From: Deltaproteobacteria bacterium | GTDB lineage: Bacteria > BMS3Abin14 | Length of the DNA stretch: 64,000 bases | Assembly: GCA_013151915.1 (NCBI GenBank) | Contig: JAADHJ010000006.1 | Span: 1-64,000 of the forward strand | Reading direction: 5' to 3' | In this document: positions 1-64,000 of the stretch, piece by piece | How the letters are laid out: the number at the start of each line of letters is the position of its first letter | How positions within the stretch are numbered: the stretch's first letter is position 1 | Notes under the pieces: generated by a model | The model's input: only the letters and a program-made list of their open reading frames with translations | Databases searched by the model: none | Told to the model about the DNA's origin: nothing | Made by a program: the position numbers and the translations under genes

Positions 1-95
1 TTACCCCCATAGCCATGGAGAAGGAACTTCGCTTTGCCATTCGCGAGGGCGGCCGTACCGTGGGCGCCGGAGTGGTCAGCGAAATTGTTGAATAA
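1..95 (+). CDS. tuf: Elongation factor Tu, 3' end only (first copy)
   Basis: This is the last 31 codons of an EF-Tu gene whose start lies left of the window. EF-Tu delivers aminoacyl-tRNA to the ribosome. Bases 1-91 are identical to 16881-16971 of the complete tuf further right. The two genes then diverge in the last codons: this copy ends VSEIVE-TAA, the other VSEIVDE-TGA. Such identity is typical of duplicate tuf genes kept alike by gene conversion. Position upstream of rpmG, tRNA-Trp, secE and nusG is the usual place for the second tuf copy. Confidence 0.96.
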
Positions 96-132
96 ACCCG
101 CAGTAATTACTTAAGGACAAAGGTTCACTGAT

Positions 133-282
133 ATGCGTGTGATCGTAACGCTTGAGTGCATGGAATGCAAAAATCGCAACTATACGACAACCAAAAACAA
201 GAGAAATACCACCGGGCGGGTGGAGCTTAAGAAATACTGCCGTTTCTGTCAGGGACACAGGGTCCATAAGGAGACGAAGTAA
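133..282 (+). CDS. rpmG: 50S ribosomal protein L33
   Basis: A 49-residue protein beginning [17 protein letters not shown], the usual length for L33 of the large ribosomal subunit. It keeps both cysteine pairs (C9/C12 and C36/C39), so it is the zinc-binding form rather than the cysteine-free paralogue used in zinc starvation. The start ATG follows an AAGGACAAAGG-like ribosome site. It lies between tuf and tRNA-Trp, a classic bacterial arrangement. Confidence 0.95.
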
Positions 283-308
283 CCCGTCAGTGTTACGGGC
301 AACGGGAT

Positions 309-385
309 AGGCCAGTAGCTCTAACGGTTAGAGCACCGGTCTCCAAAACCGGGTGTTGGGGGTTCGAATCCCTCCTGGCCTGCCA
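309..385 (+). tRNA. trpT: tRNA-Trp (anticodon CCA)
   Basis: A cloverleaf can be drawn by eye. The acceptor arm AGGCCAG pairs with CTGGCCT, the anticodon stem CCGGT pairs with ACCGG around loop CTCCAAA with anticodon CCA, and the T-arm has GGTTCGAATCC. The 3' CCA is encoded (383-385). It sits between rpmG and secE, the common place for tRNA-Trp in the tuf-secE-nusG region. Confidence 0.95.
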
Positions 386-443
386 GCTTTCCTCCCCGCG
401 ACAGGGGTGTTGTTGTGTTTTTTAGAAAACGAGGTTGACTCCC

Positions 444-629
444 ATGTGGAAGAAGGTAAAGACGTTTCTCGGTGAGGTTAAAGTCGAACTTAAGAAGGTC
501 ACTTGGCCCTCGAGACAGGACACCGTGTCGTCCACAGGTGTTGTCCTGGTCGTGGTTATGATTTCCGCATTTTACCTTGGTTTCGTCGATATTCTACTCA
601 GCCATTTGATAAGGTATATCCTCGGGTAG
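444..629 (+). CDS. secE: Preprotein translocase subunit SecE
   Basis: A 61-residue short-form SecE, the single-span subunit that clamps SecY in the inner-membrane secretion channel. The cytoplasmic amphipathic helix carries the family motif ELKKVTWPSR (residues 15-24), followed by one hydrophobic segment at about residues 31-52. The ATG at 444 is chosen because GAGG at 431-434 lies 9 bases upstream. An in-frame TTG at 435 is too close to that site. It is followed at once by nusG, as in most bacteria. Confidence 0.93.
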   Translation: MWKKVKTFLGEVKVELKKVTWPSRQDTVSSTGVVLVVVMISAFYLGFVDILLSHLIRYILG

Positions 630-646
630 GAAATCAGGAGATGCTA

Positions 647-1183
647 GTGGAAGAATCCAAAATGGACTGGTACGTCGTTCATACACATACCGGCTATGAG
701 AACCAGGTAAAGGAGGCCCTCGCCCGGAAGTTTCATGAACATGAAAGGGATGATTGGCTCGGACACATCATGATCCCCTCCGAGGAGGTTGTTGAACTCA
801 AGAAAGGGAAGAAAAAGATCTCCACCCGGAAGTTCTTTCCCGGTTACATAATCGTAGAGATGGAGCTTACCGACGAAACGTGGCATCTCGTCAACAGCCT
901 TCCCAAGGTCACCGGTTTCGTGGGAGGTTCCAATCCGGCCCCTCTTTCAGGTGACGAGGTCATCAAGATTCAGAAACAGATTGTGGAGGGCGCCGAGCGG
1001 CCTACCCCCAAGGTGATCTTTTCAGCCGGTGAAAGCGTGCGGGTCGTAGACGGCCCGTTCACAAATTTCAACGGCATCGTCAAGGAAGTCAATGAGGAAA
1101 AAGGGAAACTCAAGGTGCTCGTCACTATCTTCGGCAGGGCGACTTCCGTTGAACTGGAGTTTCTCCAGGTAGAGAAGAACTGA
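647..1183 (+). CDS. nusG: Transcription termination/antitermination factor NusG
   Basis: NusG binds the RNA polymerase clamp and couples polymerase to Rho or to ribosomal protein S10. The N-terminal NGN domain begins DWYVVHTHTGYENQV, and the C-terminal KOW domain is visible near GPFTNFNGIVKEV. Length about 178 residues matches the family. Start choice: AGGAG at 636-640 is 6 bases before GTG 647. ATG 641 touches the ribosome site, and ATG 662, which would give MDWYVV, is a fair alternative. It is co-directional with secE, and a minimal repeat element (1245-1293) separates it from rplK. Confidence 0.95.
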   Translation: MEESKMDWYVVHTHTGYENQVKEALARKFHEHERDDWLGHIMIPSEEVVELKKGKKKISTRKFFPGYIIVEMELTDETWHLVNSLPKVTGFVGGSNPAPLSGDEVIKIQKQIVEGAERPTPKVIFSAGESVRVVDGPFTNFNGIVKEVNEEKGKLKVLVTIFGRATSVELEFLQVEKN

Positions 1184-1244
1184 CATCCACCGGTTGGTGC
1201 ATCGGGTCCGCCGCCGGTCCATGGAAGTCGGATAAATTCAACCT

Positions 1245-1293
1245 TTGATGACTTCGCAAAAAGTCATGGATGGCCTTTTTACGACCCTGTCAA
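1245..1293 (+). repeat. Family A repeat, minimal copy (ends only)
   Basis: A 49-bp element in the nusG-rplK gap made of little more than the two family A ends: TTGATGACTTCGCAAAAAGTC at left and CTTTTTACGACCCTGTCAA at right, folding back on each other. The sequence CAACCT occurs at 1239-1244 and again at 1291-1296, which may be a target duplication that shares bases with the right end. Confidence 0.8.
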
Positions 1294-1314
1294 CCTGTAG
1301 GAAGGAAACGGCAA

Positions 1315-1740
1315 ATGGCCAAGAAAGTCATTGGGTTCATTAAACTTCAGATACCGGCCGGACAGGCCAATCCGTCACCTCCTGTCGGCCCGGCGCTGGG
1401 CCAGCATGGGGTTAATATTATGGAGTTCTGCAAGGCCTTTAATTCCAAAACCCAGGACCAGGGCGGTATGATTATTCCCGTGGTGATAACGGTTTACGCT
1501 GATCGGTCCTTCAGCTTCATTACAAAAACCCCCCCTGCGGCCGTTCTTCTCAAGAAGGCGGCGGGCCTTGAAAAGGGCTCCGGGGAACCAAACCGGGTCA
1601 AGGTGGGGAAGGTGACAAAGGCCCAGGTCGAGGAGATCGCCAGAACCAAGCTTGAGGACCTGAACGCCTACGACCTCGAGAATGCCGCCAGGATGGTCGA
1701 GGGTACCGCCCGAAGTATGGGGATCGTGGTTGAAGATTAA
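1315..1740 (+). CDS. rplK: 50S ribosomal protein L11
   Basis: L11 forms the GTPase-associated centre of the large subunit with L10 and L7/L12 and contacts 23S rRNA helices 43-44. The 141-residue product starts [20 protein letters not shown] and contains the hallmark [21 protein letters not shown]. Length is typical. The ATG at 1315 follows GGAAGGAAA. In-frame codons further upstream lie in the repeat at 1245-1293 and are not conserved in L11. First gene of the rplKAJL-rpoBC cluster. Confidence 0.97.
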
Positions 1741-1813
1741 AAACCAGGCGCCGGGTACCGGGGCCTGCTCCCTGAGACCTGGTCACCGAGGTCTATTTAC
1801 TGATTTTGGGAGA

Positions 1814-1969
1814 TGATGACTTCGCAAAAAGTCATCAATGCGCCCACTGAAGGGCGCCCAAATCAATGACTTGCGTTGCAAGTCCTTAGATTTGTGAGGA
1901 AAGTGAAAATGACACTTTTCGCTTTCCGTAGAGTAAAAAGCCACGCATGGACTTTTTACGACACTGTCA
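1814..1969 (+). repeat. Family A repeat, full-length copy
   Basis: A 156-bp copy in the rplK-rplA gap. It has five consecutive hairpins: the left end TGATGACTTCGC...GTCATCA; GCGCCC/GGGCGC; a GACTTGC-centred hairpin; GAAAGTGAAAA/TTTTCGCTTTC; and GTAAAAAGCC/ACTTTTTAC at the right. GGAGATGAT is present both at 1809-1817 and at 1970-1978, so GGAGA flanks the element on each side like a target-site duplication. Confidence 0.9.
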
Positions 1970-1984
1970 GGAGATGATCGAGAG

Positions 1985-2686
1985 ATGAAAGCTGGAAAGA
2001 GATATCTGCAGGCCGCCGAAAAGATCGACAGGAACAGGACCGTGGATTTTGAGACCGCCGTTTCCCTTGTGAAGGAGACCGCCGGAGCCAGGTTCGATGA
2101 GACCATAGAGTGTGCTGTCCGGCTTGGGGTGGATCCCCGGCGCAGCGATCAGATGGTAAGGGGCGCGACGGTGCTTCCCCAGGGATTGGGAAAGACAGTG
2201 CGGGTCATTGTCTTTGCCAAGGGTGAGAAGGAGAAGGAAGCAAGAGACGCCGGTGCTGATTACGTCGGTTCCAATGATCTTGCCGAAAAAATACAGGGCG
2301 GCTGGCTCGAATTCGACCGGGTCGTCGCCACACCCGACCTAATGGGGATCGTGGGAAAACTGGGTAGAACCCTGGGACCGCGAGGGCTTATGCCCAACCC
2401 GAAACTTGGGACGGTGACATTCGACCTCGTCAAGGCAATCGAGGAAATCAAGGCCGGAAAGACTGAATTTAAAACCGAGAAAAACGGGATCGTCCATTCT
2501 CCCATCGGCAAGGCGAGCTTCACCAACGAGCAGCTACTGGAGAATCTTGAAGCCTTTCTGGGGACCTTGCTGAAACTGAAGCCGGCTGCCAGTAAAGGCC
2601 GATATTTCAAGAGTATTGCCCTGACATCCACGATGGGGCCAGGGGTCAAGATCGATCCCGTCTGGGCCGTTAACGCCCTTCGTTAG
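1985..2686 (+). CDS. rplA: 50S ribosomal protein L1
   Basis: L1 builds the mobile stalk at the tRNA exit site and often autoregulates its own mRNA. The 233-residue protein is of normal length, starting [17 protein letters not shown] and carrying the RNA-binding [17 protein letters not shown] region. ATG 1985 follows GAGAG. The gene sits directly behind a family A repeat that fills the rplK-rplA gap, so any L1-responsive leader between them has been displaced or interrupted. Confidence 0.97.
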
Positions 2687-2689
2687 GGG

Positions 2690-2933
2690 GCAGAACCAGA
2701 TATCAATATTGCCACACCGGATGTTCAATGACAGCAGGGTCAGCCTTCGTCCGATGAGATGACAAACTCAGGGCTATGGCCGATTAAACGCCCCACGGGC
2801 GCCCAGCCGAGGCACGGTGCGGATCCAAGGCATTCCATGAAGATTACCTGGATAGCTGAGGGCCACTTCAAGTCTCATCACGTCTTTGCCGGACCGGCGT
2901 GGATAAACTCACGTCAACTGACCATGAGAAGAA
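2690..2933 (+). promoter_or_regulatory. Probable L10 leader (rplJL autoregulatory region)
   Basis: The roughly 255 bases between rplA and rplJ contain no conserved coding sequence and many potential stems (for example ACGCCCCACGGGCG around 2790). In most bacteria this position carries the L10 leader, which binds the L10-(L12) complex to repress rplJL. The assignment rests on position and length. I have not matched the covariance model. Confidence 0.4.
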
Positions 2934-2945
2934 AGGAGGTTGAAG

Positions 2946-3467
2946 TTGGCTCGTACCGATCGAGACAAACAAGTTGAGGAACTGCACAGCCTTTTCAGCG
3001 AAATGGAGATGGCCGTCCTTGCGGATTACCGCGGTCTGACGGTTGCTGATTTATCAGAATTTCGCACCCGGCTTCGTGAGGTTCAGGGCAGGTTCCGTGT
3101 CGTGAAAAATACCCTGTCCATTCGTGCTGCCGAGGGAACCCCTTTGGAATCAGTCAAAGAACATTTCGTGGGTCCGGTGGGCATCCTTTTCACCGCGGGC
3201 GACCCGGTGGGGCCTGCCGAGGCGCTCGTTAAATTCATGGAGGACCACGAGAACCTCGAACTAAAGGTGGGGATTCTCGCCGGAAAGGTTATCAGCCTGA
3301 ATGAGATCAAGACACTGGCTGCTCTTCCCGACAGGGATACATTGTTGGCGACAACACTGGCCACTTTCCAGGCGCCTGCCGGAAGCTTTGTTCGGCTCCT
3401 GTCGGAGATTTCCGGCAGCTTTGTCAGGGTGATGGATGCTATTCGAACCCGGAAGGAAGCCGCCTGA
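2946..3467 (+). CDS. rplJ: 50S ribosomal protein L10
   Basis: L10 anchors the L7/L12 dimers to the ribosomal stalk base. The product of about 173 residues begins MARTDRDKQVEELHSLF and has the typical ADYRGLTVADLSEFR segment. TTG 2946 is chosen because GGAGG at 2935-2939 lies 6 bases before it. The in-frame TTG at 2940 abuts the ribosome site. The long upstream gap probably holds its autoregulatory leader, and a family A repeat separates it from rplL. Confidence 0.95.
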   Translation: MARTDRDKQVEELHSLFSEMEMAVLADYRGLTVADLSEFRTRLREVQGRFRVVKNTLSIRAAEGTPLESVKEHFVGPVGILFTAGDPVGPAEALVKFMEDHENLELKVGILAGKVISLNEIKTLAALPDRDTLLATTLATFQAPAGSFVRLLSEISGSFVRVMDAIRTRKEAA

Positions 3468-3497
3468 TCGCGAATATCCGGGATAGGGCTTAAATAA

Positions 3498-3654
3498 TTG
3501 ATGACTTCGCAAAAAGTCATCAACGTGCCCACTGAAGGGCGCCCAAATCAATAACTTGCGTTGCAAGTCATTGATTTGTAAAGAAAGTGAAAATGAAATT
3601 TTTCGCTTTCCGTGGAGTAAAAAGTCATGAATGGACTTTTTACGACCCTATCAA
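3498..3654 (+). repeat. Family A repeat, full-length copy
   Basis: A 157-bp copy between rplJ and rplL with the same five-hairpin layout and direction as 1814-1969. Left end TTGATGACTTCGC, right end GACTTTTTACGACCCTATCAA. It separates the normally tightly coupled stalk genes L10 and L7/L12. Confidence 0.9.
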
Positions 3655-3697
3655 TGATTAATATAAAATCACAATAGTATTTGGGAGGAAAGGTAAA

Positions 3698-4075
3698 ATG
3701 GCTGACGTTACAAAAGATGATGTGGTTAAATTTATTGAGAATATGACCGTTCTCGAAATGGCGGAATTCGTCAAGGAATTGGAGGAAAAATTCGGCGTGA
3801 GCGCAGCCGCCCCGGTCGCGGTAGCCGCCGCGGCCCCGGGTGCCGTCGCCGAGGCCGAGGAGAAAACCGAATTTGACGTCATACTCTCCGATATCGGAGC
3901 TGAGAAGATCAAGGTTATCAAGGTAGTCAGGGCACTCACCGGGCTTGGACTCAAGGAGGCCAAGGACGTGGTTGACGGTGCCCCCGGGCCCGTCAAGGAA
4001 GGTGTCTCCAAGGATGAGGCCGAAGACGCCAGGAAACAGCTCGAGGAAGTCGGCGCCAAGGTGGAGGTAAAGTAG
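3698..4075 (+). CDS. rplL: 50S ribosomal protein L7/L12
   Basis: The flexible stalk protein that recruits translation factor GTPases. 125 residues: an N-terminal dimerisation domain ([25 protein letters not shown]), an Ala-rich hinge ([15 protein letters not shown]), and a C-terminal factor-binding domain with [23 protein letters not shown] 3698 follows GGGAGGAAAGG. It is separated from rplJ by a repeat but has its own strong ribosome site, fitting its higher copy number. Confidence 0.97.
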
Positions 4076-4095
4076 CCCCACCCACGAGAATTTCC

Positions 4096-4125
4096 GGAGG
4101 AGCACCCCCTGTGTGGTGTTCCTCC
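4096..4125 (+). terminator. Attenuator-like hairpin between rplL and rpoB
   Basis: GGAGGAGCACC (4096-4106) pairs with GGTGTTCCTCC (4115-4125), 11 pairs with one G-U, loop of 8. No clean U-tract follows, so it is probably a partial terminator or RNA-processing site. A partial terminator at this junction is known in Escherichia coli, where it lowers rpoBC relative to ribosomal protein expression. Confidence 0.55.
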
Positions 4126-4169
4126 ATTAAACCCTTTGTTTGACACGCCTTTTACAATGAGGTGAAGTG

Positions 4170-7100
4170 ATGGCAAAAGCCGCGCAGACCAGGTTTTCTC
4201 TGAGAAGAGACTATTCACGATTGCCCTCGATCATAAGTATGCCCAACCTGATTGAGGTTCAGAAGGAATCCTACGAGAAGTTCCTCCAGATGAATGTACC
4301 ACCTACTGAACGGGAGGAAGTCGGCCTTCAGGCTGTGTTCAAGGGGATATTCCCCATAGAGGATTACTCCAGGACGACTCTCCTCGATTTCGTCGAGTAC
4401 GACATCAGGGAACCGAAATTCGATGTCCAGGAGTGTCAGGACCGAGGGATGACTTTTGCCGCCCCCCTGAATGTGACGATCAGGCTTATCCACCTTGACG
4501 TGGATGAGGAGACCAAAACAAAAAAGGTCCGGGAGGTCAAGGAGCAGGAGGTTTACCTGGGGGAGATTCCCCTCATGACCCAAAACGGCACTTTCATCAT
4601 CAACGGAACCGAGCGGGTCATCGTAAGCCAGCTTCACAGGTCGCCCGGGGTGTTTTACGAACTGGATAAGAGCAAAAGCATGTTCGCCGGAAGGCCGCTA
4701 TATTCCGCCAGGGTTATTCCCTACAGGGGATCGTGGCTGGATTTCGAATACGATGCAAAGGGACTTGTTAATGTCCGTATCGACCGGCGGCGCAAGATCC
4801 CTGCCACTATTCTTCTTAAGGCGTTGGGATTTCGTCCGGAGGAGATCCTCCGCCAGTTCTACCTTGTCGACCGGGTTGTCCTCAGGGACGGTAAAGCGTT
4901 CAAGATCTACCAGAAGGAGACCCTGGAATTTCAGAAGGCGTCCAGGGAGATCATGGACCCGATCAGCGGCGATGTCCTCGTCAGGGGGGGGCGAAAAGTT
5001 TTTGCCTCCACCATAAAGAAGATCGAGGCGGCGGGTCTCGTTGAATATGAAGTCGACCCCGAGGAGGATGTGGTAGGGAAATATCTGGCATCCCCCGTGG
5101 TGGACACGGCCACCGGGGAAATTATAGGCGAATGCAACGAGGAGATCACCCAGGAGGTTTATGATCGGATCATAGAGGCCGGCGTCGAGGAAATTGAGAC
5201 GATATTTATCGACAACCTCAGGTATGAAGCGTCCGTCAGGGCAACTCTGGCGGCCGATAAAGCCGCCGACAGCAACGAGGCGTTGCTGGAGATCTATCGG
5301 AAACTCAGGCCTGGTGATCCACCTACTCTTGAGACTGCAAAAACCCACTTCGACCGCCTTTTCTTCTCCGATGAGCGATACGATCTCTCCAGGGTGGGAA
5401 GATTGAAGCTCAACAAGAAACTGGGTCTGGATACACCGCTGGGGATGAGGACCCTGATGAGCGAGGACATCGTCGCCATCATGCAGTACCTCATCAGGCT
5501 GAGAAGTGGTGCCAAGGATGCCCAGATGGATGACATCGATCACCTGGGGAACCGCCGGGTCAGGAGTGTCGGCGAACTTTTGGAAAACCAGTTCAGGATA
5601 GGTTTGGTTCGCATGGAGAGGGCTATCAAGGAGAGAATGAGCATCCAGGAGATGGAAACCGTCATGCCCCATGACCTCATCAATGCAAAGCCTGTCTCCG
5701 CCGTGGTCAAGGAGTTTTTCGGCAGCAGCCAGCTCTCCCAGTTTATGGATCAGACCAACCCCTTGTCGGAGATAACCCACAAGAGACGGCTTTCGGCACT
5801 GGGCCCAGGTGGTTTGACGAGGGAACGAGCCGGGTTTGAGGTTCGTGACGTTCACCCTACCCACTACGGTCGCATCTGTCCCATCGAGACACCGGAAGGA
5901 CCCAATATCGGGTTGATTTCGAGCCTTAGCACGTATGCCCAGATCAACGAATTCGGGTTCATAGAAACTCCCTACAGGATTATCAGGGACGGGGTGGTCA
6001 CCAAGGAGATCGTTTATCTTTCAGCCCTTGATGAGGACAGGTACGTAATCGCCCAGGCGAACGCGGTCCTGGATGAGGAGGGTCGATTCGCCGGCGAGTT
6101 GGTGTCCGCCCGCAAGAGCGGCGAGCCGACCATGATCGGCCGGGATAATGTCGATCTGATGGACGTATCACCCAAACAGCTTGTATCGGTCGCCGCTTCT
6201 CTCATCCCGTTCCTCGAGAACGACGATGCCAACCGCGCCCTGATGGGATCCAACATGCAGAGACAAGCCGTGCCGCTCCTGCGGACCAGCGCGCCGCTCG
6301 TCGGAACCGGGATGGAGTCCATTGCCGCCAGGGATTCCGGCGCTGTCGTGGTGGCAAAGAGGGGCGGCAAGGTCGAGAGTGTCGAGGCAAACCGCATTGT
6401 GATTCAGGTGGATGAGTCCGAGGAAGAGAAGGAAGGCGTTGAAGGCTCATCCAACGTGGATATTTACCATCTGATCAAATTCAAGAGGTCCAATCAGAAC
6501 ACCTGCATAAATCAGGTCCCCATCGTTGAGCCCGGTCAAAACGTCCTGTCGGGAGATGTCATTGCGGACGGTCCTGGAACGGACGGCGGTGATCTTGCCC
6601 TGGGGCAGAATATTCTGGTCGCCTTCATGCCCTGGGGTGGCTACAATTTCGAAGACTCTATCCTTGTGAGTGAAAAGCTTGTTCAGGAAGATGTATTCAC
6701 ATCCATCCACATCGAGGAATTCGAGGTGATGGCCCGCGACACCAAGCTGGGTAAAGAGGAAATAACCCGGGATATTCCTAACGTAGGAGAGGAAGCCCTC
6801 AAGGATCTTGACGGGTCCGGCATCGTACGGATCGGCGCGGAGGTTGCTTCGGGCGATATCCTCGTGGGGAAGGTGACTCCCAAGGGTGAGACCCAGCTGA
6901 CACCCGAGGAGAAGCTCCTCAGGGCGATTTTCGGAGAGAAGGCCGGCGATGTCCGCGATACATCTCTCCGTGTTCCTCCGGGTGTCGAGGGTGTTGTCAT
7001 TGATGTAAAGGTCTTCTCGAGAAGGGGAATGGATAAGGATGCCCGGGCCCAGGAAATCGAGGACGATCAGGTGGGCAGGTACATCAAGGACCGTGACGAT

Positions 7101-8327
7101 GAGATCAGGCTCGTTCGCAACAGCATGTATGAAAAGGTACGGGCCACTATCATCAACCGTAAACTGGCCGCGGCGGTGACCGGGCCTGATGGGACCGTCC
7201 TTGGGAAAAAGGACGGCAAGGCTACTGGAAAGCTCCTTGACGAGCTGCCGAGGGTCAAGTGGTTCGATATCCCCCTGTCGGACTCCAAGGCCATGGAGAG
7301 GCTCCTTGCGCTCCGACAAAGAGCTGAAAACCAGGAGGAAATGATCCGTTCCCTGTTTGATGGGAAGATTGAAAAGCTGCGGAAGGGCGATGAATTGCCT
7401 CCCGGTGTAATCAAGATGGTCAAGGTCTATCTGGCAATCAAACGGCACCTTTCTGTTGGGGATAAAATGGCCGGTAGACACGGGAACAAAGGTGTGCTTT
7501 CCAAAATCGTTCCGGTGGAGGATATGCCGTACATGGAGGACGGTACGACGGTGGAAATGGTCCTGAATCCTCTGGGGGTTCCGAGCCGCATGAATGTTGG
7601 ACAGATCCTGGAAACAATGCTGGGTTGGGCGGCAAAGGGGGTTGGTGAGCAGGTCAACAAACTCCTCGATTCCGGAGCCGCGACCAACGCCCTTCGCCAA
7701 TATTTAAAATCCATATATACCAGTGAAATTGTCACAGAGTCCACTGGAAGGGCCTTCAACCTTATTGATGGGTTGGACGATGACGAGCTTCGAGATGTCA
7801 TTCGGAAGATGAAAAAAGGGATACTTCTGGCTTCTCCGGTTTTCGACGGGGCCGATGAGGGTGATATCCGCGCCCTTCTTACGAAGGGGGGGCTACCGAT
7901 CAGAGGCCAGGCCGGGCTTTACGACGGCAGGACCGGTCTTCCCTTTCAGCGAAAGGTCACGGTGGGCATCATCTATATGTTGAAGCTCCATCATCTGGTT
8001 GATGACAAGATCCACGCCAGGTCAATCGGTCCGTATTCGCTTGTCACACAGCAGCCTCTGGGCGGAAAGGCCCAGTTTGGCGGGCAGAGGTTTGGTGAGA
8101 TGGAGGTCTGGGCTCTCGAAGGATACGGAGCCGCTCATACCCTGCAGGAGATGCTCACCGTAAAGTCCGACGATGTGGCAGGCAGGACCAAGATGTACGA
8201 GGCCATCGTCAAAGGTACCAACACCGTGGATGCCGGCCTCCCCGAGTCGTTCAATGTGCTTGTTAAGGAACTCCAGAGCTTCTGCCTGGATGTGGAGCTG
8301 CTGGAGGTTGAGGACGTGGACGTTTAA
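4170..8327 (+). CDS. rpoB: DNA-directed RNA polymerase subunit beta
   Basis: The beta subunit of RNA polymerase, 1385 residues. The rifampicin-pocket stretch is recognisable ([21 protein letters not shown], then LSALGPGGL), with wild-type residues at the usual resistance positions. Further motifs are [13 protein letters not shown] and, near the C-terminus, [43 protein letters not shown] (split by eye). ATG 4170 is preceded by AGGTGA; GTG 4167 is too close. It forms the usual pair with rpoC. Confidence 0.98.
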
Positions 8328-8364
8328 CCTATAAATTCTTTCCTTCCTTTCAGGAGGTTGATGA

Positions 8365-11300
8365 ATGTCTTTAAGCGATTTTTACAGTGAATACTTCGAC
8401 CGACCGAAGTATCCCGCCAATTTCAATTCCATTCGGCTTAAGCTGGCTTCTCCCGAAAAGATCCGCGCCTGGTCCTACGGTGAGGTGAAGAAACCGGAGA
8501 CCATCAACTACAGGACCTTCAAACCCGAGAGGGATGGTCTTTTCTGTGCCAAGATCTTCGGGCCCACCAAGGACTACGAGTGCAACTGCGGCAAGTACAA
8601 GAGGATGAAGCACCGGGGGATCGTCTGTGAGAAGTGCGGCGTGGAGGTAATTCAGTCCAAAGTCAGGCGGGAGCGGCTTGGCCATATTGAACTGGCCTCC
8701 CCCGTTGCACACATCTGGATGATGAAGGGGATCCCGAGCCGTATAGGTCTCATGCTGGACATGTCCTTGCGTGAGTTGGAAAGGGTCCTGTATTTTGAGG
8801 AATATATAGTTCTCGATCCCGGAGGTGAGGAGACGGGCTTAAAGGAGCGGGAACTGGTTTCAGAGGACCGATACCGTGAGCTTAAGGAACAGTTCGGGAA
8901 CACATTCGTTGTGGGAATGGGGGCCGAAGCGGTAAAGGAACTCCTTTCACGGATTGATCTGGATCTCCTGGCTGTAGAACTCCGTGAGGAAATGCTGGAG
9001 ACCAATTCGGAGGCGAAGCGAAAGAAGATTGTCAAACGTCTTCACACGGTTGAGTCGTTCAGGGGATCCGCCAACCAGCCTGTATGGATGATCCTTGACG
9101 TTCTACCTGTACTTCCCCCCGAGTTAAGACCCCTTGTCCCGTTGGATGGTGGGCGATTCGCCACCTCGGACCTCAATGATCTGTATCGGCGCGTAATCAA
9201 CAGGAATAACAGGCTCAAGAGGCTCATGGAGCTCAGGGCTCCGGAGATTATTGTCAGAAACGAAAAAAGGATGCTTCAGGAGGCGGTTGACGCCCTGTTC
9301 GACAACGGCAGAAGGGGACGGCCCATTGTTGGGTCCAACAAGAGGCCGTTAAAATCGTTGAGTGACATGCTCAAGGGCAAGCAAGGCCGTTTTCGACAGA
9401 ACCTGCTTGGAAAACGTGTCGATTACTCGGGGCGAAGCGTTATTGTTATAGGCCCCGACCTCCGCCTTAACCAGTGTGGAATCCCGAAAAAAATGGCGCT
9501 CGAACTCTTCAAACCGTTCATTTATCATAAACTTGATGAGTATGGCCATGTAACAACCATAAAAAGTGCGAAAAAGATGGTGGAGAAGGAGCGACCGGAG
9601 GTTTGGGACGTGCTGGATGAGGTTATCAAGGACCATCCTGTCATGCTGAACCGTGCTCCCACCCTTCACCGGCTGGGAATTCAGGCGTTTGAACCTGTTC
9701 TCATCGAGGGGAAAGCAATCCAGCTTCACCCACTCGTATGTGCCGCTTTCAACGCCGACTTCGACGGGGACCAGATGGCAGTCCACCTGCCGCTGGGGCT
9801 GGAAGCCCAGATGGAAGCCCGGACCTTGATGCTCGCTACCAACAATGTTCTCTCGCCGGCCAACGGGAGGCCCATTGTCATCCCGACCCAGGATATCGTT
9901 TTAGGGATTTACTGGATGACCAAAGAACGGCCGAAGTCAAAGGGGGAGGGGCTGATCTTTCCCAGTTTCAGCGCTGTTCGAATGGCTTACGACAGGGATG
10001 CAGTTGACCTCCAGGCTATCATAAAGGTCAGGGCTGACGGGAAGATGGTGGATACCACCGTGGGCAGGGTTTTGCTGAAGGAAGTTTTGCCGGAAGAGGT
10101 TCCATTTGAATCTATTAATCGGCTGTTGAGGAAAAAAGAGCTGGGGGGGATCATCATGTCCTCCTTCAGGATGGCGGGAAGCGAGAGGACTATCCGTCTC
10201 CTTGACGACCTGAAGTCCCTTGGTTTTTCCTATGCCAATCAATCCGGGCTTTCCATCTGCGTCGATGATATGCAGATACCGCGCCGAAAGGCCGAGCTCC
10301 TCGACTTGGCGGAAAAAAAGGTTGCGGAGGTCCAGAACCAGTACATCGAGGGGCTGATTACCGACGGTGAGCGCTACAACAAGGTCGTAGACATCTGGGC
10401 CGACGTCACCGAGGTCATTGCTTCTGAGGTTATGGAGGACCTGGAGACGGAGGGCGCCGAGGGTGAAGGCACCTTTAACTCCATCTATATGATGGCCGAC
10501 TCGGGAGCACGAGGGTCGGCTCAGCAGATCAGACAGTTGGCCGGAATGCGTGGTTTGATGGCAAAACCTTCAGGGGAGATCATCGAGACTCCAATAAGGG
10601 CCAATTTCCGAGAGGGCTTGAAGGTCCTCGAGTACTTCATCTCCACCCACGGCGCCAGAAAGGGACTGGCGGATACCGCCCTTAAGACAGCCAACTCAGG
10701 ATACCTGACCCGTCGCCTTATCGATGTGGCACAGGACTGCATTGTCACCGCCGATAACTGCGGCACTCTGGATGGTATTCGCGTGACCTCTCTGGTGGAA
10801 AGCGGCGAGGTTATCGAGCCGCTGGAAGAGCGGATCCTGGGCCGGGTGGCTCTGGATGACATCAAAGATCCCGAGACCGGGGAGATTATTGTAAAGGCTT
10901 CCGAGGAGATCGACGAGAAAGCCGTGGAAGAGATCGAGAAAAGGGGCCTGGGGTATGAAGGGATCGCAATCCGTTCGGCCCTTACCTGTAGGATGAAACA
11001 GGGTATCTGTGCCAAATGTTACGGGAGAGACCTTGCACGGGGACGACAGGTCGCGATGGGAGAGGCAGTCGGTATTATCGCCGCCCAGTCCATCGGCGAG
11101 CCCGGAACCCAGTTGACAATGAGAACGTTTCACATCGGCGGTACGGCCAGCCGGCGTGTTGAACAGACCTCTTTGGAAGCGAAGATCCCCGGAACCATCC
11201 GTTATATCAACATCACTACGCTGGAAAACAGGGATGGCGATCTCGTGGTTATGAACCGCAATGGGGAGATTGCCGTTATCGATAAAAACGGGCGTGAGAA

Positions 11301-12459
11301 AAAACGTTACCCATTGATTTTTGGAGCACGCCTGAAGGTTGAGAATTCAGCCAAGGTGAAGGAAGGTCAGCTCATTGCGGAATGGGATCCCTTCAGCACA
11401 CCGATTCTGACCGAGGTCGGGGGGAAGGTCAAGTTCGGTGATATTATCGAAGGCCGAACCATGAAGGAACAGGTGGACGAGGTGACTGGGATCGCCAGCA
11501 GAATGATCACTGAGTACCATGGCACGGACCTAAGACCCAGGATTTCCCTGAAGGGCGAGGACGGCAGAACCCTCAAGGTCCCCGGCAGCAAATCCACAGC
11601 ACGCTATTTCATGCCCTCCTCGGCCATCATCATCGTCAACGAAGGTGATACTGTCCACCCCGGCGATACCCTGGCAAAAATACCTATCGAGACGACCAAG
11701 ACCAAGGATATCACTGGAGGTCTGCCGAGGGTGGCAGAGCTGTTCGAGGCAAGGGTGCCCAAGGAACAGGCAACCATAAGCGAGATCGACGGTATCGTTC
11801 ACTATGGCCGGGATGTCAAGGGCAAGAGAAGGATCGAGGTCAGACCGGACGTGGGTGAACCACGCGAATATCTTATCCCCAGGGGCAAGCATATCAGTGT
11901 CCACGAGGGCGACAGGGTCCGGGCGGGTGAACCGCTCATGGATGGCTCCCCCAATCCCCACGATATCCTTCACGTTCTGGGTGAAAAAGAGCTTCAAAAA
12001 TATCTGGTCAACGAGGTCCAGGAGGTGTACCTCCTGCAGGGGGTCAAGATCAATGACAAGCATATTGAAGTCATCATTCGCCAGATGCTGAAAAAGGTCC
12101 GTATCGAGGATATCGGAGACACCCGGTTTCTGGTGGGCGAGCAGGTTGAACGACACGTTTTCGCCGAACAGAACGAGCAGAAAATAAGGGAGGGCGGTCG
12201 GCCGGCCACCGGGAGTCCTATTCTCCAGGGTATTACAAAAGCGGCCCTCAACACCGAGAGTTTTATCTCGGCGGCTTCGTTCCAGGAGACCACCAGGGTT
12301 CTTACGGAGGCAAGTATCTCCGGAAAGGTGGACATCCTCCGTGGTCTGAAGGAGAACGTCATCGTTGGACGGCTCATCCCTGCGGGCACCGGGCTGAGGC
12401 GGTATCTCGATGCCGGCGTCAAACCGGCGGGGCTGCCTGACGGCGGATCGAGCCAGTAG
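8365..12459 (+). CDS. rpoC: DNA-directed RNA polymerase subunit beta'
   Basis: The catalytic subunit of RNA polymerase, 1364 residues. The N-terminal zinc finger has C73, C75, C88 and C91. The invariant magnesium-binding loop [12 protein letters not shown] supplies D465, D467 and D469. The second zinc site is seen in TADNC and GICAKC near residues 795-890. ATG 8365 follows AGGAGG. It is the last gene before the str operon, with no obvious strong terminator after it. Confidence 0.98.
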
Positions 12460-12511
12460 ACTGACTCCGCCGCAACCCGGATTCGACACGGTTTTGTGCG
12501 TTGATTTGCCC

Positions 12512-12540
12512 TTGACAAATCTGGGGCATGCTGGTAGCTT
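12512..12540 (+). promoter_or_regulatory. Candidate promoter of the str operon
   Basis: A perfect -35 hexamer TTGACA (12512-12517), 17 bases, then TAGCTT (12535-12540), a weak -10. It lies in the 292-base gap between rpoC and rpsL, the longest gap in this part of the block. The rest of the gap (12460-12751) shows no gene. Confidence 0.4.
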
Positions 12541-12751
12541 CACCGAGTTTTCCCAAAGCCGTTTACAACTATGGGCGGCTCCGGGTAAAGCGGTTAAAAT
12601 TCAGGTCCGGCGGGGGGTTACCCCTTTCGGCTGGTCAGGTCAGTGAATTGGCAGGGCCTTTCGATTCAGGTACCCGGCCGGTGAAGGGTCACTGCGCCCT
12701 TAAGGGCAGGGCTGCTTAAAATATGCGTTTTAACGATTGAGAGGTTAAGGG

Positions 12752-13123
12752 ATGCCGACACTGAACCAGTTGGTCAGAAAAAGCCGGAAAAGAATCACCA
12801 AAAAGTCTAAAAGCCCGGCAATGCAGCAGTGTCCTCAAAAGCGGGGAGTGTGTACGCGTGTATATACTACTACACCCAAGAAGCCCAACTCCGCTCTTCG
12901 CAAGGTGGCCAGGGTACGCTTGACTAACGGTCTGGAAGTAACCTCGTATATCCCCGGTGTAGGGCACAATCTTCAGGAACACTCGGTAATTCTGATCCGC
13001 GGCGGGAGGGTCAAGGATCTTCCCGGTGTAAGATATCATGTCATCAGGGGAACTCTGGATACGGCAGGTGTCGCTGACAGGCGAATGAGCCGTTCAAAGT
13101 ACGGCGCCAAACGGCCCAAGTAA
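12752..13123 (+). CDS. rpsL: 30S ribosomal protein S12
   Basis: S12 sits at the decoding centre and is the streptomycin target. The 123-residue protein begins [13 protein letters not shown] and has [17 protein letters not shown], with the lysine mutated in streptomycin resistance intact, and the [10 protein letters not shown] loop. ATG 12752 follows GAGAGGTTAAGGG. It opens the str operon rpsL-rpsG-fusA-tuf. Confidence 0.97.
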
Positions 13124-13135
13124 GCTCGGAGGTAG

Positions 13136-13609
<474 letters not shown>

Positions 13610-13657
13610 TCAGGCCCAGCCGGATTAAATAACCCGGCGGTAGATGAGGATCAGGCT

Positions 13658-15739
<2,082 letters not shown>

Positions 15740-15775
15740 AGATGCCGTCGGTACGGTTAGCTCAAGGAGGAGAAG

Positions 15776-16978
<1,203 letters not shown>

Positions 16979-17038
16979 TATTTCCCCCTTTTTGGCCACA
17001 AACAGCGGCCGGAGGGAAATTAGAGGGAGTAAATGGTG

Positions 17039-17350
17039 ATGGAGCAGCAGAAAATACGGATAAAACTCAAGGCTTACGATCACAGGATCCTTGACGCGTC
17101 GGTTGGTGAGATTGTCGAGACCGCCAAGCGTACGGGAGCCAGAGTCTGTGGGCCCATCCCCCTTCCCACCATGAGGAGCATTTACACGGTGCTTCGCTCT
17201 CCCTTCATTGACAAGAAATCAAGAGAGCAGTTCGAGATCCGCGTCCACAAACGCATGCTCGACATCGTGGAACCCACTCCCCAGACTGTGGATGCGCTTA
17301 TGAAACTCGATCTTTCGGCCGGTGTGGATGTGGAGATTAAACTTTCCTAG
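17039..17350 (+). CDS. rpsJ: 30S ribosomal protein S10
   Basis: S10 is a small-subunit head protein that also pairs with NusG/NusB in antitermination. About 103 residues beginning [19 protein letters not shown]. Three in-frame starts are clustered: ATG 17033, GTG 17036 and ATG 17039. The last is best spaced from GGGAG (17025-17029) and best matches family N-termini. The next gene is rplD only 13 bases on; rplC, which normally lies here, is missing. Confidence 0.96.
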
Positions 17351-17363
17351 ATAGGGGATGGCC

Positions 17364-17984
17364 ATGCCTCAGGTGGATATCTACAACGTAAAGAAAGAAG
17401 TGATCGGGAAGGTGGACCTTGCTCCTTGGTGGGATGAGGATCCAAACGGGGCCCTCATCCATCAGACCGTTGTATCGGCCCTTGCCGGTGCCCGGAGGGG
17501 CACTTCCTCCACCAAAACCCGCTCGGATGTCAGGGGTGGCGGTCGTAAGCCTTTCCGTCAGAAGGGAACGGGACGTGCCCGGCAGGGGACTATCCGCGCT
17601 CCCCAGATGAAGGGCGGAGGCGTGGTGTTCGGTCCGCTGCCCCGGGACTTTTCAAAATCGATCAACAAGAAGATGAGCAGGAAAGCCGTCAGGAACGCCC
17701 TTGCCTACCGGGCAGGTTCCGGGACGCTTGTTGTTTTGGACAAGGTGACGCTCGATGCGCCGAAGACCCGTGAACTGGTTGAGTTCATGGATCGCATGGA
17801 CGTAGTCAGTGCGCTGCTTGTCGTCGAGGAGATTCAGGAGGATCTTTCCAGGGCCTCCTCAAACCTGTCGTGGGTCAAGGTCGTCACCGTGGACCACATC
17901 AACACCTATGATATTCTGGCCTTTGAAAAGCTGATTGTAACCAAGGGCGCCCTGGATGCTTTGGAAGGAGCGCTAACCCGATGA
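17364..17984 (+). CDS. rplD: 50S ribosomal protein L4
   Basis: L4 lines the peptide exit tunnel and in some bacteria represses the S10 operon. About 206 residues, starting MPQVDIYNVKKEVIGKVD, with the tunnel-loop region RKPFRQKGTGRARQGTIRAP. ATG 17364 is 6 bases after AGGGG; the in-frame ATG 17358 touches that site. It follows rpsJ directly, without L3. The stop overlaps the start of rplW (ATGA), indicating translational coupling. Confidence 0.96.
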   Translation: MPQVDIYNVKKEVIGKVDLAPWWDEDPNGALIHQTVVSALAGARRGTSSTKTRSDVRGGGRKPFRQKGTGRARQGTIRAPQMKGGGVVFGPLPRDFSKSINKKMSRKAVRNALAYRAGSGTLVVLDKVTLDAPKTRELVEFMDRMDVVSALLVVEEIQEDLSRASSNLSWVKVVTVDHINTYDILAFEKLIVTKGALDALEGALTR

Positions 17985-18271
17985 AACCATACAACAAGAT
18001 AATCCTCCGGCCGCTTCTCACAGAAAAAAATGCCGGGATGAAGGAACTGGAAAACAGGGTGGTATTCGAAGTGGCCAAAGACGCCAACAAGCTGGAGATC
18101 AAGGGGGCCGTTGAGGAGGCATTCAAGGTTTCGGTGGAGGCCGTGAATATTCTGAACGTCAAGGGCAAGGTTAAAAAGCTCGGACGAAACCTGGGTAAAA
18201 GGCGAAACTGGAAGAAGGCGGTGGTTACCCTCAAGGAGGGCAGCGTCATCGAGTTCTTCGAGGGCGTTTAG
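17981..18271 (+). CDS. rplW: 50S ribosomal protein L23
   Basis: L23 lies at the tunnel exit and docks trigger factor and SRP. 96 residues, starting MKPYNKIILRPLLTEKNAGM, with the family's VEAVNILNVKGKVKKLGR basic hairpin. The start overlaps the rplD stop by 4 bases. Ordinary length and sequence. Confidence 0.96.
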   Translation: MKPYNKIILRPLLTEKNAGMKELENRVVFEVAKDANKLEIKGAVEEAFKVSVEAVNILNVKGKVKKLGRNLGKRRNWKKAVVTLKEGSVIEFFEGV

Positions 18272-18298
18272 GGAAAAATCGGGAATGGGAGATAGATA

Positions 18299-19120
18299 AT
18301 GGGTATCCGAAAACTCAAACCAACATCGCCCGGGAGGCGTTTTCAGACAGTGTCTGATTTCGCCGAGGTTACCACAAGCACCCCCGAAAAGAGCCTTCTC
18401 GCCCCATTAAGAAAAACCGGGGGGCGCAACAACCTGGGCCGTGTTACAGCGGGACAGAGGGGCGGCGGGCATAAGAGGCGCTATCGAATCATCGATTTCA
18501 AGAGGAACAAGCATGATATCCCGGCCAAGGTGCGGTCCATCGAGTACGATCCCAACAGGTCGGCATACATCGCTCTTCTGGTCTACGCCGATGGTGAGAA
18601 AAGATATATCCTGGCCCCGCAGGGCCTGAATGTAGGTGACGTTGTTCAATCCGGAGAAAAGACGGATGTTCGGCCTGGGAACGCAATGAAGCTGAAAAAT
18701 ATCCCGTTGGGTACCCATCTCCATAATATCGAGCTTAAAGAAGACAAAGGCGGCCAGATTGTTCGGAGCGCCGGCGGGTTTGCCCAGTTGATGGCCAAGG
18801 AGGGTGAATACGTCCACCTCAGGTTGCCGTCGGGGGAAATCAGGCTTGTTCGCCGTGAGTGTATGGCCACCCTCGGCGAGGTTTCCAACCCCCAGCACGA
18901 GATCATTTCCATTGGCAAAGCGGGGCGTAACCGCTGGCTTGGCAGGCGGCCCAATGTGAGAGGGGTTGCCATGAACCCGGTTGACCACCCCATGGGGGGA
19001 GGAGAGGGAAAAAGCTCCGGTGGCCGACATCCCTGTACGCCCTGGGGTGTTCCCACGAAGGGATACAAAACCCGCAAAAACAAGAACTCCGACCGCTATA
19101 TCGTAAAGCGGCGGTCCTAG
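18299..19120 (+). CDS. rplB: 50S ribosomal protein L2
   Basis: L2 is needed for subunit joining and peptidyl transferase assembly. 273 residues with [18 protein letters not shown] at the start, GGGHKRRYR near residue 58, and the C-terminal conserved [16 protein letters not shown] motif that holds the histidine implicated in peptidyl transfer. ATG 18299 follows GGGAGATAGAT. Normal S10-operon position. Confidence 0.97.
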
Positions 19121-19135
19121 AATGGGAGGATAAAA

Positions 19136-19417
19136 TTGGCCAGGTCCATCAAGAAAGGGCCATTTGTGGATGACCACCTGATGAAGAAGGTCACCGTCAT
19201 GATCGAGGGCGGTGATAAGAAGGTCATAAAAACGTGGTCCAGAAGGTCGATGATCATTCCCGACATGGTCGGGTTTACCTTCGCCGTCCACAACGGCAGA
19301 AAGTTTGTCCCGGTGTTCGTTTCCGAGAATATGGTAGGGCACAGGCTGGGAGAGTTTTCCCCCACCCGTACCTATAAGGGCCATACCTCCAAGTCGGACA
19401 GAAGGGGCAAAAAGTAG
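19136..19417 (+). CDS. rpsS: 30S ribosomal protein S19
   Basis: S19 binds 16S rRNA in the head with S13. 93 residues, starting [19 protein letters not shown] and containing [18 protein letters not shown] and [10 protein letters not shown]. The start codon is TTG 19136, 6 bases after GGGAGGA. Confidence 0.96.
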
Positions 19418-19471
19418 CGGCCTCAGTCGGTTTCTGAGACCTTCAAGCTGGTTTGAGGCGAGGAAGAGTTC

Positions 19472-19804
19472 ATGGAAGCACATGCAAGGGCAAAATACGT
19501 GCGGGTGACCCCCCGAAAAGTCCGGCTCGTCATGGATATGGTACGGGGGAAGGACGTTTCGGAGGCATTGAGCACCCTGTCGTTGGTGAGGAAGAGCGCA
19601 TCTCCCATCCTGGCCAAGGTAGTCCGTTCCGCGGTGGCGAATGCCGAGAATACAAAGGGCATGGACGTGGAGCGGCTTTTCATCAAGACGGCATTTGTTG
19701 ATGAAGGCCCGACCATGAAGAGATTCATGCCGCGGGCCATGGGGCGTGCAACGGTGATTCGAAAGAGGACCAGTCATATAACGGTTGTGCTTGGCGAGAG
19801 GTAA
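19472..19804 (+). CDS. rplV: 50S ribosomal protein L22
   Basis: L22 lines the exit tunnel; its loop is a macrolide-resistance site. 110 residues, starting [20 protein letters not shown]. The conserved C-terminal part [15 protein letters not shown] and ITVVLGE are clear. ATG 19472 follows GAGGAAGAG. Normal operon position between rpsS and rpsC. Confidence 0.96.
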
Positions 19805-19815
19805 GGAGGCAGGAT

Positions 19816-20472
19816 TTGGGTCAGAAAGTACATCCTAAAGGTTTCAGGCTTGGGATTATTCAGGATTGGGATTCCCGTTGGTACGCCGAAAAGGACTACG
19901 CGAAGCTGCTCCATGAGGATATTCGGATACGCCACTTCATCAAGGAGCGGCTTTTCCATGCCGGCATTTCCGAGATCATTATCGAGAGGACGGCCAAACG
20001 TGCCAGGATCAACATCCACTCAGCCCGTCCCGGGATTATTATCGGCAAGAAGGGCGCGGAGGTGGAGGCCCTTCGGCGTGAAATCAAAAAGATGACCGAT
20101 AAGGACATCTTCATCAATATCATCGAGGTCCGCAAACCCGAAGTGGAGGCCCAGCTTGTAGCCGAAAATATCGCCGGCCAGCTGCTCCGGCGTGTTGCCT
20201 TTCGACGTGCCCTGAAAAGGAGCGTCGCTTCGGCCCTGCGTTTTGGAGCGGAGGGTATCAAGGTCATGTGCTCCGGGCGGTTGAACGGAGCCGAGATGTC
20301 GCGCAGGGAGTGGTACAGGGAGGGACGGGTTCCCCTCCAGACCCTCCGTGCTGATATTGATTACGGCTTTGCCGAGGCAAAGACCACCTACGGTATCATC
20401 GGCGTCAAGGTGTGGATTTTCAAGGGGGAAGTCATGCCCAAGAAGGGCAACGGAGCTGAAACTACCGCCTAG
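19816..20472 (+). CDS. rpsC: 30S ribosomal protein S3
   Basis: S3 is at the mRNA entry channel. 218 residues with the N-terminal [14 protein letters not shown], a KH domain with [13 protein letters not shown], and the C-terminal [19 protein letters not shown]. The start is TTG 19816 following AAGGAGGCAG. Usual length and order. Confidence 0.97.
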
Positions 20473-20516
20473 GAGATCAGGTTTTTCAATATCTGGTTCT
20501 GGATGGAGATTGTGTC

Positions 20517-20930
20517 ATGTTGATGCCAAAGAAGGTTAAGTTCAGAAAGCAGCACCGGGGCCGGATGAGAGGCGCGGCCAGAAGAGGCAACATACTTAGC
20601 TTCGGTGATTTCGGGCTGCAGGCGCTTGAGCCCGGATGGGTCACCGCCCGCCAGATAGAGGCGGCGCGTATCGCCATCACGAGACATGTTAAGAGAGGTG
20701 GTAAGGTCTGGATCCGGGTTTTTCCCGACAAGCCTATCACCAAAAAACCCGCTGAAACACGTATGGGTAAAGGTAAAGGAGCCCCGGAGGCATGGGTCGC
20801 CGTGGTCAAACCAGGACGGGTTCTGTATGAGCTGGAAGGGGTTCCGCCCGGTGTGGCCCGCGAGGCCATGAGGCTGGCTTCCCACAAACTTTCCATAAAA
20901 ACACGGATCCTCGTTAGGGAGGAAAGCTGA
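20517..20930 (+). CDS. rplP: 50S ribosomal protein L16
   Basis: L16 organises the A-site tRNA pocket of the large subunit. 137 residues, starting [17 protein letters not shown]. The MLxPK start is the conventional one for the family, so ATG 20517 is kept over ATG 20523. Motif [22 protein letters not shown] is clear in two parts. The stop overlaps the rpmC start (TGATG). Confidence 0.97.
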
Positions 20931-21136
20931 TGAAGGCCCGTGAAATGAGAGATATGACTGTTGATGAGCTTCTGGAGAAGGAGAGGGAACTTTCCCTGGA
21001 ACTTTTCAACCTTCGTTTCCAGCTTGCCACGAGCCAACTGGAAAACCCCATGCGTCTCCCGCTGACCAGGAAAAATCTTGCCAGGGCCAAGACCTTGCTG
21101 GTGGAAAAATCAGCTTCAGGTGAGAGGAAAGAGTGA
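20930..21136 (+). CDS. rpmC: 50S ribosomal protein L29
   Basis: A small alpha-helical protein near the exit tunnel. 68 residues, starting [20 protein letters not shown] and containing [19 protein letters not shown], the family hallmark. Coupled at both ends: TGATG with rplP and an overlap with the rpsQ start (GTGATG). Confidence 0.96.
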
Positions 21137-21426
21137 TGTCAGAGACGAAGAACACTCGGAACAGTAGAATCATCACAGGCACCGTTGTCGGCAACAGGAT
21201 GGATAAGACGGCGGTTGTGCAGTCTCACAGGAAGGTTGGGCACAAGGTGTATCCGAAATTTGTCAGCCGTCGTGTCAAGTACAAGGTCCACGATGAGAAG
21301 AACAGCCTCAATGTCGGCGATACAGTCAGGATTGTGGAGACCCGCCCCCTGAGCAGGGGCAAAAGATGGCGACTTCTCGACATCCTGGAAAAGGCCCCGA
21401 TGGGCCTGGAAAAATCTGATTCATAA
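21136..21426 (+). CDS. rpsQ: 30S ribosomal protein S17
   Basis: An OB-fold small-subunit protein. 96 residues, slightly longer than average, with GTVVGNRMDKTAVVQ and VGDTVRIVETRPLSRGKRW. ATG 21136 overlaps the rpmC stop by one base; GAGAGGAAAGAG is upstream. A family A repeat follows and splits it from rplN. Confidence 0.96.
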   Translation: MSETKNTRNSRIITGTVVGNRMDKTAVVQSHRKVGHKVYPKFVSRRVKYKVHDEKNSLNVGDTVRIVETRPLSRGKRWRLLDILEKAPMGLEKSDS

Positions 21427-21429
21427 AAC

Positions 21430-21563
21430 TGATGACTTTGGAAAAAGTCATCAACGCATCCCATTGAGGGACGCGCAAATCGAAGATTTGTGAGGAAAGT
21501 GAAAATGACATTTTTCGCTTTCCGTGAAGTAAAAAGCCACTGATGGACTTTTTACGGCCTTGG
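21430..21563 (+). repeat. Family A repeat, diverged copy
   Basis: A 134-bp copy between rpsQ and rplN. The left end is altered (TGATGACTTTGGAAAAAGTC), the central hairpin is shortened to AAATCGAAGATTT, and the right end has decayed to CTTTTTACGGCCTTGG. The same direction as the genes. Confidence 0.85.
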
Positions 21564-21579
21564 AAAGAAGGGATTTAAG

Positions 21580-21948
21580 ATGGTCAAGGTAGAGACGGTC
21601 CTTAGTGTAGCGGACAACAGTGGGGCCAAGAAGGTTCTTTGTTTCCGGATACTTGGAGGATCCCAAAGAAAGTCGGCCACCATAGGGGATATAATTGTCG
21701 TTTCGGTGAAGGAGGCCACTCCCGAATCCAAGGTGAAGAAGGGTGAGGTTCACAAAGCTGTCGTCGTCAGGACCAGGAAAGAGGTTCGGAGAGCCGACGG
21801 TTCCTACATCCGTTTTGACGACAACGCAGCGGTGATTATCAATGATCAGCGGGAGCCCGTTGGGACAAGAATCTTTGGTCCCATTGGTCGGGAATTGAGG
21901 GGGAAGAACTTCATGAAGATCGTTTCCCTGGCCCCAGAGGTCCTTTAA
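21580..21948 (+). CDS. rplN: 50S ribosomal protein L14
   Basis: L14 sits at the subunit interface near the factor-binding site. 122 residues, starting [19 protein letters not shown], with the family's [13 protein letters not shown] and [16 protein letters not shown] 21580 follows AAGAAGGGA. It is the first gene of the spc operon, placed right after the family A repeat. Confidence 0.97.
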
Positions 21949-21959
21949 GGGAGATCCTA

Positions 21960-22280
21960 ATGCCTGCAATGAGTGTTAGAAAAAATGATTTTGTCATCAT
22001 CAACGCGGGGAAGGAAAAAGGCAAGAAGGGGAAGGTCCTCAAAGTTGATCATGACAAGGATCGTGTGGTCGTTGAGAAGGCCAACTTCATCAAGAAGCAT
22101 ACCCGTCCCGCCGGCTCCCAGAAGCAGGGGGGAATCATTGAAAAAGAGGGGACTATCCACGTTTCCAACGTCATGCTCTATTGCGAGAAATGCGGCAAGG
22201 GAGTCAGGGTGCGTCGGCGGAAACTGGATGACGGCACCACGGCAAGACTATGTGCCGGGTGTGGAGAGTCGTTTGATTGA
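21960..22280 (+). CDS. rplX: 50S ribosomal protein L24
   Basis: An assembly initiator of the large subunit. 106 residues: KOW motif with GKEKGKKGKVLKVDHDKDRV, and a C-terminal CEKCGKGVRV...CAGCGESFD pair of CxxC motifs, a possible zinc knuckle found in many L24 proteins. ATG 21960 is 11 bases after rplN with GGGAG upstream. Confidence 0.96.
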   Translation: MPAMSVRKNDFVIINAGKEKGKKGKVLKVDHDKDRVVVEKANFIKKHTRPAGSQKQGGIIEKEGTIHVSNVMLYCEKCGKGVRVRRRKLDDGTTARLCAGCGESFD

Positions 22281-22353
22281 TCTTTCCTAAGTCCCGGAAA
22301 ATGAACTGTACCGGTTTTTTTCGAGACATCTTGGTTAAGAGGAGTGTCGGTTG

Positions 22354-22893
22354 ATGGATACGCTTCAGAAAAAATATCGGGAAGAGATAGTCCCGTCCAT
22401 GATGAAGACGTTCAACTACAGCAACGTCATGCAGGTTCCCCGGGTAGAAAAGATCGTTCTCAATATGGGGTTGGGAGATGCTCTTCAGAACGCCAAGATC
22501 CTGGATACCTCCATGAAGGAGCTTGGCCAGATTTCCGGCCAGAGGCCGGTCCTGACTCGCGCCAAGAAGTCCATCGCCAACTTCAAACTGAGGGAAGGCA
22601 ATCCCATCGGGTGCATGGTCACCCTGCGTCGCGGGCGAATGCATGATTTTTTCTACAGGCTCCTGAATATCGCTCTCCCACGGGTGAGGGATTTTAAAGG
22701 GACCTCCAACAGGGCATTCGATGGCCGCGGCAACTATACCCTTGGCGTGCGCGAGCAGCTCATTTTCCCCGAGATCAACTACGACGATGTCGAGGAGATC
22801 AAGGGAATGAACGTGACCATTGTCACCACTGCCGATACGGATGAGGAAGCCAAGGAACTGTTGAGGCTTTTTGGCGTTCCTTTCAGAAAGTAG
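22354..22893 (+). CDS. rplE: 50S ribosomal protein L5
   Basis: L5 binds 5S rRNA and the P-site tRNA. 179 residues, starting [17 protein letters not shown], with [34 protein letters not shown] and the C-terminal [20 protein letters not shown] 22354 is 9 bases after AGAGGAG; TTG 22351 is a weaker alternative. Confidence 0.97.
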
Positions 22894-22906
22894 AACGGGA
22901 GGAGAA

Positions 22907-23092
22907 ATGGCGAAGGAAGCCCTGATTAACAAGGCCAAACGCAAGCCGAAGTTCGCCGTGAGGGGTTATAATCGTTGCCCTATCTGCGGCAGATCCAGGG
23001 GATACCTGCGAAAGTTCGGCATGTGCAGGATCTGTTTTCGTAACCGTGCCCTCGCTGGTGAAATTCCCGGCGTGGTCAAGGCCAGCTGGTAG
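22907..23092 (+). CDS. rpsN: 30S ribosomal protein S14, zinc-binding type
   Basis: A 61-residue S14 of the short type Z, starting [20 protein letters not shown]. The zinc site is CPIC...CRIC. ATG 22907 follows GGGAGGAGAA. Its form agrees with the zinc-binding L33, L36 and S4 in this window. Confidence 0.97.
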
Positions 23093-23105
23093 GAGGAACA
23101 CTGTC

Positions 23106-23504
23106 ATGTCAATGACCGATCCTGTCGCGGATATGCTGACCCGAATCCGGAATGCCCTAATGGCGGGCAAGGAGAAGGTTGACATTCCATCCTCGTCACT
23201 AAAAGAGGATATCGCAAGGATTCTCCAGGAGGAAGGGTACATAAAAAGCTTCCGTGTTCTTAGTGACGATAAACAGGGTATTCTGAGAATTACCCTTAAA
23301 TACTCGGAGGGCGAGACACCTGCAATCGTTCGAATCCAGAGAATCAGCAAACCGGGAGGCCGGGTTTACGTTGGGGCCAAAAAGATCCCCCGTGTTTTGA
23401 ACGGGCTTGGTGTGGCGATACTCTCAACCTCAAAAGGTGTGATGAGTGATGCCCAGTCGAGAAGGGAAAACGTTGGCGGCGAGATCCTTTGCTACGTCTG
23501 GTAG
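23106..23504 (+). CDS. rpsH: 30S ribosomal protein S8
   Basis: A central-domain organiser of the small subunit; in E. coli it represses the spc operon. 132 residues with [21 protein letters not shown] and the C-terminal [28 protein letters not shown] (viewed in two parts). ATG 23106 follows GGAGGAACACTGTC. Confidence 0.97.
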
Positions 23505-23581
23505 GCTGCCCGGCCTTGTTTCGGGTGGGGCGATAGCTCTCGGATTGATGATGCGGCAGCGGTAATTACGGGGTAAAAAAA

Positions 23582-24121
23582 ATGTCGAGAATCGGAAAAC
23601 AACCTGTTGGGATACCCGATGGGGTTGAAGTAAGGATCGAAGGACGGCATTTCACTGCAAAAGGTGCCTTGGGGCAACTGAGCAGGGACCTGCCGATGGG
23701 TGTTGATGTGGAGATTGACAAAAGAGAGGTTCGGATTCTTCCGCCCTCAAGGCCCAAGGAAACATCGGCCATGCAGGGTCTTACCAGAACCCTGATCGAC
23801 AATATGGTTCAGGGCGTTTCGAAAGGGTACGAGAAAGGTCTTGACATGGAAGGTGTGGGATATCGGGCTACGGTCAAGGGCGGGACCCTTGAACTCATGG
23901 TCGGATTTTCCAACCCGGTGGTTTTTCGGATCCCGGATGAAATCAAGACCGAGGTGGACCGGAATAACAGGATCACCGTCAAGGGGATCGACAAGGAAAA
24001 GGTTGGCCAGATCGCAGCCGATATCAGGGCTATCCGTCCCCCGGAACCCTATAAAGGGAAAGGGATCAGATATATCAACGAGCGAATCAGACGTAAGGCT
24101 GGAAAGGCCGGCATAACATAA
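23582..24121 (+). CDS. rplF: 50S ribosomal protein L6
   Basis: L6 is near the sarcin-ricin loop and factor-binding site. 179 residues, starting [17 protein letters not shown], with duplicated folds and the C-terminal [20 protein letters not shown] signature. The ribosome site is weak (ACGGGGTAAAAAA). Normal order. Confidence 0.97.
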
Positions 24122-24204
24122 AGTTTTGTCATGGAGCCGCCGGTTGCCGTCGCGGCCTCGGTTCGGAAGGTAGAGAAAGGGATTTTTTGTGGAGGATAAG
24201 GAAG

Positions 24205-24573
24205 TTGACTAATACCGAGAAGAAGAAAATGGCCCGTCTGAAAAGGCGTCGCAGAATTCGCGGCAAGATCAGCGGAACCGCCCACAGACCCAGGCTTTCG
24301 GTCTTTCGAAGCTCCCGCCATATTTACGCCCAACTCATTGACGATGATATGGGAACGGTCCTGGCCAGTGCTTCCACCATGGATAGGGAGTTGAGAGGAA
24401 CCACAAAATCCGGGGGGAATGAAGATGCAGCGCGGAATGTGGGAAAGCTCCTGGCCAGGCGCGCGTCGGAGAAAAAGATCAACACGCTTACCTTTGACAG
24501 GGGTGGTTTTCAGTACCATGGCCGCGTAAAAGCGCTGGCTGATGCTGTCAGGGAGGGCGGTCTGAAATTCTAG
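24205..24573 (+). CDS. rplR: 50S ribosomal protein L18
   Basis: A 5S rRNA binding protein. About 122 residues with [33 protein letters not shown] and the C-terminal [27 protein letters not shown] 24205 is chosen because GGAGG at 24191-24195 lies 9 bases upstream. TTG 24187 and ATG 24229 are other possibilities. Confidence 0.95.
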
Positions 24574-24624
24574 ACCGGTGACGATGGCGATTCAGTACGC
24601 CCGGGAAGGACGGTAGAAGCGACA

Positions 24625-25152
24625 ATGAAGAGATCTTTAAAACAGCCACTCAGGGACCACAATATCGACGAGACCGAGATGATCGATAAGGTAGTATTTA
24701 TCAATCGTGTCGCCAAGGTCGTCAAGGGCGGCAGAAGGTTCCGCTTCAGCGCTCTCGTGGTGGTGGGTGACGGCAAGGGGATCGCAGGTGTTGGTTCGGG
24801 CAAGGCCAATGAGGTTCCGGAGGCCATCCGCAAGGGTATCGAGAACGGCAAGAAGAGCCTTTACAAAATCCCTTTAAGCGGGACCACAATTCCCCATCAG
24901 GTTATGGGGCGATGGGGAGCAGCGAAGGTCTTTCTCAAACCAGCCTCTGCGGGAACCGGCATTATTGCCGGTGGGCCGGTGCGTGCGCTCATGGAGTCCC
25001 TGGGCATTAATGATATTCTTACCAAGTGCATCGGGACAAACAACCCGAATAACGTTCTCATGGCGACCATGCAGGGGCTTTTGAGCTTGAGAAGCGCGGA
25101 GGAGATCGCTAACGTTCGGGGCAAGAAAGTCAGCGATATCCTGCACGGCTAG
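24625..25152 (+). CDS. rpsE: 30S ribosomal protein S5
   Basis: A decoding-fidelity protein at the mRNA entry. 175 residues with [29 protein letters not shown] and [28 protein letters not shown] (both long motifs are family hallmarks). ATG 24625 has a modest AGAAG upstream. Stop 16 bases before rpmD. Confidence 0.97.
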
Positions 25153-25168
25153 GCCGGGAGAGAGAAAG

Positions 25169-25357
25169 ATGGGCAAAATCGACATAACATTGGTGCGCAG
25201 CACCATCGGTAAACCCGAAAAACAGGCGCGGGTCGTGCAGAGCCTGGGACTGCGGAAGGTCAATCAGACCGTCAGACACGATGACAATCCCCGGATCAGG
25301 GGAATGGTGAACAAGGTTTCCCATCTGGTTCGCACCCGTGAAGTGGAGGACGAATAG
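25169..25357 (+). CDS. rpmD: 50S ribosomal protein L30
   Basis: 62 residues, starting [19 protein letters not shown] and containing [19 protein letters not shown]. The normal small L30. ATG 25169 follows GGGAGAGAGAAAG, and its stop abuts the rplO start. Confidence 0.96.
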
Positions 25358-25792
25358 ATGCTGGATCAGTTAAAACCGGCCAAAGGTTCGGTAAAGAAAG
25401 GACGACGTGTGGGCCGCGGTATCGGCTCAGGGTCCGGTAAAACCTGCGGCAGAGGATCCAACGGGCAGGGCGCACGGTCCGGTGGCAGCGTGAAGGCCGG
25501 GTTTGAGGGTGGCCAGATGCCACTGCAGCGCCGGCTCCCCAAGCGTGGATTCACCAATCCCTTCCGCACGGAGTATTCGGTGGTAAATCTCAAGGACCTT
25601 TCCCGCATTACGGATGTTGATGTTGTGGACCCCGATCTGATGATTCGCTTCCGGTTGGCGAGGAAAGGTATGCCTGTCAAAATTCTGGCGGTGGGGGAAC
25701 TGGATCGTCCGGTGACCATCAGGGCCCACAGGTTCAGCGCTTCCGCAGCCGATAAGGTTGCGAAGGCCGGCGGCAAGATAGAGATCATCTAG
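25358..25792 (+). CDS. rplO: 50S ribosomal protein L15
   Basis: A late-assembly protein of the large subunit. 144 residues with RRVGRGIGSGSGKTCGRGSNGQ and FEGGQMPLQRRLPKRGF. ATG 25358 immediately follows the rpmD stop; GGAGGACG lies inside the end of rpmD, so they are coupled. Confidence 0.97.
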   Translation: MLDQLKPAKGSVKKGRRVGRGIGSGSGKTCGRGSNGQGARSGGSVKAGFEGGQMPLQRRLPKRGFTNPFRTEYSVVNLKDLSRITDVDVVDPDLMIRFRLARKGMPVKILAVGELDRPVTIRAHRFSASAADKVAKAGGKIEII

Positions 25793-25803
25793 GGGGCAAC
25801 GAG

Positions 25804-27111
25804 TTGCTGGAAAGCTTTCAGAATATATTCAAAATCCCGGAACTGAAGCGGCGGATCATCTTTACTTTCGCTCTGCTTGCCGTTTACCGCGTGGGAACCC
25901 ATATCCCCACCCCGGGTATCGATGGCGTGGCGCTTGCGGAATTTTTCAAACAGGCCCAGGGAACCCTCCTGGGTTTCTTTGATATGTTTTCCGGGGGAGC
26001 TCTCCTGAGAATGACCGTTTTTGCCCTGGGAATAATGCCTTACATCAGTGCCAGCATCATCATTCAGCTCCTCACGGTTGTCATTCCTTACCTGGAGAGG
26101 CTTTCCAAGGAGGGGGAGGCGGGACGCCGGAAGATCACCCGCTACACCCGTTACGGCACCGTGGGCCTGGCGGCCTTTCAGAGCTTCGGTATTTCCATCG
26201 GCCTGGGGCAGATGACTTCCCCCGGCGGTGCGCCCGTTGTTCCCAACCCGGGATGGGGCTTCAGGATAATGACCGTGATCAGTCTTACTGCCGGAACCGC
26301 CTTTATCATGTGGATTGGGGAGCAGATCACCGAAAGGGGAATCGGAAACGGTATTTCGCTCATCATCTTCGCTGGGATTGTCGCCAGGATGCCCGTGGCC
26401 ACGGGCCGGTCCTTCTCCCTGATGAAAACAGGTGAAATTTCCGCGTTTATCATGATTTTCATCGTTATCCTTATGATCGCTGTGGTGGCGTTTATTATTT
26501 TCATGGAACGTGGGCAACGCAAGGTGCCGGTCCAGTATGCCAAAAGAGTGGTAGGAAGAAAAATGTACGGGGGGCAGAGCACCCATCTCCCCCTCAAGGT
26601 CAACACCGCCGGGGTCATTCCGCCTATCTTCGCGTCTTCTATCCTCATGTTCCCCGCTACCATAGCCGGTTTCATAAAAAACCCTGTCATGAATGCCCTC
26701 GCCCAGACGTTTGCCCCCGGGAAAGCCCTGTATACCGCTCTTTATGTGAGTTTGATCATTTTCTTCTGCTATTTTTACACGGCAATACAGTTCAATCCCG
26801 TAGATGTGGCCGACAATCTGAAAAAGTATGGTGGGTACATTCCGGGAATCAGACCGGGAAGGAAAACGGCGGAGTACATCGACAGGGTACTTTCCAGGAT
26901 CACCTTTGGAGGCGCCATTTACCTCTCTCTTGTCTGTGTCCTCCCATCGATCCTCTACCGTCTCTTTAACGTCCCGTTCTACTTCGGCGGGACCGGGCTT
27001 CTAATCGTCGTAGGCGTTGCCCTTGATACGGTAACCCAGATTGAGACACATCTTGTCACGAGGCACTACGATGGATTTCTCAAAAAGGGCAAAGTCAGGG
27101 GAAGGAGATAG
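25804..27111 (+). CDS. secY: Protein translocase subunit SecY
   Basis: The channel of the Sec secretion machine in the inner membrane. 435 residues with ten hydrophobic segments, starting MLESFQNIFKIPELKRRI; plug and TM2 region GGALLRMTVFALGIMPYISASI; C-terminal cytoplasmic loop with MKKYGGYIPGIRPG-like NLKKYGGYIPGIRPGRKTAEYI. The start codon is TTG 25804. adk begins just after its stop. Confidence 0.97.
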   Translation: MLESFQNIFKIPELKRRIIFTFALLAVYRVGTHIPTPGIDGVALAEFFKQAQGTLLGFFDMFSGGALLRMTVFALGIMPYISASIIIQLLTVVIPYLERLSKEGEAGRRKITRYTRYGTVGLAAFQSFGISIGLGQMTSPGGAPVVPNPGWGFRIMTVISLTAGTAFIMWIGEQITERGIGNGISLIIFAGIVARMPVATGRSFSLMKTGEISAFIMIFIVILMIAVVAFIIFMERGQRKVPVQYAKRVVGRKMYGGQSTHLPLKVNTAGVIPPIFASSILMFPATIAGFIKNPVMNALAQTFAPGKALYTALYVSLIIFFCYFYTAIQFNPVDVADNLKKYGGYIPGIRPGRKTAEYIDRVLSRITFGGAIYLSLVCVLPSILYRLFNVPFYFGGTGLLIVVGVALDTVTQIETHLVTRHYDGFLKKGKVRGRR

Positions 27112-27112
27112 A

Positions 27113-27775
27113 ATGGACATAATCCTTTTAGGTCCTCCAGGGGCCGGCAAGGGCACCCAGGCGAAATTCATAGTTGAAAAATGGAATATTCCTCAGGTCT
27201 CAACCGGGGATATCCTGAGGACCGCCGTTCGTGAGGGGACCGCCCTGGGTGTCGAGGCCAAGTCCTTTATGGACAAGGGCGAGCTCGTACCCGACCGGGT
27301 TGTCATAGGCATCATCGCCGAGCGGCTGAAGGAGGATGACGCAGCCAACGGTTTCATCCTTGATGGGTTTCCCCGCACCATACCCCAGGCAGAGGCTCTT
27401 GGTGAAATACTCGCCGGCATGGGTCGGACCATTGACCACGTTGTCAGCATAGAGGTTGAGGATCAGGAACTGGTCACCCGTCTGACCGGCCGAAGGATGT
27501 GCAAGGGATGTGGGGAAAGCTTCCATATGGTCTTCAACCCTCCCGGAAATGAGGGCGTCTGTGATCGCTGTGGCGGTGAGCTTTATCAAAGGGATGACGA
27601 CAAAGAGGAGACCATCAGACAGAGGTTGAGGGTATACCACCAGCAAACCTCTCCTCTGATATCATTTTACAGGGAAGAAGGATGCCTGAGGCCCATTAGG
27701 GGTACCGGCGCCATGGGGGATATTTTCATCAGGATCGAGCAGGCCCTGACGGGGAAAGGGCAGAACTGTTCGTGA
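27113..27775 (+). CDS. adk: Adenylate kinase
   Basis: Interconverts AMP, ADP and ATP. 220 residues, long form. P-loop GPPGAGKGTQA at residues 7-17, AMP site with STGDILR, and DGFPRT. The LID carries a four-cysteine zinc site (CKGC...CDRC), as in many Gram-positive and deltaproteobacterial enzymes. The ribosome site AAGGAGA lies in the last codons of secY. Confidence 0.97.
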   Translation: MDIILLGPPGAGKGTQAKFIVEKWNIPQVSTGDILRTAVREGTALGVEAKSFMDKGELVPDRVVIGIIAERLKEDDAANGFILDGFPRTIPQAEALGEILAGMGRTIDHVVSIEVEDQELVTRLTGRRMCKGCGESFHMVFNPPGNEGVCDRCGGELYQRDDDKEETIRQRLRVYHQQTSPLISFYREEGCLRPIRGTGAMGDIFIRIEQALTGKGQNCS

Positions 27776-27824
27776 CGGTTGTACTCCGGGGATGGCTCCC
27801 GGTCGATAACTGCGGATTTCAGCA

Positions 27825-28583
27825 ATGATACACAGAAAAACCGCCGCCGATATTACCATCATGTACCAGGGTGGCGCTATTGTTGGTAATATATTGGAGA
27901 GGATGAAGGAAGTGGTAAGGCCCGGAATCACCACTTCCAGGATAGAGGCGGAAACCGACCGGATGTCAAGATCCATGGGGATTGTGGCCGCCTTCAAAGG
28001 TTATAGGGGCTATCCCAGCAGCATCTGTGTATCGGTAAATAATGAGGTGGTCCATGGGATTCCTTCCGATAAGCGGCGACTGGACGCGGGCGATATCGTC
28101 GGGTTGGATTTTGGCGCCTTCTTCAAGGGCTTTTACTCCGATGCGGCGGTAACCCTTCCTGTGGGCGAGCCCGCGGATGAGGCCAAGCGTCTCATGAAGG
28201 TTACCGAGGAGGCCCTATACAAGGGTATAGACGCTGCGGTGATTGGTAACCGCATTGGAGATATATCCCATGCGGTCCAGGAGTATGTTGAAAGCAACGG
28301 ATACTCGGTGGTTAAGGTTTTTGTGGGGCACGGCATCGGTCGAAGCCTGCACGAAGAACCCCAGGTGCCCAATTTTGGGGATCCCGGATGGGGTGTCCGG
28401 CTGAAGGAGGGGATGACCCTTGCCATTGAGCCTATGGTAAACGCCGGGGAAGATCAGGTGCATGTTCTGGATGACGGGTGGACGGCGGTGACGGCCGACG
28501 GAAGTCTTTCGGCGCATTATGAGCACACCGTTGCTATTACCGCCAACGGACCCAGGATACTGACTCTGGCCCGGAAGGGCTGA
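27825..28583 (+). CDS. map: Methionine aminopeptidase, type I
   Basis: Removes the N-terminal methionine from new proteins. 252 residues with the metal-binding pattern of the family: [16 protein letters not shown] (two Asp), [13 protein letters not shown] (His), TLAIEPM (Glu) and the C-terminal HYEHTVAI (Glu). Normal secY-adk-map-infA order. ATG 27825 has a weak upstream site in the 49-base gap after adk. Confidence 0.96.
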
Positions 28584-28597
28584 AGGAGAGTAAAAGA

Positions 28598-28816
28598 ATG
28601 GCAAAGGAAGAGGCCATTGAAGTAGAGGGGACAGTGGTGGAACCGCTGCCTAACGCGATGTTTCGCGTCGAGTTGGAAAACGGTCACCAGGTGCTTGCCC
28701 ATATTTCAGGGAAAATGCGCATGCATTACATCAGGATTCTACCTGGGGATAAGGTGACGGTTGAGCTTTCCCCCTATGATCTTACAAGGGGAAGAATTAC
28801 CTACAGGGCCAAATAA
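28598..28816 (+). CDS. infA: Translation initiation factor IF-1
   Basis: A 72-residue OB-fold factor that blocks the ribosomal A site during initiation. [19 protein letters not shown] and [23 protein letters not shown] are hallmarks. ATG 28598 follows AAGGAGAG. A family B repeat starts at the base after its stop codon. Confidence 0.97.
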
Positions 28817-28887
28817 TGATGGACTCGCAAAAAGTCATCTCCCGTCTCGGAAAACGGCTCAGAGAGATCTTTTTACGAGGTTGTCAA
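28817..28887 (+). repeat. Family B repeat, short copy
   Basis: A 71-bp element starting TGATGGACTCGCAAAAAGTC directly after the infA stop and ending CTTTTTACGAGGTTGTCAA. AATAA is found at 28812-28816 and at 28886-28890, a possible target duplication. The core CTCCCGTCTCGG...CGGCTC differs from family A. Confidence 0.8.
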
Positions 28888-28910
28888 TAAAGGATCGAGA
28901 GGAAGGTAAG

Positions 28911-29024
28911 ATGAAGGTCAGACCGTCTGTCAAGAGGATGTGCGACAAATGCAAAATTGTCCGGCGCAGGGGTATTGTGCGTGTGATTTGCGAAAACCCC
29001 AGACACAAACAGCGGCAGGGTTGA
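28911..29024 (+). CDS. rpmJ: 50S ribosomal protein L36
   Basis: 37 residues, starting [20 protein letters not shown] and ending HKQRQG. Cysteines C11, C14 and C27 with H33 form the zinc ribbon, so this is the zinc-dependent form. ATG 28911 follows GAGAGGAAGGTAAG. It lies between a family B repeat and rpsM. Confidence 0.96.
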
Positions 29025-29041
29025 TTTCAGGAGGGTAAACA

Positions 29042-29413
29042 GTGGCGCGTATCGCTGGAGTGGATTTACCGAGGAGCAAGAGGGTTGAGGTCGCCCTGAC
29101 TTATATTTATGGGATCGGGCCCTCAAAGGCCAGCCGGATAGTGCGGGACGCCAAGGTGGACCCCGATGTTCGTGTGGTGGACCTGGATGAAGGGCAGATC
29201 GTTCGCCTTCGTGAGGTCATCGACAAGGCCCATATGGTTGAGGGTGACCTCCGCAGGGAGGTGGCCTTCGACATCAAGCGCAAGATGGACCTGGGCTCTT
29301 ATGAAGGGCTTCGGCACCGGAGGGGCCTGCCGGTCAGGGGACAGCGCACGAAAACCAATGCGCGGTCCAGGAAAGGGCATCGGCCTTCTATCGGTGGAAG
29401 AAAAAGGAAGTAA
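29042..29413 (+). CDS. rpsM: 30S ribosomal protein S13
   Basis: A head protein forming the intersubunit bridge with L5. 123 residues, starting [26 protein letters not shown] and ending in the typical [18 protein letters not shown] tail. The start is GTG 29042 after AGGAGG. A family A repeat follows its stop within 3 bases. Confidence 0.97.
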
Positions 29414-29415
29414 AC

Positions 29416-29572
29416 TTGATGACTTTGCGAAAAGTCATCAATGCGCCCATTAAGGGGCGCGCAAATCAATGACTTGCAGGGCAAGTTGTTGATTTGTGAG
29501 GAAAGTGAAAATGACATTTTTCGCTTTCCGTGGAGTAAAAAGCCATGTATGGACTTTTTACGACCCCATCAA
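29416..29572 (+). repeat. Family A repeat, full-length copy
   Basis: 157 bp between rpsM and rpsK, all five hairpins present. AAAC precedes the element (29412-29415) and AAAC is found at its right edge (29571-29574). Extended comparison gives AAACTTGATG at left and AAACCTGATG at right. The same direction as the genes. Confidence 0.9.
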
Positions 29573-29593
29573 ACCTGATGGCTGGAGGAAAAA

Positions 29594-29986
29594 ATGGCAA
29601 GACCTAGGAAAAAGGGATCCGCAAAAAGGGTCAAGAAAAACGTGCCCGTCGGCGTGGCCCACATACAGGCGACATTCAACAATACCATAATTACCATCAC
29701 TGATCCTGTTGGGAACACCCTGGCCTGGTGTACCGCAGGGAGCAAAGGTTTCAAGGGATCCAGAAAAAGCACACCTTTTGCTGCCCAGTTGGCAGCGGAG
29801 GACGCCGCCAAAAAAGCCATGGAACACGGTGTCCGCAAAGTTGACGTACTCGTCAAGGGTCCGGGATCGGGTCGTGAATCAGCTCTGCGATCCCTCCAGG
29901 CCGCCGGGCTCGAGGTAACGATAATTCGGGATGTGACCCCTATCCCTCATAACGGATGCAGGCCGCCGAAAAAGCGCAGGGTCTGA
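29594..29986 (+). CDS. rpsK: 30S ribosomal protein S11
   Basis: A platform protein contacting mRNA at the exit site. 130 residues with [33 protein letters not shown] and the C-terminal [21 protein letters not shown] 29594 follows GGAGGAAAAA. Confidence 0.97.
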
Positions 29987-30001
29987 CGAAGGAGGAAAAA
30001 A

Positions 30002-30628
30002 TTGGCTCGATACCGTGAATCCGTATGCCGACTCTGCCGGAGAGAGGGCACAAAGCTTTTTCTGAAGGGAGATCGCTGCTATTCCGATAAATGTGCGGTG
30101 GAGCGCAGGCCCTACCCCCCCGGCATGCACGGCACCCGCAGGATGAAGCAGTCAGACTATGGCATCCAGCTCAGGGAAAAACAGAAAGCCCGTAGAATTT
30201 ACGGGGTCATGGAGTCCCAATTCCGGAATTATTTCAAGACTGCCGATGGGCAGAAAGGCGTGACCGGGCAGAATCTCCTTGTCCTTTTGGAGAGGCGTCT
30301 GGATACCGCCGTGTACCGTCTGGGGTTCGCCGCTTCCCGTGCGGACGCCAGGCAGCTCGTAAAACATGGGCATATTATGGTCAACGGCAGAAAGGTCGAT
30401 ATTCCCTCGTACCTCCTCAGAATAGGGGATGAGATTCAGATAAGGGAAAAAAGCCGTGAATCTGTGCGGGTGAAAGAAGCAATGATCTCCGCCGAGAGAA
30501 AAAGCGTTCCTGCCTGGCTGGACCTTGAGACAAAGGCATTCAAAGGGGTGTTTAAAAACTATCCCACCCGCGAGGAGGTCGCGCTGCCCGTTCAGGAGCA
30601 GCTGATCGTTGAGCTTTACTCCAAGTAG
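30002..30628 (+). CDS. rpsD: 30S ribosomal protein S4, zinc-binding type
   Basis: A primary 16S rRNA binder and, in many bacteria, regulator of the alpha operon. 208 residues. The N-terminal zinc ribbon has CRLC and CYSDKC, so it is the four-cysteine form. The S4 RNA-binding domain has [23 protein letters not shown] 30002 follows AAGGAGGAAAAA. Confidence 0.97.
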
Positions 30629-30742
30629 TTCCGATGGACCGGCAGTTGGTTCATCAAAAAAACAATATCACCGGGCTTGGGGTGAAACCGATGGGATTCA
30701 CTCCAGGTGGTGATCAGGGGGCGTAATCCGCGAGGAGTCGAG

Positions 30743-31774
30743 ATGACAATATTGGATACGAATTGGAAGAGTCTGACCCGCCCAACAAAACTGGAATTCG
30801 ACAACGATTCGAAAACCGACACGTTCTGCCGTTTTTCCACTGAACCCTTTGAGCGGGGGTATGCCACCACCCTTGGCAACGCACTGAGGAGGGTGTTGAT
30901 TTCCTCTCTGCAGGGGGCAGCCGTGACCGCCTTTCGCATCGAAGGTGTCCTACACGAGTTTTCAACGATCCCCGGGACCTATGAGGATGTAACCCAGATA
31001 ATCCTCAACCTGAAGGAGCTCCGGTTCCTGGTGCACTCCGAGGAGCAGAAGATTGTTTCCCTGGACGTCAGCAAAGAGGGGTTGATTACTGCAGGCGACA
31101 TCATAACCGACCAGGATGTTGAAATACTCACCCCCACCAATCCCGTTGCGACCCTGGAGAAGGGTGCCCACCTGAAGATGGAGATCGTCATAAGGTTAAA
31201 CAAGGGGTTTATCACCAGCGACAGGAACAAGAATGAGGATCTCCCCGTGGATTTCATTGCCATCGACTCCATCCATTCCCCTGTGGTCAAGGTGAACTAC
31301 CGGGCTGAAAACGCACGTGTGGGACGGATGACAAATTTCGACAGGCTGATTATGGAAATTACCACCGATGGCAGCCTGCTTCCCGAGGATGCTCTGGCCT
31401 ACGCCGCCAAGATCATCAAGGAGCACATGAACCTCTTCATCAACTTTGAGGAGACCGCTACGGTGGAGGCGGAGACAGAAAAGGAGAACGTGGAGGAGAA
31501 GAAAAACCTCCACGAGAAGCTCAATAGACATGTCAATGAGCTGGAGCTTTCCGTCAGATCCATTAACTGCCTGCAGAACGCAGACATCGACACCATCGGC
31601 GAACTGGTCCAGAGAACCGAACCGGAGATGCTCAAAACCAAAAACTTCGGAAGGAAATCGCTCAACGAACTCAAGGAGATCCTTTTGGAAATGGGATTGA
31701 CCTTCGGGATGGACGTGAAAGGATGGGAACCTTCCACGGAGGGAGAAGAGGAACTTCCTCCAGTGGACGACTGA
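30743..31774 (+). CDS. rpoA: DNA-directed RNA polymerase subunit alpha
   Basis: The alpha subunit dimer starts polymerase assembly. About 343 residues: N-terminal domain with [20 protein letters not shown]-terminal domain (from about residue 255) with [21 protein letters not shown] for UP-element and activator contact. ATG 30743 is 5 bases after CGAGGAG. The GTG upstream at 30707 would add a non-conserved tail. Confidence 0.97.
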
Positions 31775-31781
31775 TGAAAAA

Positions 31782-31882
31782 TGATGGACCTGCAAAAAGT
31801 CCATCAAGCAGGATGTGCGCGGAGTGGAAGCCATCTCCCGCCTCGTAAAATAGCTTGAAGAGACTTTTTTCGGGGTTGTCGA
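31782..31882 (+). repeat. Family B repeat
   Basis: 101 bp between rpoA and rplQ: TGATGGACCTGCAAAAAGTC at left, a core with AAGCAGGATGTGCGCGGAG, and GAAGAGACTTTTTTCGGGGTTGTCGA at right in two parts. It shares its core with 34790-34891, 52840-52980 and 58969-59069. Confidence 0.8.
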
Positions 31883-31940
31883 AAATGGACGTCCGGGCGG
31901 GTTCTGAATGTTGATGTAACAGGGAAAGGTAGGGGGTTTT

Positions 31941-32561
31941 ATGCGGCATCAAAAGTCTGGAAAGAAGCTCGGGAGGACGTCGGCTCACAGGAAGGCGCTC
32001 TTAAGGAATATGGTGACGTCCCTTCTGAAGCATGAGCGGATTGTTACAACCGCGGTGAAGGCCAAAGAGATCGGGCGGTTGGCGGAAAGGATGATAACCC
32101 TTGGAAAGAGGGGTACCCTTCACACCCGGAGGCAGGCCATCGCATTTATCGAAAGCGGCGAGGTGGTCAAGAGGGTTTTTTCCGTCTATGCTGAAAGGTA
32201 TCGAGACAGGGATGGCGGCTACACCCGGGTGATTAAGCTCGAGCCTAGAGCCGGCGACAACGCTCCCATGGCAATTATAGAGCTGGTGGATCGTCCCATC
32301 GAAACCAAGGATTCCGACAAGAAGAAGGCCAAGTCCGACACCAAGAAGGCCAAGTCCGACACCAAAAAGACCAAGCCCGACACCAAAAAGGCTAAACCCG
32401 ACGCCAAGAAGGGCAAACCGGCTGCTGAAAAAACCAAATCCGAGGATAAGAAAGAGAAACCCGGGAAGAAAGCCTCCGAGAAAAAGACAACGGCATCAAA
32501 AAAACCTGCGACGGCCGCAGCCAAAAAGAAGACCGAGGTTCCCAAGGAGGAGAAGGAATAG
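31941..32561 (+). CDS. rplQ: 50S ribosomal protein L17 with long Lys-rich tail
   Basis: Residues 1 to about 120 are ordinary L17 ([40 protein letters not shown]), a tunnel-exit protein. About 85 further residues form a low-complexity tail rich in Lys, Ala, Asp and Thr. It includes five tandem 21-bp units (32316-32420) encoding variants of DTKKAKS. Such tails appear in some deltaproteobacterial and other L17 proteins; their role is unknown. ATG 31941 follows AGGTAGGGGG. Confidence 0.95.
32316..32420 (+). repeat. Five tandem 21-bp units within rplQ
   Basis: Units start at 32316, 32337, 32358, 32379 and 32400, with consensus GACACCAAGAAGGCCAAGTC plus one base. They encode seven-residue repeats DTKKAKS/P in the L17 tail. 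They are imperfect, with the last units most diverged. Confidence 0.85.
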
Positions 32562-32600
32562 TATCCAGGGCCGTTTTGGCCATGAGGGAATATTCGCATC

Positions 32601-32635
32601 AGAGCAAGGGCTGCCGGCCCTTGCTCTTTGTTTTT
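32601..32635 (+). terminator. Rho-independent terminator after rplQ
   Basis: AGAGCAAGGGC (32601-32611) pairs perfectly with GCCCTTGCTCT (32617-32627), loop TGCCG, followed by TTGTTTTT. It closes the ribosomal protein superoperon. Confidence 0.92.
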
Positions 32636-32870
32636 CGGCAGGAGCGATCCCCTTTGGTCTCACGCAGAGCGAATCACCCACCTTCGCCATCCACCTTCGT
32701 TCTCCGAGCTTCAGCCGTTGCCAAGGCTATAGCTGACAGGTCGGTGGACAAGATATTATGGTGGGCAAGCATCGGGTCACGCAGGAACGATTCAGTCTAA
32801 GGGTTTTCTTTCTCACGTTGAACGTTGGGTTCCAGGTACTCATTTTCCGGGATGAACCAAAAGGACATTA
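32636..32870. other. Non-coding gap between rplQ terminator and ECF ATPase
   Basis: No gene seen. It contains CACGTTGAACGTTGGGTTCCAGG (32813-32835, in two pieces: a GTTGAAC heptamer pair) and CAGGTACTCATTTTCCGGGA, a short sequence that recurs near 61687 and, inverted, near 62826. The possible promoter at 32733-32759 is listed separately. Confidence 0.5.
32733..32759 (+). promoter_or_regulatory. Weak candidate promoter for the ECF ATPase gene
   Basis: CTGACA (32733-32738), a 15-base spacer, then TATTAT (32754-32759). Each hexamer has five matches to consensus but the spacer is short. It lies after the rplQ terminator, where a new promoter is expected. Confidence 0.3.
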
Positions 32871-32876
32871 TTGAAG

Positions 32877-34607
32877 ATGCCGTATCTCTCCATTAAAGAC
32901 CTTTGCTATACCTACGATGTCGGGGGTATTCCCGCCTTGCGTGGTGTTGACCTTGAGGTGGAGAAGGGCGAACTGATGGCGATCGTTGGTCCCAATGCCG
33001 CCGGCAAAAGCACCCTGGCCCGTGCCGTCAAAGGGTTGATAAAACCCCAGTCCGGGAGAATAGTCATTGATGGACAGCCCGTGGAAGGGAATTCCCCCGA
33101 TGGCAGGGTAGGCTATCTTCTCTCCAACCCTGAAAACCAGCTGGTTACCTCCATTGTTGAGGAGGACGTTGCCTTCGGGCTTGAAACACAGGGCGTTGAA
33201 CCATCGATCATCAGGGCCGCGGTGGATCGTACCCTCAACATGCTCGGTATTGAGCGGTTCCGGCGGGCCATGCCTCATCGCATGTCATGTGGTCAGCAGC
33301 AGATGGTCGCGCTGGCCGGAGCGCTTGCACCGGATCCCGATGTTCTCGTTCTCGACGAGCCCACCGCTTACCTTGACCCCATAGGGGGTGCCGCGGTGAT
33401 GAAGGTTCTGGAGGGGCTTGCCGAAGATGGCCGGACCATCATTTTCATCACTCACGACATGGAGGAGGCATCGCGGGCCCACAGGATTGCCATGATGGTC
33501 AATGGCCGGGTAGACCGGGTGTCCGGGCCATACGAATTGTTCCGTGACCAGGAGGCCGTAAAGCTTGGGAGACTGAAACAGCCGTTCGCGGTGATGTTGA
33601 CCCAGGGGTTGGAATTGGGAGGGATCACCCTGCCGCAACCGAGCGCCTGTCTGGATAGTGTGGTGCCCATGATGACGAATCTTCTGGAGGGTCGTCCAGT
33701 CGCCCCGCCCCTTACGGTCGGCTTTCTGAAAGGGAAAGGGGAGAATCGGGACAACCGGCGCGGCCTGAGTTATTGTGACGTCAGCTTCCGATACAGGTCT
33801 TCCGGTCCGGGTGGAGTCGAGGTCCTCAAGGGACTGGATCTTGAGGCTCGGAAGGGCTCAATGATGGTGCTGTGCGGGGCCAACGGTACGGGTAAGAGCA
33901 CATTGCTCCAGATGGCCAACGGCCTTCTGAAACCGGATGCCGGCCACGTTCTGTTGGAAGGGGATACCCTGGAAAAGGCGGCCCGCCTCCCGGGAGGAAT
34001 CCCTGCCCGCGCCGCTATCCTCTTTCAGAACCCTGAACGGCAGGTCTTTGCCGAGACCGTGTTCGACGATGTGGCGTTCGGTCCCAGGAACCTTGGCGCC
34101 GGCGAGAGTGAGGTCAGGGCCCGCGTAATGGAGGCAATAGAATGGACCGGCCTTTCCCCCCGGATTCTCAGGCGGTCCCCCTTCAGACTCTCCGGCGGCC
34201 AGTTGAGAAGAGTGGCTATTGCGGGGATACTGGCCATGAAACCCCATCTCATCGTCCTGGACGAACCCACGGATGGTCTCGATCCTCTTGGGGCCGGTGA
34301 GCTGATTTCCAGGGCTGCCCAGTATGTGAAGAGTACCGGCACAACCGTTCTCATGGCGACCCACAGGGTCCCGGAATCCAATATCCAGGGATGTGATCTT
34401 GCGATCCTCGACGGGGGGAGGATCGCTGCATGCGGTTATTCGGAGGAAATCCTGTTCGGAGCCCAATCCTCCCTTTCCCTGGAATTCATGCCTCCTCACA
34501 TCCGGGTTCAGCATGAGCTGATCAGGAGGGGAAGGAACATTCCGGAACCCTCCCTGGATGTTGGGGGAGCGGTTGATGCGCTTGTAAAGGCGGTGAAGGG
34601 TTTTTAA
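32877..34607 (+). CDS. Fused two-domain ECF transporter ATPase
   Basis: 576 residues holding two complete ABC ATPase domains in one chain, as in fused EcfA1-EcfA2 proteins of energy-coupling-factor vitamin/metal importers. Domain 1: Walker A GPNAAGKST (38-46), degenerate signature MSCGQQQ, Walker B VLVLDEPTAYLD. Domain 2: Walker A CGANGTGKST (about 333-342), canonical LSGGQ, VLDEPTDGLDP. The unequal signatures suggest an asymmetric pair. No EcfT or substrate-binding S component is adjacent, so partners must be elsewhere. Position after rplQ recalls the Firmicutes ecf cluster. TTG 32871 is an alternative start. Confidence 0.85.
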   Translation: MPYLSIKDLCYTYDVGGIPALRGVDLEVEKGELMAIVGPNAAGKSTLARAVKGLIKPQSGRIVIDGQPVEGNSPDGRVGYLLSNPENQLVTSIVEEDVAFGLETQGVEPSIIRAAVDRTLNMLGIERFRRAMPHRMSCGQQQMVALAGALAPDPDVLVLDEPTAYLDPIGGAAVMKVLEGLAEDGRTIIFITHDMEEASRAHRIAMMVNGRVDRVSGPYELFRDQEAVKLGRLKQPFAVMLTQGLELGGITLPQPSACLDSVVPMMTNLLEGRPVAPPLTVGFLKGKGENRDNRRGLSYCDVSFRYRSSGPGGVEVLKGLDLEARKGSMMVLCGANGTGKSTLLQMANGLLKPDAGHVLLEGDTLEKAARLPGGIPARAAILFQNPERQVFAETVFDDVAFGPRNLGAGESEVRARVMEAIEWTGLSPRILRRSPFRLSGGQLRRVAIAGILAMKPHLIVLDEPTDGLDPLGAGELISRAAQYVKSTGTTVLMATHRVPESNIQGCDLAILDGGRIAACGYSEEILFGAQSSLSLEFMPPHIRVQHELIRRGRNIPEPSLDVGGAVDALVKAVKGF

Positions 34608-34732
34608 TTAAAAAGTCCATTAATGGTTTTTACTTAACGGAAAGCGAAAAGTGCCATTTTCACTTTTCGTGGAAATCTTCGATTTGAGCGCCCTTAAGTG
34701 GTCGCCTTGATGACCTCTCACGAAGTCATCAA
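34608..34732 (-). repeat. Family A repeat, inverted, left end truncated
   Basis: Starts right after the ATPase stop with TTAAAAAGTCC and ends CGAAGTCATCAA. Inner hairpins are present (GGAAAGCGAAAA...TTTTCACTTTTC, GAGCGCCC). Orientation is opposite to the flanking genes. A family B copy follows 58 bases on. Confidence 0.85.
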
Positions 34733-34789
34733 AGTTGAACTTTTGACCCATACATGTTACCTAAATCCAGATAAAATCCTTTTTTTGAG

Positions 34790-34891
34790 CAAGCAGGATG
34801 TGCGTGAAGCGTGCAGACTGGCGGGGGAGCCACGCCAATGGCGTGACCACCGAGAAAAACGGTTTGAAGAGACTTTTTACGAGGTTATCAA
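34790..34891 (+). repeat. Family B repeat, left end lost
   Basis: Core AAGCAGGATGTGCGTGAAGCG and right end GAAGAGACTTTTTACGAGGTTATCAA (as two joined pieces). It lies directly upstream of trpB2, filling most of its leader together with the inverted family A copy. Confidence 0.75.
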
Positions 34892-34910
34892 GATTGAAAA
34901 GGAGAGGAAC

Positions 34911-36266
34911 ATGATCGCCAAAAAAATTCAGCTAAGCGAAAAGGAGATGCCCAAGGCCTGGTACAATATCGTTCCGGATCTTCCCAACCTCCCGGACCCA
35001 CCTCTCAATCCCGGTACCGGGCAGCCTATCGGGCCCGAGGACCTGGCACCCATTTTCCCTATGGGACTTATTGAGCAGGAGGTCTCCCAGGAAAGATGGA
35101 TACCGATCCCCGATGAGGTGCTGGACATCTATCGTCTCTGGCGTCCTTCCCCTCTTTATCGCGCGATCCGTCTGGAAGAGGCGCTGGGTACTCCAGCCAG
35201 GATATACTACAAGTACGAGGGGGGGAGTCCTGCGGGAAGCCACAAGCCCAACACCGCCATACCCCAGGCCTATTACAACAGGAAGGAGGGCGTCAGACGC
35301 CTGGCCACGGAAACCGGCGCCGGCCAATGGGGCAGCGCTCTTTCTCTCGCATGTCAGTTCTTCGGTCTCGAGTGCACCGTTTACATGGTCAAGGTGAGCT
35401 ACCATCAGAAACCCTACCGTCGGTCCATGATGCAGGTTTGGGGCGGGGAGGTCATCCCCAGTCCCAGCGACCGGACCAATGCGGGCCGGGGTATCCTCGA
35501 GAAGAATCCGGAGTCCCTTGGCAGCCTCGGCATTGCCATCAGCGAGGCAGTGGAGGACGCCGCCACCAGGGATGACACCAAGTATGCCCTTGGAAGCGTA
35601 CTTAACCACGTCCTGATCCACCAGTCCATTATCGGACTTGAGGTCAAGGAGCAGCTCAAGAAGGTGAACGAGAAACCCGATGTGCTCATCGGGTGCTGCG
35701 GAGGCGGCAGCAATTTCGCCGGACTCGCCTTTCCATTCATGCCCGAGAAGTTGGCTGGAGAACAGATCCGGTTCCTCGCGGTGGAGCCCACCTCCTGTCC
35801 TACCCTCACCAAAGGCACCTATGCCTATGATTTTGGCGACACCGCAAAAATGACGCCCATGATGCCCATGTATACCCTCGGCCACGATTTCGTTCCTCCG
35901 GGGATTCACGCCGGCGGCCTGAGGTACCATGGGGATTCCGCCCTTGTCAGCATCCTGCACAGGGACGGCATAATCGATGCGGTCGCCTATACGCAGAACC
36001 CGGTTTTCGAGGCCGCTGCGACCTTTGCCAGGACAGAAGGAATCATCCCCGCTCCCGAATCCTCCCACGCCATAAAGGCCGCCATCGACGAGGCGATCCG
36101 GTTCAAGGAGGAGGGCAAGGAGGGGGTCATCGTGTTCAATCTCAGCGGACACGGCCACTTCGACATGGGGGCCTACGACTCCTATTTCGCCGGCAAGCTC
36201 GAGGATTACACCTATCCATCCGAGAAGATTGCCGATTCCCTGAAGAATCTCCCAAAGGTTAGGTAG
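34911..36266 (+). CDS. Tryptophan synthase beta-like protein TrpB2
   Basis: 451 residues of the TrpB2 type, longer than TrpB1 and with the TrpB2 N-terminal segment [24 protein letters not shown] lysine K112 lies in GSHKPNTA; the phosphate-binding loop is [11 protein letters not shown]. It condenses indole (or another nucleophile) with serine. TrpB2 often acts without TrpA, and no trpA is next to it. ATG 34911 follows AAGGAGAGGAAC; the reading frame open further upstream is made of repeat sequence. accD follows after 12 bases. Confidence 0.92.
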
Positions 36267-36278
36267 TCTGGAGAGCAG

Positions 36279-37130
36279 ATGGTTTCCTGGTTTAAAAAGC
36301 GATCCTCACGTCCGGGGCGTTCTGAGCGGCGCAAGGTAGCTGTTCCCGAGGGCCTATGGGTCAAGTGCAATAACTGTGGACAGATTTCCTACAGCAAGGA
36401 GATCGACCGGAACCTGAAGGTCTGTCCCAAATGTGATTATCATTTCCGGATCACCGCCCGGGAGAGGATTGCGCTCCTCGTGGATAAAGGGTCCTTCGAG
36501 GAGTTCGATTCCGCCATCGAGAGCATGGATCCCCTCCATTTCAAGGATTCGCAGAAGTATACGGATCGCCTCAAAAAGGCCAAAAAGAAGACCGGCCTGT
36601 CCGATGCCGTAATCTCGGGTGTATGCACCATCGATGGTCAAAGGGCGATCCTGTCAGTTTTTGACTTCTTCTTCATGGGGGGCAGCATGGGATCCGTTGC
36701 AGGAGAGAAGGTGACAAGGGCCGTGGAGAGGGCCGTTTTGGACCGCTGTGGCCTTGTCATCATTTCTTCCTCCGGGGGGGCCAGAATGCAGGAAGGCGCC
36801 CTGTCCCTCATGCAGATGGCCAAGTCCAGCGCGGCCCTTGCAAGGCTGAGAAGGGAAGGTCTCCCCTATATTTCAATCCTTACAGATCCTACCACCGGCG
36901 GTGTAACCGCGAGCTTCGCCATGCTGGGGGACGTGAATATCACGGAACCTAAGGCCCTTATCGGATTTGCGGGACCAAGGGTAATCGAGCAGACCATCAG
37001 GCAGGAACTGCCGGATGGCTTCCAGAGATCAGAGTTTCTTCTGGAACACGGAATGGTGGACTGCATCGTCTCCCGTAAGGAGATCAAGAGCACGGTCGCC
37101 AGTCTTCTTGCGGCCTTTACCGGGCAATGA
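36279..37130 (+). CDS. accD: Acetyl-CoA carboxylase carboxyltransferase subunit beta
   Basis: With AccA it transfers carboxyl from biotin to acetyl-CoA, making malonyl-CoA for fatty acids. 283 residues. The N-terminal zinc ribbon has CNNC (residues 28-31) and CPKC; the crotonase-like core has [25 protein letters not shown] and [11 protein letters not shown]. The gene ends overlapping the start of folC (ATGA), a frequent accD-folC pair. Confidence 0.96.
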
Positions 37131-38410
37131 CCTATCAAGAGGCCGTGGATTATATTTCCGGCCTCACCGAGATGAGCATAAAACCAGGGCGAGAAAGGAT
37201 CGCTGAGGCGCTTGCGATTCTGAAACGCCCTTTTTCTGAGTATCCCCATGTTCTCATTGGCGGTACCAACGGAAAGGGTTCCACCCTGGCCTTCATGGGG
37301 GCGGTCCTCGATGCCGCGGGATACCGTGCCGGTCTTTTCACCTCTCCCCACCTTTTTCGTTTCGAGGAGAGGATCCGTGTGGGGCCCGATTCACTGCCCT
37401 CCGAAGTCCTGCCGGTCCTGGTCGAGGAGATCAGGGCGTTGAATGTTCCCCTTTCCTATTTTGAGTTTGCAACGGCCATGGCGCTGCTTTATTTTGCCCG
37501 TATGAAGGTGGATATAGCCCTTTTGGAGGTTGGCCTTGGGGGGCGATGGGACGCGACGAATGCCACGGATCCGATCCTGTCCATCGTTACGGGCGTGGCG
37601 CTGGACCATACGGAATGGTTGGGGCACAGCGTGGAGGCCGTCGCCGTAGAAAAGGCGCAGATTATGCGTCCCGGCAGATCCGTAGTTGTCGGGAGGCTCC
37701 CGGAGGAAGCCGAAAGGGTAGTGCTTAGAGAGGCGGCCGCATGCGGCGCCGATGTGGTTCTTTTTGACCGGGATTTTTCCATTCGTTCAGGCCCCGGCGG
37801 TCTCCTTTACCGGGGTCGATCCTGGCGCCTGGAAAGGATCGTACCCGGCCTTAGGGGTGTTTTTCAGCAGGATAATGCCGGTTGCGCTCTTGCGGCGCTC
37901 GAACGGCTGGAGGAACATGGATTCCATTTCTCCCGGGAGGCCATTCTCCAGGGGGTTCGGAAAGCCGTTTGGCCCGGCAGGTTTCAATCGGTTGTCAGGG
38001 ACGGCAGGGCCGGGATTATCGTTGATTCGGCACATAACCCCCATGGAATACGGGCGCTCATTCGTTCTCTCCCGGAGGAGGAAAAACCGCCCATATGGCT
38101 GATTTCAGCCCTGAGGGAGAAAAATGTCCGCGGTATGGCCCGTGAGATCGCTCGGGTGGGCGGACCCGTCTTCCTGGTGCCCCTCGATCACCCTAGAGCC
38201 ATGGCTGTTCGGGAGATGTCGAGGTTTTTCGAAGAGGCGGGAATAAGATGTGGTGTCTATCCCGACGTTGATGTCGGCCTGTCGGAGGCTGAACATGTGG
38301 CGGCTGAAAGGGGCGGCAGGGTGGTTGCGGCCGGGTCGGTGGTCCTGGCCGCCAAGATCCTTGAGCTTTGCTCCGTGAGGCCGGGCGGGACCATGGAGAA
38401 TATCCCGTGA
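37127..38410 (+). CDS. folC: Folylpolyglutamate synthase / dihydrofolate synthase
   Basis: A Mur-ligase-family ATPase that adds glutamate to folates and probably glutamate to dihydropteroate. 427 residues. P-loop GGTNGKGST (about residues 44-52), [18 protein letters not shown], and AHNPHG near residue 304. Starts inside the accD stop (ATGA) and ends overlapping the lptD start (GTGA), so three genes are translationally coupled. Confidence 0.95.
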
Positions 38411-40317
38411 GAAGGTGTTTCGCAATCCTCTGTGCAACTGTCCTCTTTGCCGCGACAGCTATGGCCGCCGACGGATCCATCCGTATCCGGGCTGCCTCCA
38501 TGGCGGCCAGGTCCGACGGGACGCTTGTGGCTGAGGGGGGAGTAACAATTGTGGGCCAGGGGATTACCGCTCACGCGGACAGGATGACATATGATCCAGC
38601 CAGATCCTTCTTAAGCCTTTCGGGCAATGTTCTGCTTGAGGATCGTAGCGGGGGGAAGTCGACCGGCGATACCATGGACCTTGATCTTGGAACCATGGAG
38701 GGGGGGATCAAGGGAGGGGAAATCATTCTGGAACCGACCGGCTACCGGATCAGGGGGGAAAGCATCAGGCGTCTCGCGCCGGATGAGTACGAGGTGAAAA
38801 AGGGAACCCTTACCTCCTGCCCGGGAGACTGTCCGGACTGGTCCCTGACCGCCTCGAAAATCCGGGTTAAAAAAGAGGGCTATCTGACGGCGAGAAACGT
38901 CACTTTTCGCCTGGCGGGTATCCCTGTCTTCTATTCGCCGTACCTGGTATATCCCGTCAAGGCCGGGAGACAGACGGGGTTCCTTCTGCCGGAGGTGGGG
39001 TTTACCGATGCCCGCGGATGGGAGGCATATTTTCCATTTTTTGCCACCTTGGGGCAATCGGCCGACCTGACCTTGACCCCGGAGACCTTCAGCCGGGACC
39101 GGATGGGTCTGAATGGTGAATTCCGATATCTACTGCCCTATGGCGGGGGCGGCAGGTGGTCGGGTTTTGCCATCGGAGATAGGGGAGATGGCGGCGACAC
39201 CGGTCGATATTTCGTTTCGGGAAGCCATGCTCTCGCCATCCTCCCTGGTTTCTGGATGAGGGGAAGGTGGTATGATGCAGGAAATTTCAACACCCCAGCC
39301 GATTTCGGAGCGACCTTCGATCAGCGCAACCCCGGTCTCGTAGACAGGCACATCAGCCTCGATTTCGAGGGGGGTGGAATATCCCTTTGGGCCGGGCTGT
39401 CGGATCTTGCTCCCAATGGCGCCACGGTGCGAACCGGTCCGACCCTCGGGAGAGCGGAGGCGGGCGCCGCGATCGGCCCCATCTCGTACGGCGCCGGGAC
39501 AGCCGCCCTTTCCATGGACGTTACCCGGTTCAAGGGCGGTGACGAACGTTTTCTCATAACCCCGCGGTTGTCCGCCGACTGGGACGGCCCCGGGGGCCTT
39601 GCGGGGCGTCTTTCGGGGGAGTGGACGGGTTCGGCTGAGATCGAGGGGTCATCGTCCGATTCCATGGCTGTCGTAACACTGGAGGAAAGGCTCGCTCTCT
39701 CCCGATCCTTTTCCTGGGGTCTGCATCGCCTGGATATCTCTCTCCTTGGAGGTGTGGCGGACGGGTATTCCTTTGCCACGACCGGCAGCAGAGACGGACT
39801 TGACGCCGGCCGGGAGAGCTCTGTGGTGGCGGGACATATCCGGAGCCGAATTAACGCAGGCGCCCTGAACTGGGACCTCCAGGCGGGGGTGTTAAGAGAC
39901 TTCCATCAGGAGGAGTCCGTTGTTTTCGGCAGAACTTCCCTGCGTCGTGGACCGTGGTTTCTCGGGGGAACCTGGAACCGCGACGCAAAATACGGGCTTA
40001 TCCTTCCCATCGCGTCGTCCGTGTCTACGCAGAGCCATGGGTGGACCGTGGAGACCGGCTACGAGACGGACCGGCTGATGTTGAGGGTAACGCGCAATGA
40101 AGCGGATGGGTCGCCGGGTGTCCTGTCCGGGTCTTACCGCGTTTCACTGGGGGCATTCAGAGTGTCCGGTACTGCACAGTACGACCTGGACGCCGAAGAT
40201 ATCTCTGACGATACTCGGACGATTACATACGGGGCCACATGCTGGGAACTGTCCCTGACCCAGAGCCGTAACAGGGGCGGAACCAGGTGGAAACTCAACG
40301 CCGCGATAAGGTATTGA
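38407..40317 (+). CDS. lptD: LPS-assembly protein LptD
   Basis: The outer-membrane beta-barrel that inserts lipopolysaccharide. 636 residues, at the short end for the family. A signal peptide ([21 protein letters not shown]) is followed by an LptA-like jellyroll (GGVTIVGQGITAHADRMTYD) and a barrel with ETFSRDRMGLNGEFRYLLP. It ends in a terminal aromatic, Tyr, as barrels do. GTG 38407 overlaps the folC stop. Its TGA lies within the left end of a family A repeat. Presence implies an LPS outer membrane. Confidence 0.88.
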   Translation: MRRCFAILCATVLFAATAMAADGSIRIRAASMAARSDGTLVAEGGVTIVGQGITAHADRMTYDPARSFLSLSGNVLLEDRSGGKSTGDTMDLDLGTMEGGIKGGEIILEPTGYRIRGESIRRLAPDEYEVKKGTLTSCPGDCPDWSLTASKIRVKKEGYLTARNVTFRLAGIPVFYSPYLVYPVKAGRQTGFLLPEVGFTDARGWEAYFPFFATLGQSADLTLTPETFSRDRMGLNGEFRYLLPYGGGGRWSGFAIGDRGDGGDTGRYFVSGSHALAILPGFWMRGRWYDAGNFNTPADFGATFDQRNPGLVDRHISLDFEGGGISLWAGLSDLAPNGATVRTGPTLGRAEAGAAIGPISYGAGTAALSMDVTRFKGGDERFLITPRLSADWDGPGGLAGRLSGEWTGSAEIEGSSSDSMAVVTLEERLALSRSFSWGLHRLDISLLGGVADGYSFATTGSRDGLDAGRESSVVAGHIRSRINAGALNWDLQAGVLRDFHQEESVVFGRTSLRRGPWFLGGTWNRDAKYGLILPIASSVSTQSHGWTVETGYETDRLMLRVTRNEADGSPGVLSGSYRVSLGAFRVSGTAQYDLDAEDISDDTRTITYGATCWELSLTQSRNRGGTRWKLNAAIRY

Positions 40318-40450
40318 TGACTTCGTAAGAAGTCATCAAAGCGCCCACTTAGGGGCGCTCAAATCGAAGATTTGTGAGGAAAGAGAAAATGACATTTTTC
40401 GCTTTCCGTTGAGTAAAAAGGCAAGGATGGACTTTTTACGACCCTATCAA
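40314..40450 (+). repeat. Family A repeat
   Basis: 137 bp, left end TTGATGACTTCGTAAGAAGTC, right end GACTTTTTACGACCCTATCAA, shortened central hairpin AAATCGAAGATTT. The lptD stop codon TGA (40315-40317) is part of the left end. Confidence 0.88.
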
Positions 40451-40469
40451 AATTGACATGAGGGACCCC

Positions 40470-40676
40470 ATGTTCTATATTCTAGCGCCCTTCGCCTTGG
40501 CTTTCGGCCTTTTCGTGGTTTTTCTCATTGTCGGCATCCTGATCGGTGATCCTGTCAGACCCTTCCGGATGTTCGCCTCCAGGCCCATTCCCGGGTCCAC
40601 GGAAGAAGAGGAAGAGGATGCCCTTCCAGGGGGAGATGGAAACAACGGGGCCCCCAAAGGCGGAAAAGACCCTTGA
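40470..40676 (+). CDS. Small predicted membrane protein
   Basis: About 68 residues beginning [20 protein letters not shown]. One long hydrophobic segment (residues 2-25) is followed by a short acidic tail [11 protein letters not shown]. No family recognised. GAGGGA lies 4 bases before ATG 40470, and ATG 40458 is an alternative. Its stop overlaps the TTG start of lepA, so it is likely translated and coupled to lepA. Confidence 0.6.
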
Positions 40677-42472
40677 AACAGGATCAGATCAGAAATTTTT
40701 CCATAATAGCTCATATAGATCACGGCAAGTCCACCCTGGCTGACAGGATTCTTGAGATTACCGGGGCGGTAGCCAAAAGGGACATGACTGAGCAGATCCT
40801 CGACTCCATGGATATCGAGCGGGAGAGGGGCATCACCATCAAGGCCCAGACGGCCCGCCTGTCCTACCGGGCACATGACGGACAGACCTATCAGTTAAAT
40901 CTCATTGACACACCGGGACACGTGGATTTTACATACGAGGTCTCCCGTTCCCTCGCCGCCTGTGAAGGCGCGGTCCTGGTGGTGGACGCGTCTCAGGGTG
41001 TGGAGGCCCAGACAATTGCCAACGCCTACCTTGCTGTGGAGCAGGATCTGGTGATAATCCCGGTCATAAACAAGATTGACCTTCCCAGCGCGGACCCCGG
41101 CCGCGTCAAGGAAGAGCTGAAATCCGTCCTTGGAATTGACGCTGAGGATGTTCTGGAGGTCAGCGCCAAGGATGGCACCGGCGTTTCATCCCTGCTGGAG
41201 GCCATCGTCAAGGGGGTGCCGCCTCCAAAGGGTGATCCTTCCGGCCTGACCAGGGCCCTTATCATGGATTCCTGGTACGACAACTATGTGGGAGTCGTGT
41301 CCCTGCTCAGGGTCTTCGATGGGATTCTGAGGCCGAAGGACGAGATCCGTCTGATGGCCCAGGGGGGGCTCCACAGCGTGGGGGAACTGGGTGTTTTTAC
41401 CCCGGCAGCTGTGGGCGTTTCAAGCCTCTCCGCGGGCGAGGTCGGATACCTGGTGACCGGGATCAAAGACATCAGGGTGATGCAGGTTGGGGACACGGTA
41501 ACGGAGCGGGCCAGGCCCGCTTCTACACCCCTGCCGGGATTTCGTGCCGTACGTCCCATGGTATTCGCAGGACTTTACCCTGCTGTAAGCGAGGATTTTT
41601 CCGCCCTTCGGGAAGCTCTGGAGAGGCTTCAGCTCAACGATTCCTCCCTTGTCTACGGACCGGAGACCTCCGAAGCCCTTGGTTTCGGATTCAGGTGCGG
41701 TTTTTTGGGGATGCTGCACATGGAGGTGGTCCAGGAACGCCTCGAACGTCACTTCGAATTGGATCTTGTGACCACCGCGCCCACCGTAGTCTACCGGGTT
41801 AAAAGAACGGAGGGTGGATGGTCTGAGGTGGACAACCCGGCCCGGCTGCCGGTGGCCGGCGATGTTGAGGAGATCCATGAGCCCTATGTCCGTGCCACCA
41901 TCATGGTTCCCGACGACTACCTCGGAGGGGTACTGGCCCTCCTCACGGAGAGGAGAGGCGAGCAGCGGGCCATGAGCTACCTGGAAGGGCGAAGGGTCAT
42001 TCTGGAGTACGATCTTCCCCTATCGGAGGTTATCTTCGATTTCTACGACAGGCTCAAGTCCATCAGCAGAGGGTACGCGTCCTTCGATTACGATCCTGAA
42101 GGATACCGCCCGGGGGATCTGGTCAAACTGGACCTCAGGGTTAACGGCGAGTCGGTTGACGCTCTGTCTACCATTGTTCCCAGGGAGAAAGCCTATTACA
42201 GGGGGCGCGACCTGGCCAGAAAGATGAAGGGCCTGATCCCGCGCCAGATGTTCGAGGTGGTCATCCAGGCTGCCATAGGCAACAGGGTAATCGCCCGGGA
42301 GGTCGTAAAGGCTCTGAGGAAAAATGTCCTTGCCAAATGCTATGGCGGTGACGTAACACGTAAAAGAAAACTGCTGGAGAAGCAGAAGGAAGGGAAGAAG
42401 AGGATGAAGAACGTGGGCAAGGTACAGATACCCCAGGACGCCTTTATGGCCATTCTCAGGGTGGAGGATTGA
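40673..42472 (+). CDS. lepA: Elongation factor 4 (LepA)
   Basis: A ribosome-associated GTPase that aids 30S assembly and elongation recovery. 599 residues with G1 AHIDHGKST (13-21), [18 protein letters not shown], and the LepA C-terminal domain with [24 protein letters not shown] (as viewed in parts). TTG 40673 overlaps the stop of the upstream small gene. It precedes lepB, as in E. coli and many bacteria. Confidence 0.97.
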
Positions 42473-42499
42473 GGGCGTTCGTTCACCGGGATAAGGAAC

Positions 42500-42583
42500 G
42501 TTCAATGTCCAACGTCCAATGTTCAATGTTCAATGTTCAACGTTCAATATTCAATGTTCAACGTTCAACGTTCAACGTCCAAA
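42500..42583 (+). repeat. Twelve tandem 7-bp units (GTYCAAY)
   Basis: Between lepA and lepB a perfect 7-base period runs for 12 units: GTTCAAT, GTCCAAC, GTCCAAT, GTTCAAT and so on to GTCCAAA. It is followed by a second heptamer run CTCTGGA-CCCTGGA-CTCTGGA (42590-42610). Both heptamer types recur elsewhere in the window. Confidence 0.92.
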
Positions 42584-42638
42584 CCTTGCCCTCTGGACCC
42601 TGGACTCTGGACTCTTACTTTAAATAGAGGAGAAACAC

Positions 42639-43310
42639 GTGTCAAAGGATAGCGATCAAACCGAAACCGTCCATGGGAAAGCGGGGCTGCTCACCTGGTG
42701 GAAAACGAAGAGACGCAGCAAGGTCGGCGAATATGTCGAGGCCATCCTTCTGGCTCTGGTCCTCGCCCTCTTCATCAGGACCTTCGTTGTCCAGGCCTTC
42801 AAGATCCCCTCTCCCTCCATGGTACCGACCCTGCTTGTAGGTGATCATATTCTGGTCAACAAGTTTATCTATGGTTATGCTTTCCCTTTCCTGGACCACA
42901 GGGTTCTGGTTTTTGAAAAACCGCACAGGGGAGATGTCATCGTTTTCAAGTACCCGAAAAACCCCAAGCTGGATTTCATCAAACGCTGCGTGGCTGTGGG
43001 AGGGGACACGGTAGAGGTACGAAACAAGAAACTTTTCATTAACGGCAAAAAAGTCCCGGATGAGCATGCCAGGTACTTCGAGGGCTCCCTTTCGGGGTTC
43101 ATGGAGGGGAGGGACAATTTCGGGCCTGTCACGGTGCCCGAGGGGAAGCTCTTCATGATGGGGGACAACAGGGACAACAGCAACGACAGCCGGTTCTGGG
43201 GCTTCGTTCCCATGAAAAATGTCAGGGGTAAGGCCTTCATGATCTACTGGTCATGGGACAAGTCAAGGAATCTACCGAGAATCGGTCGAATCGGCGATCT
43301 GTTAAAGTGA
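42639..43310 (+). CDS. lepB: Signal peptidase I
   Basis: Cleaves signal peptides at the outer face of the inner membrane. 223 residues. One N-terminal membrane span (about 33-51), catalytic serine S60 in PSPSM, catalytic lysine K115 in FIKRCVAVGGD, and box E GDNRDNSNDSR. GTG 42639 follows AGAGGAG. The upstream gap holds heptamer repeats. Confidence 0.96.
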   Translation: MSKDSDQTETVHGKAGLLTWWKTKRRSKVGEYVEAILLALVLALFIRTFVVQAFKIPSPSMVPTLLVGDHILVNKFIYGYAFPFLDHRVLVFEKPHRGDVIVFKYPKNPKLDFIKRCVAVGGDTVEVRNKKLFINGKKVPDEHARYFEGSLSGFMEGRDNFGPVTVPEGKLFMMGDNRDNSNDSRFWGFVPMKNVRGKAFMIYWSWDKSRNLPRIGRIGDLLK

Positions 43311-43332
43311 AAAAACCTTTTGGTGGAGGGGT

Positions 43333-45768
43333 ATGACGGCAAGTTCATCAATGAAAGCCAGGTTGAAGGTCTTCGCTTCGGGGATCTGGATGCCGGCTCT
43401 GGTATTCTGCATTATCGTAGCAGGGACACTGCTCCTGAAGCGGAATATCGACCGGTATCGGAACGAGCGGATCCTGAATGAAACGGAGATAACGGCAGGA
43501 CAGGTGGGGGTGCGTCTCGCGGACTGGATAAACATCCGGACGGCCCTGGTTACGCACATTGCGCGTGACATGCAGGTCTGGATGGGAAGGCCCCAGGATG
43601 AGTTTCGGCGCATGGTCTCCGGTTTTCTTCAGGTCTATAAGGGTTTTCAGGCCATCAACCTGGTGGACCCTGACTGGGTGATCCGCGTCACAGTTCCCAA
43701 CAAAGGCAATGAGCCGGCCTTGGATAAGGATCTGCATAACCATCCTGACCCCAGTGTAGTCCCCGCGATCAGCAGTGCCCTGAAAAACCGCTCACTGGCG
43801 CGAACCGATGTCCTCGGTCTCCTCCAGGGGGAAAAAGGATTCGCCGTCTTCATGCCCTCGTTTGACCGGAGGGGCGGCCTTGTGGGGATCGTCGACGGGG
43901 TCTTCCGTGTCAGGCCCATGATTGACCGCTGTATCCGGGATAAGGAGCTCCGCCGCCGCTTCAGGTTCACCCTGAGTGAAGTGGACGGACGTCCCGTCTA
44001 CTCGCATCAATCCGGAGGAGATCCTCCTCCCTGGCCCTTCCAGACCCTGCTTTCCTTGCAGATCGTAAACCGGCCCTGGATTCTCACCTTCGCCCCGTCC
44101 CCCACCTATCTTGCCCGACTCTCATCCCAGACCAGCAGCGCCCTGGTTCCGTTCGGGATCATCCTGGCGAGCCTTATGGCTCTGATGACCCGTGTTCTCA
44201 AGACCCGGCAGAGGGAACTTTTGCAAAGCGAGGAGCGCTTCCACTCCATTACCGAAGACGTGCTCGATTATACCCTGGTGGGCATTATCATCCTCGACGC
44301 CGGGTGCCGGGTGGTCTGGGCCAACAGGGCCGTCGCCAAGTATTTCGGCATGAGCCGGGAGGAGATGGTAGGGCAGGATAACCGCCGGCTCATCCGGGAG
44401 AAGATAAAATACCTTTTCGAAGACCCCGAACATTTTTCAAAAAAAGTCCTGGCCACCTACGAGGACAACACCTACGAGGAGGCTTTTGAGTGCCACGTCC
44501 TTCCTGATGGGGAGCGTAAGGAGCGGTGGCTTGAGCACAGGAGCAGGCCTGTCAATACAGGGGTCTACACCGGTGGGCGCATCGAGCAGTATTATGCCAT
44601 AACCCAGCGAAAAAAGGCCGAAGAGGAACTTTTGCACGTCCGAAAGATGGAATCCATCGGAGTGATGGCCGGAGGCGTCGCCCACGATTTCAACAACATC
44701 CTTATGCCCATCCAGGGGTACGTGGAGATGGCCATGACCGAGCTTGGCGCTTCAAGCCCCGTCTACGGTAAGCTGCAGAACGTTCAGACCGCCGCCAGGA
44801 GAGCTGGCGAGTTGACCAGACAGCTGCTGGCCTTCAGTTCCCGGCAGCCCCTGTCCTTCGAGATGATAAACCTCAATGACGTCATAGCCGAGCTGACGGG
44901 AATGTTGGACAGGATACTCCGGGAGAACATCGAGCTCGTGGAGGATCTGGATCCCGGCCTTGGAGACATCCACGCCGATTCGGGCCAGATAAGCCAGGTT
45001 CTCATGAACCTGATCGTCAATGCCAGGGGAGCCATGGAAGCGGGTGGTCGTCTAACCATAGAGACGCGGAACGTGACCGTGGGTAGGGATGGGGTGCCGG
45101 GCCATACAGAGGTCCCGCCGGGGAAGTACGTTTCGGTGGGTATGGCCGACACCGGGGCAGGAATGGAGCCCGGAGTTCTGGAGCATATTTTCGAGCCTTT
45201 CTATACGACAAAGGCCCGCGGGAAGGGGACGGGGCTCGGCCTCGCCACGGTGTTCGGGATTATCAGACAACATGGCGGAACAATAACCGTGGACAGCAAG
45301 CCGGGCAAGGGGTCTACGTTCAGGATCTACCTGCCGCGAAGTGATGAGCCGGCAGACGATGAGCCGAAGGTCCCAAAGGGGTTCGATGGACAGGGAGCCC
45401 GGCCGGAAATCAAGGCCAGAGTCCTGGTGGCCGAGGACAACGAGATGGTCCGGGAAATCACGGTAAACATGCTCCAGTCCCTGGGCTGCGAGGTTCTTTC
45501 CTCCGGTTTGCCCGACGAGCTTCTGTCTTTTCTAGGCCGGTATGACGGCCCGGTCCACATCCTTGTGTCCGATGTCGTCATGCCGCAAATGAGCGGAGTG
45601 GAGCTTTTCCGGAGGGTTTTGCAGAGGCTGCCCGACGTGAAAGTCCTCTTCATTTCGGGCTATGCGGACTGCACGCTCCTCGGTGAGGTCAGGGCGTCCG
45701 GTATGCCATTCCTGCAGAAACCTTTCAGTCTGGAGGATCTTTCCGCGAGTATTAGGAAACTCATGTAG
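43333..45768 (+). CDS. Hybrid sensor histidine kinase (Cache-like, PAS, HisKA, ATPase, receiver)
   Basis: 811 residues. A membrane span (about 13-33) and another (about 264-286) bracket a roughly 230-residue extracytoplasmic sensor region that looks Cache-like. Then a PAS domain (about 300-420), a HisKA domain with phospho-acceptor H451 in GGVAHDFNN, a HATPase with GTGLGLATV, and a C-terminal receiver with phospho-acceptor D747 in VSDVVMP. The ligand is unknown. GGAGGGGT precedes the ATG. It opens a signalling cluster with PilZ and HD-GYP genes. Confidence 0.92.
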   Translation: MTASSSMKARLKVFASGIWMPALVFCIIVAGTLLLKRNIDRYRNERILNETEITAGQVGVRLADWINIRTALVTHIARDMQVWMGRPQDEFRRMVSGFLQVYKGFQAINLVDPDWVIRVTVPNKGNEPALDKDLHNHPDPSVVPAISSALKNRSLARTDVLGLLQGEKGFAVFMPSFDRRGGLVGIVDGVFRVRPMIDRCIRDKELRRRFRFTLSEVDGRPVYSHQSGGDPPPWPFQTLLSLQIVNRPWILTFAPSPTYLARLSSQTSSALVPFGIILASLMALMTRVLKTRQRELLQSEERFHSITEDVLDYTLVGIIILDAGCRVVWANRAVAKYFGMSREEMVGQDNRRLIREKIKYLFEDPEHFSKKVLATYEDNTYEEAFECHVLPDGERKERWLEHRSRPVNTGVYTGGRIEQYYAITQRKKAEEELLHVRKMESIGVMAGGVAHDFNNILMPIQGYVEMAMTELGASSPVYGKLQNVQTAARRAGELTRQLLAFSSRQPLSFEMINLNDVIAELTGMLDRILRENIELVEDLDPGLGDIHADSGQISQVLMNLIVNARGAMEAGGRLTIETRNVTVGRDGVPGHTEVPPGKYVSVGMADTGAGMEPGVLEHIFEPFYTTKARGKGTGLGLATVFGIIRQHGGTITVDSKPGKGSTFRIYLPRSDEPADDEPKVPKGFDGQGARPEIKARVLVAEDNEMVREITVNMLQSLGCEVLSSGLPDELLSFLGRYDGPVHILVSDVVMPQMSGVELFRRVLQRLPDVKVLFISGYADCTLLGEVRASGMPFLQKPFSLEDLSASIRKLM

Positions 45769-45777
45769 GGGGGTGTC

Positions 45778-46143
45778 ATGCGGTTTAAACACTATCTTCT
45801 CATTGCCGTTCTCGTCTACGGATTAATTGCCGGTATCCGACTGGGTTCCCCATACGTTCGGAACATGATGTTTTCCCACGAGATGGACAGCCAGGCCAAC
45901 CTGATGAAGTTCGGCACAGCCATTCGGGCCAGAAACAGGCTCCTGGAATCGGCCAGGCAGTACAAGGTGCCCGTGGACGAGGATAACCTGGTGGTGATCA
46001 AGGACGAGGAGAGGGGGCTTGTCACCGTGGAGGCTGAGTACAGCATGACGGCGACCATCCCCTTCGGACTGTACTCCTACACGTGGCATTTTCACCCCGT
46101 GGTACGGAACAAAATTTCACCGAAGCCTCAGCGTAATTTCTGA
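45778..46143 (+). CDS. Small single-span membrane protein, unknown function
   Basis: 121 residues, starting MRFKHYLLIAVLVYGLIAG with one hydrophobic segment at residues 5-20. The rest is probably extracytoplasmic and includes two Tyr/Trp-rich strands near the end (FGLYSYTWHFHP). It resembles small pilin-accessory or DUF4845-like proteins in layout, but I cannot assign a family. It starts 9 bases after the kinase stop. Confidence 0.75.
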   Translation: MRFKHYLLIAVLVYGLIAGIRLGSPYVRNMMFSHEMDSQANLMKFGTAIRARNRLLESARQYKVPVDEDNLVVIKDEERGLVTVEAEYSMTATIPFGLYSYTWHFHPVVRNKISPKPQRNF

Positions 46144-46238
46144 CCGGCCGACCTTCTTCGAGGAGTTGATCATTGAAGCGGACCGGAGGATGTACGAGAA
46201 TAAGGCCGCGAACAGGGCGGCCGGTGGAGGAGTGGACG

Positions 46239-47000
46239 ATGACGGACAACGCTGAAAAAACGATCCTTCTGGTTGACGACTCGCTCCTTTTTCTGACCCA
46301 GATGAGAGATCTCCTTGGCGAGGCATCGTTCAGGACTATTGAATGCTCCGACAGCCGGAAGGCCAGGGATATCATCGAAGGCAGGTACGGGGACCTGGAC
46401 CTGATCATCACCGACCTGAAGATGCCCCGCTGGGACGGGTTCGAGCTGATAGGTTGGCTGAGGGATCAGCCGTACGGGGAATCCATCCCGGTCGTGGTTA
46501 TGAGCGGCGCCTATGAGCTGTCGGAGATAGTGGACCGGCTCAATGAACTGAAGGTCAACGGGATGCTCAACAAGGGCGCCCATCCCCACCACATCGTGAC
46601 CCGAATAAACTCCATCCTTTTCCCTGAAATGGAGGAGAAGAGGCAGTATGAGAGGGTCTCCGTCCACATCCCATCCAGCTATACCCTCGATGGGGTCGCC
46701 CATGACGCTGTAATCACCAATATCAGCCTGGGGGGCTGCTTTCTCGTGACCGGTGACCTCGCCCCGGCCAACGAGGTGGTCTCAGTAAAGATCGCGTTGT
46801 CCGATCCCGAAAGGATTATCCTTCAGTCCGGGGAGGTGGTGTGGGTGGTCGGTAAGGAAAGCTGGTCGGGGAAAAAACAGGCAATACAGGGTATGGGGGT
46901 CCAGTGGGTCGGGCTGATACATCCCGTCAAGCTGCTTCTGGAAAGTTATATCGAGGACGTCCTGAAAACGGAGCGCCTTTTCACCATATTCAGCCCCTGA
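46239..47000 (+). CDS. Response regulator with PilZ (cyclic di-GMP) output
   Basis: 253 residues. Receiver domain 1-125 with D59 in IITDLKMP, then a PilZ domain from about 130 with the two c-di-GMP motifs RQYERV (RxxxR) and NISLGG ((D/N)xSxxG). Probably binds c-di-GMP and links a phosphorelay to motility or adhesion. GGAGGAG (46226-46232) precedes ATG 46239; the longer upstream frame has no ribosome site. It converges on the HD-GYP gene with only 6 bases between stops. Confidence 0.88.
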   Translation: MTDNAEKTILLVDDSLLFLTQMRDLLGEASFRTIECSDSRKARDIIEGRYGDLDLIITDLKMPRWDGFELIGWLRDQPYGESIPVVVMSGAYELSEIVDRLNELKVNGMLNKGAHPHHIVTRINSILFPEMEEKRQYERVSVHIPSSYTLDGVAHDAVITNISLGGCFLVTGDLAPANEVVSVKIALSDPERIILQSGEVVWVVGKESWSGKKQAIQGMGVQWVGLIHPVKLLLESYIEDVLKTERLFTIFSP

Positions 47001-47001
47001 C

Positions 47002-47029
47002 AGACCTCATTCCCACTCGAGGTCTTTTT
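47002..47029 (+). terminator. Terminator overlapping the convergent HD-GYP gene
   Basis: AGACCTC (47002-47008) pairs with GAGGTCT (47019-47025), followed by TTTTT. It terminates the + strand PilZ transcript while lying within the last codons of the minus-strand gene. Confidence 0.7.
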
Positions 47030-48035
47030 CAGTTATGGGAAGGAAGGCGAGTGCCAGGTCAGGGTCGAACTGGGTGCCGGAACACCGCTTGATCTCGGTA
47101 AGAGCCTCGTCCCATTCCTTTGCCGGCCTGTAGGCCCTGGTAGAGGTTATGGCGTCGAAGGTGTCGGCAATAGCGATAATCCTCCCCCCGAGAGGAACCT
47201 TGTCGCCGGCCAGGCCGTCGGGATATCCCCGACCATCCCACCGCTCATGATGGTGTCTTACGAATCCAATGGTGGGCTGGGGAATAATGGGTTCCAGGAT
47301 TCGGACGCTCGTCAATGGATGCTGTTTGACAAGGTCGAACTCCTCGTCTGTCAGCTTTCCGGGCTTGTTGAGGATACGGTCCACAATCCCCAGTTTGCCG
47401 ATGTCGTGAAGCTGCGCAGCCGTAACAATATTCTGCGTCATCTCCCTGCCCATGTCCAACCGGCTACAGAGCCACTCGGAGAGCTGTGTGACCCGAGCGG
47501 AGTGGCCGCTGGTATACTGGTCCTTGGCCTCAATGGCGTTTGCCAGGGAGGAAACCACGTCGGTGAACATTGAGCGGATCAACACGGACTGCTCCATAAC
47601 TTTCTGCTCAAGGGTATTCTGGTACTCGCGGTTCAGCCGGATGAGGTTTACCTTCTCCAGCGCTCGGTCCACCGAGACCTGAAGGCTGTCGAAATTGAAC
47701 GGCTTGGAGATGTAATCGTAGGCGCCCATTCGCAGGGCCTCAATGGCGGTGTCGAGATCGGAGTGCCCGGTCATGAGGATTACGGCCGTGTTGGTAAACT
47801 TCTTCCTGACGCCTTCCAGGACAGCGATGCCGTCTTTATCAGGCATCCTGATGTCTGTGAGGACAAGGTCGTACGAATTGGCTTCGATAAGATCAAGGGC
47901 TTCCAGCCCTCCGGAAGCGGTTTCAACCTGGTAGCCCTGGGTGATAAGGAACTCGACAAGGACTTCCCGCACCATATCCTCGTCGTCAACGACCAGTATG
48001 CGGGTCGAATCGGTCCGGCCTGTAAGATGAGTCAT
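47007..48035 (-). CDS. Response regulator with HD-GYP phosphodiesterase domain
   Basis: 342 residues. Receiver with D61 in LVLTDIRMP, linker, then HD-GYP with H210-D211 in QLHDIGKLG, HHH at 261-263 and GRGYPDG at 268-274. HD-GYP proteins hydrolyse cyclic di-GMP (RpfG type). Its gene faces the PilZ response regulator, and the terminator of that gene sits in its 3' end. The PilZ gene 48054-48404 lies upstream, 18 bases away and co-directional. Confidence 0.9.
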   Translation of the reverse strand: MTHLTGRTDSTRILVVDDEDMVREVLVEFLITQGYQVETASGGLEALDLIEANSYDLVLTDIRMPDKDGIAVLEGVRKKFTNTAVILMTGHSDLDTAIEALRMGAYDYISKPFNFDSLQVSVDRALEKVNLIRLNREYQNTLEQKVMEQSVLIRSMFTDVVSSLANAIEAKDQYTSGHSARVTQLSEWLCSRLDMGREMTQNIVTAAQLHDIGKLGIVDRILNKPGKLTDEEFDLVKQHPLTSVRILEPIIPQPTIGFVRHHHERWDGRGYPDGLAGDKVPLGGRIIAIADTFDAITSTRAYRPAKEWDEALTEIKRCSGTQFDPDLALAFLPITEKDLEWE

Positions 48036-48053
48036 CTTCTCCCCCGTGAAAAA

Positions 48054-48404
48054 TCAGTATCCCTGTCTTGTAATCTGGGACTCCAGCACATACTGACGAA
48101 GCAGGCCGCTGTCCCTGTCCGAAATGTCGGTGAACTCGATTCCCATGCCTGCATCCCCACTCTCGTCCCCCTTTTCTTTTCGCCACGCCACTTTTCCTTC
48201 AATGGAGAAGGTGTGGCCAAGAGACGGGAGGGTGAACTCTACCTTGATCGTTGTATCGGCGTCGAGAGGTTTCGGGGTCCTGATAAAGATGCCCCCCTGG
48301 CTGACATTCAGGGTGTAGTGATAGAAGGAATCGGCGCCGTACTCACAGGTTACCCTGACCTCAGTGAGAACCCTGGGGTATCTTCTCTGGTCTTTAAATG
48401 ACAT
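48054..48404 (-). CDS. PilZ-domain protein
   Basis: 116 residues, one PilZ domain. RRYPRV near residue 8 and NVSQGG near residue 34 are the c-di-GMP-binding motifs. ATG 48404 has GGGGGA four bases upstream. An in-frame codon further out lies in the divergent promoter region. It is probably co-transcribed with the HD-GYP regulator. Confidence 0.85.
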   Translation of the reverse strand: MSFKDQRRYPRVLTEVRVTCEYGADSFYHYTLNVSQGGIFIRTPKPLDADTTIKVEFTLPSLGHTFSIEGKVAWRKEKGDESGDAGMGIEFTDISDRDSGLLRQYVLESQITRQGY

Positions 48405-48547
48405 GTGTCCCCCAAAATGGACTGGATACCTAATTTTCAACAGCGGGAACATTTTACATGGATATTCCAAAATTGCCAAATATTTCTTTTTTCCCGAAAT
48501 CCGCAGGGGACATTCTTCCGGTCAGGACCTGGGATTATCCTTATTAC

Positions 48548-48576
48548 TTGACAAGAGGGGCGGAAGAAGGGATAAG
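48548..48576 (+). promoter_or_regulatory. Promoter of the pyr operon
   Basis: TTGACA (48548-48553), 17-base spacer, GATAAG (48571-48576). Transcription would start near 48583, just before the PyrR-type hairpin. Confidence 0.6.
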
Positions 48577-48593
48577 GAAGAAAGTGTGGATCA

Positions 48594-48694
48594 CCCTTTA
48601 ATCTAATTCCGTGAGATTAGAAAGGGAGAACAATGGGTTTTTGGACAGACAGAAAAGATGCAACCTCTTCGCCCAACGGCGGAGGGGTTTTTTT
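48594..48694 (+). promoter_or_regulatory. PyrR-type attenuator leader
   Basis: A hairpin 48594-48626 is built from CCCTT/AAGGG and TCTAAT/ATTAGA around loop TCCGTGAG. The loop fits the PyrR-binding consensus CNGNGA and is followed by a purine-rich AAAGGGAGAA. An intrinsic terminator follows: AACCTCTTCGCC (48662-48673) with GGCGGAGGGGTT (48678-48689), loop CAAC, then a T-run. PyrR bound with UMP would favour the terminator. The first gene after it is pyrR itself. Confidence 0.8.
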
Positions 48695-48700
48695 GTGTGA

Positions 48701-49267
<567 letters not shown>

Positions 49268-49297
49268 TCCAGGGTCCAGGGTCCAGAGTCCAGAGGG
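49268..49297 (+). repeat. 7-bp-period satellite GTCCAGR between pyrR and pyrB
   Basis: Units GTCCAGG, GTCCAGG, GTCCAGA, GTCCAGA directly after the pyrR stop. A shorter inverse CTCTGGACTCTG lies near 49421-49434, so the two can pair across the gap. Confidence 0.75.
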
Positions 49298-49456
49298 GGA
49301 GAGCAGACGCGGAGACGCGAAGAAAGGGCGCTTGGGCGACGGGGCGCATGGGGGCATGGGCGTGTGGAGGGTCGGGATGTGCATGGAAGTATCGAGGAGC
49401 CTCTACTCTGGCCTTTCGACTCTGGACTCTGAAACTGATGTGAAGAGGTAGCGAAG

Positions 49457-50392
49457 ATGATCGGTAACAGCAGGCACCTGATAGGTCTTGACGGTCTCAC
49501 GGCCGGGGAGATCACGAGGGTACTGGATACGGCGGCGGGCATGAAGGAGATCGCGGACCGTAAGATCAAGAAGGTCCCCGCGCTTCGGGGAAAAACGGTG
49601 ATCAACCTCTTCTTTGAACCCAGCACCCGTACAAGGACGTCCTTCGAGATCGCCGCGAAGAGGCTCTCGGCCGATGCGGTCAATTTCGCTGTGTCCTCCA
49701 GCAGCACTTCGAAGGGGGAGACGCTCATAGACACCGCGAAGAATCTTGAGTCCATGGCTCCCGACGTCGTGGTGATCCGTCACAGGTTCTCAGGCGCGCC
49801 CGACATGCTTGCGAACCGTCTGGACTGCTCCGTCGTCAATGCCGGCGACGGGTCCCATCAACATCCGACCCAGGGGCTCTTAGACCTGTTCACCGTCAGG
49901 GAGGCGAAGGGGCGTATCGACGGGCTGAAGGTCGCCATTGTCGGCGATATCACACACAGCCGCGTTGCCAGGTCGGATATCTGGGGCTTCACTGCCATGG
50001 GGGCAGAGGTGTTCGTGAGCGGTCCGCCGACCATGATACCAAGGGGGATCGACCACATGGGCGCGAAGGTGGCGGGGAGTTTCGACGAGGCGGTGGATCA
50101 TGCGGACGTGATCATCATGCTGCGAATTCAGCTCGAGAGGAAGAGCGGGGCTCTCATTCCAACGCTCCGGGAATACTCGCGTTTTTTTGGGCTTAACTCT
50201 GAACGGCTCAAGCTGGCCAGGGACGATGTCACGATCATGCACCCGGGGCCCATCAACCGGGGTGTGGAGATCTCATCCGACATCGCCGACGGGGCGCGCA
50301 GCGTCATCCTCGATCAGGTGGAAAACGGAGTGGCTGTCAGGATGGCGGTCCTCTATCTTCTGGGCGGAGGAAGCGATGAAGTGGCTGATTAG
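49457..50392 (+). CDS. pyrB: Aspartate carbamoyltransferase
   Basis: Makes carbamoyl aspartate, the committed step of pyrimidine synthesis. 311 residues. The carbamoyl phosphate site [13 protein letters not shown] (about 50-62) and [10 protein letters not shown] (about 255-264) are clear. No pyrI regulatory gene is present. Its end overlaps pyrC by 17 bases. Confidence 0.97.
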
Positions 50393-51674
50393 GAACGGAA
50401 GGGTTGTCGATCCCGGCGCAGGCCGTGACGATGTGACAGACCTTCTCCTTAAGGACGGCAGGGTATTCCGTGTGGGGAAAGGCCTCGAGGCCCCGGATGG
50501 CTTCAAGGTGATGGACGCTTCAGGCAAGGCGGTGATGCCGGGGTTTATGGACATGCACTGTCATCTGAGGGAACCCGGGTTCGAACACAAGGAGACCGTT
50601 GCATCGGGCAGTGCGGCGGCCGTTAAGGGAGGGATTACCTCCCTGATGTGCATGGCCAATACCGATCCGGTCAACGACAACGCCTCGGTGACCTCGTACA
50701 TCCTCGAAAAGGCCCGGGAGGCTGATCTTGCAAGGGTATACCCCGTGGGCTGTGTGACCCATGGGATGAGGGGCGAAACCCTCTCCGAGATGGGGGAACT
50801 GGCCGGTTCAGGATGCGTTGCGGTGTCCGATGACGGCCGTCCCATACTCGATGGGGAGATAATGAGGAGAGGAATGGAGTACGCGTCCGCTTTCGGGCTC
50901 TTTGTCATTGACCATGCTGAGGATCTCACAATCACCGGAGACGGGGTGATGCATGAGGGATTCGTGTCCACCATGCTGGGACTGGCGGGGATCCCCGCCG
51001 CTGCGACCGTCACCGGGGTAGCACGCGACATCGCCATCGTAAAGGAGCTCGGAGGGAGGGTCCACCTGGCACACATCAGCACCAGGAACTCCGTCGACCT
51101 GGTCCGGCAGGCCAAAAAGGAGGGGCTTGCGGTGACCGCCGAGACGTGCCCTCATTACTTTTCTCTCACCCACGAGGCTGTAATCGGCTACAACACGAAC
51201 GCCAAGGTCAAGCCGCCGCTCGGGACCAGAGACGATATCGAGGCTGTGATAGAGGGGCTGGCCGACGGGACCATCGACGTCATCGCCAGCGATCATGCCC
51301 CTCACCACCGGGATGACAAGGATGTGGAGTTTGATCTGGCCGCCTTCGGGATATCCGGCCTGGAGACCTCGCTTTCCCTTACCCTCGGACTTGCGGAAGA
51401 TGGGCGTCTGGGCCTCATGGAGGCGGTGAAAAAGTGGACCTCGGCTCCAGCCGCCATCGCCGGGTTGCCCGGGGGTTCCCTGAAAAAAGGAGAACCCGCC
51501 GACCTGATCATCGTCGACCTTGAAAAGGAATGGACCGTTGATCCTCAGCGGTTCGTCTCAAAGGGGATGAACACCCCCTTTGCGGGAATGACTCTGAAAG
51601 GAGAGGTCGACGCGACATTCGTTGGTGGGAAACTGGTGTATGAGAGGAAGAGTGGGGTTAGCCCTGGAACCTGA
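50376..51674 (+). CDS. pyrC: Dihydroorotase, zinc amidohydrolase type
   Basis: Closes carbamoyl aspartate to dihydroorotate. 432 residues. Zinc motif [10 protein letters not shown] near residues 57-66, and DHAPHH near 310. ATG 50376 follows GGAGGAAGCG and overlaps pyrB, which fixes the start. The active type of paired pyrB/pyrC. Confidence 0.95.
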
Positions 51675-51697
51675 AACCCGGAATCCTCGGAGCGGCC

Positions 51698-52852
51698 ATG
51701 CAAAGTCTTGCTCAAATTCTGAAGGATAACAAACCGCGGGCGACCCTCGCCCTTGCGGACGGCACCGTCCTGCATGGATGGGGTTTCGGGACATCCGGGA
51801 CGGCTGTGGGCGAGGTTGTCTTTAACACATGTATGACAGGTTACCAGGAAGTCCTCACCGATCCCTCCTACCACCGTCAGATCGTGGTGATGACCCCCAC
51901 GCAGATCGGAAATACAGGGGTTAATTCAAACGATAGTGAATCGGCCAGGCCATATGTCGCCGGCTTCATCGTTCGGGAGAGTTCCCTGCTCACGAGCAGC
52001 TGGAGGGCGGATGAAGGGATGGAAAGCTTTCTGGCGAGGAATGGGATCACCGGGATCGAGGGTATAGACACCCGTGCATTGACGAAGCACCTTCGTGATC
52101 ACGGGGCACAGGGCGGAGTGATCGGCATCGGTGATGTTGATCCGGATGAACTCATTGCAAAGGCGAGGGGATGGGGCAGCATGGAGGGCAGGGACCTTGT
52201 CACGGAGGTAACCCCTTCCGAAGAATACAGGTGGGAAGAGGGCCCGTTTCATCCTGTTGCCGGGTTTGCCGAGGTTGAAAAAACGCGGCGCGTTGTAGCA
52301 ATGGATTTCGGAATAAAACGTAATATTCTCCGGGAATTAGCGGGTTCAGGTTGCGAGGTGACGGTGGTTCCGGCTTTCACCTCCCCGGAGAGGATCCTGG
52401 AACTTTCGCCGGATGGGATCTTCCTCTCCAACGGTCCGGGCGACCCGGGGCCGGTCAGATATGCCGTTGATACCGTGAGGGCCCTTCTGGGCAAAGTCCC
52501 CATTTTCGGGATCTGTCTGGGGCACCAGATCCTCGGCCTGGCGCTGGGCGGTCGTACTCGCAAGCTGGTGTTCGGGCACCACGGGGGAAATCACCCCGTG
52601 AAGGACCTCTCCACGGGGAAGGTGGAGATTACATCGCAGAACCACGGGTTCGTTGTGGATTCCGACTCCCTCCTCGCGGCCGGCCAGCGGGTTGAGGTGA
52701 GCCATATCAACCTGAACGACGGGACGGTGGAGGGAATACGGCATCTGGAGATTCCCGTTTTTTCCGTCCAGTACCATCCCGAGGCATCCCCGGGGCCCCA
52801 CGACTCACACTACCTTTTCCACCGTTTTGTTGAACTTATGACTATCCCGTAA
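51698..52852 (+). CDS. carA: Carbamoyl-phosphate synthase small (glutaminase) subunit
   Basis: Supplies ammonia from glutamine to CarB. 384 residues. The catalytic Cys C273 is in GICLGHQ, with the His/Glu partner in [11 protein letters not shown]. The stop TAA falls inside a family B repeat (CCCGTAAAAAGTC), so the last residues are specified by the repeat. It is separated from carB by that repeat. Confidence 0.96.
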
Positions 52853-52980
52853 AAAGTCTCTTCGAGCCTTTTTACGGGGCGGTCAAGCCAACGGCGTGAT
52901 TCCCCCGCCAGGCGAAGCGAATCCACCTGGTTCCACCCCCACCCAAGGATGTACGCTCCGCGCACATCCTGCTTGATGGA
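52840..52980 (-). repeat. Family B repeat, inverted
   Basis: Runs from CCCGTAAAAAGTCTCTTCGAG to GCGCACATCCTGCTTGATGG. It covers the carA stop codon and most of the 144-base carA-carB gap. The extra internal part CCAACGGCGTGATTCCCCCG is also visible (inverted) in the copy before trpB2. Confidence 0.8.
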
Positions 52981-52996
52981 GTAGGAGAATAATACT

Positions 52997-55900
52997 TTGC
53001 CCAGGCGAGACGACATAAAGAAAATTCTCCTTATCGGATCCGGTCCGATCATCATCGGCCAGGCGTGCGAGTTCGATTACTCCGGCACCCAGGCCTGCAA
53101 GGTCCTCCGGGAGGAGGGCTACGAGGTGGTCCTCGTGAACAGCAATCCCGCCACGATCATGACCGACCCGGAGCTTTCCGACAGGACGTATATTGAACCT
53201 CTCCTGCCTGAATTTGTGGAGAAGATCATCGAAAAGGAGCGCCCGCAGGCAGTTCTCCCCACACTCGGCGGCCAGACGGCTTTGAATCTGGCTGTGGCCC
53301 TGGAGAAAAGGGGTGTATTCAAAAAGTATGATGTGGAGATGATAGGCGCCGACCGGGAGGCCATCGAGAAGGCTGAGGACAGGGACCTGTTCAAATCCGC
53401 AATGTCCAGGATCGGGCTGGATCTGCCCATCAGCGGCTACGCTCATTCCATTGAGGATGCGATGATCATCCTCGAGGAGGTCGGCCTCCCCGCCATAATC
53501 AGGCCATCCTTCACCCTGGGGGGCACCGGTGGAAACATTGCCTACAACATGGAGGAGTACGAACGGTACATAAAGTGGGGGCTGGACCTGTCGCCGTCCC
53601 ACGAGATCCTTGTCGAGGAGAGCATTATCGGCTGGAAGGAGTTCGAGCTGGAGGTGATGCGTGACCGCAAGGACAACGTGGTGATCGTGTGTCCCATCGA
53701 GAACTTCGATCCTATGGGAATCCACACGGGAGATTCCATAACTGTGGCTCCAGCCATGACCCTGACCGACAGGGAATATCAGGAGATGAGGGATGCCTCC
53801 CTGGCCATTATCAGGGAGATAGGTGTGGACACGGGCGGGTGCAACATTCAGTTCGGGGTACATCCGGAAACCGGAAGGATGGTGATAATCGAGATGAACC
53901 CACGGGTTTCCCGTTCCAGCGCCCTGGCCTCCAAGGCGACCGGTTTCCCCATAGCCAAGATCGCTGCCAGACTTGCCGTGGGCTATACCCTGGATGAGAT
54001 CACCAACGATATTACCAGGGAAACCCCTGCCTGTTTCGAGCCCACCATTGATTATGTCGTCGTCAAGGTCCCCCGATTCACATTTGAGAAATTCCCCAAC
54101 GCGGATCAGGTCCTCACCACCCAGATGAAATCGGTTGGAGAGGTCATGGCAATCGGGCGAACCTTCAAGGAGGCCCTCGGGAAGGCCATCTCTTCCCTGG
54201 AGATCGGTTCCTGCGGCTTTGAGCCGCGCGACGTCGATGAGAACGGCATAATGGAAAAACTCAGGGTTCCCAACTGGGAGCGGCTCTGGTACCTGGCCGA
54301 AGCTTTGCGCAGGGAGATCCCCATGGAGCAGATACATAAGCTCACCGGGATAGACCCGTGGTTCCTTGAGCAGGTGGCGCAACTCGTGCGGGCGGAGGAG
54401 TGGTTCACCGGAAAATCGCTGGAGGATATGACCGCCGAGGACCTCATGGTGGCGAAGCAGGCCGGCTTTTCAGATCTGAGGCTCGGGCAGTTGACCGGGT
54501 CGGAGGGCAAGGAGGTCAGAAGAAGGCGCATCGCCGAAGGAATCCGGGCGACCTTCAAGACGGTGGACACATGCGGGGCGGAGTTCAAGGCGTTCACCCC
54601 CTACCTTTACTCGACATACGAATCCGAGGATGAGGCTGCTCCAACGGACCGGAAAAAGGTAGTCATACTGGGGGGAGGGCCGAACCGTATCGGCCAGGGC
54701 ATTGAGTTCGACTACTGTTGCGTCCATGGTATCTTTGCCCTTGCCGATGAGGGGTACGAGACCATAATGGTGAACTGCAACCCCGAGACGGTGAGCACCG
54801 ACTACGATACGTCTGACCGGTTGTACTTCGAACCTCTCACCCTCGAGCACGTACTCAACATATTCGAGGTAGAAAAACCCGATGGGGTTATCGTTCAGTT
54901 CGGTGGCCAGACCCCTCTCAAACTTGCGCTGGACCTGGAGGCGGCGGGTGTTCCCATTCTCGGCACCAGTCCCGAGAAGATCGACCTGGCCGAGGACCGC
55001 GAGAGATTCAAGGATCTTCTCAACGGACTTGGTCTCAGACAGCCCGCCAACGATGTGGCCACATCATTCGAGGAGGCGAGGCAGGTCGCCTTCGAAATCG
55101 GTTATCCTGTCGTGGTCCGGCCTTCCTACGTCCTGGGGGGCCGTGCCATGGAAATTGTGCACGACGATGAGAGTCTGGAGAGGTACATGACGGAGGCGGT
55201 ATCCGCGTCCTCGGAGCACCCAGTGCTCATCGACAAGTTCGTGGATCACGCCATCGAGGTGGATGTTGACGCCATTGCCGACGGGAACATGGTGGTCATC
55301 GGTGGGATTATGGAGCACATCGAGGAGGCGGGGGTCCACTCCGGCGATTCAGCGTGCAGCCTTCCCCCCGTCACCCTCGAGGAGGTGACCGTCGAGGAAA
55401 TTGCCCGTCAGACCCGGCTCCTGGGAAAGGCCCTCGATGTTAAAGGGCTGATGAACGTCCAGTTCGCCGTGCGTAACGGAGAGGTGTTCATCCTGGAGGT
55501 AAATCCCCGCGCGTCACGGACGGTGCCCTTCGTGAGCAAGGTTACAGGAGTTCCCCTGGCGAACCTGGCCGCCAGGATAATGATAGGGAAGTCCCTCCAG
55601 GATCTGAGGTTCACCGAACAGGTGGTGCCTGAGCATGTCGCCGTCAAGGAGGCGGTGTTTCCGTTTATCAAGTTTCCCGGAGTGGACTGCCTGCTGGGTC
55701 CGGAGATGAGGTCCACCGGCGAGGTCATGGGGATCGATGCTGATTTTCCCCTGGCCTACGCAAAAGCCCAGCTTGCGGCAGGAGTGCATATGCCCCTCGG
55801 GGGAACCGCGCTTCTGTCCATTAAGGACAGGGATAAGGCGGCGGTTGCGCCCATTGCCGCACACCTTGTGGAGATGGGATTTACGATACTTGCCACGGGG

Positions 55901-56194
55901 GGGACGCAGAAGTTCCTTGGCGAGCGGGGCATCCCGGCCGATTTTGTACGAAAGGTACGGGAGGGCCGTCCCCACGTTGTGGATGCCATCATCAACGGCG
56001 GAGTCCAGCTTGTCATCAACACCGTTGAGGGGGCCAAATCCATTCAGGATTCCTACACCATCCGGCGATCGGCTGTGGACAGGAACGTGGCGTACTTTAC
56101 CACCATCCCCGGTGCCAGAGCGGTGGGCCTGGGCATACAGGCTTTGAGGAAGAAAGATTGGGACGTCAAGGCCCTTCAGGATTACGTTTACTGA
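52997..56194 (+). CDS. carB: Carbamoyl-phosphate synthase large subunit
   Basis: Makes carbamoyl phosphate from bicarbonate, ammonia and 2 ATP. 1065 residues with two homologous ATP-grasp halves: [20 protein letters not shown] near residue 14 and [17 protein letters not shown] near 558. Then the MGS-like regulatory domain with [10 protein letters not shown]. The start is TTG 52997 with AGGAG upstream. Confidence 0.97.
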
Positions 56195-56244
56195 TCCTTT
56201 CGATTTTCATCCCGGCGGTCCTGACTGAATGCCGGGGGTAAAGA

Positions 56245-56298
56245 ACGTTCAACGTTCAATCTGGAACCCCCTGTCCACCATAGCTTTAGCGAAGGTGG
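56245..56298 (+). repeat. Heptamer pair and small palindrome before pyrK
   Basis: The 135-base carB-pyrK gap holds GTTCAACGTTCAAT (56247-56260), two GTTCAAY units. It also holds the palindrome CCACCATAGCTTTAGCGAAG-GTGG (56275-56298), copies of which lie at 61184-61206 and 61605-61630. Confidence 0.75.
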
Positions 56299-56329
56299 AT
56301 GGAACCCATAAACCGCGAGGCAATTGACG

Positions 56330-57178
56330 ATGGCATGCACCGACGGTCCTGTAGAAGCTGTTTCCTCCCTGACCCGGGCACGGGTGATCTCCAACACCCG
56401 TGTGGCGGAGGGGCTTTTCATCATGAGGGCGGAGGCTGCCGGCTGGACGGGGGGCGATCCGGCCCCGGGACAGTTCATCATGCTGCGGATTTCAGACGGG
56501 GACGACCCGCTCCTGGGGCGGCCGTTCGGGATTGCCGGGTTTCGGATGATTGAAAATGGGGCCGAGATCGATGTCATCTACAGAACCGTGGGGCGAGGGA
56601 CCATGGCAATGGCCACATGGGTCCCCGGCAGAGCAGTACGGTTTCTCGGCCCTCTCGGGCGCGGTTTTCCCCTGCCCCCCAAAGGTTCCCAAAGCATTTT
56701 TATCGCCGGTGGGGTGGGACTTCCGCCGTTGCTGGCGCTGGTTCGCCGGATGGTTGAACTGGGGCGGGGAGAGGAGGTGACCCTCCTTTACGGGGAGGCC
56801 AATGCCGGGCGAATGCTGGACCTCGGCAACGAGAAGGACCTGCAGGTACGCTTTCGCATCTGCACCGAGGACGGAAGCGGCGGCTTTAAAGGCCTCGTGA
56901 CTGATCTTCTGGTGAGCATGGGTGGCCTTGAGGACGCCCATCTTTACGTCTGCGGACCAAGCCCCATGATGCGTGCCGTACATCGTCTGGCCCAGGGAAA
57001 ATGCCTGACGTCGCACTATTCCCTTGAATCCCGGATGGCGTGCGGCTTCGGGGTGTGTATGGGCTGCGCCGTTATGGTGCTGTCTGCGGGTAAGACGGAG
57101 TACGTAAGGGCTTGCCGCGAGGGCCCGGTTTTCCCCGGTGGGATGCTCGTTGAGGAGTCCTTTCCGGAGAGGATATAG
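56330..57178 (+). CDS. pyrK: Dihydroorotate dehydrogenase electron transfer subunit
   Basis: The FAD/2Fe-2S partner that passes electrons from class IB PyrD to NAD. 282 residues. FAD site RPFGIAG with R64, NAD-binding GGVGLPPLLALV, and the iron-sulfur cysteines C238, C243, C246 and C262. ATG 56330 is 9 bases after GAGG. TTG 56324 is an alternative. Confidence 0.93.
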   Translation: MACTDGPVEAVSSLTRARVISNTRVAEGLFIMRAEAAGWTGGDPAPGQFIMLRISDGDDPLLGRPFGIAGFRMIENGAEIDVIYRTVGRGTMAMATWVPGRAVRFLGPLGRGFPLPPKGSQSIFIAGGVGLPPLLALVRRMVELGRGEEVTLLYGEANAGRMLDLGNEKDLQVRFRICTEDGSGGFKGLVTDLLVSMGGLEDAHLYVCGPSPMMRAVHRLAQGKCLTSHYSLESRMACGFGVCMGCAVMVLSAGKTEYVRACREGPVFPGGMLVEESFPERI

Positions 57179-57202
57179 AGGTATCGAAGTATGGGTAAAC
57201 GC

Positions 57203-57243
57203 AGTCCAGACTCTGGACACTGGACTCCGCGACTCTGGACTTT
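57203..57243 (+). repeat. 7-bp-period satellite between pyrK and pyrD
   Basis: GTCCAGA-CTCTGGA-CACTGGA then CTCCGCGA-CTCTGGACT. The same units are found after lepA and pyrR, here mixed in both directions so that the run can fold on itself. Confidence 0.65.
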
Positions 57244-57258
57244 ATTAAAGGGGTTACG

Positions 57259-58185
57259 ATGATTGACACTACTGTAGACCTGGGGCGGGGGCTGGTCATA
57301 AAGAACCCCGTGATGACCGCGTCAGGAACATTCGGCTACGGGGAGGAGGCCTCGGCCTACTTTGACCTTTCAGAGCTGGGGGCTGTAGTGGCCAAGGGGA
57401 TCTCCCTGCTGTCCATGGAGGGAAACCCGCCTCCCAGGGTTGTTGAGACCCCCGCGGGCATGTTGAACTCCATTGGGCTTCAGAATGTGGGTGTGGAACG
57501 GTTCGTGGCCGACAAGTTGCCCTTTCTTGTGGAATCGGGGGCTGTGATTATCGCCAACATCCTCGGCGGTTCCATCGGTGAATACGTCAAGGTGGCCGAA
57601 AGGCTTACCGGGGCCGATGGGATTTCCGCGCTGGAGGTCAATATTTCCTGTCCCAATGTCAAGGAGGGTGGAGTGCAGTTCGGGATGCGGCCCGAGCTTG
57701 CCGCAGAACTGGTCGCCGCCCTCCGGAGCGCAACCGGCCTCCATCTCATGGTGAAACTCTCTCCCAATTCCGGAGATATTCCGGAAATGGCCGGGGCGGT
57801 CCGTGATGCGGGGGCGGATTCCATTTCCCTGATCAACACGGTCACCGGGATGGAGATCGACATCCGCACCCGCAGCCCCGTTCTTGGGAGGGTGATAGGC
57901 GGGTTGTCCGGTCCGGCCATCCGTCCCATCGCCCTGAGAATGGTCTACGAGGCGGCCCTTGCGGTGGACATCCCCGTTGTGGGGATCGGCGGGATCGGCG
58001 ACCCGGAGAATGCCATAAAGTTTCTCATCGCCGGGGCCAGCGCTGTCCAGGTCGGTACCGCGACCTTCACCGATCCCTCGGCGCCCATGAGGATTGTCAG
58101 GGGGGTCCGTTCGTTCATGGAGGGGCAGGGGATGCATTCCCTCGGCCAGGTGGTGGGAAGCCTGGTTGTTGATGATCCATTGTGA
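57259..58185 (+). CDS. pyrD: Dihydroorotate dehydrogenase, class IB catalytic subunit
   Basis: Oxidises dihydroorotate to orotate with FMN. 308 residues. The active base C131 lies in NISCPNVKEGG, which marks class I; the partner pyrK directly upstream makes it IB. FMN phosphate site GIGGIGDPENA. ATG 57259. Confidence 0.96.
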   Translation: MIDTTVDLGRGLVIKNPVMTASGTFGYGEEASAYFDLSELGAVVAKGISLLSMEGNPPPRVVETPAGMLNSIGLQNVGVERFVADKLPFLVESGAVIIANILGGSIGEYVKVAERLTGADGISALEVNISCPNVKEGGVQFGMRPELAAELVAALRSATGLHLMVKLSPNSGDIPEMAGAVRDAGADSISLINTVTGMEIDIRTRSPVLGRVIGGLSGPAIRPIALRMVYEAALAVDIPVVGIGGIGDPENAIKFLIAGASAVQVGTATFTDPSAPMRIVRGVRSFMEGQGMHSLGQVVGSLVVDDPL

Positions 58186-58278
58186 TTTGCCAAACGTGTT
58201 GATTTTCACACTCTTTATTGTTACTCAGATAGGCGATGTACGCAGTGAGGCGCGGTTTTACATGAACGAGGAATCATT

Positions 58279-58968
58279 ATGGCCGGTGGTCTGATAGTAG
58301 CGCTGGATATGGATGATCAGGACGAGGCCTGTGTCCTGGCAGAGGAAGTTGGTGAGAAGGTAGCCGCGCTCAAGGTGGGGGCACAGCTGTTTTCCGTGGC
58401 CGGTCCGGATATAGTCCGCCGAATTCAGGGAGCAGGGGCAAGGGTTTTCCTGGATCTGAAGTTCCACGATATTCCCAATACGGTGAGGAAGGCGGTGGAA
58501 GCGGTGGTCCCTTTAGGTATCTCTTTCTTTACCGTCCACGCCTCGGGGGGAAGGGATATGATATCGGCTGCCAAGGATGCCGCCGGGGACTCGAAGGTCC
58601 TGGCCGTCACAATCCTGACGAGCCTTGGGAAAGGGGATATGTCCGAGATAGGGTTCGGGGGGGATATTGAGGAGCAGGTTGTCAGGTTGGCAAAATTGGC
58701 CAGGGCCGCCGGCGCCGACGGCATTGTCTGTTCCCCCCTTGAGGTCTCACGATTAAGGGACGAACTTGACGGCGGGTGTATCCTGGTGACTCCGGGCGTC
58801 AGGCCGGCCGGATCAGCAGGAGACGACCAGACCAGAATCGCCACACCCGCGCGGGCGGTTAGGGCGGGGGCCGATTACCTTGTGGTGGGGCGGCCCGTGG
58901 TCAAGGCTTTTGACAGGGTTCAGGCGGTTGAAATGATCCTTGATGAAATGGGGGCAAATAGGGCATAA
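58279..58968 (+). CDS. pyrF: Orotidine 5'-phosphate decarboxylase
   Basis: The last step, OMP to UMP. 229 residues. Catalytic FLDLKFHDIPNTV (residues 55-67) and the phosphate loop VTPGVRP. Start ATG 58279 after GAGGAATC. 93 bases separate it from pyrD. A family B repeat follows one base after its stop. Confidence 0.96.
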   Translation: MAGGLIVALDMDDQDEACVLAEEVGEKVAALKVGAQLFSVAGPDIVRRIQGAGARVFLDLKFHDIPNTVRKAVEAVVPLGISFFTVHASGGRDMISAAKDAAGDSKVLAVTILTSLGKGDMSEIGFGGDIEEQVVRLAKLARAAGADGIVCSPLEVSRLRDELDGGCILVTPGVRPAGSAGDDQTRIATPARAVRAGADYLVVGRPVVKAFDRVQAVEMILDEMGANRA

Positions 58969-59069
58969 TCAATAGACTCGCAAAAAGTCCGTCAAGCGGG
59001 ATGTGCGCGGGGGGGAGCCATGCCCCGCCTCGTAAAATGCCTGGAAGAGACTTTTTACGAGGTTAGCAT
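58969..59069 (+). repeat. Family B repeat
   Basis: TCAATAGACTCGCAAAAAGTC, core AAGCGGGATGTGCGCGG, then GAAGAGACTTTTTACGAGGTT. It begins one base after the pyrF stop and separates it from the receiver gene. Confidence 0.8.
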
Positions 59070-59115
59070 AGTGGGAGCGATTATTTTGGAGGGGTAGTTT
59101 CAGAGGGAGGCTATG

Positions 59116-59499
59116 ATGGTGCAGAAAATTCTCATCGTTGAAGACAACATCGTGATTTTAACCATGCAAAAACAGATCTTCGAGATGGAAGGCTATGAGA
59201 TAATCACCGCGCAGGAGGGAATGGATGCCCTCAAGAAGGTTCATGAGGCGCATCCGGATATCGTCCTCCTCGACGTGAATATCCCGGGTATGAACGGTTT
59301 TGAGCTTTGTAGGCAGATCAAGGAGGATCCTTCCCTTTCGGATATCATCGTTGTCATGATCTCGGCGGTTTACTACTCCGATGAGGATGCCAAAAAGGGG
59401 ATGGCCATGGGCGCCGACGCCTATTTCACAAAGCCCTATGAAAACGAGGTCCTCCAGAACAAGATCAAGGAGCTTCTCGAATCCCGTAATGTCGGATAA
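59116..59499 (+). CDS. Stand-alone response-regulator receiver protein
   Basis: 127 residues, only a receiver domain (CheY/Spo0F-like): acidic E9-D10, phospho-acceptor D53 in VLLDVNIPG, Lys in YFTKPY. No output domain. ATG 59116 is 5 bases after GGGAGG, and ATG 59113 is an alternative. It lies between pyrF and pyrE and overlaps pyrE by 11 bases, an unusual neighbour for a pyrimidine gene. Confidence 0.9.
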   Translation: MVQKILIVEDNIVILTMQKQIFEMEGYEIITAQEGMDALKKVHEAHPDIVLLDVNIPGMNGFELCRQIKEDPSLSDIIVVMISAVYYSDEDAKKGMAMGADAYFTKPYENEVLQNKIKELLESRNVG

Positions 59500-60067
59500 A
59501 ATTCTTCTTTCCATCTTCCGGGAGAAGGGGGCCCTTCTGGAAGGCCACTTCGGCCTGACTTCCGGCAAGCACAGCCCGGTTTATCTTCAATGTGCCCTGG
59601 TCCTGCAATATCCTGATGTTGGAAGGGATCTCGGTAGCAGGCTGGCCGAGAGGGTGGGAGAGGGGATCGACCTCGTAGTGTCACCAGCGGTTGGAGGCAT
59701 TGTTATCGGGCAGGAGGTAGCTTGGGCCCTCGGTGCGAGGGCAGTGTTCACCGAGAGAGTTGATGGAAAAATGGCCCTGCGCCGCGGATTCACGGTTAAT
59801 CCCGGTGAGAGAATTCTGGCTGTGGAGGACGTGGTTACCACCGGGGGATCCATCAGGGAGGCCGCAGACCTTGCTGTCGAACTGGGTGGCAACCTGGTTG
59901 CCACCGCTTCACTGGTGCATCGCTACATTGATAAACCTGTCGATCCCACCCCATATCCGCACTTTTCGCTTCTGCCGATTCATGCCCCCGCCTTCGAACC
60001 CGGCCAATGTCCCCTGTGCCGTGAAGAGATCCCCATGGAAAAACCCGGGAGCAGAGCGCTTAAGTAA
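59489..60067 (+). CDS. pyrE: Orotate phosphoribosyltransferase
   Basis: Joins orotate to PRPP giving OMP. 192 residues. PRPP motif VEDVVTTGGS (about residues 111-120). C-terminal extension with GQCPLCREEIPMEKPGSR, a CxxC form seen in a subgroup of bacterial PyrE. ATG 59489 overlaps the receiver gene in another frame, so translation is probably coupled. Confidence 0.95.
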   Translation: MSDKILLSIFREKGALLEGHFGLTSGKHSPVYLQCALVLQYPDVGRDLGSRLAERVGEGIDLVVSPAVGGIVIGQEVAWALGARAVFTERVDGKMALRRGFTVNPGERILAVEDVVTTGGSIREAADLAVELGGNLVATASLVHRYIDKPVDPTPYPHFSLLPIHAPAFEPGQCPLCREEIPMEKPGSRALK

Positions 60068-60118
60068 AAATAAAGTCAGGGTCGCTGTTTTATCCCGTTT
60101 GAGGTTCGACGTTGAACT

Positions 60119-60206
60119 TTGATAGGGTCGTAAAAAGTCCATTCGTGGCTTTTTACTTAACGGAAAGCGAAAAGTGTCATTTTCACTTTCCTCACAAATC
60201 TTCGAT
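60119..60206 (-). repeat. Family A repeat end, left of the HD-GYP cargo
   Basis: From TTGATAGGGTCGTAAAAAGTC to CACAAATCTTCGAT, matching the first 88 bases of the inverted copy at 60904-61038. Homology stops at 60206 where the HD-GYP-bearing insert begins. The first hairpin (AAAAAGTCCA...TGGCTTTTTA) may also terminate pyr transcription. Confidence 0.85.
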
Positions 60207-60214
60207 AATAGTGG

Positions 60215-60868
60215 TCAGGTGCAGAACCTTGTTAGCCATTGCTTATTGTTTATAAAAACCTTGAAGACATCCGGATCAAAACAATGCATATTTTTTCTCA
60301 TAATATTTATTGCATCATCAACCTGCAACGTAGACCTGTAAGGACGGCTTGATGTTAATGCATCAAAATAATCAGCCACTCGTATAATTCTTGCAATCAG
60401 GGGGATCTCATCTCCCTTTAGACCGTTTGGATACCCAGTGCCATCATAGTTTTCATGGTGGCTGAGAATGGCATCGTTCAACATCGGATTATAGTCAAAA
60501 TCGGCAATAAGTTTTCTGCCTAGAAATGTATGAAATTTGATCATCTCAAATTCTGCCTCAGTTAATAATGTCGGCTTATTCAAAATAAACTCGTCCACTG
60601 CGATTTTCCCGACATCATGAATGATTGCTGCCATTCTCACAGTATCCAAATTAACAAATTGGTCGGAAAACCCTGACTCTGCAATGTTGAGCGTTATTTC
60701 TGCCACATGATCAGAATGGTTTTTTGTATAAGGGTTTCTTAATCCAATTGCAGCACTCATTAGGTTGGTTGCACACTTGATATCGATGATATTTTCTTCT
60801 CCCTCAGCTATAGCAGCTCTATGGCCGGCGATAGTCTGCATGTGATTGGAGATAGAAGAATCTTTCAT
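60215..60868 (-). CDS. HD-GYP domain phosphodiesterase
   Basis: 217 residues, a single HD-GYP domain for cyclic di-GMP hydrolysis: H84-D85 in IHDVGKIA, HHENYDGTGYPNG (137-149), and FDALTSSRPYR. ATG 60868 is chosen because an ATG at 60898 lies in the repeat terminus and has no ribosome site. GAGGG lies about 11 bases upstream of 60868. Base use is much AT-richer than the neighbours, suggesting transfer. No receiver domain. Confidence 0.88.
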   Translation of the reverse strand: MKDSSISNHMQTIAGHRAAIAEGEENIIDIKCATNLMSAAIGLRNPYTKNHSDHVAEITLNIAESGFSDQFVNLDTVRMAAIIHDVGKIAVDEFILNKPTLLTEAEFEMIKFHTFLGRKLIADFDYNPMLNDAILSHHENYDGTGYPNGLKGDEIPLIARIIRVADYFDALTSSRPYRSTLQVDDAINIMRKNMHCFDPDVFKVFINNKQWLTRFCT

Positions 60869-60903
60869 GATGTGTGTGCCCTCAGTTTGCGAAGTCATAA
60901 CTG

Positions 60904-61038
60904 TTGATAGTGTCGTAAAAAGCCCATGAATGGTTTTTTACTTAACGGAAAGCGAAAAGTGTCATTTTCACTTTCCTCACAAATCTTCGATTTGAGCGCC
61001 CTGATGGGCGCGTTGATGACTTTTTGCGAAGTCATCAA
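60904..61038 (-). repeat. Family A repeat, inverted
   Basis: 135 bp, TTGATAGTGTCGTAAAAAGC to GACTTTTTGCGAAGTCATCAA, full set of hairpins. It lies 5 bases beyond the right end of the HD-GYP-bearing element and has the same direction, so the two are in tandem. Confidence 0.9.
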
Positions 61039-61183
61039 TATTGTACGCACAACCACGCAGCAAAAGACAGTTACGGCACTCAAATGTGGGGAATCGTATC
61101 CGATTATTAAATTAATTTGCAAGTCATTTTTGACATTTAATGGTGTTAAAATCTCGATGGGCGCGTAAAGGCCTAGGATCCAT

Positions 61184-61206
61184 CCACCTCCGCTGAAGCT
61201 ATGGTG
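61184..61206 (-). repeat. Small palindrome (CCACC...GGTGG family)
   Basis: Inverted copy of the element at 56275-56298, reading CCACCTCCGCTGAAGCTATG on the + strand. Confidence 0.6.
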
Positions 61207-61242
61207 AAACAATGGAGTTTGAAGTTTGAGCTTTGAAGTTTT

Positions 61243-61345
61243 GGTTCATCCGGTTAATGCGTACCTTTATTATCTTGCTGTCATTGCGAGGAGCATCGAG
61301 GGAGACGAGAGTGACGCGGCAATCCCGGGCGAAGCTGAAAAGGTC
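61243..61345 (+). repeat. 103-bp repeat, copy 1
   Basis: From GGTTCATCCGG through TGCTGTCATTGCGAGGAGC and GTGACGCGGCAATCCC to GCTGAAAAGGTC. An inverted copy lies at 62904-63007 on the far side of argC. The GTCATTGCGAGG...GCAATC core itself is an imperfect palindrome. Confidence 0.88.
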
Positions 61346-61411
61346 GTTGCGGCGCCCTCCGGTCGCCCACGGGATCGCTTCACTCGGATACGGTTCGCGA
61401 TGACCAGTGAA

Positions 61412-61458
61412 GTCATTGCGAGGAGCATCGAGGGAAACGAGAGTGACGCGGCAATCCC
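61412..61458 (+). repeat. 103-bp repeat, core-only copy
   Basis: GTCATTGCGAGGAGCATCGA to GTGACGCGGCAATCCC, 47 bases nearly identical to the core of 61243-61345 and in the same direction. Confidence 0.85.
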
Positions 61459-61604
61459 AAAGGTCAAAAGCTAATTTATCACAGTCACGCCGATGGCGTG
61501 ACTTGGAGGTCACTTCACAGGGTTTAAAAAAAGGGTTGCACAGGTTTTAAACTTCGCGAAACCTCGTTAACTTGTTTTGAATAAACCCTGTGCCACCCTG
61601 CCTG

Positions 61605-61630
61605 CCAGCCATAGCTTCAGCGACGGCTGG
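61605..61630 (+). repeat. Small palindrome (third copy)
   Basis: CCAGCCATAGCTTCAGCGAC-GGCTGG. The arms CCAGCC/GGCTGG changed together compared with CCACC/GGTGG at 56275, so pairing is kept. Confidence 0.6.
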
Positions 61631-61705
61631 TGAAACTCTGTGCACCCTGTGTTAAATTAGCTTTTCACAAAATCTGGTCATCCTTCAGGTACTCATTTCC
61701 AGGAT

Positions 61706-62752
61706 TCAGGGAACAATGGGCAGATCCAGAAGCCCGAGAGTCTCCGGAAGCCCCAGCATGATATTCATGTTCTGTACCGCCTGTCCGGAGGCGCCTTTCA
61801 CGAGATTGTCCAGGCAGGAAATCACGATGATCCTTCCGTTTCCCCGGTCAATCCTTGGAGCGATGACGCACATGTTGGTTCCGCGAACCTCCTTCAAGGT
61901 CGGAAGCGGTTCCTGGTTTCCCCGGACCTGCACGAACGGCTCATCCCTATACCGTTCTTTGTACAGATCACAAACGGCCTCGGCCTCAAGGGAACCAGCC
62001 GGATCGGCATAGATCGTCGAAAGTATCCCTCTACTGACCGGGAGCAAATGAGGGGTAAAGGTCACCCGGATTTCCTTTCCCCCGATCCTGGTCAGCTCCT
62101 GGTCAATCTCAGGGGTGTGCCGGTGCACACCCGCAATTCCATAGGCCGAGAAGTTGCCCTCCACCTCGGGGAAATGGAGATGCTCCTTCGGTTCCCTTCC
62201 GGCCCCGCTTACACCGGATTTGCTGTCGGCGATAACGGAAGACGTCTTTAGGAGACCCTTTTCCACAAGAGGGACGAGACCCAGGATGATGCTGGTCGGA
62301 TAACACCCCGCGTTGGCCACCAGGAAAGCGTCACGTATTCCATCCCGGTAAAGCTCGGGAAAACCGTTTACAGCGGTCCGCAGCAGATGGACCTGGCTGT
62401 GGGGGCCATACCACTCCTCGTAGACCTTCCGTTCCCGCAATCTGAAGTCAGCGCTCAGGTCAACGGTTCGCACGCCTGTTTCAATCAAGGCGGCGGACGC
62501 ATCCATGGCACCCCCATGGGGAAGGCATACGAAAACCAGGTCCGACTCCATCCGGGCCTCGGAAGCGTCAAACGCCCTGAACCTCAGACCCGTCCGGCCG
62601 GACAAGGCCGGAGAGACCTCGGAAAGATGCTTTCCGGCCCACTTCCTCGATGTGACGTATGTCAGGTCAACCTCGGGATGGCGCAACAGAATTCGGATGA
62701 GCTCCATCCCGGTATAGCCCGTTGCCCCGATTATTCCCACTCTGGCAGTCAT
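61706..62752 (-). CDS. argC: N-acetyl-gamma-glutamyl-phosphate reductase
   Basis: The third step of arginine synthesis. 348 residues. NAD(P)-binding GATGYTGMELIRIL at residues 9-22 and catalytic C150 in NAGCYPT; HRHTPEI (His) later. Start chosen at the second of two tandem ATG codons, with GGAGGG just upstream. Downstream of rpsI but separated by a terminator and a 103-bp repeat; another inverted repeat lies beyond its 3' end. Confidence 0.96.
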   Translation of the reverse strand: MTARVGIIGATGYTGMELIRILLRHPEVDLTYVTSRKWAGKHLSEVSPALSGRTGLRFRAFDASEARMESDLVFVCLPHGGAMDASAALIETGVRTVDLSADFRLRERKVYEEWYGPHSQVHLLRTAVNGFPELYRDGIRDAFLVANAGCYPTSIILGLVPLVEKGLLKTSSVIADSKSGVSGAGREPKEHLHFPEVEGNFSAYGIAGVHRHTPEIDQELTRIGGKEIRVTFTPHLLPVSRGILSTIYADPAGSLEAEAVCDLYKERYRDEPFVQVRGNQEPLPTLKEVRGTNMCVIAPRIDRGNGRIIVISCLDNLVKGASGQAVQNMNIMLGLPETLGLLDLPIVP

Positions 62753-62903
62753 CATCCCTCCGATCTACAAATGCCCCAGGGTAGCCAAGACATTGAATCA
62801 TATCACAAATCAGGTTCATCGTAAAAATGAGTACCCGGATGTGAAATCATGTTGAAATAACAAACACTTCCAGACCTGATTTACCACAGCCTGCCCTGAG
62901 CTT
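62753..62903. other. Non-coding spacer upstream of argC
   Basis: No gene seen. Contains AAAAATGAGTACCCGG (about 62824-62839), an inverted form of the GGTACTCATTT sequence at 32834 and 61687. With the repeat 62904-63007 and the rpsI terminator it makes a gap of about 316 bases. Confidence 0.5.
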
Positions 62904-63007
62904 GACCTTTTCAGCTCCGCCCGGGATTGCCGCGTCACTCTCGTCTCCCTCGATGTTCCTCGCAATGACAGCAAAATCATAAAGGTATGCGTTACCCCGA
63001 ATGAACC
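62904..63007 (-). repeat. 103-bp repeat, inverted copy
   Basis: Inverted partner of 61243-61345 with a few substitutions and a one-base insertion, ending just at the rpsI terminator. With copy 1 it brackets argC. Confidence 0.88.
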
Positions 63008-63009
63008 AA

Positions 63010-63045
63010 AAGAAAAAAGGGGAAGAGCCGCAAGGGCCCTTCCCC
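63010..63045 (-). terminator. Rho-independent terminator after rpsI
   Basis: On the minus strand GGGGAAGGGCC (63045-63035) pairs with GGCTCTTCCCC (63029-63019), with one G-U pair, and then TTTTTTCT. Confidence 0.9.
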
Positions 63046-63068
63046 TGAAAATTCCCATCGAGGGAAGA

Positions 63069-63461
63069 TCAACGTTTGGAGAACTGGAACCTTGCGCGGG
63101 CACCCCTCTGGCCATACTTCTTACGCTCAACCTCGCGAGCGTCTCTGGTCAGATACCCGGCTTTCTTAAGCGGCTTCCTGTATTCGCCGGAAACGTTAAG
63201 GAGGGCTCTGCTGATGCCGTGCTTGATGGCTCCCGCCTGTCCGCTGACGCCGCCGCCCTTGACAGTGACCCTGACATCGAACTGTCCAACGGTCCCCGTC
63301 ACCTCGAAGGGCTGCATAATTATCATTTTCAGGGTTTCCCTGCCCAGATATCCGTCAGCTTCTTTCCGGTTGATATGGATCTTTCCATCTCCATCCTTCA
63401 GCCATACGCGCGCAATGGAGGTCTTTCTCTTTCCTGTCCCATAATATGTCGTCTGTTCCAT
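63069..63461 (-). CDS. rpsI: 30S ribosomal protein S9
   Basis: A head protein whose C-terminal tail touches the P-site tRNA. 130 residues with [35 protein letters not shown] and the end RARFQFSKR. Second gene of the rplM-rpsI pair; 22 bases separate them. Terminator follows. Confidence 0.97.
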
Positions 63462-63483
63462 TTTTAATATTTACCCTCTGGAA

Positions 63484-63912
63484 TCAAATGGAGATCTTCT
63501 CGGGCTGCTGTGCCTCATGGGGATGCTCCGCTCCGGCGTATATCTTCAGCTTGCCGATCATCTGCCTGCCAAGCCTGTTTTTGGGAAGCATCCCCCGGAC
63601 GGCATTTTTGACCAACATTTCCGGCCTTTTTTCAAGCAGATCCCGGGCGGAAATACCCTTGATGCCGCCGGGATAGCCCGAATGACGATAGTAGAACTTC
63701 TGGTCAAGTTTATTGCCGGTTAACCGGATCTTTTCGGCATTCACAACAATTACAAAATCGCCCGTGTCCACGTGGGGAGTAAAAATCGGTTTGTTCTTTC
63801 CCCTGATGATACCGGCAACCTGGGAGGCGAGTCTTCCGAGGACGACGTCCTCAGCATCCACAACGACCCACCGCCTTTGTACATCTTCCTTCTTTGCACT
63901 GAACGTTTTCAT
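63484..63912 (-). CDS. rplM: 50S ribosomal protein L13
   Basis: An early assembly protein. 142 residues, starting [20 protein letters not shown], with [29 protein letters not shown] (as two motifs) and [13 protein letters not shown] 63912 is preferred to the earlier in-frame ATG 63951 because it fits the family start; GAGGAA lies upstream. Confidence 0.97.
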
Positions 63913-63965
63913 CGCTGCTTGATTCCTCGCTGAATAGACGGAACAACCCAAAACGAAAGGGAACC

Positions 63966-63992
63966 ATTAGTACAAATTGCGAATCATGTCAA
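63966..63992 (-). promoter_or_regulatory. Candidate promoter of rplM-rpsI
   Basis: On the minus strand TTGACA (63992-63987), 15 bases, then ACTAAT (63971-63966), preceded by TG as in extended -10 sites. It lies about 55 bases upstream of the rplM start. Confidence 0.5.
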
Positions 63993-64000
63993 TAGCCATT

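Follow-up and report, generated by a model that had tools for sequence, protein, structure and literature searches.

The window analysed here, taken as the whole 64,000-nt stretch of contig JAADHJ010000006.1, carries 14 short hairpin-rich repeats, which raise the question of whether they are mobile and, if so, of which enzyme would move them. A sequence-only reading had sorted these repeats into two families, A and B, with different cores and similar ends, and had described them as a MITE-like set.

Repeats of the window and of its genome

All 14 copies were re-found at the places and in the orientations given by that reading (Table 1), and seven of these (1245, 1814, 3498, 21430, 28817, 29416 and 31782) do lie in the secE-to-rplQ block, where copies adjoin genes identified by Pfam as those of L14, S13, S11, RpoA and L17. 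The similar ends were confirmed with some corrections: a terminal motif, TTGAT-N4-TCGYAAAAAGTC, is common to both ends of families A and B and forms imperfect inverted repeats, but the left end is missing at 34790 (B), 52840 (B) and 60119 (A). No transposase is encoded in the window, as had been stated; the ORFs submitted to Pfam gave no transposase match, Y1_Tnp was absent from the window, and the IS30, DDE_Tnp_1 and IS630 profiles had no match in the whole genome.

Table 1. Family A and family B repeats in the 64,000-nt window
Feature	Position	Strand	Context
Family A, minimal 49-bp form (two ends only)	1245..1293	+	nusG-rplK gap; element absent in G001
Family A, full length (158 bp)	1813..1970	+	rplK-rplA gap, directly before rplA ribosome-binding site
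Family A, full length (157 bp)	3498..3654	+	rplJ-rplL gap; fold z -9.4
Family A, 138-bp form	21429..21566	+	upstream of rplN
Family A, full length	29416..29572	+	rpsM-rpsK gap; 2-bp duplication AC
Family A, decayed, inverted	34608..34732	-	
Family A, 137-bp form	40314..40450	+	upstream of lepA
Family A, without left end, inverted	60119..60206	-	
Family A, 135-bp form, inverted	60904..61038	-	
Family B, 72-bp form	28816..28887	+	upstream of short rpmJ-like gene preceding rpsM
Family B	31781..31883	+	rpoA-rplQ gap
Family B, without left end	34790..34891	+	
Family B, without left end, inverted	52838..52980	-	between carbamoyl-phosphate synthase genes
Family B, 101-bp form	58969..59069	+	downstream of OMP decarboxylase gene

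A full family A copy of about 157 bp consists almost wholly of five hairpins in series, namely H1 (TTGATGACTT/AAGTCATCAA), H2 (GCGCCC/GGGCGC), H3 (CAAATCAATGAC/GTCATTGATTTG), H4 (GGAAAGTGAAAA/TTTTCGCTTTCC) and H5 (GTAAAAAGCC/GGACTTTTTAC), followed by GACCCTATCAA. Three size classes of 157, 137 and 49 bp were found; many copies are of the 137-bp class, which lacks hairpin 3, and the 49-bp class lacks all inner hairpins, with matching dinucleotides beyond both ends in 8 of 20 such copies. Family B combines the same end motif with a different core.

The genome was searched by BLAST with the 157-bp copy at 3498 as query, which gave 47 near-full family A copies with alignments longer than about 115 bp. 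The left end GACTTCGCAAAAAGTC (a 16-mer, at most one mismatch) occurred 116 times in the 2.27-Mb, 60-contig genome and never in the reversed control, which excludes a chance origin of the left ends. At least 15 B-like places were counted in 536 kb of own-genome stretches around copies. The density and context figures for this genome all come from stretches taken around copies; according to a simple longest-ORF gene call, 101 of 102 family A copies there lie between genes. The sequence-only reading had proposed to count the copies and to check their ends genome-wide, and the copies proved to be many and their ends consistent.

Insertion sites and a candidate transposase

Whether the repeats occupy the same places in relatives was examined in G001, a genome of the same genus which is about 86-88% identical in the compared region. 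The element is lacking at five of the compared window sites: a clean empty site, AAGTAAAT-CTGATGG, was found at 29416, the site at 3498 is also empty, no element is present at 1245 or 31782, and a remnant of about 14 bp alone remains at 40314. A truncated copy is common to both genomes at two sites, 1814 (5'-truncated) and 21430, each with the same right junction as in the window, and at 28817, the place of a B copy in the window, G001 has a remnant of family A. The three secE-side sites showed no family A copy in the other genera inspected (G002, G004 and G008). The rpoA-rplQ gap has been struck repeatedly, with such elements in three genera: the window has B there, G005 has two A copies, and G004 and G009 have inverted A.

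The flanks of 65 copies from many genomes were then aligned, and the right flanks were permuted. A 2-bp direct repeat flanks 33 of the 65 copies, against 6.5 expected and a maximum of 17 in 20,000 permutations, and the signal drops at 3 and 4 bp; an exact 2-bp duplication is missing in about half of the repeats. As the duplicated dinucleotide is variable (GG, CA, GA, TG, AG and others), it derives from the target. It is preceded by AA and followed by TT, frequently as CAA-NN-TTG, and the target is a YAA-NN-TTR palindrome that resembles the ends of the element itself. Insertion would recreate CAA-NN-TTG at both junctions and thereby place a new target beside each element. Head-to-tail copies with 2-6 bp spacing are common; a junction that doubles as target offers a simple reason for tandem copies and, judged from this anatomy, would explain those lying 2 bp apart.

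The sequence-only reading had predicted a longer, transposase-encoding element with these ends, and relatives indeed contain one. In G005, a 531-aa ORF (L189:1261-2853) with a DDE_Tnp_1 match is bracketed by the shared ends, in an element of 1669 bp which adjoins an A copy via a 2-bp spacer. Its best family was IS1182 (NF033551, E 1.8e-33), with DUF772 and DDE domains. The candidate helpers overall matched NF033551 with E values of 1.8e-33 to 3.1e-49 and 116-168 bits, below the NCBI equivalog cut-off of 270, and are therefore assigned to a divergent clade. Close homologs were restricted, among 98 genomes, to G001, G005 and G008, which belong to the window's family, and all copies in this family are damaged: that of G005 lacks the segment with the presumed catalytic Glu, that of G008 is frame-shifted and split over two contigs, that of G001 ends at residue 178, and the own genome retains 29 residues at the end of a contig. 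The G008 element starts with TTGATGGCTTCGCAAAAAGT, identical to the A end in 19 of 20 bases; its flank ATTCAAGG is the usual target and the copy sits between TTCAA and TTGAA. Among 78 genomes from the Mariprofundus class, a search yielded two zetaproteobacterial homologs (48-55% identity; ORFs of 585 and 614 aa, apparently full length), bracketed by the motif and with the Glu segment present.

Over five copies of these IS elements, 8 of 9 ends lie within 3 mismatches of the 17 informative motif positions, whereas shuffled sequence gave 0. Ends common to repeats and IS1182-like elements were observed in G005, G008, G122 and G124, with one end in G001. This link between transposase clade and end motif in two phyla constitutes our main evidence for the mover, an IS1182-like enzyme that would act in trans on A and B copies. 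For the IS copies themselves, a 2-bp duplication was not discernible. No helper was seen in the zetaproteobacterial A carriers (G098-G100), the contigs bearing the two zetaproteobacterial helpers are free of family A copies, and the A core shows no visible likeness to the IS interior beyond the ends.

BLAST detected family A in every genome of the family but G002 (11 of 12, the own genome counted) and, save for one weak match, in none of 49 other genomes. An exact scan of named genomes for the left hairpin returned 45 stretches, including Desulfobacterales and Zetaproteobacteria; the latter comprise MAGs and Mariprofundus erugo, strain P3 of which carries a copy. The A profile matched at least a piece in 41 of the 45, in some the left hairpin alone and in several Zetaproteobacteria the full length, and the core with all five hairpins is present in Zetaproteobacteria too. 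The elements of Desulfobacterales have the same ends with a different core; by eye, no recognisable transposase lies near left hairpins without a right end, at these or other loci. Plasmid and phage collections held no copy (one chance-level match). In viral contigs the end motif occurs in several stretches, yet no inward pair brackets a transposase, and no transposase relative was found there.

Other movers and longer elements were also considered. IS30 was rejected with 0 matches in the own genome and 2 in 11 genomes of the family, neither with these ends, and IS630 was rejected as its profile has no match in the own genome. End-to-end spans of 744 bp (with a greA-like gene), 1041 bp (with a parB-like gene), 3.9 kb and 4.0 kb (with host genes) in the own genome were discarded as neighbouring unrelated ends.

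Two further explanations bear on mobility itself. HUH transposition is not known to make a target duplication. The repeats are, like REP/BIME-type palindromes, short, intergenic and present in many copies, and the own genome holds two intact RAYT-like Y1 genes; spread by such a Y1 (HUH) transposase is nevertheless highly improbable, and RAYT was rejected as mover, since a target duplication is present and no ends occur within about 1 kb of the intact Y1 genes (L031 and L032). A GTAG or CGTC tag is also absent, and the transposase found between these ends is of the DDE type. It is just as hard to regard the repeats as fixed, vertically inherited regulatory or terminator sequences of essential operons, despite several copies placed directly before ribosome-binding sites of ribosomal-protein genes and a rpoA-rplQ gap that is occupied in three genera. 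The empty sites within the genus, at 3498 and 29416, refute this explanation; moreover, the elements in the rpoA-rplQ gap and their orientations differ, target duplications and tandem copies are found, and G002 is devoid of A copies.

The case for reading the repeats as mobile elements is strong. Copy number, consistent ends, the empty sites in G001 and the longer transposase-bearing element all favour the MITE-like set proposed from sequence; the repeats are short, gene-less and multi-copy (49-157 bp, 116 left ends), and bear the terminal inverted repeats and, at 2 bp, the target-site duplication expected of MITEs. Families A and B are very probably non-autonomous MITE-like elements, moved by an IS1182-like DDE transposase into YAA-NN-TTR with duplication of NN. 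We propose that this transposase, encoded on a separate element of 1.7-2.0 kb with the same ends, would bind the end motif of A, of B or of its own IS, and would join the ends across the two central bases of the palindrome, duplicating NN. Helpers may then have decayed and vanished in the window's family, so that old copies remain; as the helper in the own genome is gone or a mere fragment, its copies are taken to be mostly old. Abundant orphan intergenic repeats of little-studied phyla would in this way be tied to a concrete transposase clade.

Conservation of the five-hairpin core

Compared with shuffled sequences, both strands fold far better (z -9.4 and -7.3). In an alignment of 57 full copies, 97.7% of pair cells in the five helices are standard pairs, and double-sided changes affect 76 cells, compared with 20.8 in shuffles; when the partner is shifted by one column, pairing falls to 47-55%. 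Compensatory change is illustrated by H3, where CAAATC/GATTTG became CGGATC/GATCCG, and by H5, where T-A became C-G in 26 rows. G-U pairs outnumber A-C pairs by 143 to 28 when counted by cells, by 55 to 22 when the most variable columns are removed, and by about 20 to 9 when counted by pair types and private changes. The unpaired columns have no mutation bias that would yield a G-U excess. This excess suggests that conservation may act on one strand in its single-stranded form, the independent events being few.

One source of such changes could be template switching, which would repair imperfect palindromes as DNA is replicated and would require no selection on structure. Such correction readily affects long perfect stems, and single copies do decay here; however, the process predicts Watson-Crick pairs only and no strand preference, whereas G-U pairs exceed A-C pairs, and we consider it unlikely. 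Somewhat less doubtful, if still improbable, is a core that serves as a functional structured RNA or ssDNA under selection in host transcripts, for instance for mRNA stability or between operon genes, with mobility as its means of spread. This explanation is compatible with our preferred one. It draws on the folding, the double-sided changes and the G-U excess described above, and on private changes in the own copies, with a lower rate in stems (0.7%) than in loops (1.6%; p 0.012). By the simple longest-ORF gene call, A copies also run with co-directional genes in 41 cases and against them in 23 (p 0.03) and avoid convergent gaps (7/96 versus 51/257, p 0.004). Against it stand the shrinkage of the G-U excess in the count by types and private changes, equal private-change rates in stems and loops over all 57 rows, the truncation of the copies common with G001, the loss of hairpin 3 or of all inner hairpins from many copies, and the lack of an Rfam match: at gathering score the window gave tRNA only, and the best sub-threshold match had an E value of 0.73.

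For the MITE-like elements proposed here, the five-hairpin core would be kept by compensatory change during spread, most likely because its single-stranded or hairpin form aids mobility or tolerance in host transcripts; this is the least certain step of our proposal. A bolder reading, less probable than not, is that the core is a distinct one-strand RNA or ssDNA structure, conserved across phyla and selected for a function of its own, be it in transposition or in host transcripts; the IS1182-like machinery would then carry a structured passenger, which would be more than a decayed IS remnant. Should the structure be functional, the retention of five hairpins by a mini-transposon in different phyla would call for an explanation of its own.

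Relation to known mobile elements

IS30 uses a palindromic target like its own ends and duplicates 2 bp, hence its tandem forms. These target habits are alike, but the transposase family differs, the own genome being without an IS30 match. REP/RAYT palindromes (PMC3733652) are likewise short palindromic intergenic repeats, whereas the repeats described here have a target duplication, no tag tetranucleotide, no adjoining RAYT and a DDE candidate helper. The Correia/NEMIS and ERIC MITEs (PMC10969869) resemble the repeats in their size of 100-200 bp, in being intergenic, multi-copy and gene-less with inverted ends, in lying within operons and in transcripts able to make long hairpins. Family A differs from them by its five separate hairpins in place of one long palindrome, its YAA-NN-TTR target, its IS1182-type candidate helper and a core common across phyla.

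A MITE with an IS helper is a known kind of system; the IS1182-type variant is new to the sources searched, in which no report of MITEs of the IS1182 family was found. The likeness to this family (IS1272 of staphylococci, ISPse1) comprises the sub-cut-off profile match of the candidate helper with its DUF772 and DDE domains, the terminal inverted repeats and the palindromic target, which is YAA-NN-TTR for the repeats. IS1272 is reported to target inverted repeats and to take the place of the palindrome without any duplication (PMC5678879), and for ISPse1 of Paracoccus 4 bp are listed (PMC3281130), whereas the repeats described here duplicate 2 bp. The IS1272 study also sketches a variant pathway in which the loop alone is duplicated (PMC5678879). 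The 2-bp pattern of the repeats fits this variant, and loop-only duplication at palindromes would thus be an outcome which that study had drawn as a possible pathway.

Occupancy of the rpoA-rplQ gap and further elements

The short gap between rpoA and rplQ is occupied by differing elements from genus to genus, and it therefore looks like an insertion hot spot. The 155-bp elements found in two MAGs share their ends with families A and B, yet their core (AAAAAGTCCATCTGCGGCGTTG...) is unrelated to those of the families; similar sequence was observed in the viral contigs L172, L174 and L177.

Features located in the window and in the compared stretches
Feature	Location	Remark
tRNA gene, ordinary	window:309-382	immediately upstream of secE
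Element(s) in rpoA-rplQ gap	window 31781-31883	
Element(s) in rpoA-rplQ gap	L098:14755-15033	
Element(s) in rpoA-rplQ gap	L096:16658-16801	
Element(s) in rpoA-rplQ gap	L100:14192-14446	
155-bp element, ends as in A/B	L084:293-447	Deltaproteobacteria/Desulfobacterales MAG
155-bp element, ends as in A/B	L086:6602-6756	Deltaproteobacteria/Desulfobacterales MAG
Near-heptamer unit array	L213:170-235	
Near-heptamer unit array	L212:2750-2810	
Near-heptamer unit array	L210 tail	
Family A pieces around a PAS/histidine-kinase/response-regulator gene, 608 aa	L123:11281-13723	G000 contig C10, about 100.8-103.2 kb

Near-heptamer arrays

Arrays of near-heptamer units (TTTGAGG/CAAACCT) adjoin the IS copy in genome G008, and TTGAACG-like units are present in the window's own genome (G000). 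The YAA-NN-TTR target is abundant in these repeated units of both genomes.

Transposase genes and a flanked kinase gene

Two intact RAYT-like Y1 transposase genes were identified in G000 (L031 and L032, contigs C37 and C44), whereas the remaining transposase profiles tried gave zero matches there. Inspection of both Y1 loci revealed no adjoining A/B ends. Elsewhere in G000, family A pieces lie on both sides of the PAS/histidine-kinase/response-regulator gene (23 bp at left, about 75 bp at right). The arrangement resembles a mini-element with a cargo gene; the dinucleotides at its two flanks differ (AG and TG).

Follow-up and report, generated by a model that had tools for sequence, protein, structure and literature searches.

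Short repeated elements lie between genes in the ribosomal-protein clusters of the stretch analysed here, with similar bases on either side of many of them, and they raise the question of whether these flanking repeats are scars of insertion, how long the duplicated target is, and what kind of enzyme could have produced it. By "the window" we refer to the whole stretch of 64,000 nucleotides, which belongs to contig C6; the assembly as a whole has 60 contigs and measures 2.27 Mb.

Short elements between ribosomal-protein genes

A repeat search combined with a motif scan resolves the window repeats into two families, A and B, both with facing imperfect inverted repeats. Their terminal inverted repeats (TIRs) are imperfect and 19 bp long (GAYnnnnTCGYAAAAAGTC), starting with GAY and terminating in AAAAAGTC. 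In the window, family A measures 131–154 bp and its left end forms a near-perfect hairpin, family B measures 68–98 bp, and the shortest form, at 45 bp, comprises little beyond two TIRs placed back to back. The 21-base TIR motif occurs at 161 exact places in the 2.27-Mb genome (75 forward, 86 reverse), and its reversed control at none. A 157-bp element is present in 11 of the 41 genomes searched; besides the own genome these comprise 10 of the 11 further genomes from the host's taxonomic family. The TIR motif is widespread, with at least 115 stretches from records mostly titled as Desulfobacterota or Deltaproteobacteria groups. An Rfam scan of the window returned one tRNA only and no family matching the elements, and the open-licence papers searched yielded no description of them. 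The repeats are short, non-coding, bounded by TIRs, dispersed in multiple copies, flanked by target-site duplications (TSDs), and have ends in common with an autonomous element, and on these grounds they are MITEs, that is, gene-less, non-autonomous DNA transposons.

Six window copies sit in core ribosomal and transcription clusters (nusG–rplK, rplK–rplA, rplJ–rplL, rpsQ–rplN, rpsM–rpsK and rpoA–rplQ). The copies and their TSDs are given below, together with the state of the orthologous site in a congener (genome G001).

1240..1246: left TSD of the 1247 copy, AACCTTT, 7 bp, matching the right TSD at 6 of 7 positions
1247..1291, + strand: 45-bp minimal copy, nusG–rplK spacer
1292..1298: right TSD of the 1247 copy, AACCTGT; a single ACCTGT in the congener
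1808..1814: left TSD of the 1815 copy, GGGAGAT, 7 bp, 6 of 7 matching
1815..1968, + strand: family A MITE, rplK–rplA spacer; remnant of the same copy in the congener
1969..1975: right TSD of the 1815 copy, AGGAGAT; by eye, GGAG reads as the rplA Shine-Dalgarno sequence
3493..3499: left TSD of the 3500 copy, AATAATT, 7 bp
3500..3652, + strand: family A MITE, rplJ–rplL spacer; site empty in the congener
3653..3659: right TSD of the 3500 copy, AATGATT, 6 of 7 matching
21431..21564, + strand: family A copy, right end decayed, rpsQ–rplN spacer; TSD not seen; congener with an internal remnant
28812..28817: left TSD of the 28818 copy, AATAAT, 6 bp
28818..28885, + strand: family B MITE, immediately following a TAA stop codon that is part of its TSD
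28886..28891: right TSD of the 28818 copy, AATAAA, 5 of 6 matching
29412..29417: left TSD of the 29418 copy, AAACTT, 6 bp
29418..29570, + strand: family A MITE, rpsM–rpsK spacer; site empty in the congener
29571..29576: right TSD of the 29418 copy, AAACCT; a single AAATCT in the congener
31777..31782: left TSD of the 31783 copy, AAAAAT, 6 bp
31783..31880, + strand: family B MITE, rpoA–rplQ spacer; absent in the congener
31881..31886: right TSD of the 31783 copy, GAAAAT, 5 of 6 matching
34627..34732, − strand: decayed or truncated family A copy, an inverted match in the repeat search
40316..40448, + strand: family A copy, 133 bp; flanks unmatched; congener without the copy and with about 14 other bases there
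52840..52884, + strand: 45-bp copy at the carA end; flanks unmatched; absent in the congener
58971..59067, + strand: family B copy; flanks match at 4 of 6 positions only; absent in the congener
60119..60206, − strand: truncated family A copy, right-end half, from the repeat search
60906..61036, − strand: 131-bp family A copy; 4 of 6 flank positions match

When the borders are placed at GAT...ATC, a 6- or 7-bp flanking repeat with at most one mismatch accompanies 6 of the 11 window copies with paired TIRs, and none was found at this tolerance for the copies at 21431, 40316, 52840, 58971 and 60906. The duplicated AGGAGAT of the 1815 copy holds, as judged by eye, the apparent ribosome-binding site of rplA, so that the insertion left one copy of this site in place. 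At 52837–52884, the carA reading frame terminates on a TAA that comes from the element inserted there, within its conserved CGTAAAAAG; in the congener, a separate stop codon seems to lie close by.

Two further repeats were observed in the window. Inverted 97-nt arms of a GTCATTGCGAGGAGC-type repeat, unrelated to the MITEs and 92% complementary, lie at 61249–61345 and 62904–63000 and bracket a minus-strand semialdehyde-dehydrogenase gene (argC-like). In addition, positions 1–91 and 16881–16971 hold an identical 91-bp stretch, presumably the ends of two EF-Tu gene copies.

Target-site duplications of 6 or 7 bp and empty sites

The direct repeats at the element borders are real TSDs, the scars of insertion. 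In our test the borders were held at GAT...ATC with the outer bases left free, and right flanks shuffled among copies served as the control; copies were paired when facing cores with at most three mismatches in sum lay 31–260 bp apart, and were then deduplicated, five mismatches being allowed for the window rows. An exact 6- or 7-bp flanking repeat was found in 19 of 70 TIR-paired copies of the own genome (1000 shuffles: mean 1.33, maximum 7), in 10 of 27 paired copies from the host's taxonomic family (mean 0.95, maximum 5) and in 50 of 87 from other genomes (mean 2.04, maximum 7), which amounts to 79 of 184 when pooled. With up to one mismatch allowed, 36 of the 70 own copies match (shuffle mean 8.2, maximum 17, 1000 shuffles), about half being left without matching flanks, and the corresponding counts are 19 of 27 in the taxonomic family and 65 of 87 elsewhere. 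By comparison, repeat lengths of 3–5 and 8–10 bp show a slight excess at most. The TSD is thus 6 bp, sometimes 7. A preliminary description of this DNA had proposed true insertion with a duplication of about four to six bases, and had named as its test whether the flanks of the other copies are enriched in matching bases over chance; the enrichment is strong and the insertion stands, whereas the size has to be corrected to 6–7 bp.

Among exact 6-bp sites not adjoining another element (46 sites, strands pooled), A stands at the first position in 97% and at the second in 85%, T at the fifth in 85% and at the sixth in 97%, and the two central positions are free. The target preference is therefore AANNTT, with a weak pyrimidine/purine preference outside it. 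The element borders are GAT...ATC, and the neighbouring AA and TT are target DNA. Because TT before GAT and AA after ATC mimic a continuation of the inverted repeat, the flanking repeats had appeared to overlap the element ends by a few bases, and the AANNTT target explains why the borders had seemed uncertain. The individual repeats first cited are all in place and can now be parsed. GGAGATGAT, at 1809–1817 and 1970–1978, consists of the 7-bp TSD (GGGAGAT on the left, AGGAGAT on the right) followed by GAT; on the left these three bases are part of the element end, on the right they are flank. CAACCT, at 1239–1244 and 1291–1296, straddles the 7-bp TSD AACCTTT/AACCTGT. Likewise, AAAC flanks the copy placed at 29416 (AAACTTGATG and AAACCTGATG), and AATAA is found on both sides of the copy placed at 28817.

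Element-free orthologous gaps, suggested earlier as a check on the insertion points, were found in the congener, in which the flanks compared are about 80–93% identical and from which the orthologous stretch was obtained for 10 of the 11 window copies. The element is lacking there at seven sites (1247, 3500, 29418, 31783, 40316, 52840 and 58971), and a remnant of a shared copy persists at 1815 and 21431. Three of the seven are empty sites with a single copy of the sequence duplicated here, namely 1247 (ACCTGT), 3500 (AATAATT) and 29418 (AAATCT); the sites at 40316, 31783, 52840 and 58971 are not clean and contain other base differences too. The spacer at 28812–28891 holds a family B MITE here, and the congener (L224) has a remnant resembling family A in the same place, an independent use of one site.

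Full-length insertion sequences and the reading of the duplication

Full-length insertion sequences of about 1.9 kb (mostly 1877–1922 bp) with MITE-type TIRs, encoding a DUF772 + DDE transposase, occur in Desulfobacterota-type genomes. Full-length pairs were sought in L242 and in loci L248–L315, only those with a TIR pair at 1640–1960 bp being retained, and an exact 6- or 7-bp TSD is present in 21 of the 35 end pairs (17 of 6 bp and 4 of 7 bp; shuffle mean 1.66, maximum 7, 2000 shuffles), copies within one genome (G193, G206, G208) not being independent. One further pair has an 8-bp repeat. The 14 pairs that lack an exact 6- or 7-bp TSD include some mispaired ends (at least L242, L308 and L267) and others with AA..TT-like but differing flanks, which perhaps stem from recombination between copies. 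In genome G206, four copies with equal transposase scores carry AAGTAA, ATCCTT, AAGGAT and AAGCTT, each on both sides, and four different TSDs in four such copies indicate that the duplication spans all six positions.

The 596-aa transposase of locus L252 matches PF05598 (DUF772), PF01609 (DDE_Tnp_1) and PF13751 (DDE_Tnp_1_6), all over cut-off, and as a query it retrieved relatives in 53 of the 291 genomes searched from its class. Residues D167, D374 and E498 are invariant in 23 of 23 aligned transposases, among many other invariant residues, and are putatively catalytic. A PF01609 profile search of 12 genomes of the host's taxonomic family led to genome G005, where the TIRs bracket 1665 bp with a 520-aa ORF containing DUF772 and DDE_Tnp_1; the same transposase starts about 80 bp inside a MITE-type TIR in G005, G001 and G008. 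The G005 element is the only long copy in the host's taxonomic family, its ORF is without the block around E498 and its flanks are unmatched; its protein, used as a query, found relatives in 14 of 50 motif-carrying genomes. The own genome has no PF01609 match, only a 29-residue transposase fragment at the end of contig C23. With an assembly in 60 contigs, a repeated insertion sequence may be missing from the own genome, and the active source, not seen in the host's taxonomic family, may be unassembled or lost. The ORFs beside unpaired TIRs are cellular genes only (47 ORFs scanned, mostly from 87 candidates, among the first 25 of 129 families listed), and four PF01609 loci of the congener (L226, L231, L235 and L238) show no TIR-like site at zero or one mismatch. 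A plasmid search with the L252 transposase gave relatives all below 60% identity, the best at 38% in Microvirga and others annotated as IS1182 family. An IS110-type transposase ORF between two MITE-type ends (L221, 2262–4088) was set aside, perhaps being an IS110 inserted into a MITE.

Taken with the TSDs, these elements lead to the explanation that we favour: the MITEs have very probably been moved in trans by a DUF772 + DDE_Tnp_1 transposase that leaves a 6–7-bp TSD at AANNTT and is encoded by 1.9-kb (approximate size) insertion sequences whose ends are those of the MITEs. In sequence, the apparent kinship of MITE and insertion sequence is that of their TIRs; descent of the MITE interiors from the insertion sequence would be conjectural. 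In the route that we infer, which takes in the cut chemistry, the mobilisation in trans and the use of a DUF772/DDE transposase by the MITEs of the own genome, the transposase from an insertion sequence of about 1.9 kb would act on MITEs carrying the same ends and would join these ends to the target with a stagger of 6 bp, less often 7 bp, preferring AANNTT. Gap repair by the host would then duplicate the 6–7 bases, giving [AANNTT]GAT...ATC[AANNTT].

The flanking repeats could be read in other ways. A duplication of only 2 or 4 bp, with AA and TT forming part of the element ends (TTGAT...ATCAA), would account for the near constancy of AA/TT in the MITEs, for the tendency of mismatches at positions 1 and 6 to leave the consensus base intact next to the element, and for the finding that only two positions covary among copies selected for TTGA/TCAA ends. 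We consider it very improbable and refuted by the full-length copies, whose TSDs vary at the outer positions and yet match on both sides (AAGTAA, AAGGAT, AATAAT, AATTAT, AAAGAA, ATCCTT, ATTTTT). Among MITEs with matching central NN, a non-T at left position 5 recurs on the far side of the element in 15 of 19 cases. Flanks that vary in step around a constant element set the duplication at six bases, not at two or four. A 2-bp duplication with AA..TT preference and ends fixed as TTGAT/ATCAA was dropped, because the outer bases covary and the full-length copies vary at six positions. An even smaller chance attaches to palindromic elements of the REP/BIME or IS200/IS605 type, mobilised by a single-strand (HUH) transposase, which would suit the near-perfect hairpin at the family A left end and the intergenic position of the copies. 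However, such elements insert without target duplication, and REP/RAYT elements are defined by this absence and by an HUH transposase, whereas here a 6–7-bp TSD is accompanied by long TIRs and the full-length elements encode DUF772/DDE proteins, a transposase of DDE type. Finally, chance matches in AT-rich spacers, which might be suspected because AANNTT leaves two free positions, so that one matching pair is weak evidence, and because 5 of the 11 window copies are unmatched, are refuted by the shuffle, which retains the AANNTT bias and yields 1.3 exact matches per 70 copies against the 19 observed.

Known transposon families and head-to-tail arrays

Correia elements are of the IS630/TA type, and their ends and TSD differ from those of the MITEs described here; Correia elements and MITEAba12 are likewise short, TIR-bounded, non-coding, multi-copy and TSD-flanked. 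For the transposase from L252, the best family match is the NCBIfam IS1182 model NF033551 (149.4 bits over residues 68–540, short of its cut-off of 270), and the copy from the host's taxonomic family scores 116.3 bits against the same model, also below 270; the general ISNCY model, whose cut-off is 325, gives 49.3 bits for L252. In ISfinder, the ISDol1 group of ISNCY comprises elements of about 1.6–1.9 kb with 6–7-bp duplications, and its type element comes from a Desulfobacterota species; its size and TSD length fit the group here. For digIS, a model was built for an ISDol1 subfamily (PMC8147514). The domain make-up of DUF772 + DDE is common to IS1182 and the transposase here, whereas IS1272, of the IS1182 family, is reported to replace an inverted repeat and leave no TSD (PMC5678879), which differs from the regular 6–7-bp TSD of the group here. 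Overall, the transposon group appears to be IS1182-related and is possibly ISDol1, and the window elements would be its MITEs.

Adjacent MITE copies have one TSD-length spacer in common. In a junction scan allowing spacers of 5–8 bp, all 15 junctions of the own genome are head-to-tail, right end to left end, with a spacer of 6 bp in 14 and of 7 bp in one; in the host's taxonomic family, three of four junctions are head-to-tail with a TSD-length spacer and the fourth is ambiguous, so that every unambiguous junction in the arrays of both sets runs head-to-tail. Exact patterns with spacers of 5–8 bp gave, in 12 genomes, five head-to-tail junctions, each with a 6-bp spacer, while neither of the two head-to-head arrangements occurred; this set overlaps the previous junctions, with at least one in common. 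Tandem MITE arrays are found at loci L007, L012, L019, L084, L142, L326, L334, L335, L340, L341 and L354.

The IS30 junction spacer is as long as its TSD, and IS30, a copy-out-paste-in element, resembles the group here in a near-palindromic target preference and in head-to-tail junctions. The likeness is one of behaviour only, and an IS30-type family model is absent among the Pfam/NCBIfam hits of the transposase at E 0.1. Inverted-repeat targeting by IS30 yields exclusively IRL–IRR junctions (PMC9333248), and its TSD is 2 bp, compared with 6–7 bp here. Given this precedent and the head-to-tail bias with TSD-length spacers, the arrays may have been built by IS30-like inverted-repeat targeting, an intermediate attacking beside an existing end in fixed orientation; we offer this tentatively, as a possible addition to the MITE explanation. 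Head-to-head neighbours form long palindromes, which are deleted by cells and lost by assemblers, and such loss could also leave a head-to-tail bias, through survival instead of mechanism; it is a serious rival. In addition, some junction repeats differ from the outer repeats, which speaks against inverted-repeat targeting.

A wider scenario is speculative and, taken whole, rather unlikely. Here a distinct IS1182-related group of insertion sequences, with a 6–7-bp TSD at AANNTT, would target its own ends in fixed orientation via a junction that joins two ends across a spacer equal to the TSD, giving rise to head-to-tail MITE arrays, and would have seeded ribosomal-protein spacers family-wide while intact transposase genes nearly vanished from the family genomes sampled.

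For the genomes concerned, the exact borders allow a precise annotation of copies and empty sites, and the MITE family can be tied to a transposase despite the near-absence of the latter from the host genome. The window illustrates that a transposon can load several spacers within essential ribosomal-protein gene clusters. The less ordinary part is the head-to-tail rule, through which a connection with inverted-repeat targeting of the IS30 type can be put to the test beyond the IS30 family itself.

Follow-up and report, generated by a model that had tools for sequence, protein, structure and literature searches.

We found that an AT-rich gene for a predicted cyclic-di-GMP phosphodiesterase of the HD-GYP type lies between two pieces of a short repeated element, termed here family A, next to an intact copy of the same element. 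The most likely reading, to which we assign a probability of roughly 0.6, is that the gene inserted into the left copy of two family A elements standing in tandem and broke that copy, so that the element is the landing place and the gene a passive lodger. This reading is suggested by the complementarity of the two pieces, by a right terminus that sits in tandem register and by two look-alike arrangements elsewhere. The window referred to below is the whole stretch of DNA analysed, 64,000 nucleotides of contig JAADHJ010000006.1 of a Deltaproteobacteria bacterium (Table 1).

Table 1. Features of the HD-GYP locus, of comparable loci and of the loci used as background (window coordinates unless a contig or locus is named).
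Feature	Position	Strand	Remark
pyrE, left neighbour	59489..60067	+	family-wide conservation
Left part of family A copy, element positions 1-88	60119..60206	+	ends within third hairpin; hairpin 3 lost
HD-GYP phosphodiesterase ORF, 227 aa as opened	60215..60898	-	stop 60215-60217
Right terminus of family A copy, positions 122-134, TTTGCGAAGTCAT	60886..60898	+	exact 13-base match; tandem register
Intact family A copy, five consecutive hairpins	60904..61038	+	fold z = -7.1; 0/200 shuffles as stable
argC, right neighbour	61706..62755	-	adjoins pyrE in no relative examined
Minimal family A copy immediately before rplK	1245..1293	-	control
Complete family A copy between rplK and rplA, antiparallel to the genes	1814..1969	-	control; 15 bases before rplA start
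Complete family A copy after rplJ, antiparallel to the genes	3498..3654	-	control
C10 look-alike, hybrid histidine kinase	L202 6622-9225 = own genome C10:100621-103224
Sister-genome look-alike, beta-carbonic-anhydrase-like gene	L329 202-1035, contig C39		gene recognised from sequence
C16 case, TPR gene	own C16, L264 6990-8150 vs sister C43, L337		positions 1-89, gene, positions 29-136
Intact copy followed by partial copy	L015, L016, L021, L022, L025, L028, L030; C28:6160, C28:53504, C11:10061
Different short hairpin repeat	31826-31877, 34835-34886, 52837-52882, 59013-59064

Family A has the sequence TTGATAGGGTCGTAAAAAGTCC ... GCGAAGTCATCA, folds into five consecutive hairpins and ends in imperfect terminal inverted repeats (TTGATAGGGTCGTAAAAAGTC versus TTGATGACTTCGCAAAAAGTC, 16 of 21 positions matching). 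It is non-coding and ranges from about 48 to 176 bp, with lengths clustering near 48, 136, 154 and 175 bp; about 245 left ends (3 mismatches or fewer) are present in the 2.27 Mb genome. Comparison of the flanks of 88 complete copies with an expectation obtained from shuffled flank pairs revealed a target duplication of 3 bp (31 copies versus 3.9 expected). Of 11 further genomes from the bacterial family, 10 contain family A matches; in these relatives the copies are mostly of a 157-bp form with a longer third hairpin. The inverted ends, the 3-bp duplication, the copy number and the spread across the family indicate that family A is a MITE-like mobile element. About 140 of the approximately 245 left ends were sampled in detail, and no parent transposase or autonomous transposon with family A ends was found among them. 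Rfam gave no match to family A, and none of the papers searched contains its end sequence. Another short hairpin repeat in the window (CTCGTAAAA..AGAGACTTTTTACGAGG), distinct from family A, is similar to the first hairpin of that family. Window positions 1-91 and 16881-16971 are identical and look like two copies of an EF-Tu gene.

Head-to-tail pairs of family A copies, 3 bp apart, are frequent, and so are partial copies directly adjoining intact ones across a 3-bp gap. Around one third of the 140 sampled left ends have no nearby right end. About 11 of 44 truncated copies end no more than about 17 bp from a facing gene's stop codon, a pattern that fits removal of the non-coding DNA as far as the gene. 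A further recurring pattern is an intact copy, 3 bp, and then just the first 24-60 bases of a second copy (Table 1); such partial second copies sometimes share private variants of the adjoining intact copy. At C2:32538, L316 and L264 7920, element fragments seem to provide the stop codon of the neighbouring gene.

At the HD-GYP locus, the sequence-only reading had described one half of a family A copy after which homology stops, the other terminus beyond the gene, and an intact copy starting 5 bases later and extending to 61038. Each of these elements was recovered at the positions given. The left piece shows 95% identity to the family A consensus and 93% to the neighbouring copy, with no homology beyond 60206, and only 8 bases separate it from the stop codon of the gene. 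The right terminus, whose terminal CA is altered to AA, was assessed by scoring matches to its 13-mer at positions -18 to -6 relative to 140 left ends in the same genome. The scores are bimodal, with background at 0-8 and tandem copies at 9-13, and the copy at 60904 scores 13 of 13. Against this distribution 60886-60898 is a genuine right terminus in tandem register, and a chance 13-mer match is ruled out by the full score at the tandem offset. The 5 bases before the next copy are also the usual tandem spacing in this genome (TCAT to TTGATAG). The two pieces are complementary in length, providing 88 and 13 of the approximately 136 bases of the element. The unit is flanked by ACT on the left and, in register, by CTG on the right, ACT being found on the right only with a one-base shift.

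The protein matches Pfam HD_5 (E=7.6e-33) and carries the HD, HHExxDGxGYP and DxxDAxxxxRPYR motifs in a single domain. The longer open reading frame opens at 60898, within the element terminus, but translation probably begins at 60868 (217 aa), downstream of a GAGGG ribosome-binding site. The low GC content noticed at the outset was confirmed by comparing GC and codon use with the other genes: the gene has 39% GC and 39% GC3, versus 56% and 66% in the 45 other genes of the window (GC3 z = -4.9). No relative above 43% identity was found among the 12 genomes of the family, which are all the genomes of the phylum compared. A search across 84,980 species gave a best match over most of the gene of 45%, in a Chloroflexi bin, and nothing above 45-48% was found anywhere searched. 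The gene is not present in the sister species. Collectively, the GC3 deviation, the exclusively distant relatives and the absence from the sister species indicate that the gene is foreign in origin. A degraded resident HD-GYP gene is ruled out, the protein being complete and dissimilar to the genome's 11 other HD-GYP matches; plasmids, phages and viral contigs gave distant relatives only and were uninformative on a phage or plasmid origin. No family A element was found beside HD-GYP relatives elsewhere (0 of 82 loci). A terminator-like site, a hairpin with a T-rich tail, is located at 60191-60169 on the minus strand, suggesting that the half copy probably also acts as the transcription terminator of the gene; no sigma-70-like promoter was found on the gene's strand within the intact copy at 60904-61038.

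Among the sampled left ends, we found three cases in this genome of a left end followed by a same-direction right end more than 250 bp away with no copy between: the HD-GYP gene, a kinase gene on contig C10 and a TPR gene on C16. In the search for other long, gene-holding copies, as proposed in the sequence-only reading, C10 and a locus on contig C39 of the sister genome emerged as look-alikes, and C16 as two overlapping copies. On C10, element positions 1-84 are followed by the kinase gene, a 23-base right terminus, 3 bp and an intact copy, and both inverted repeats are retained. The gene, which is preceded by a decayed reading frame, encodes a 604-aa PAS hybrid histidine kinase with an N-terminal RsbU_N domain, is AT-rich (47%) and has no orthologue in the relatives (best match 35%). 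In the sister genome, the order is a 24-bp left end, the carbonic-anhydrase-like gene, hairpins 4-5, 3 bp and an intact copy. In these two units and in the HD-GYP unit, complementary and never overlapping pieces surround an AT-rich gene whose stop codon lies at the left end and whose start lies near the right end, and a clear matching 3-bp duplication was found at none of the three.

The pieces on C16 overlap, so two copies are required and a gene-bearing element is ruled out. The TPR gene is a resident with orthologues in 10 of 11 relatives, and gene order is unchanged in the sister genome, where both sides lack a family A copy, indicating that the arrangement arose by separate insertions. 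At this locus, the upstream gene's stop codon marks the exact start of one copy. Besides these cases, no gene-holding copy was found among the approximately 140 sampled left ends.

Two independent copies may instead flank the HD-GYP gene, each truncated on its gene side by a deletion halting at the gene. We consider this unlikely but worth serious weight, because it is what occurred at the resident TPR gene, where the same picture was produced by separate copies. The abundance of left-only truncated copies agrees with it, as do right-end-only fragments of 24-32 bp that precede intact copies and lack a left half over a distance of about 11 kb (C33:45528 and C10:92274). A rough calculation from about 245 left ends and an assumed total of roughly 2,100 genes predicts some 20 genes flanked on both sides by chance. 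The common truncations near facing stop codons and the flanks ACT and CTG, unmatched as a target duplication, likewise count against an interrupted copy. Independent copies require more events, however, and the pieces are complementary in 3 of 3 foreign-gene cases. Of the four right-end-only fragments sampled before an intact copy, two are preceded by a left half that matches; given some 80 left-only copies in the whole genome and an expectation of roughly 0.04 for each, the chance of two in-register pairs is roughly estimated at about 1%.

The sequence-only reading had favoured an element whose core was replaced or filled by the gene, which could then be passenger cargo. The first part survives as the most likely interpretation, in the form of an interrupted copy; the second finds no support. 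It is improbable, in our view, that family A ends repeatedly capture foreign genes, each time in the same orientation (stop codon left, start right beside the intact copy) and serve as cassette-like carriers in which a gene replaces the hairpin core. Slightly more doubtful still is that these ends act as transposon ends carrying a passenger gene in the manner of a mobile insertion cassette. Carriage keeps some standing mainly through the three foreign genes, in two species, in one relative orientation, to which the retention of both inverted repeats on C10 can be added. Against it, the HD-GYP gene is single-copy and no second copy of its unit was found, the right inverted repeat is reduced to 13 bases with a mutated tip, none of the three units has a clear duplication, and transposase- or gene-bearing copies of this kind are missing from the approximately 140 left ends. 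Moreover, ordinary genes are flanked likewise: rplK lies between the copies at 1245-1293 and 1814-1969, and rplA-rplJ between those at 1814-1969 and 3498-3654, all in one direction, so same-direction bracketing is uninformative on carriage.

The pyrE-argC junction (window 60068-61705) is unique to this genome among those compared. The two genes are 1.1 Mb apart in a complete relative genome and separate in all other relatives. In the relatives, merR and a 741-aa HD-GYP protein come after pyrE, and a double-receiver protein comes after argC. In this genome, contig C10 holds merR and the 741-aa HD-GYP protein, adjoining the histidine kinase look-alike, whereas the double-receiver gene is found on C16, preceded by a family A copy and cheD. 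The junction resembles an inversion breakpoint; alongside it are copies of family A and a further repeat (GTCATTGCGAGGAGCATCGAGG), and other rearrangement breakpoints likewise carry family A copies. That the whole arrangement is a by-product of chromosome rearrangement, or of an assembly join at repeats in the pyrE-argC interval, would agree with these displaced neighbours; it is nevertheless very improbable, as the gene and both pieces lie within one contig with no sequence break and inversion alone would not have brought in a foreign gene. The family A copies of the HD-GYP and C10 units are all oriented like pyrE and merR, suggesting that the two units may once have been side by side between these genes and later split by rearrangement. 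The sister genome differs in gene order and its contig ends after pyrE. With pyrE-argC itself a rearranged junction, there is no simple empty site for the HD-GYP gene.

Family A inserts with a 3-bp duplication and often forms head-to-tail pairs whose members are separated by 3 bp. Under the preferred reading of an interrupted tandem member, a short piece of foreign, AT-rich DNA containing the complete HD-GYP gene would have entered the left copy of one such pair and taken the place of element positions 89 to about 121, the part that lies between hairpins 3 and 5. Its entry would have been an illegitimate insertion, after which non-coding DNA was trimmed back as far as the stop codon on one side and the ribosome-binding site on the other. 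We infer this order of events, as well as the common origin of both pieces in one copy. If the element is merely a landing place, the locus would add to the examples of abundant neutral repeats in which foreign genes are tolerated; if carriage were true, a small bacterial phylum would possess a gene-spreading system built from non-coding hairpins. The bracketed ribosomal protein genes caution that same-direction MITE bracketing does not make a gene cargo.

Taken together, these features can be placed among known systems. Like the bacterial MITEs RUP, Correia/NEMIS and similar elements (PMC2229807), family A is short, non-coding, high-copy and intergenic, with inverted ends and a target duplication; it differs from them in having a duplication of 3 bp and a row of five hairpins, and in the frequency of its head-to-tail pairs and truncated copies. 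The HD-GYP protein resembles stand-alone HD-GYP phosphodiesterases with solved structures (4mcw, 5z7c) in its HD and GYP motifs and in a domain spanning most of the protein, with about 40-45% identity at best and no sensor domain. Mobile insertion cassettes (MIC/MICE), such as the qnrS2 cassette bracketed by 22-bp repeats (PMC5444012), likewise place a gene between transposon-like ends with no transposase. They have two complete transposon ends, whereas the HD-GYP unit has one damaged end, no clear matching duplication, one copy and no sign of movement. TIMEs are miniature elements that mobilise the DNA between two copies, and they have been moved in traps with duplications of 5-6 bp (PMC4133298). 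The HD-GYP locus similarly has DNA between miniature element ends, but in this genome the same arrangement also surrounds ribosomal protein genes.
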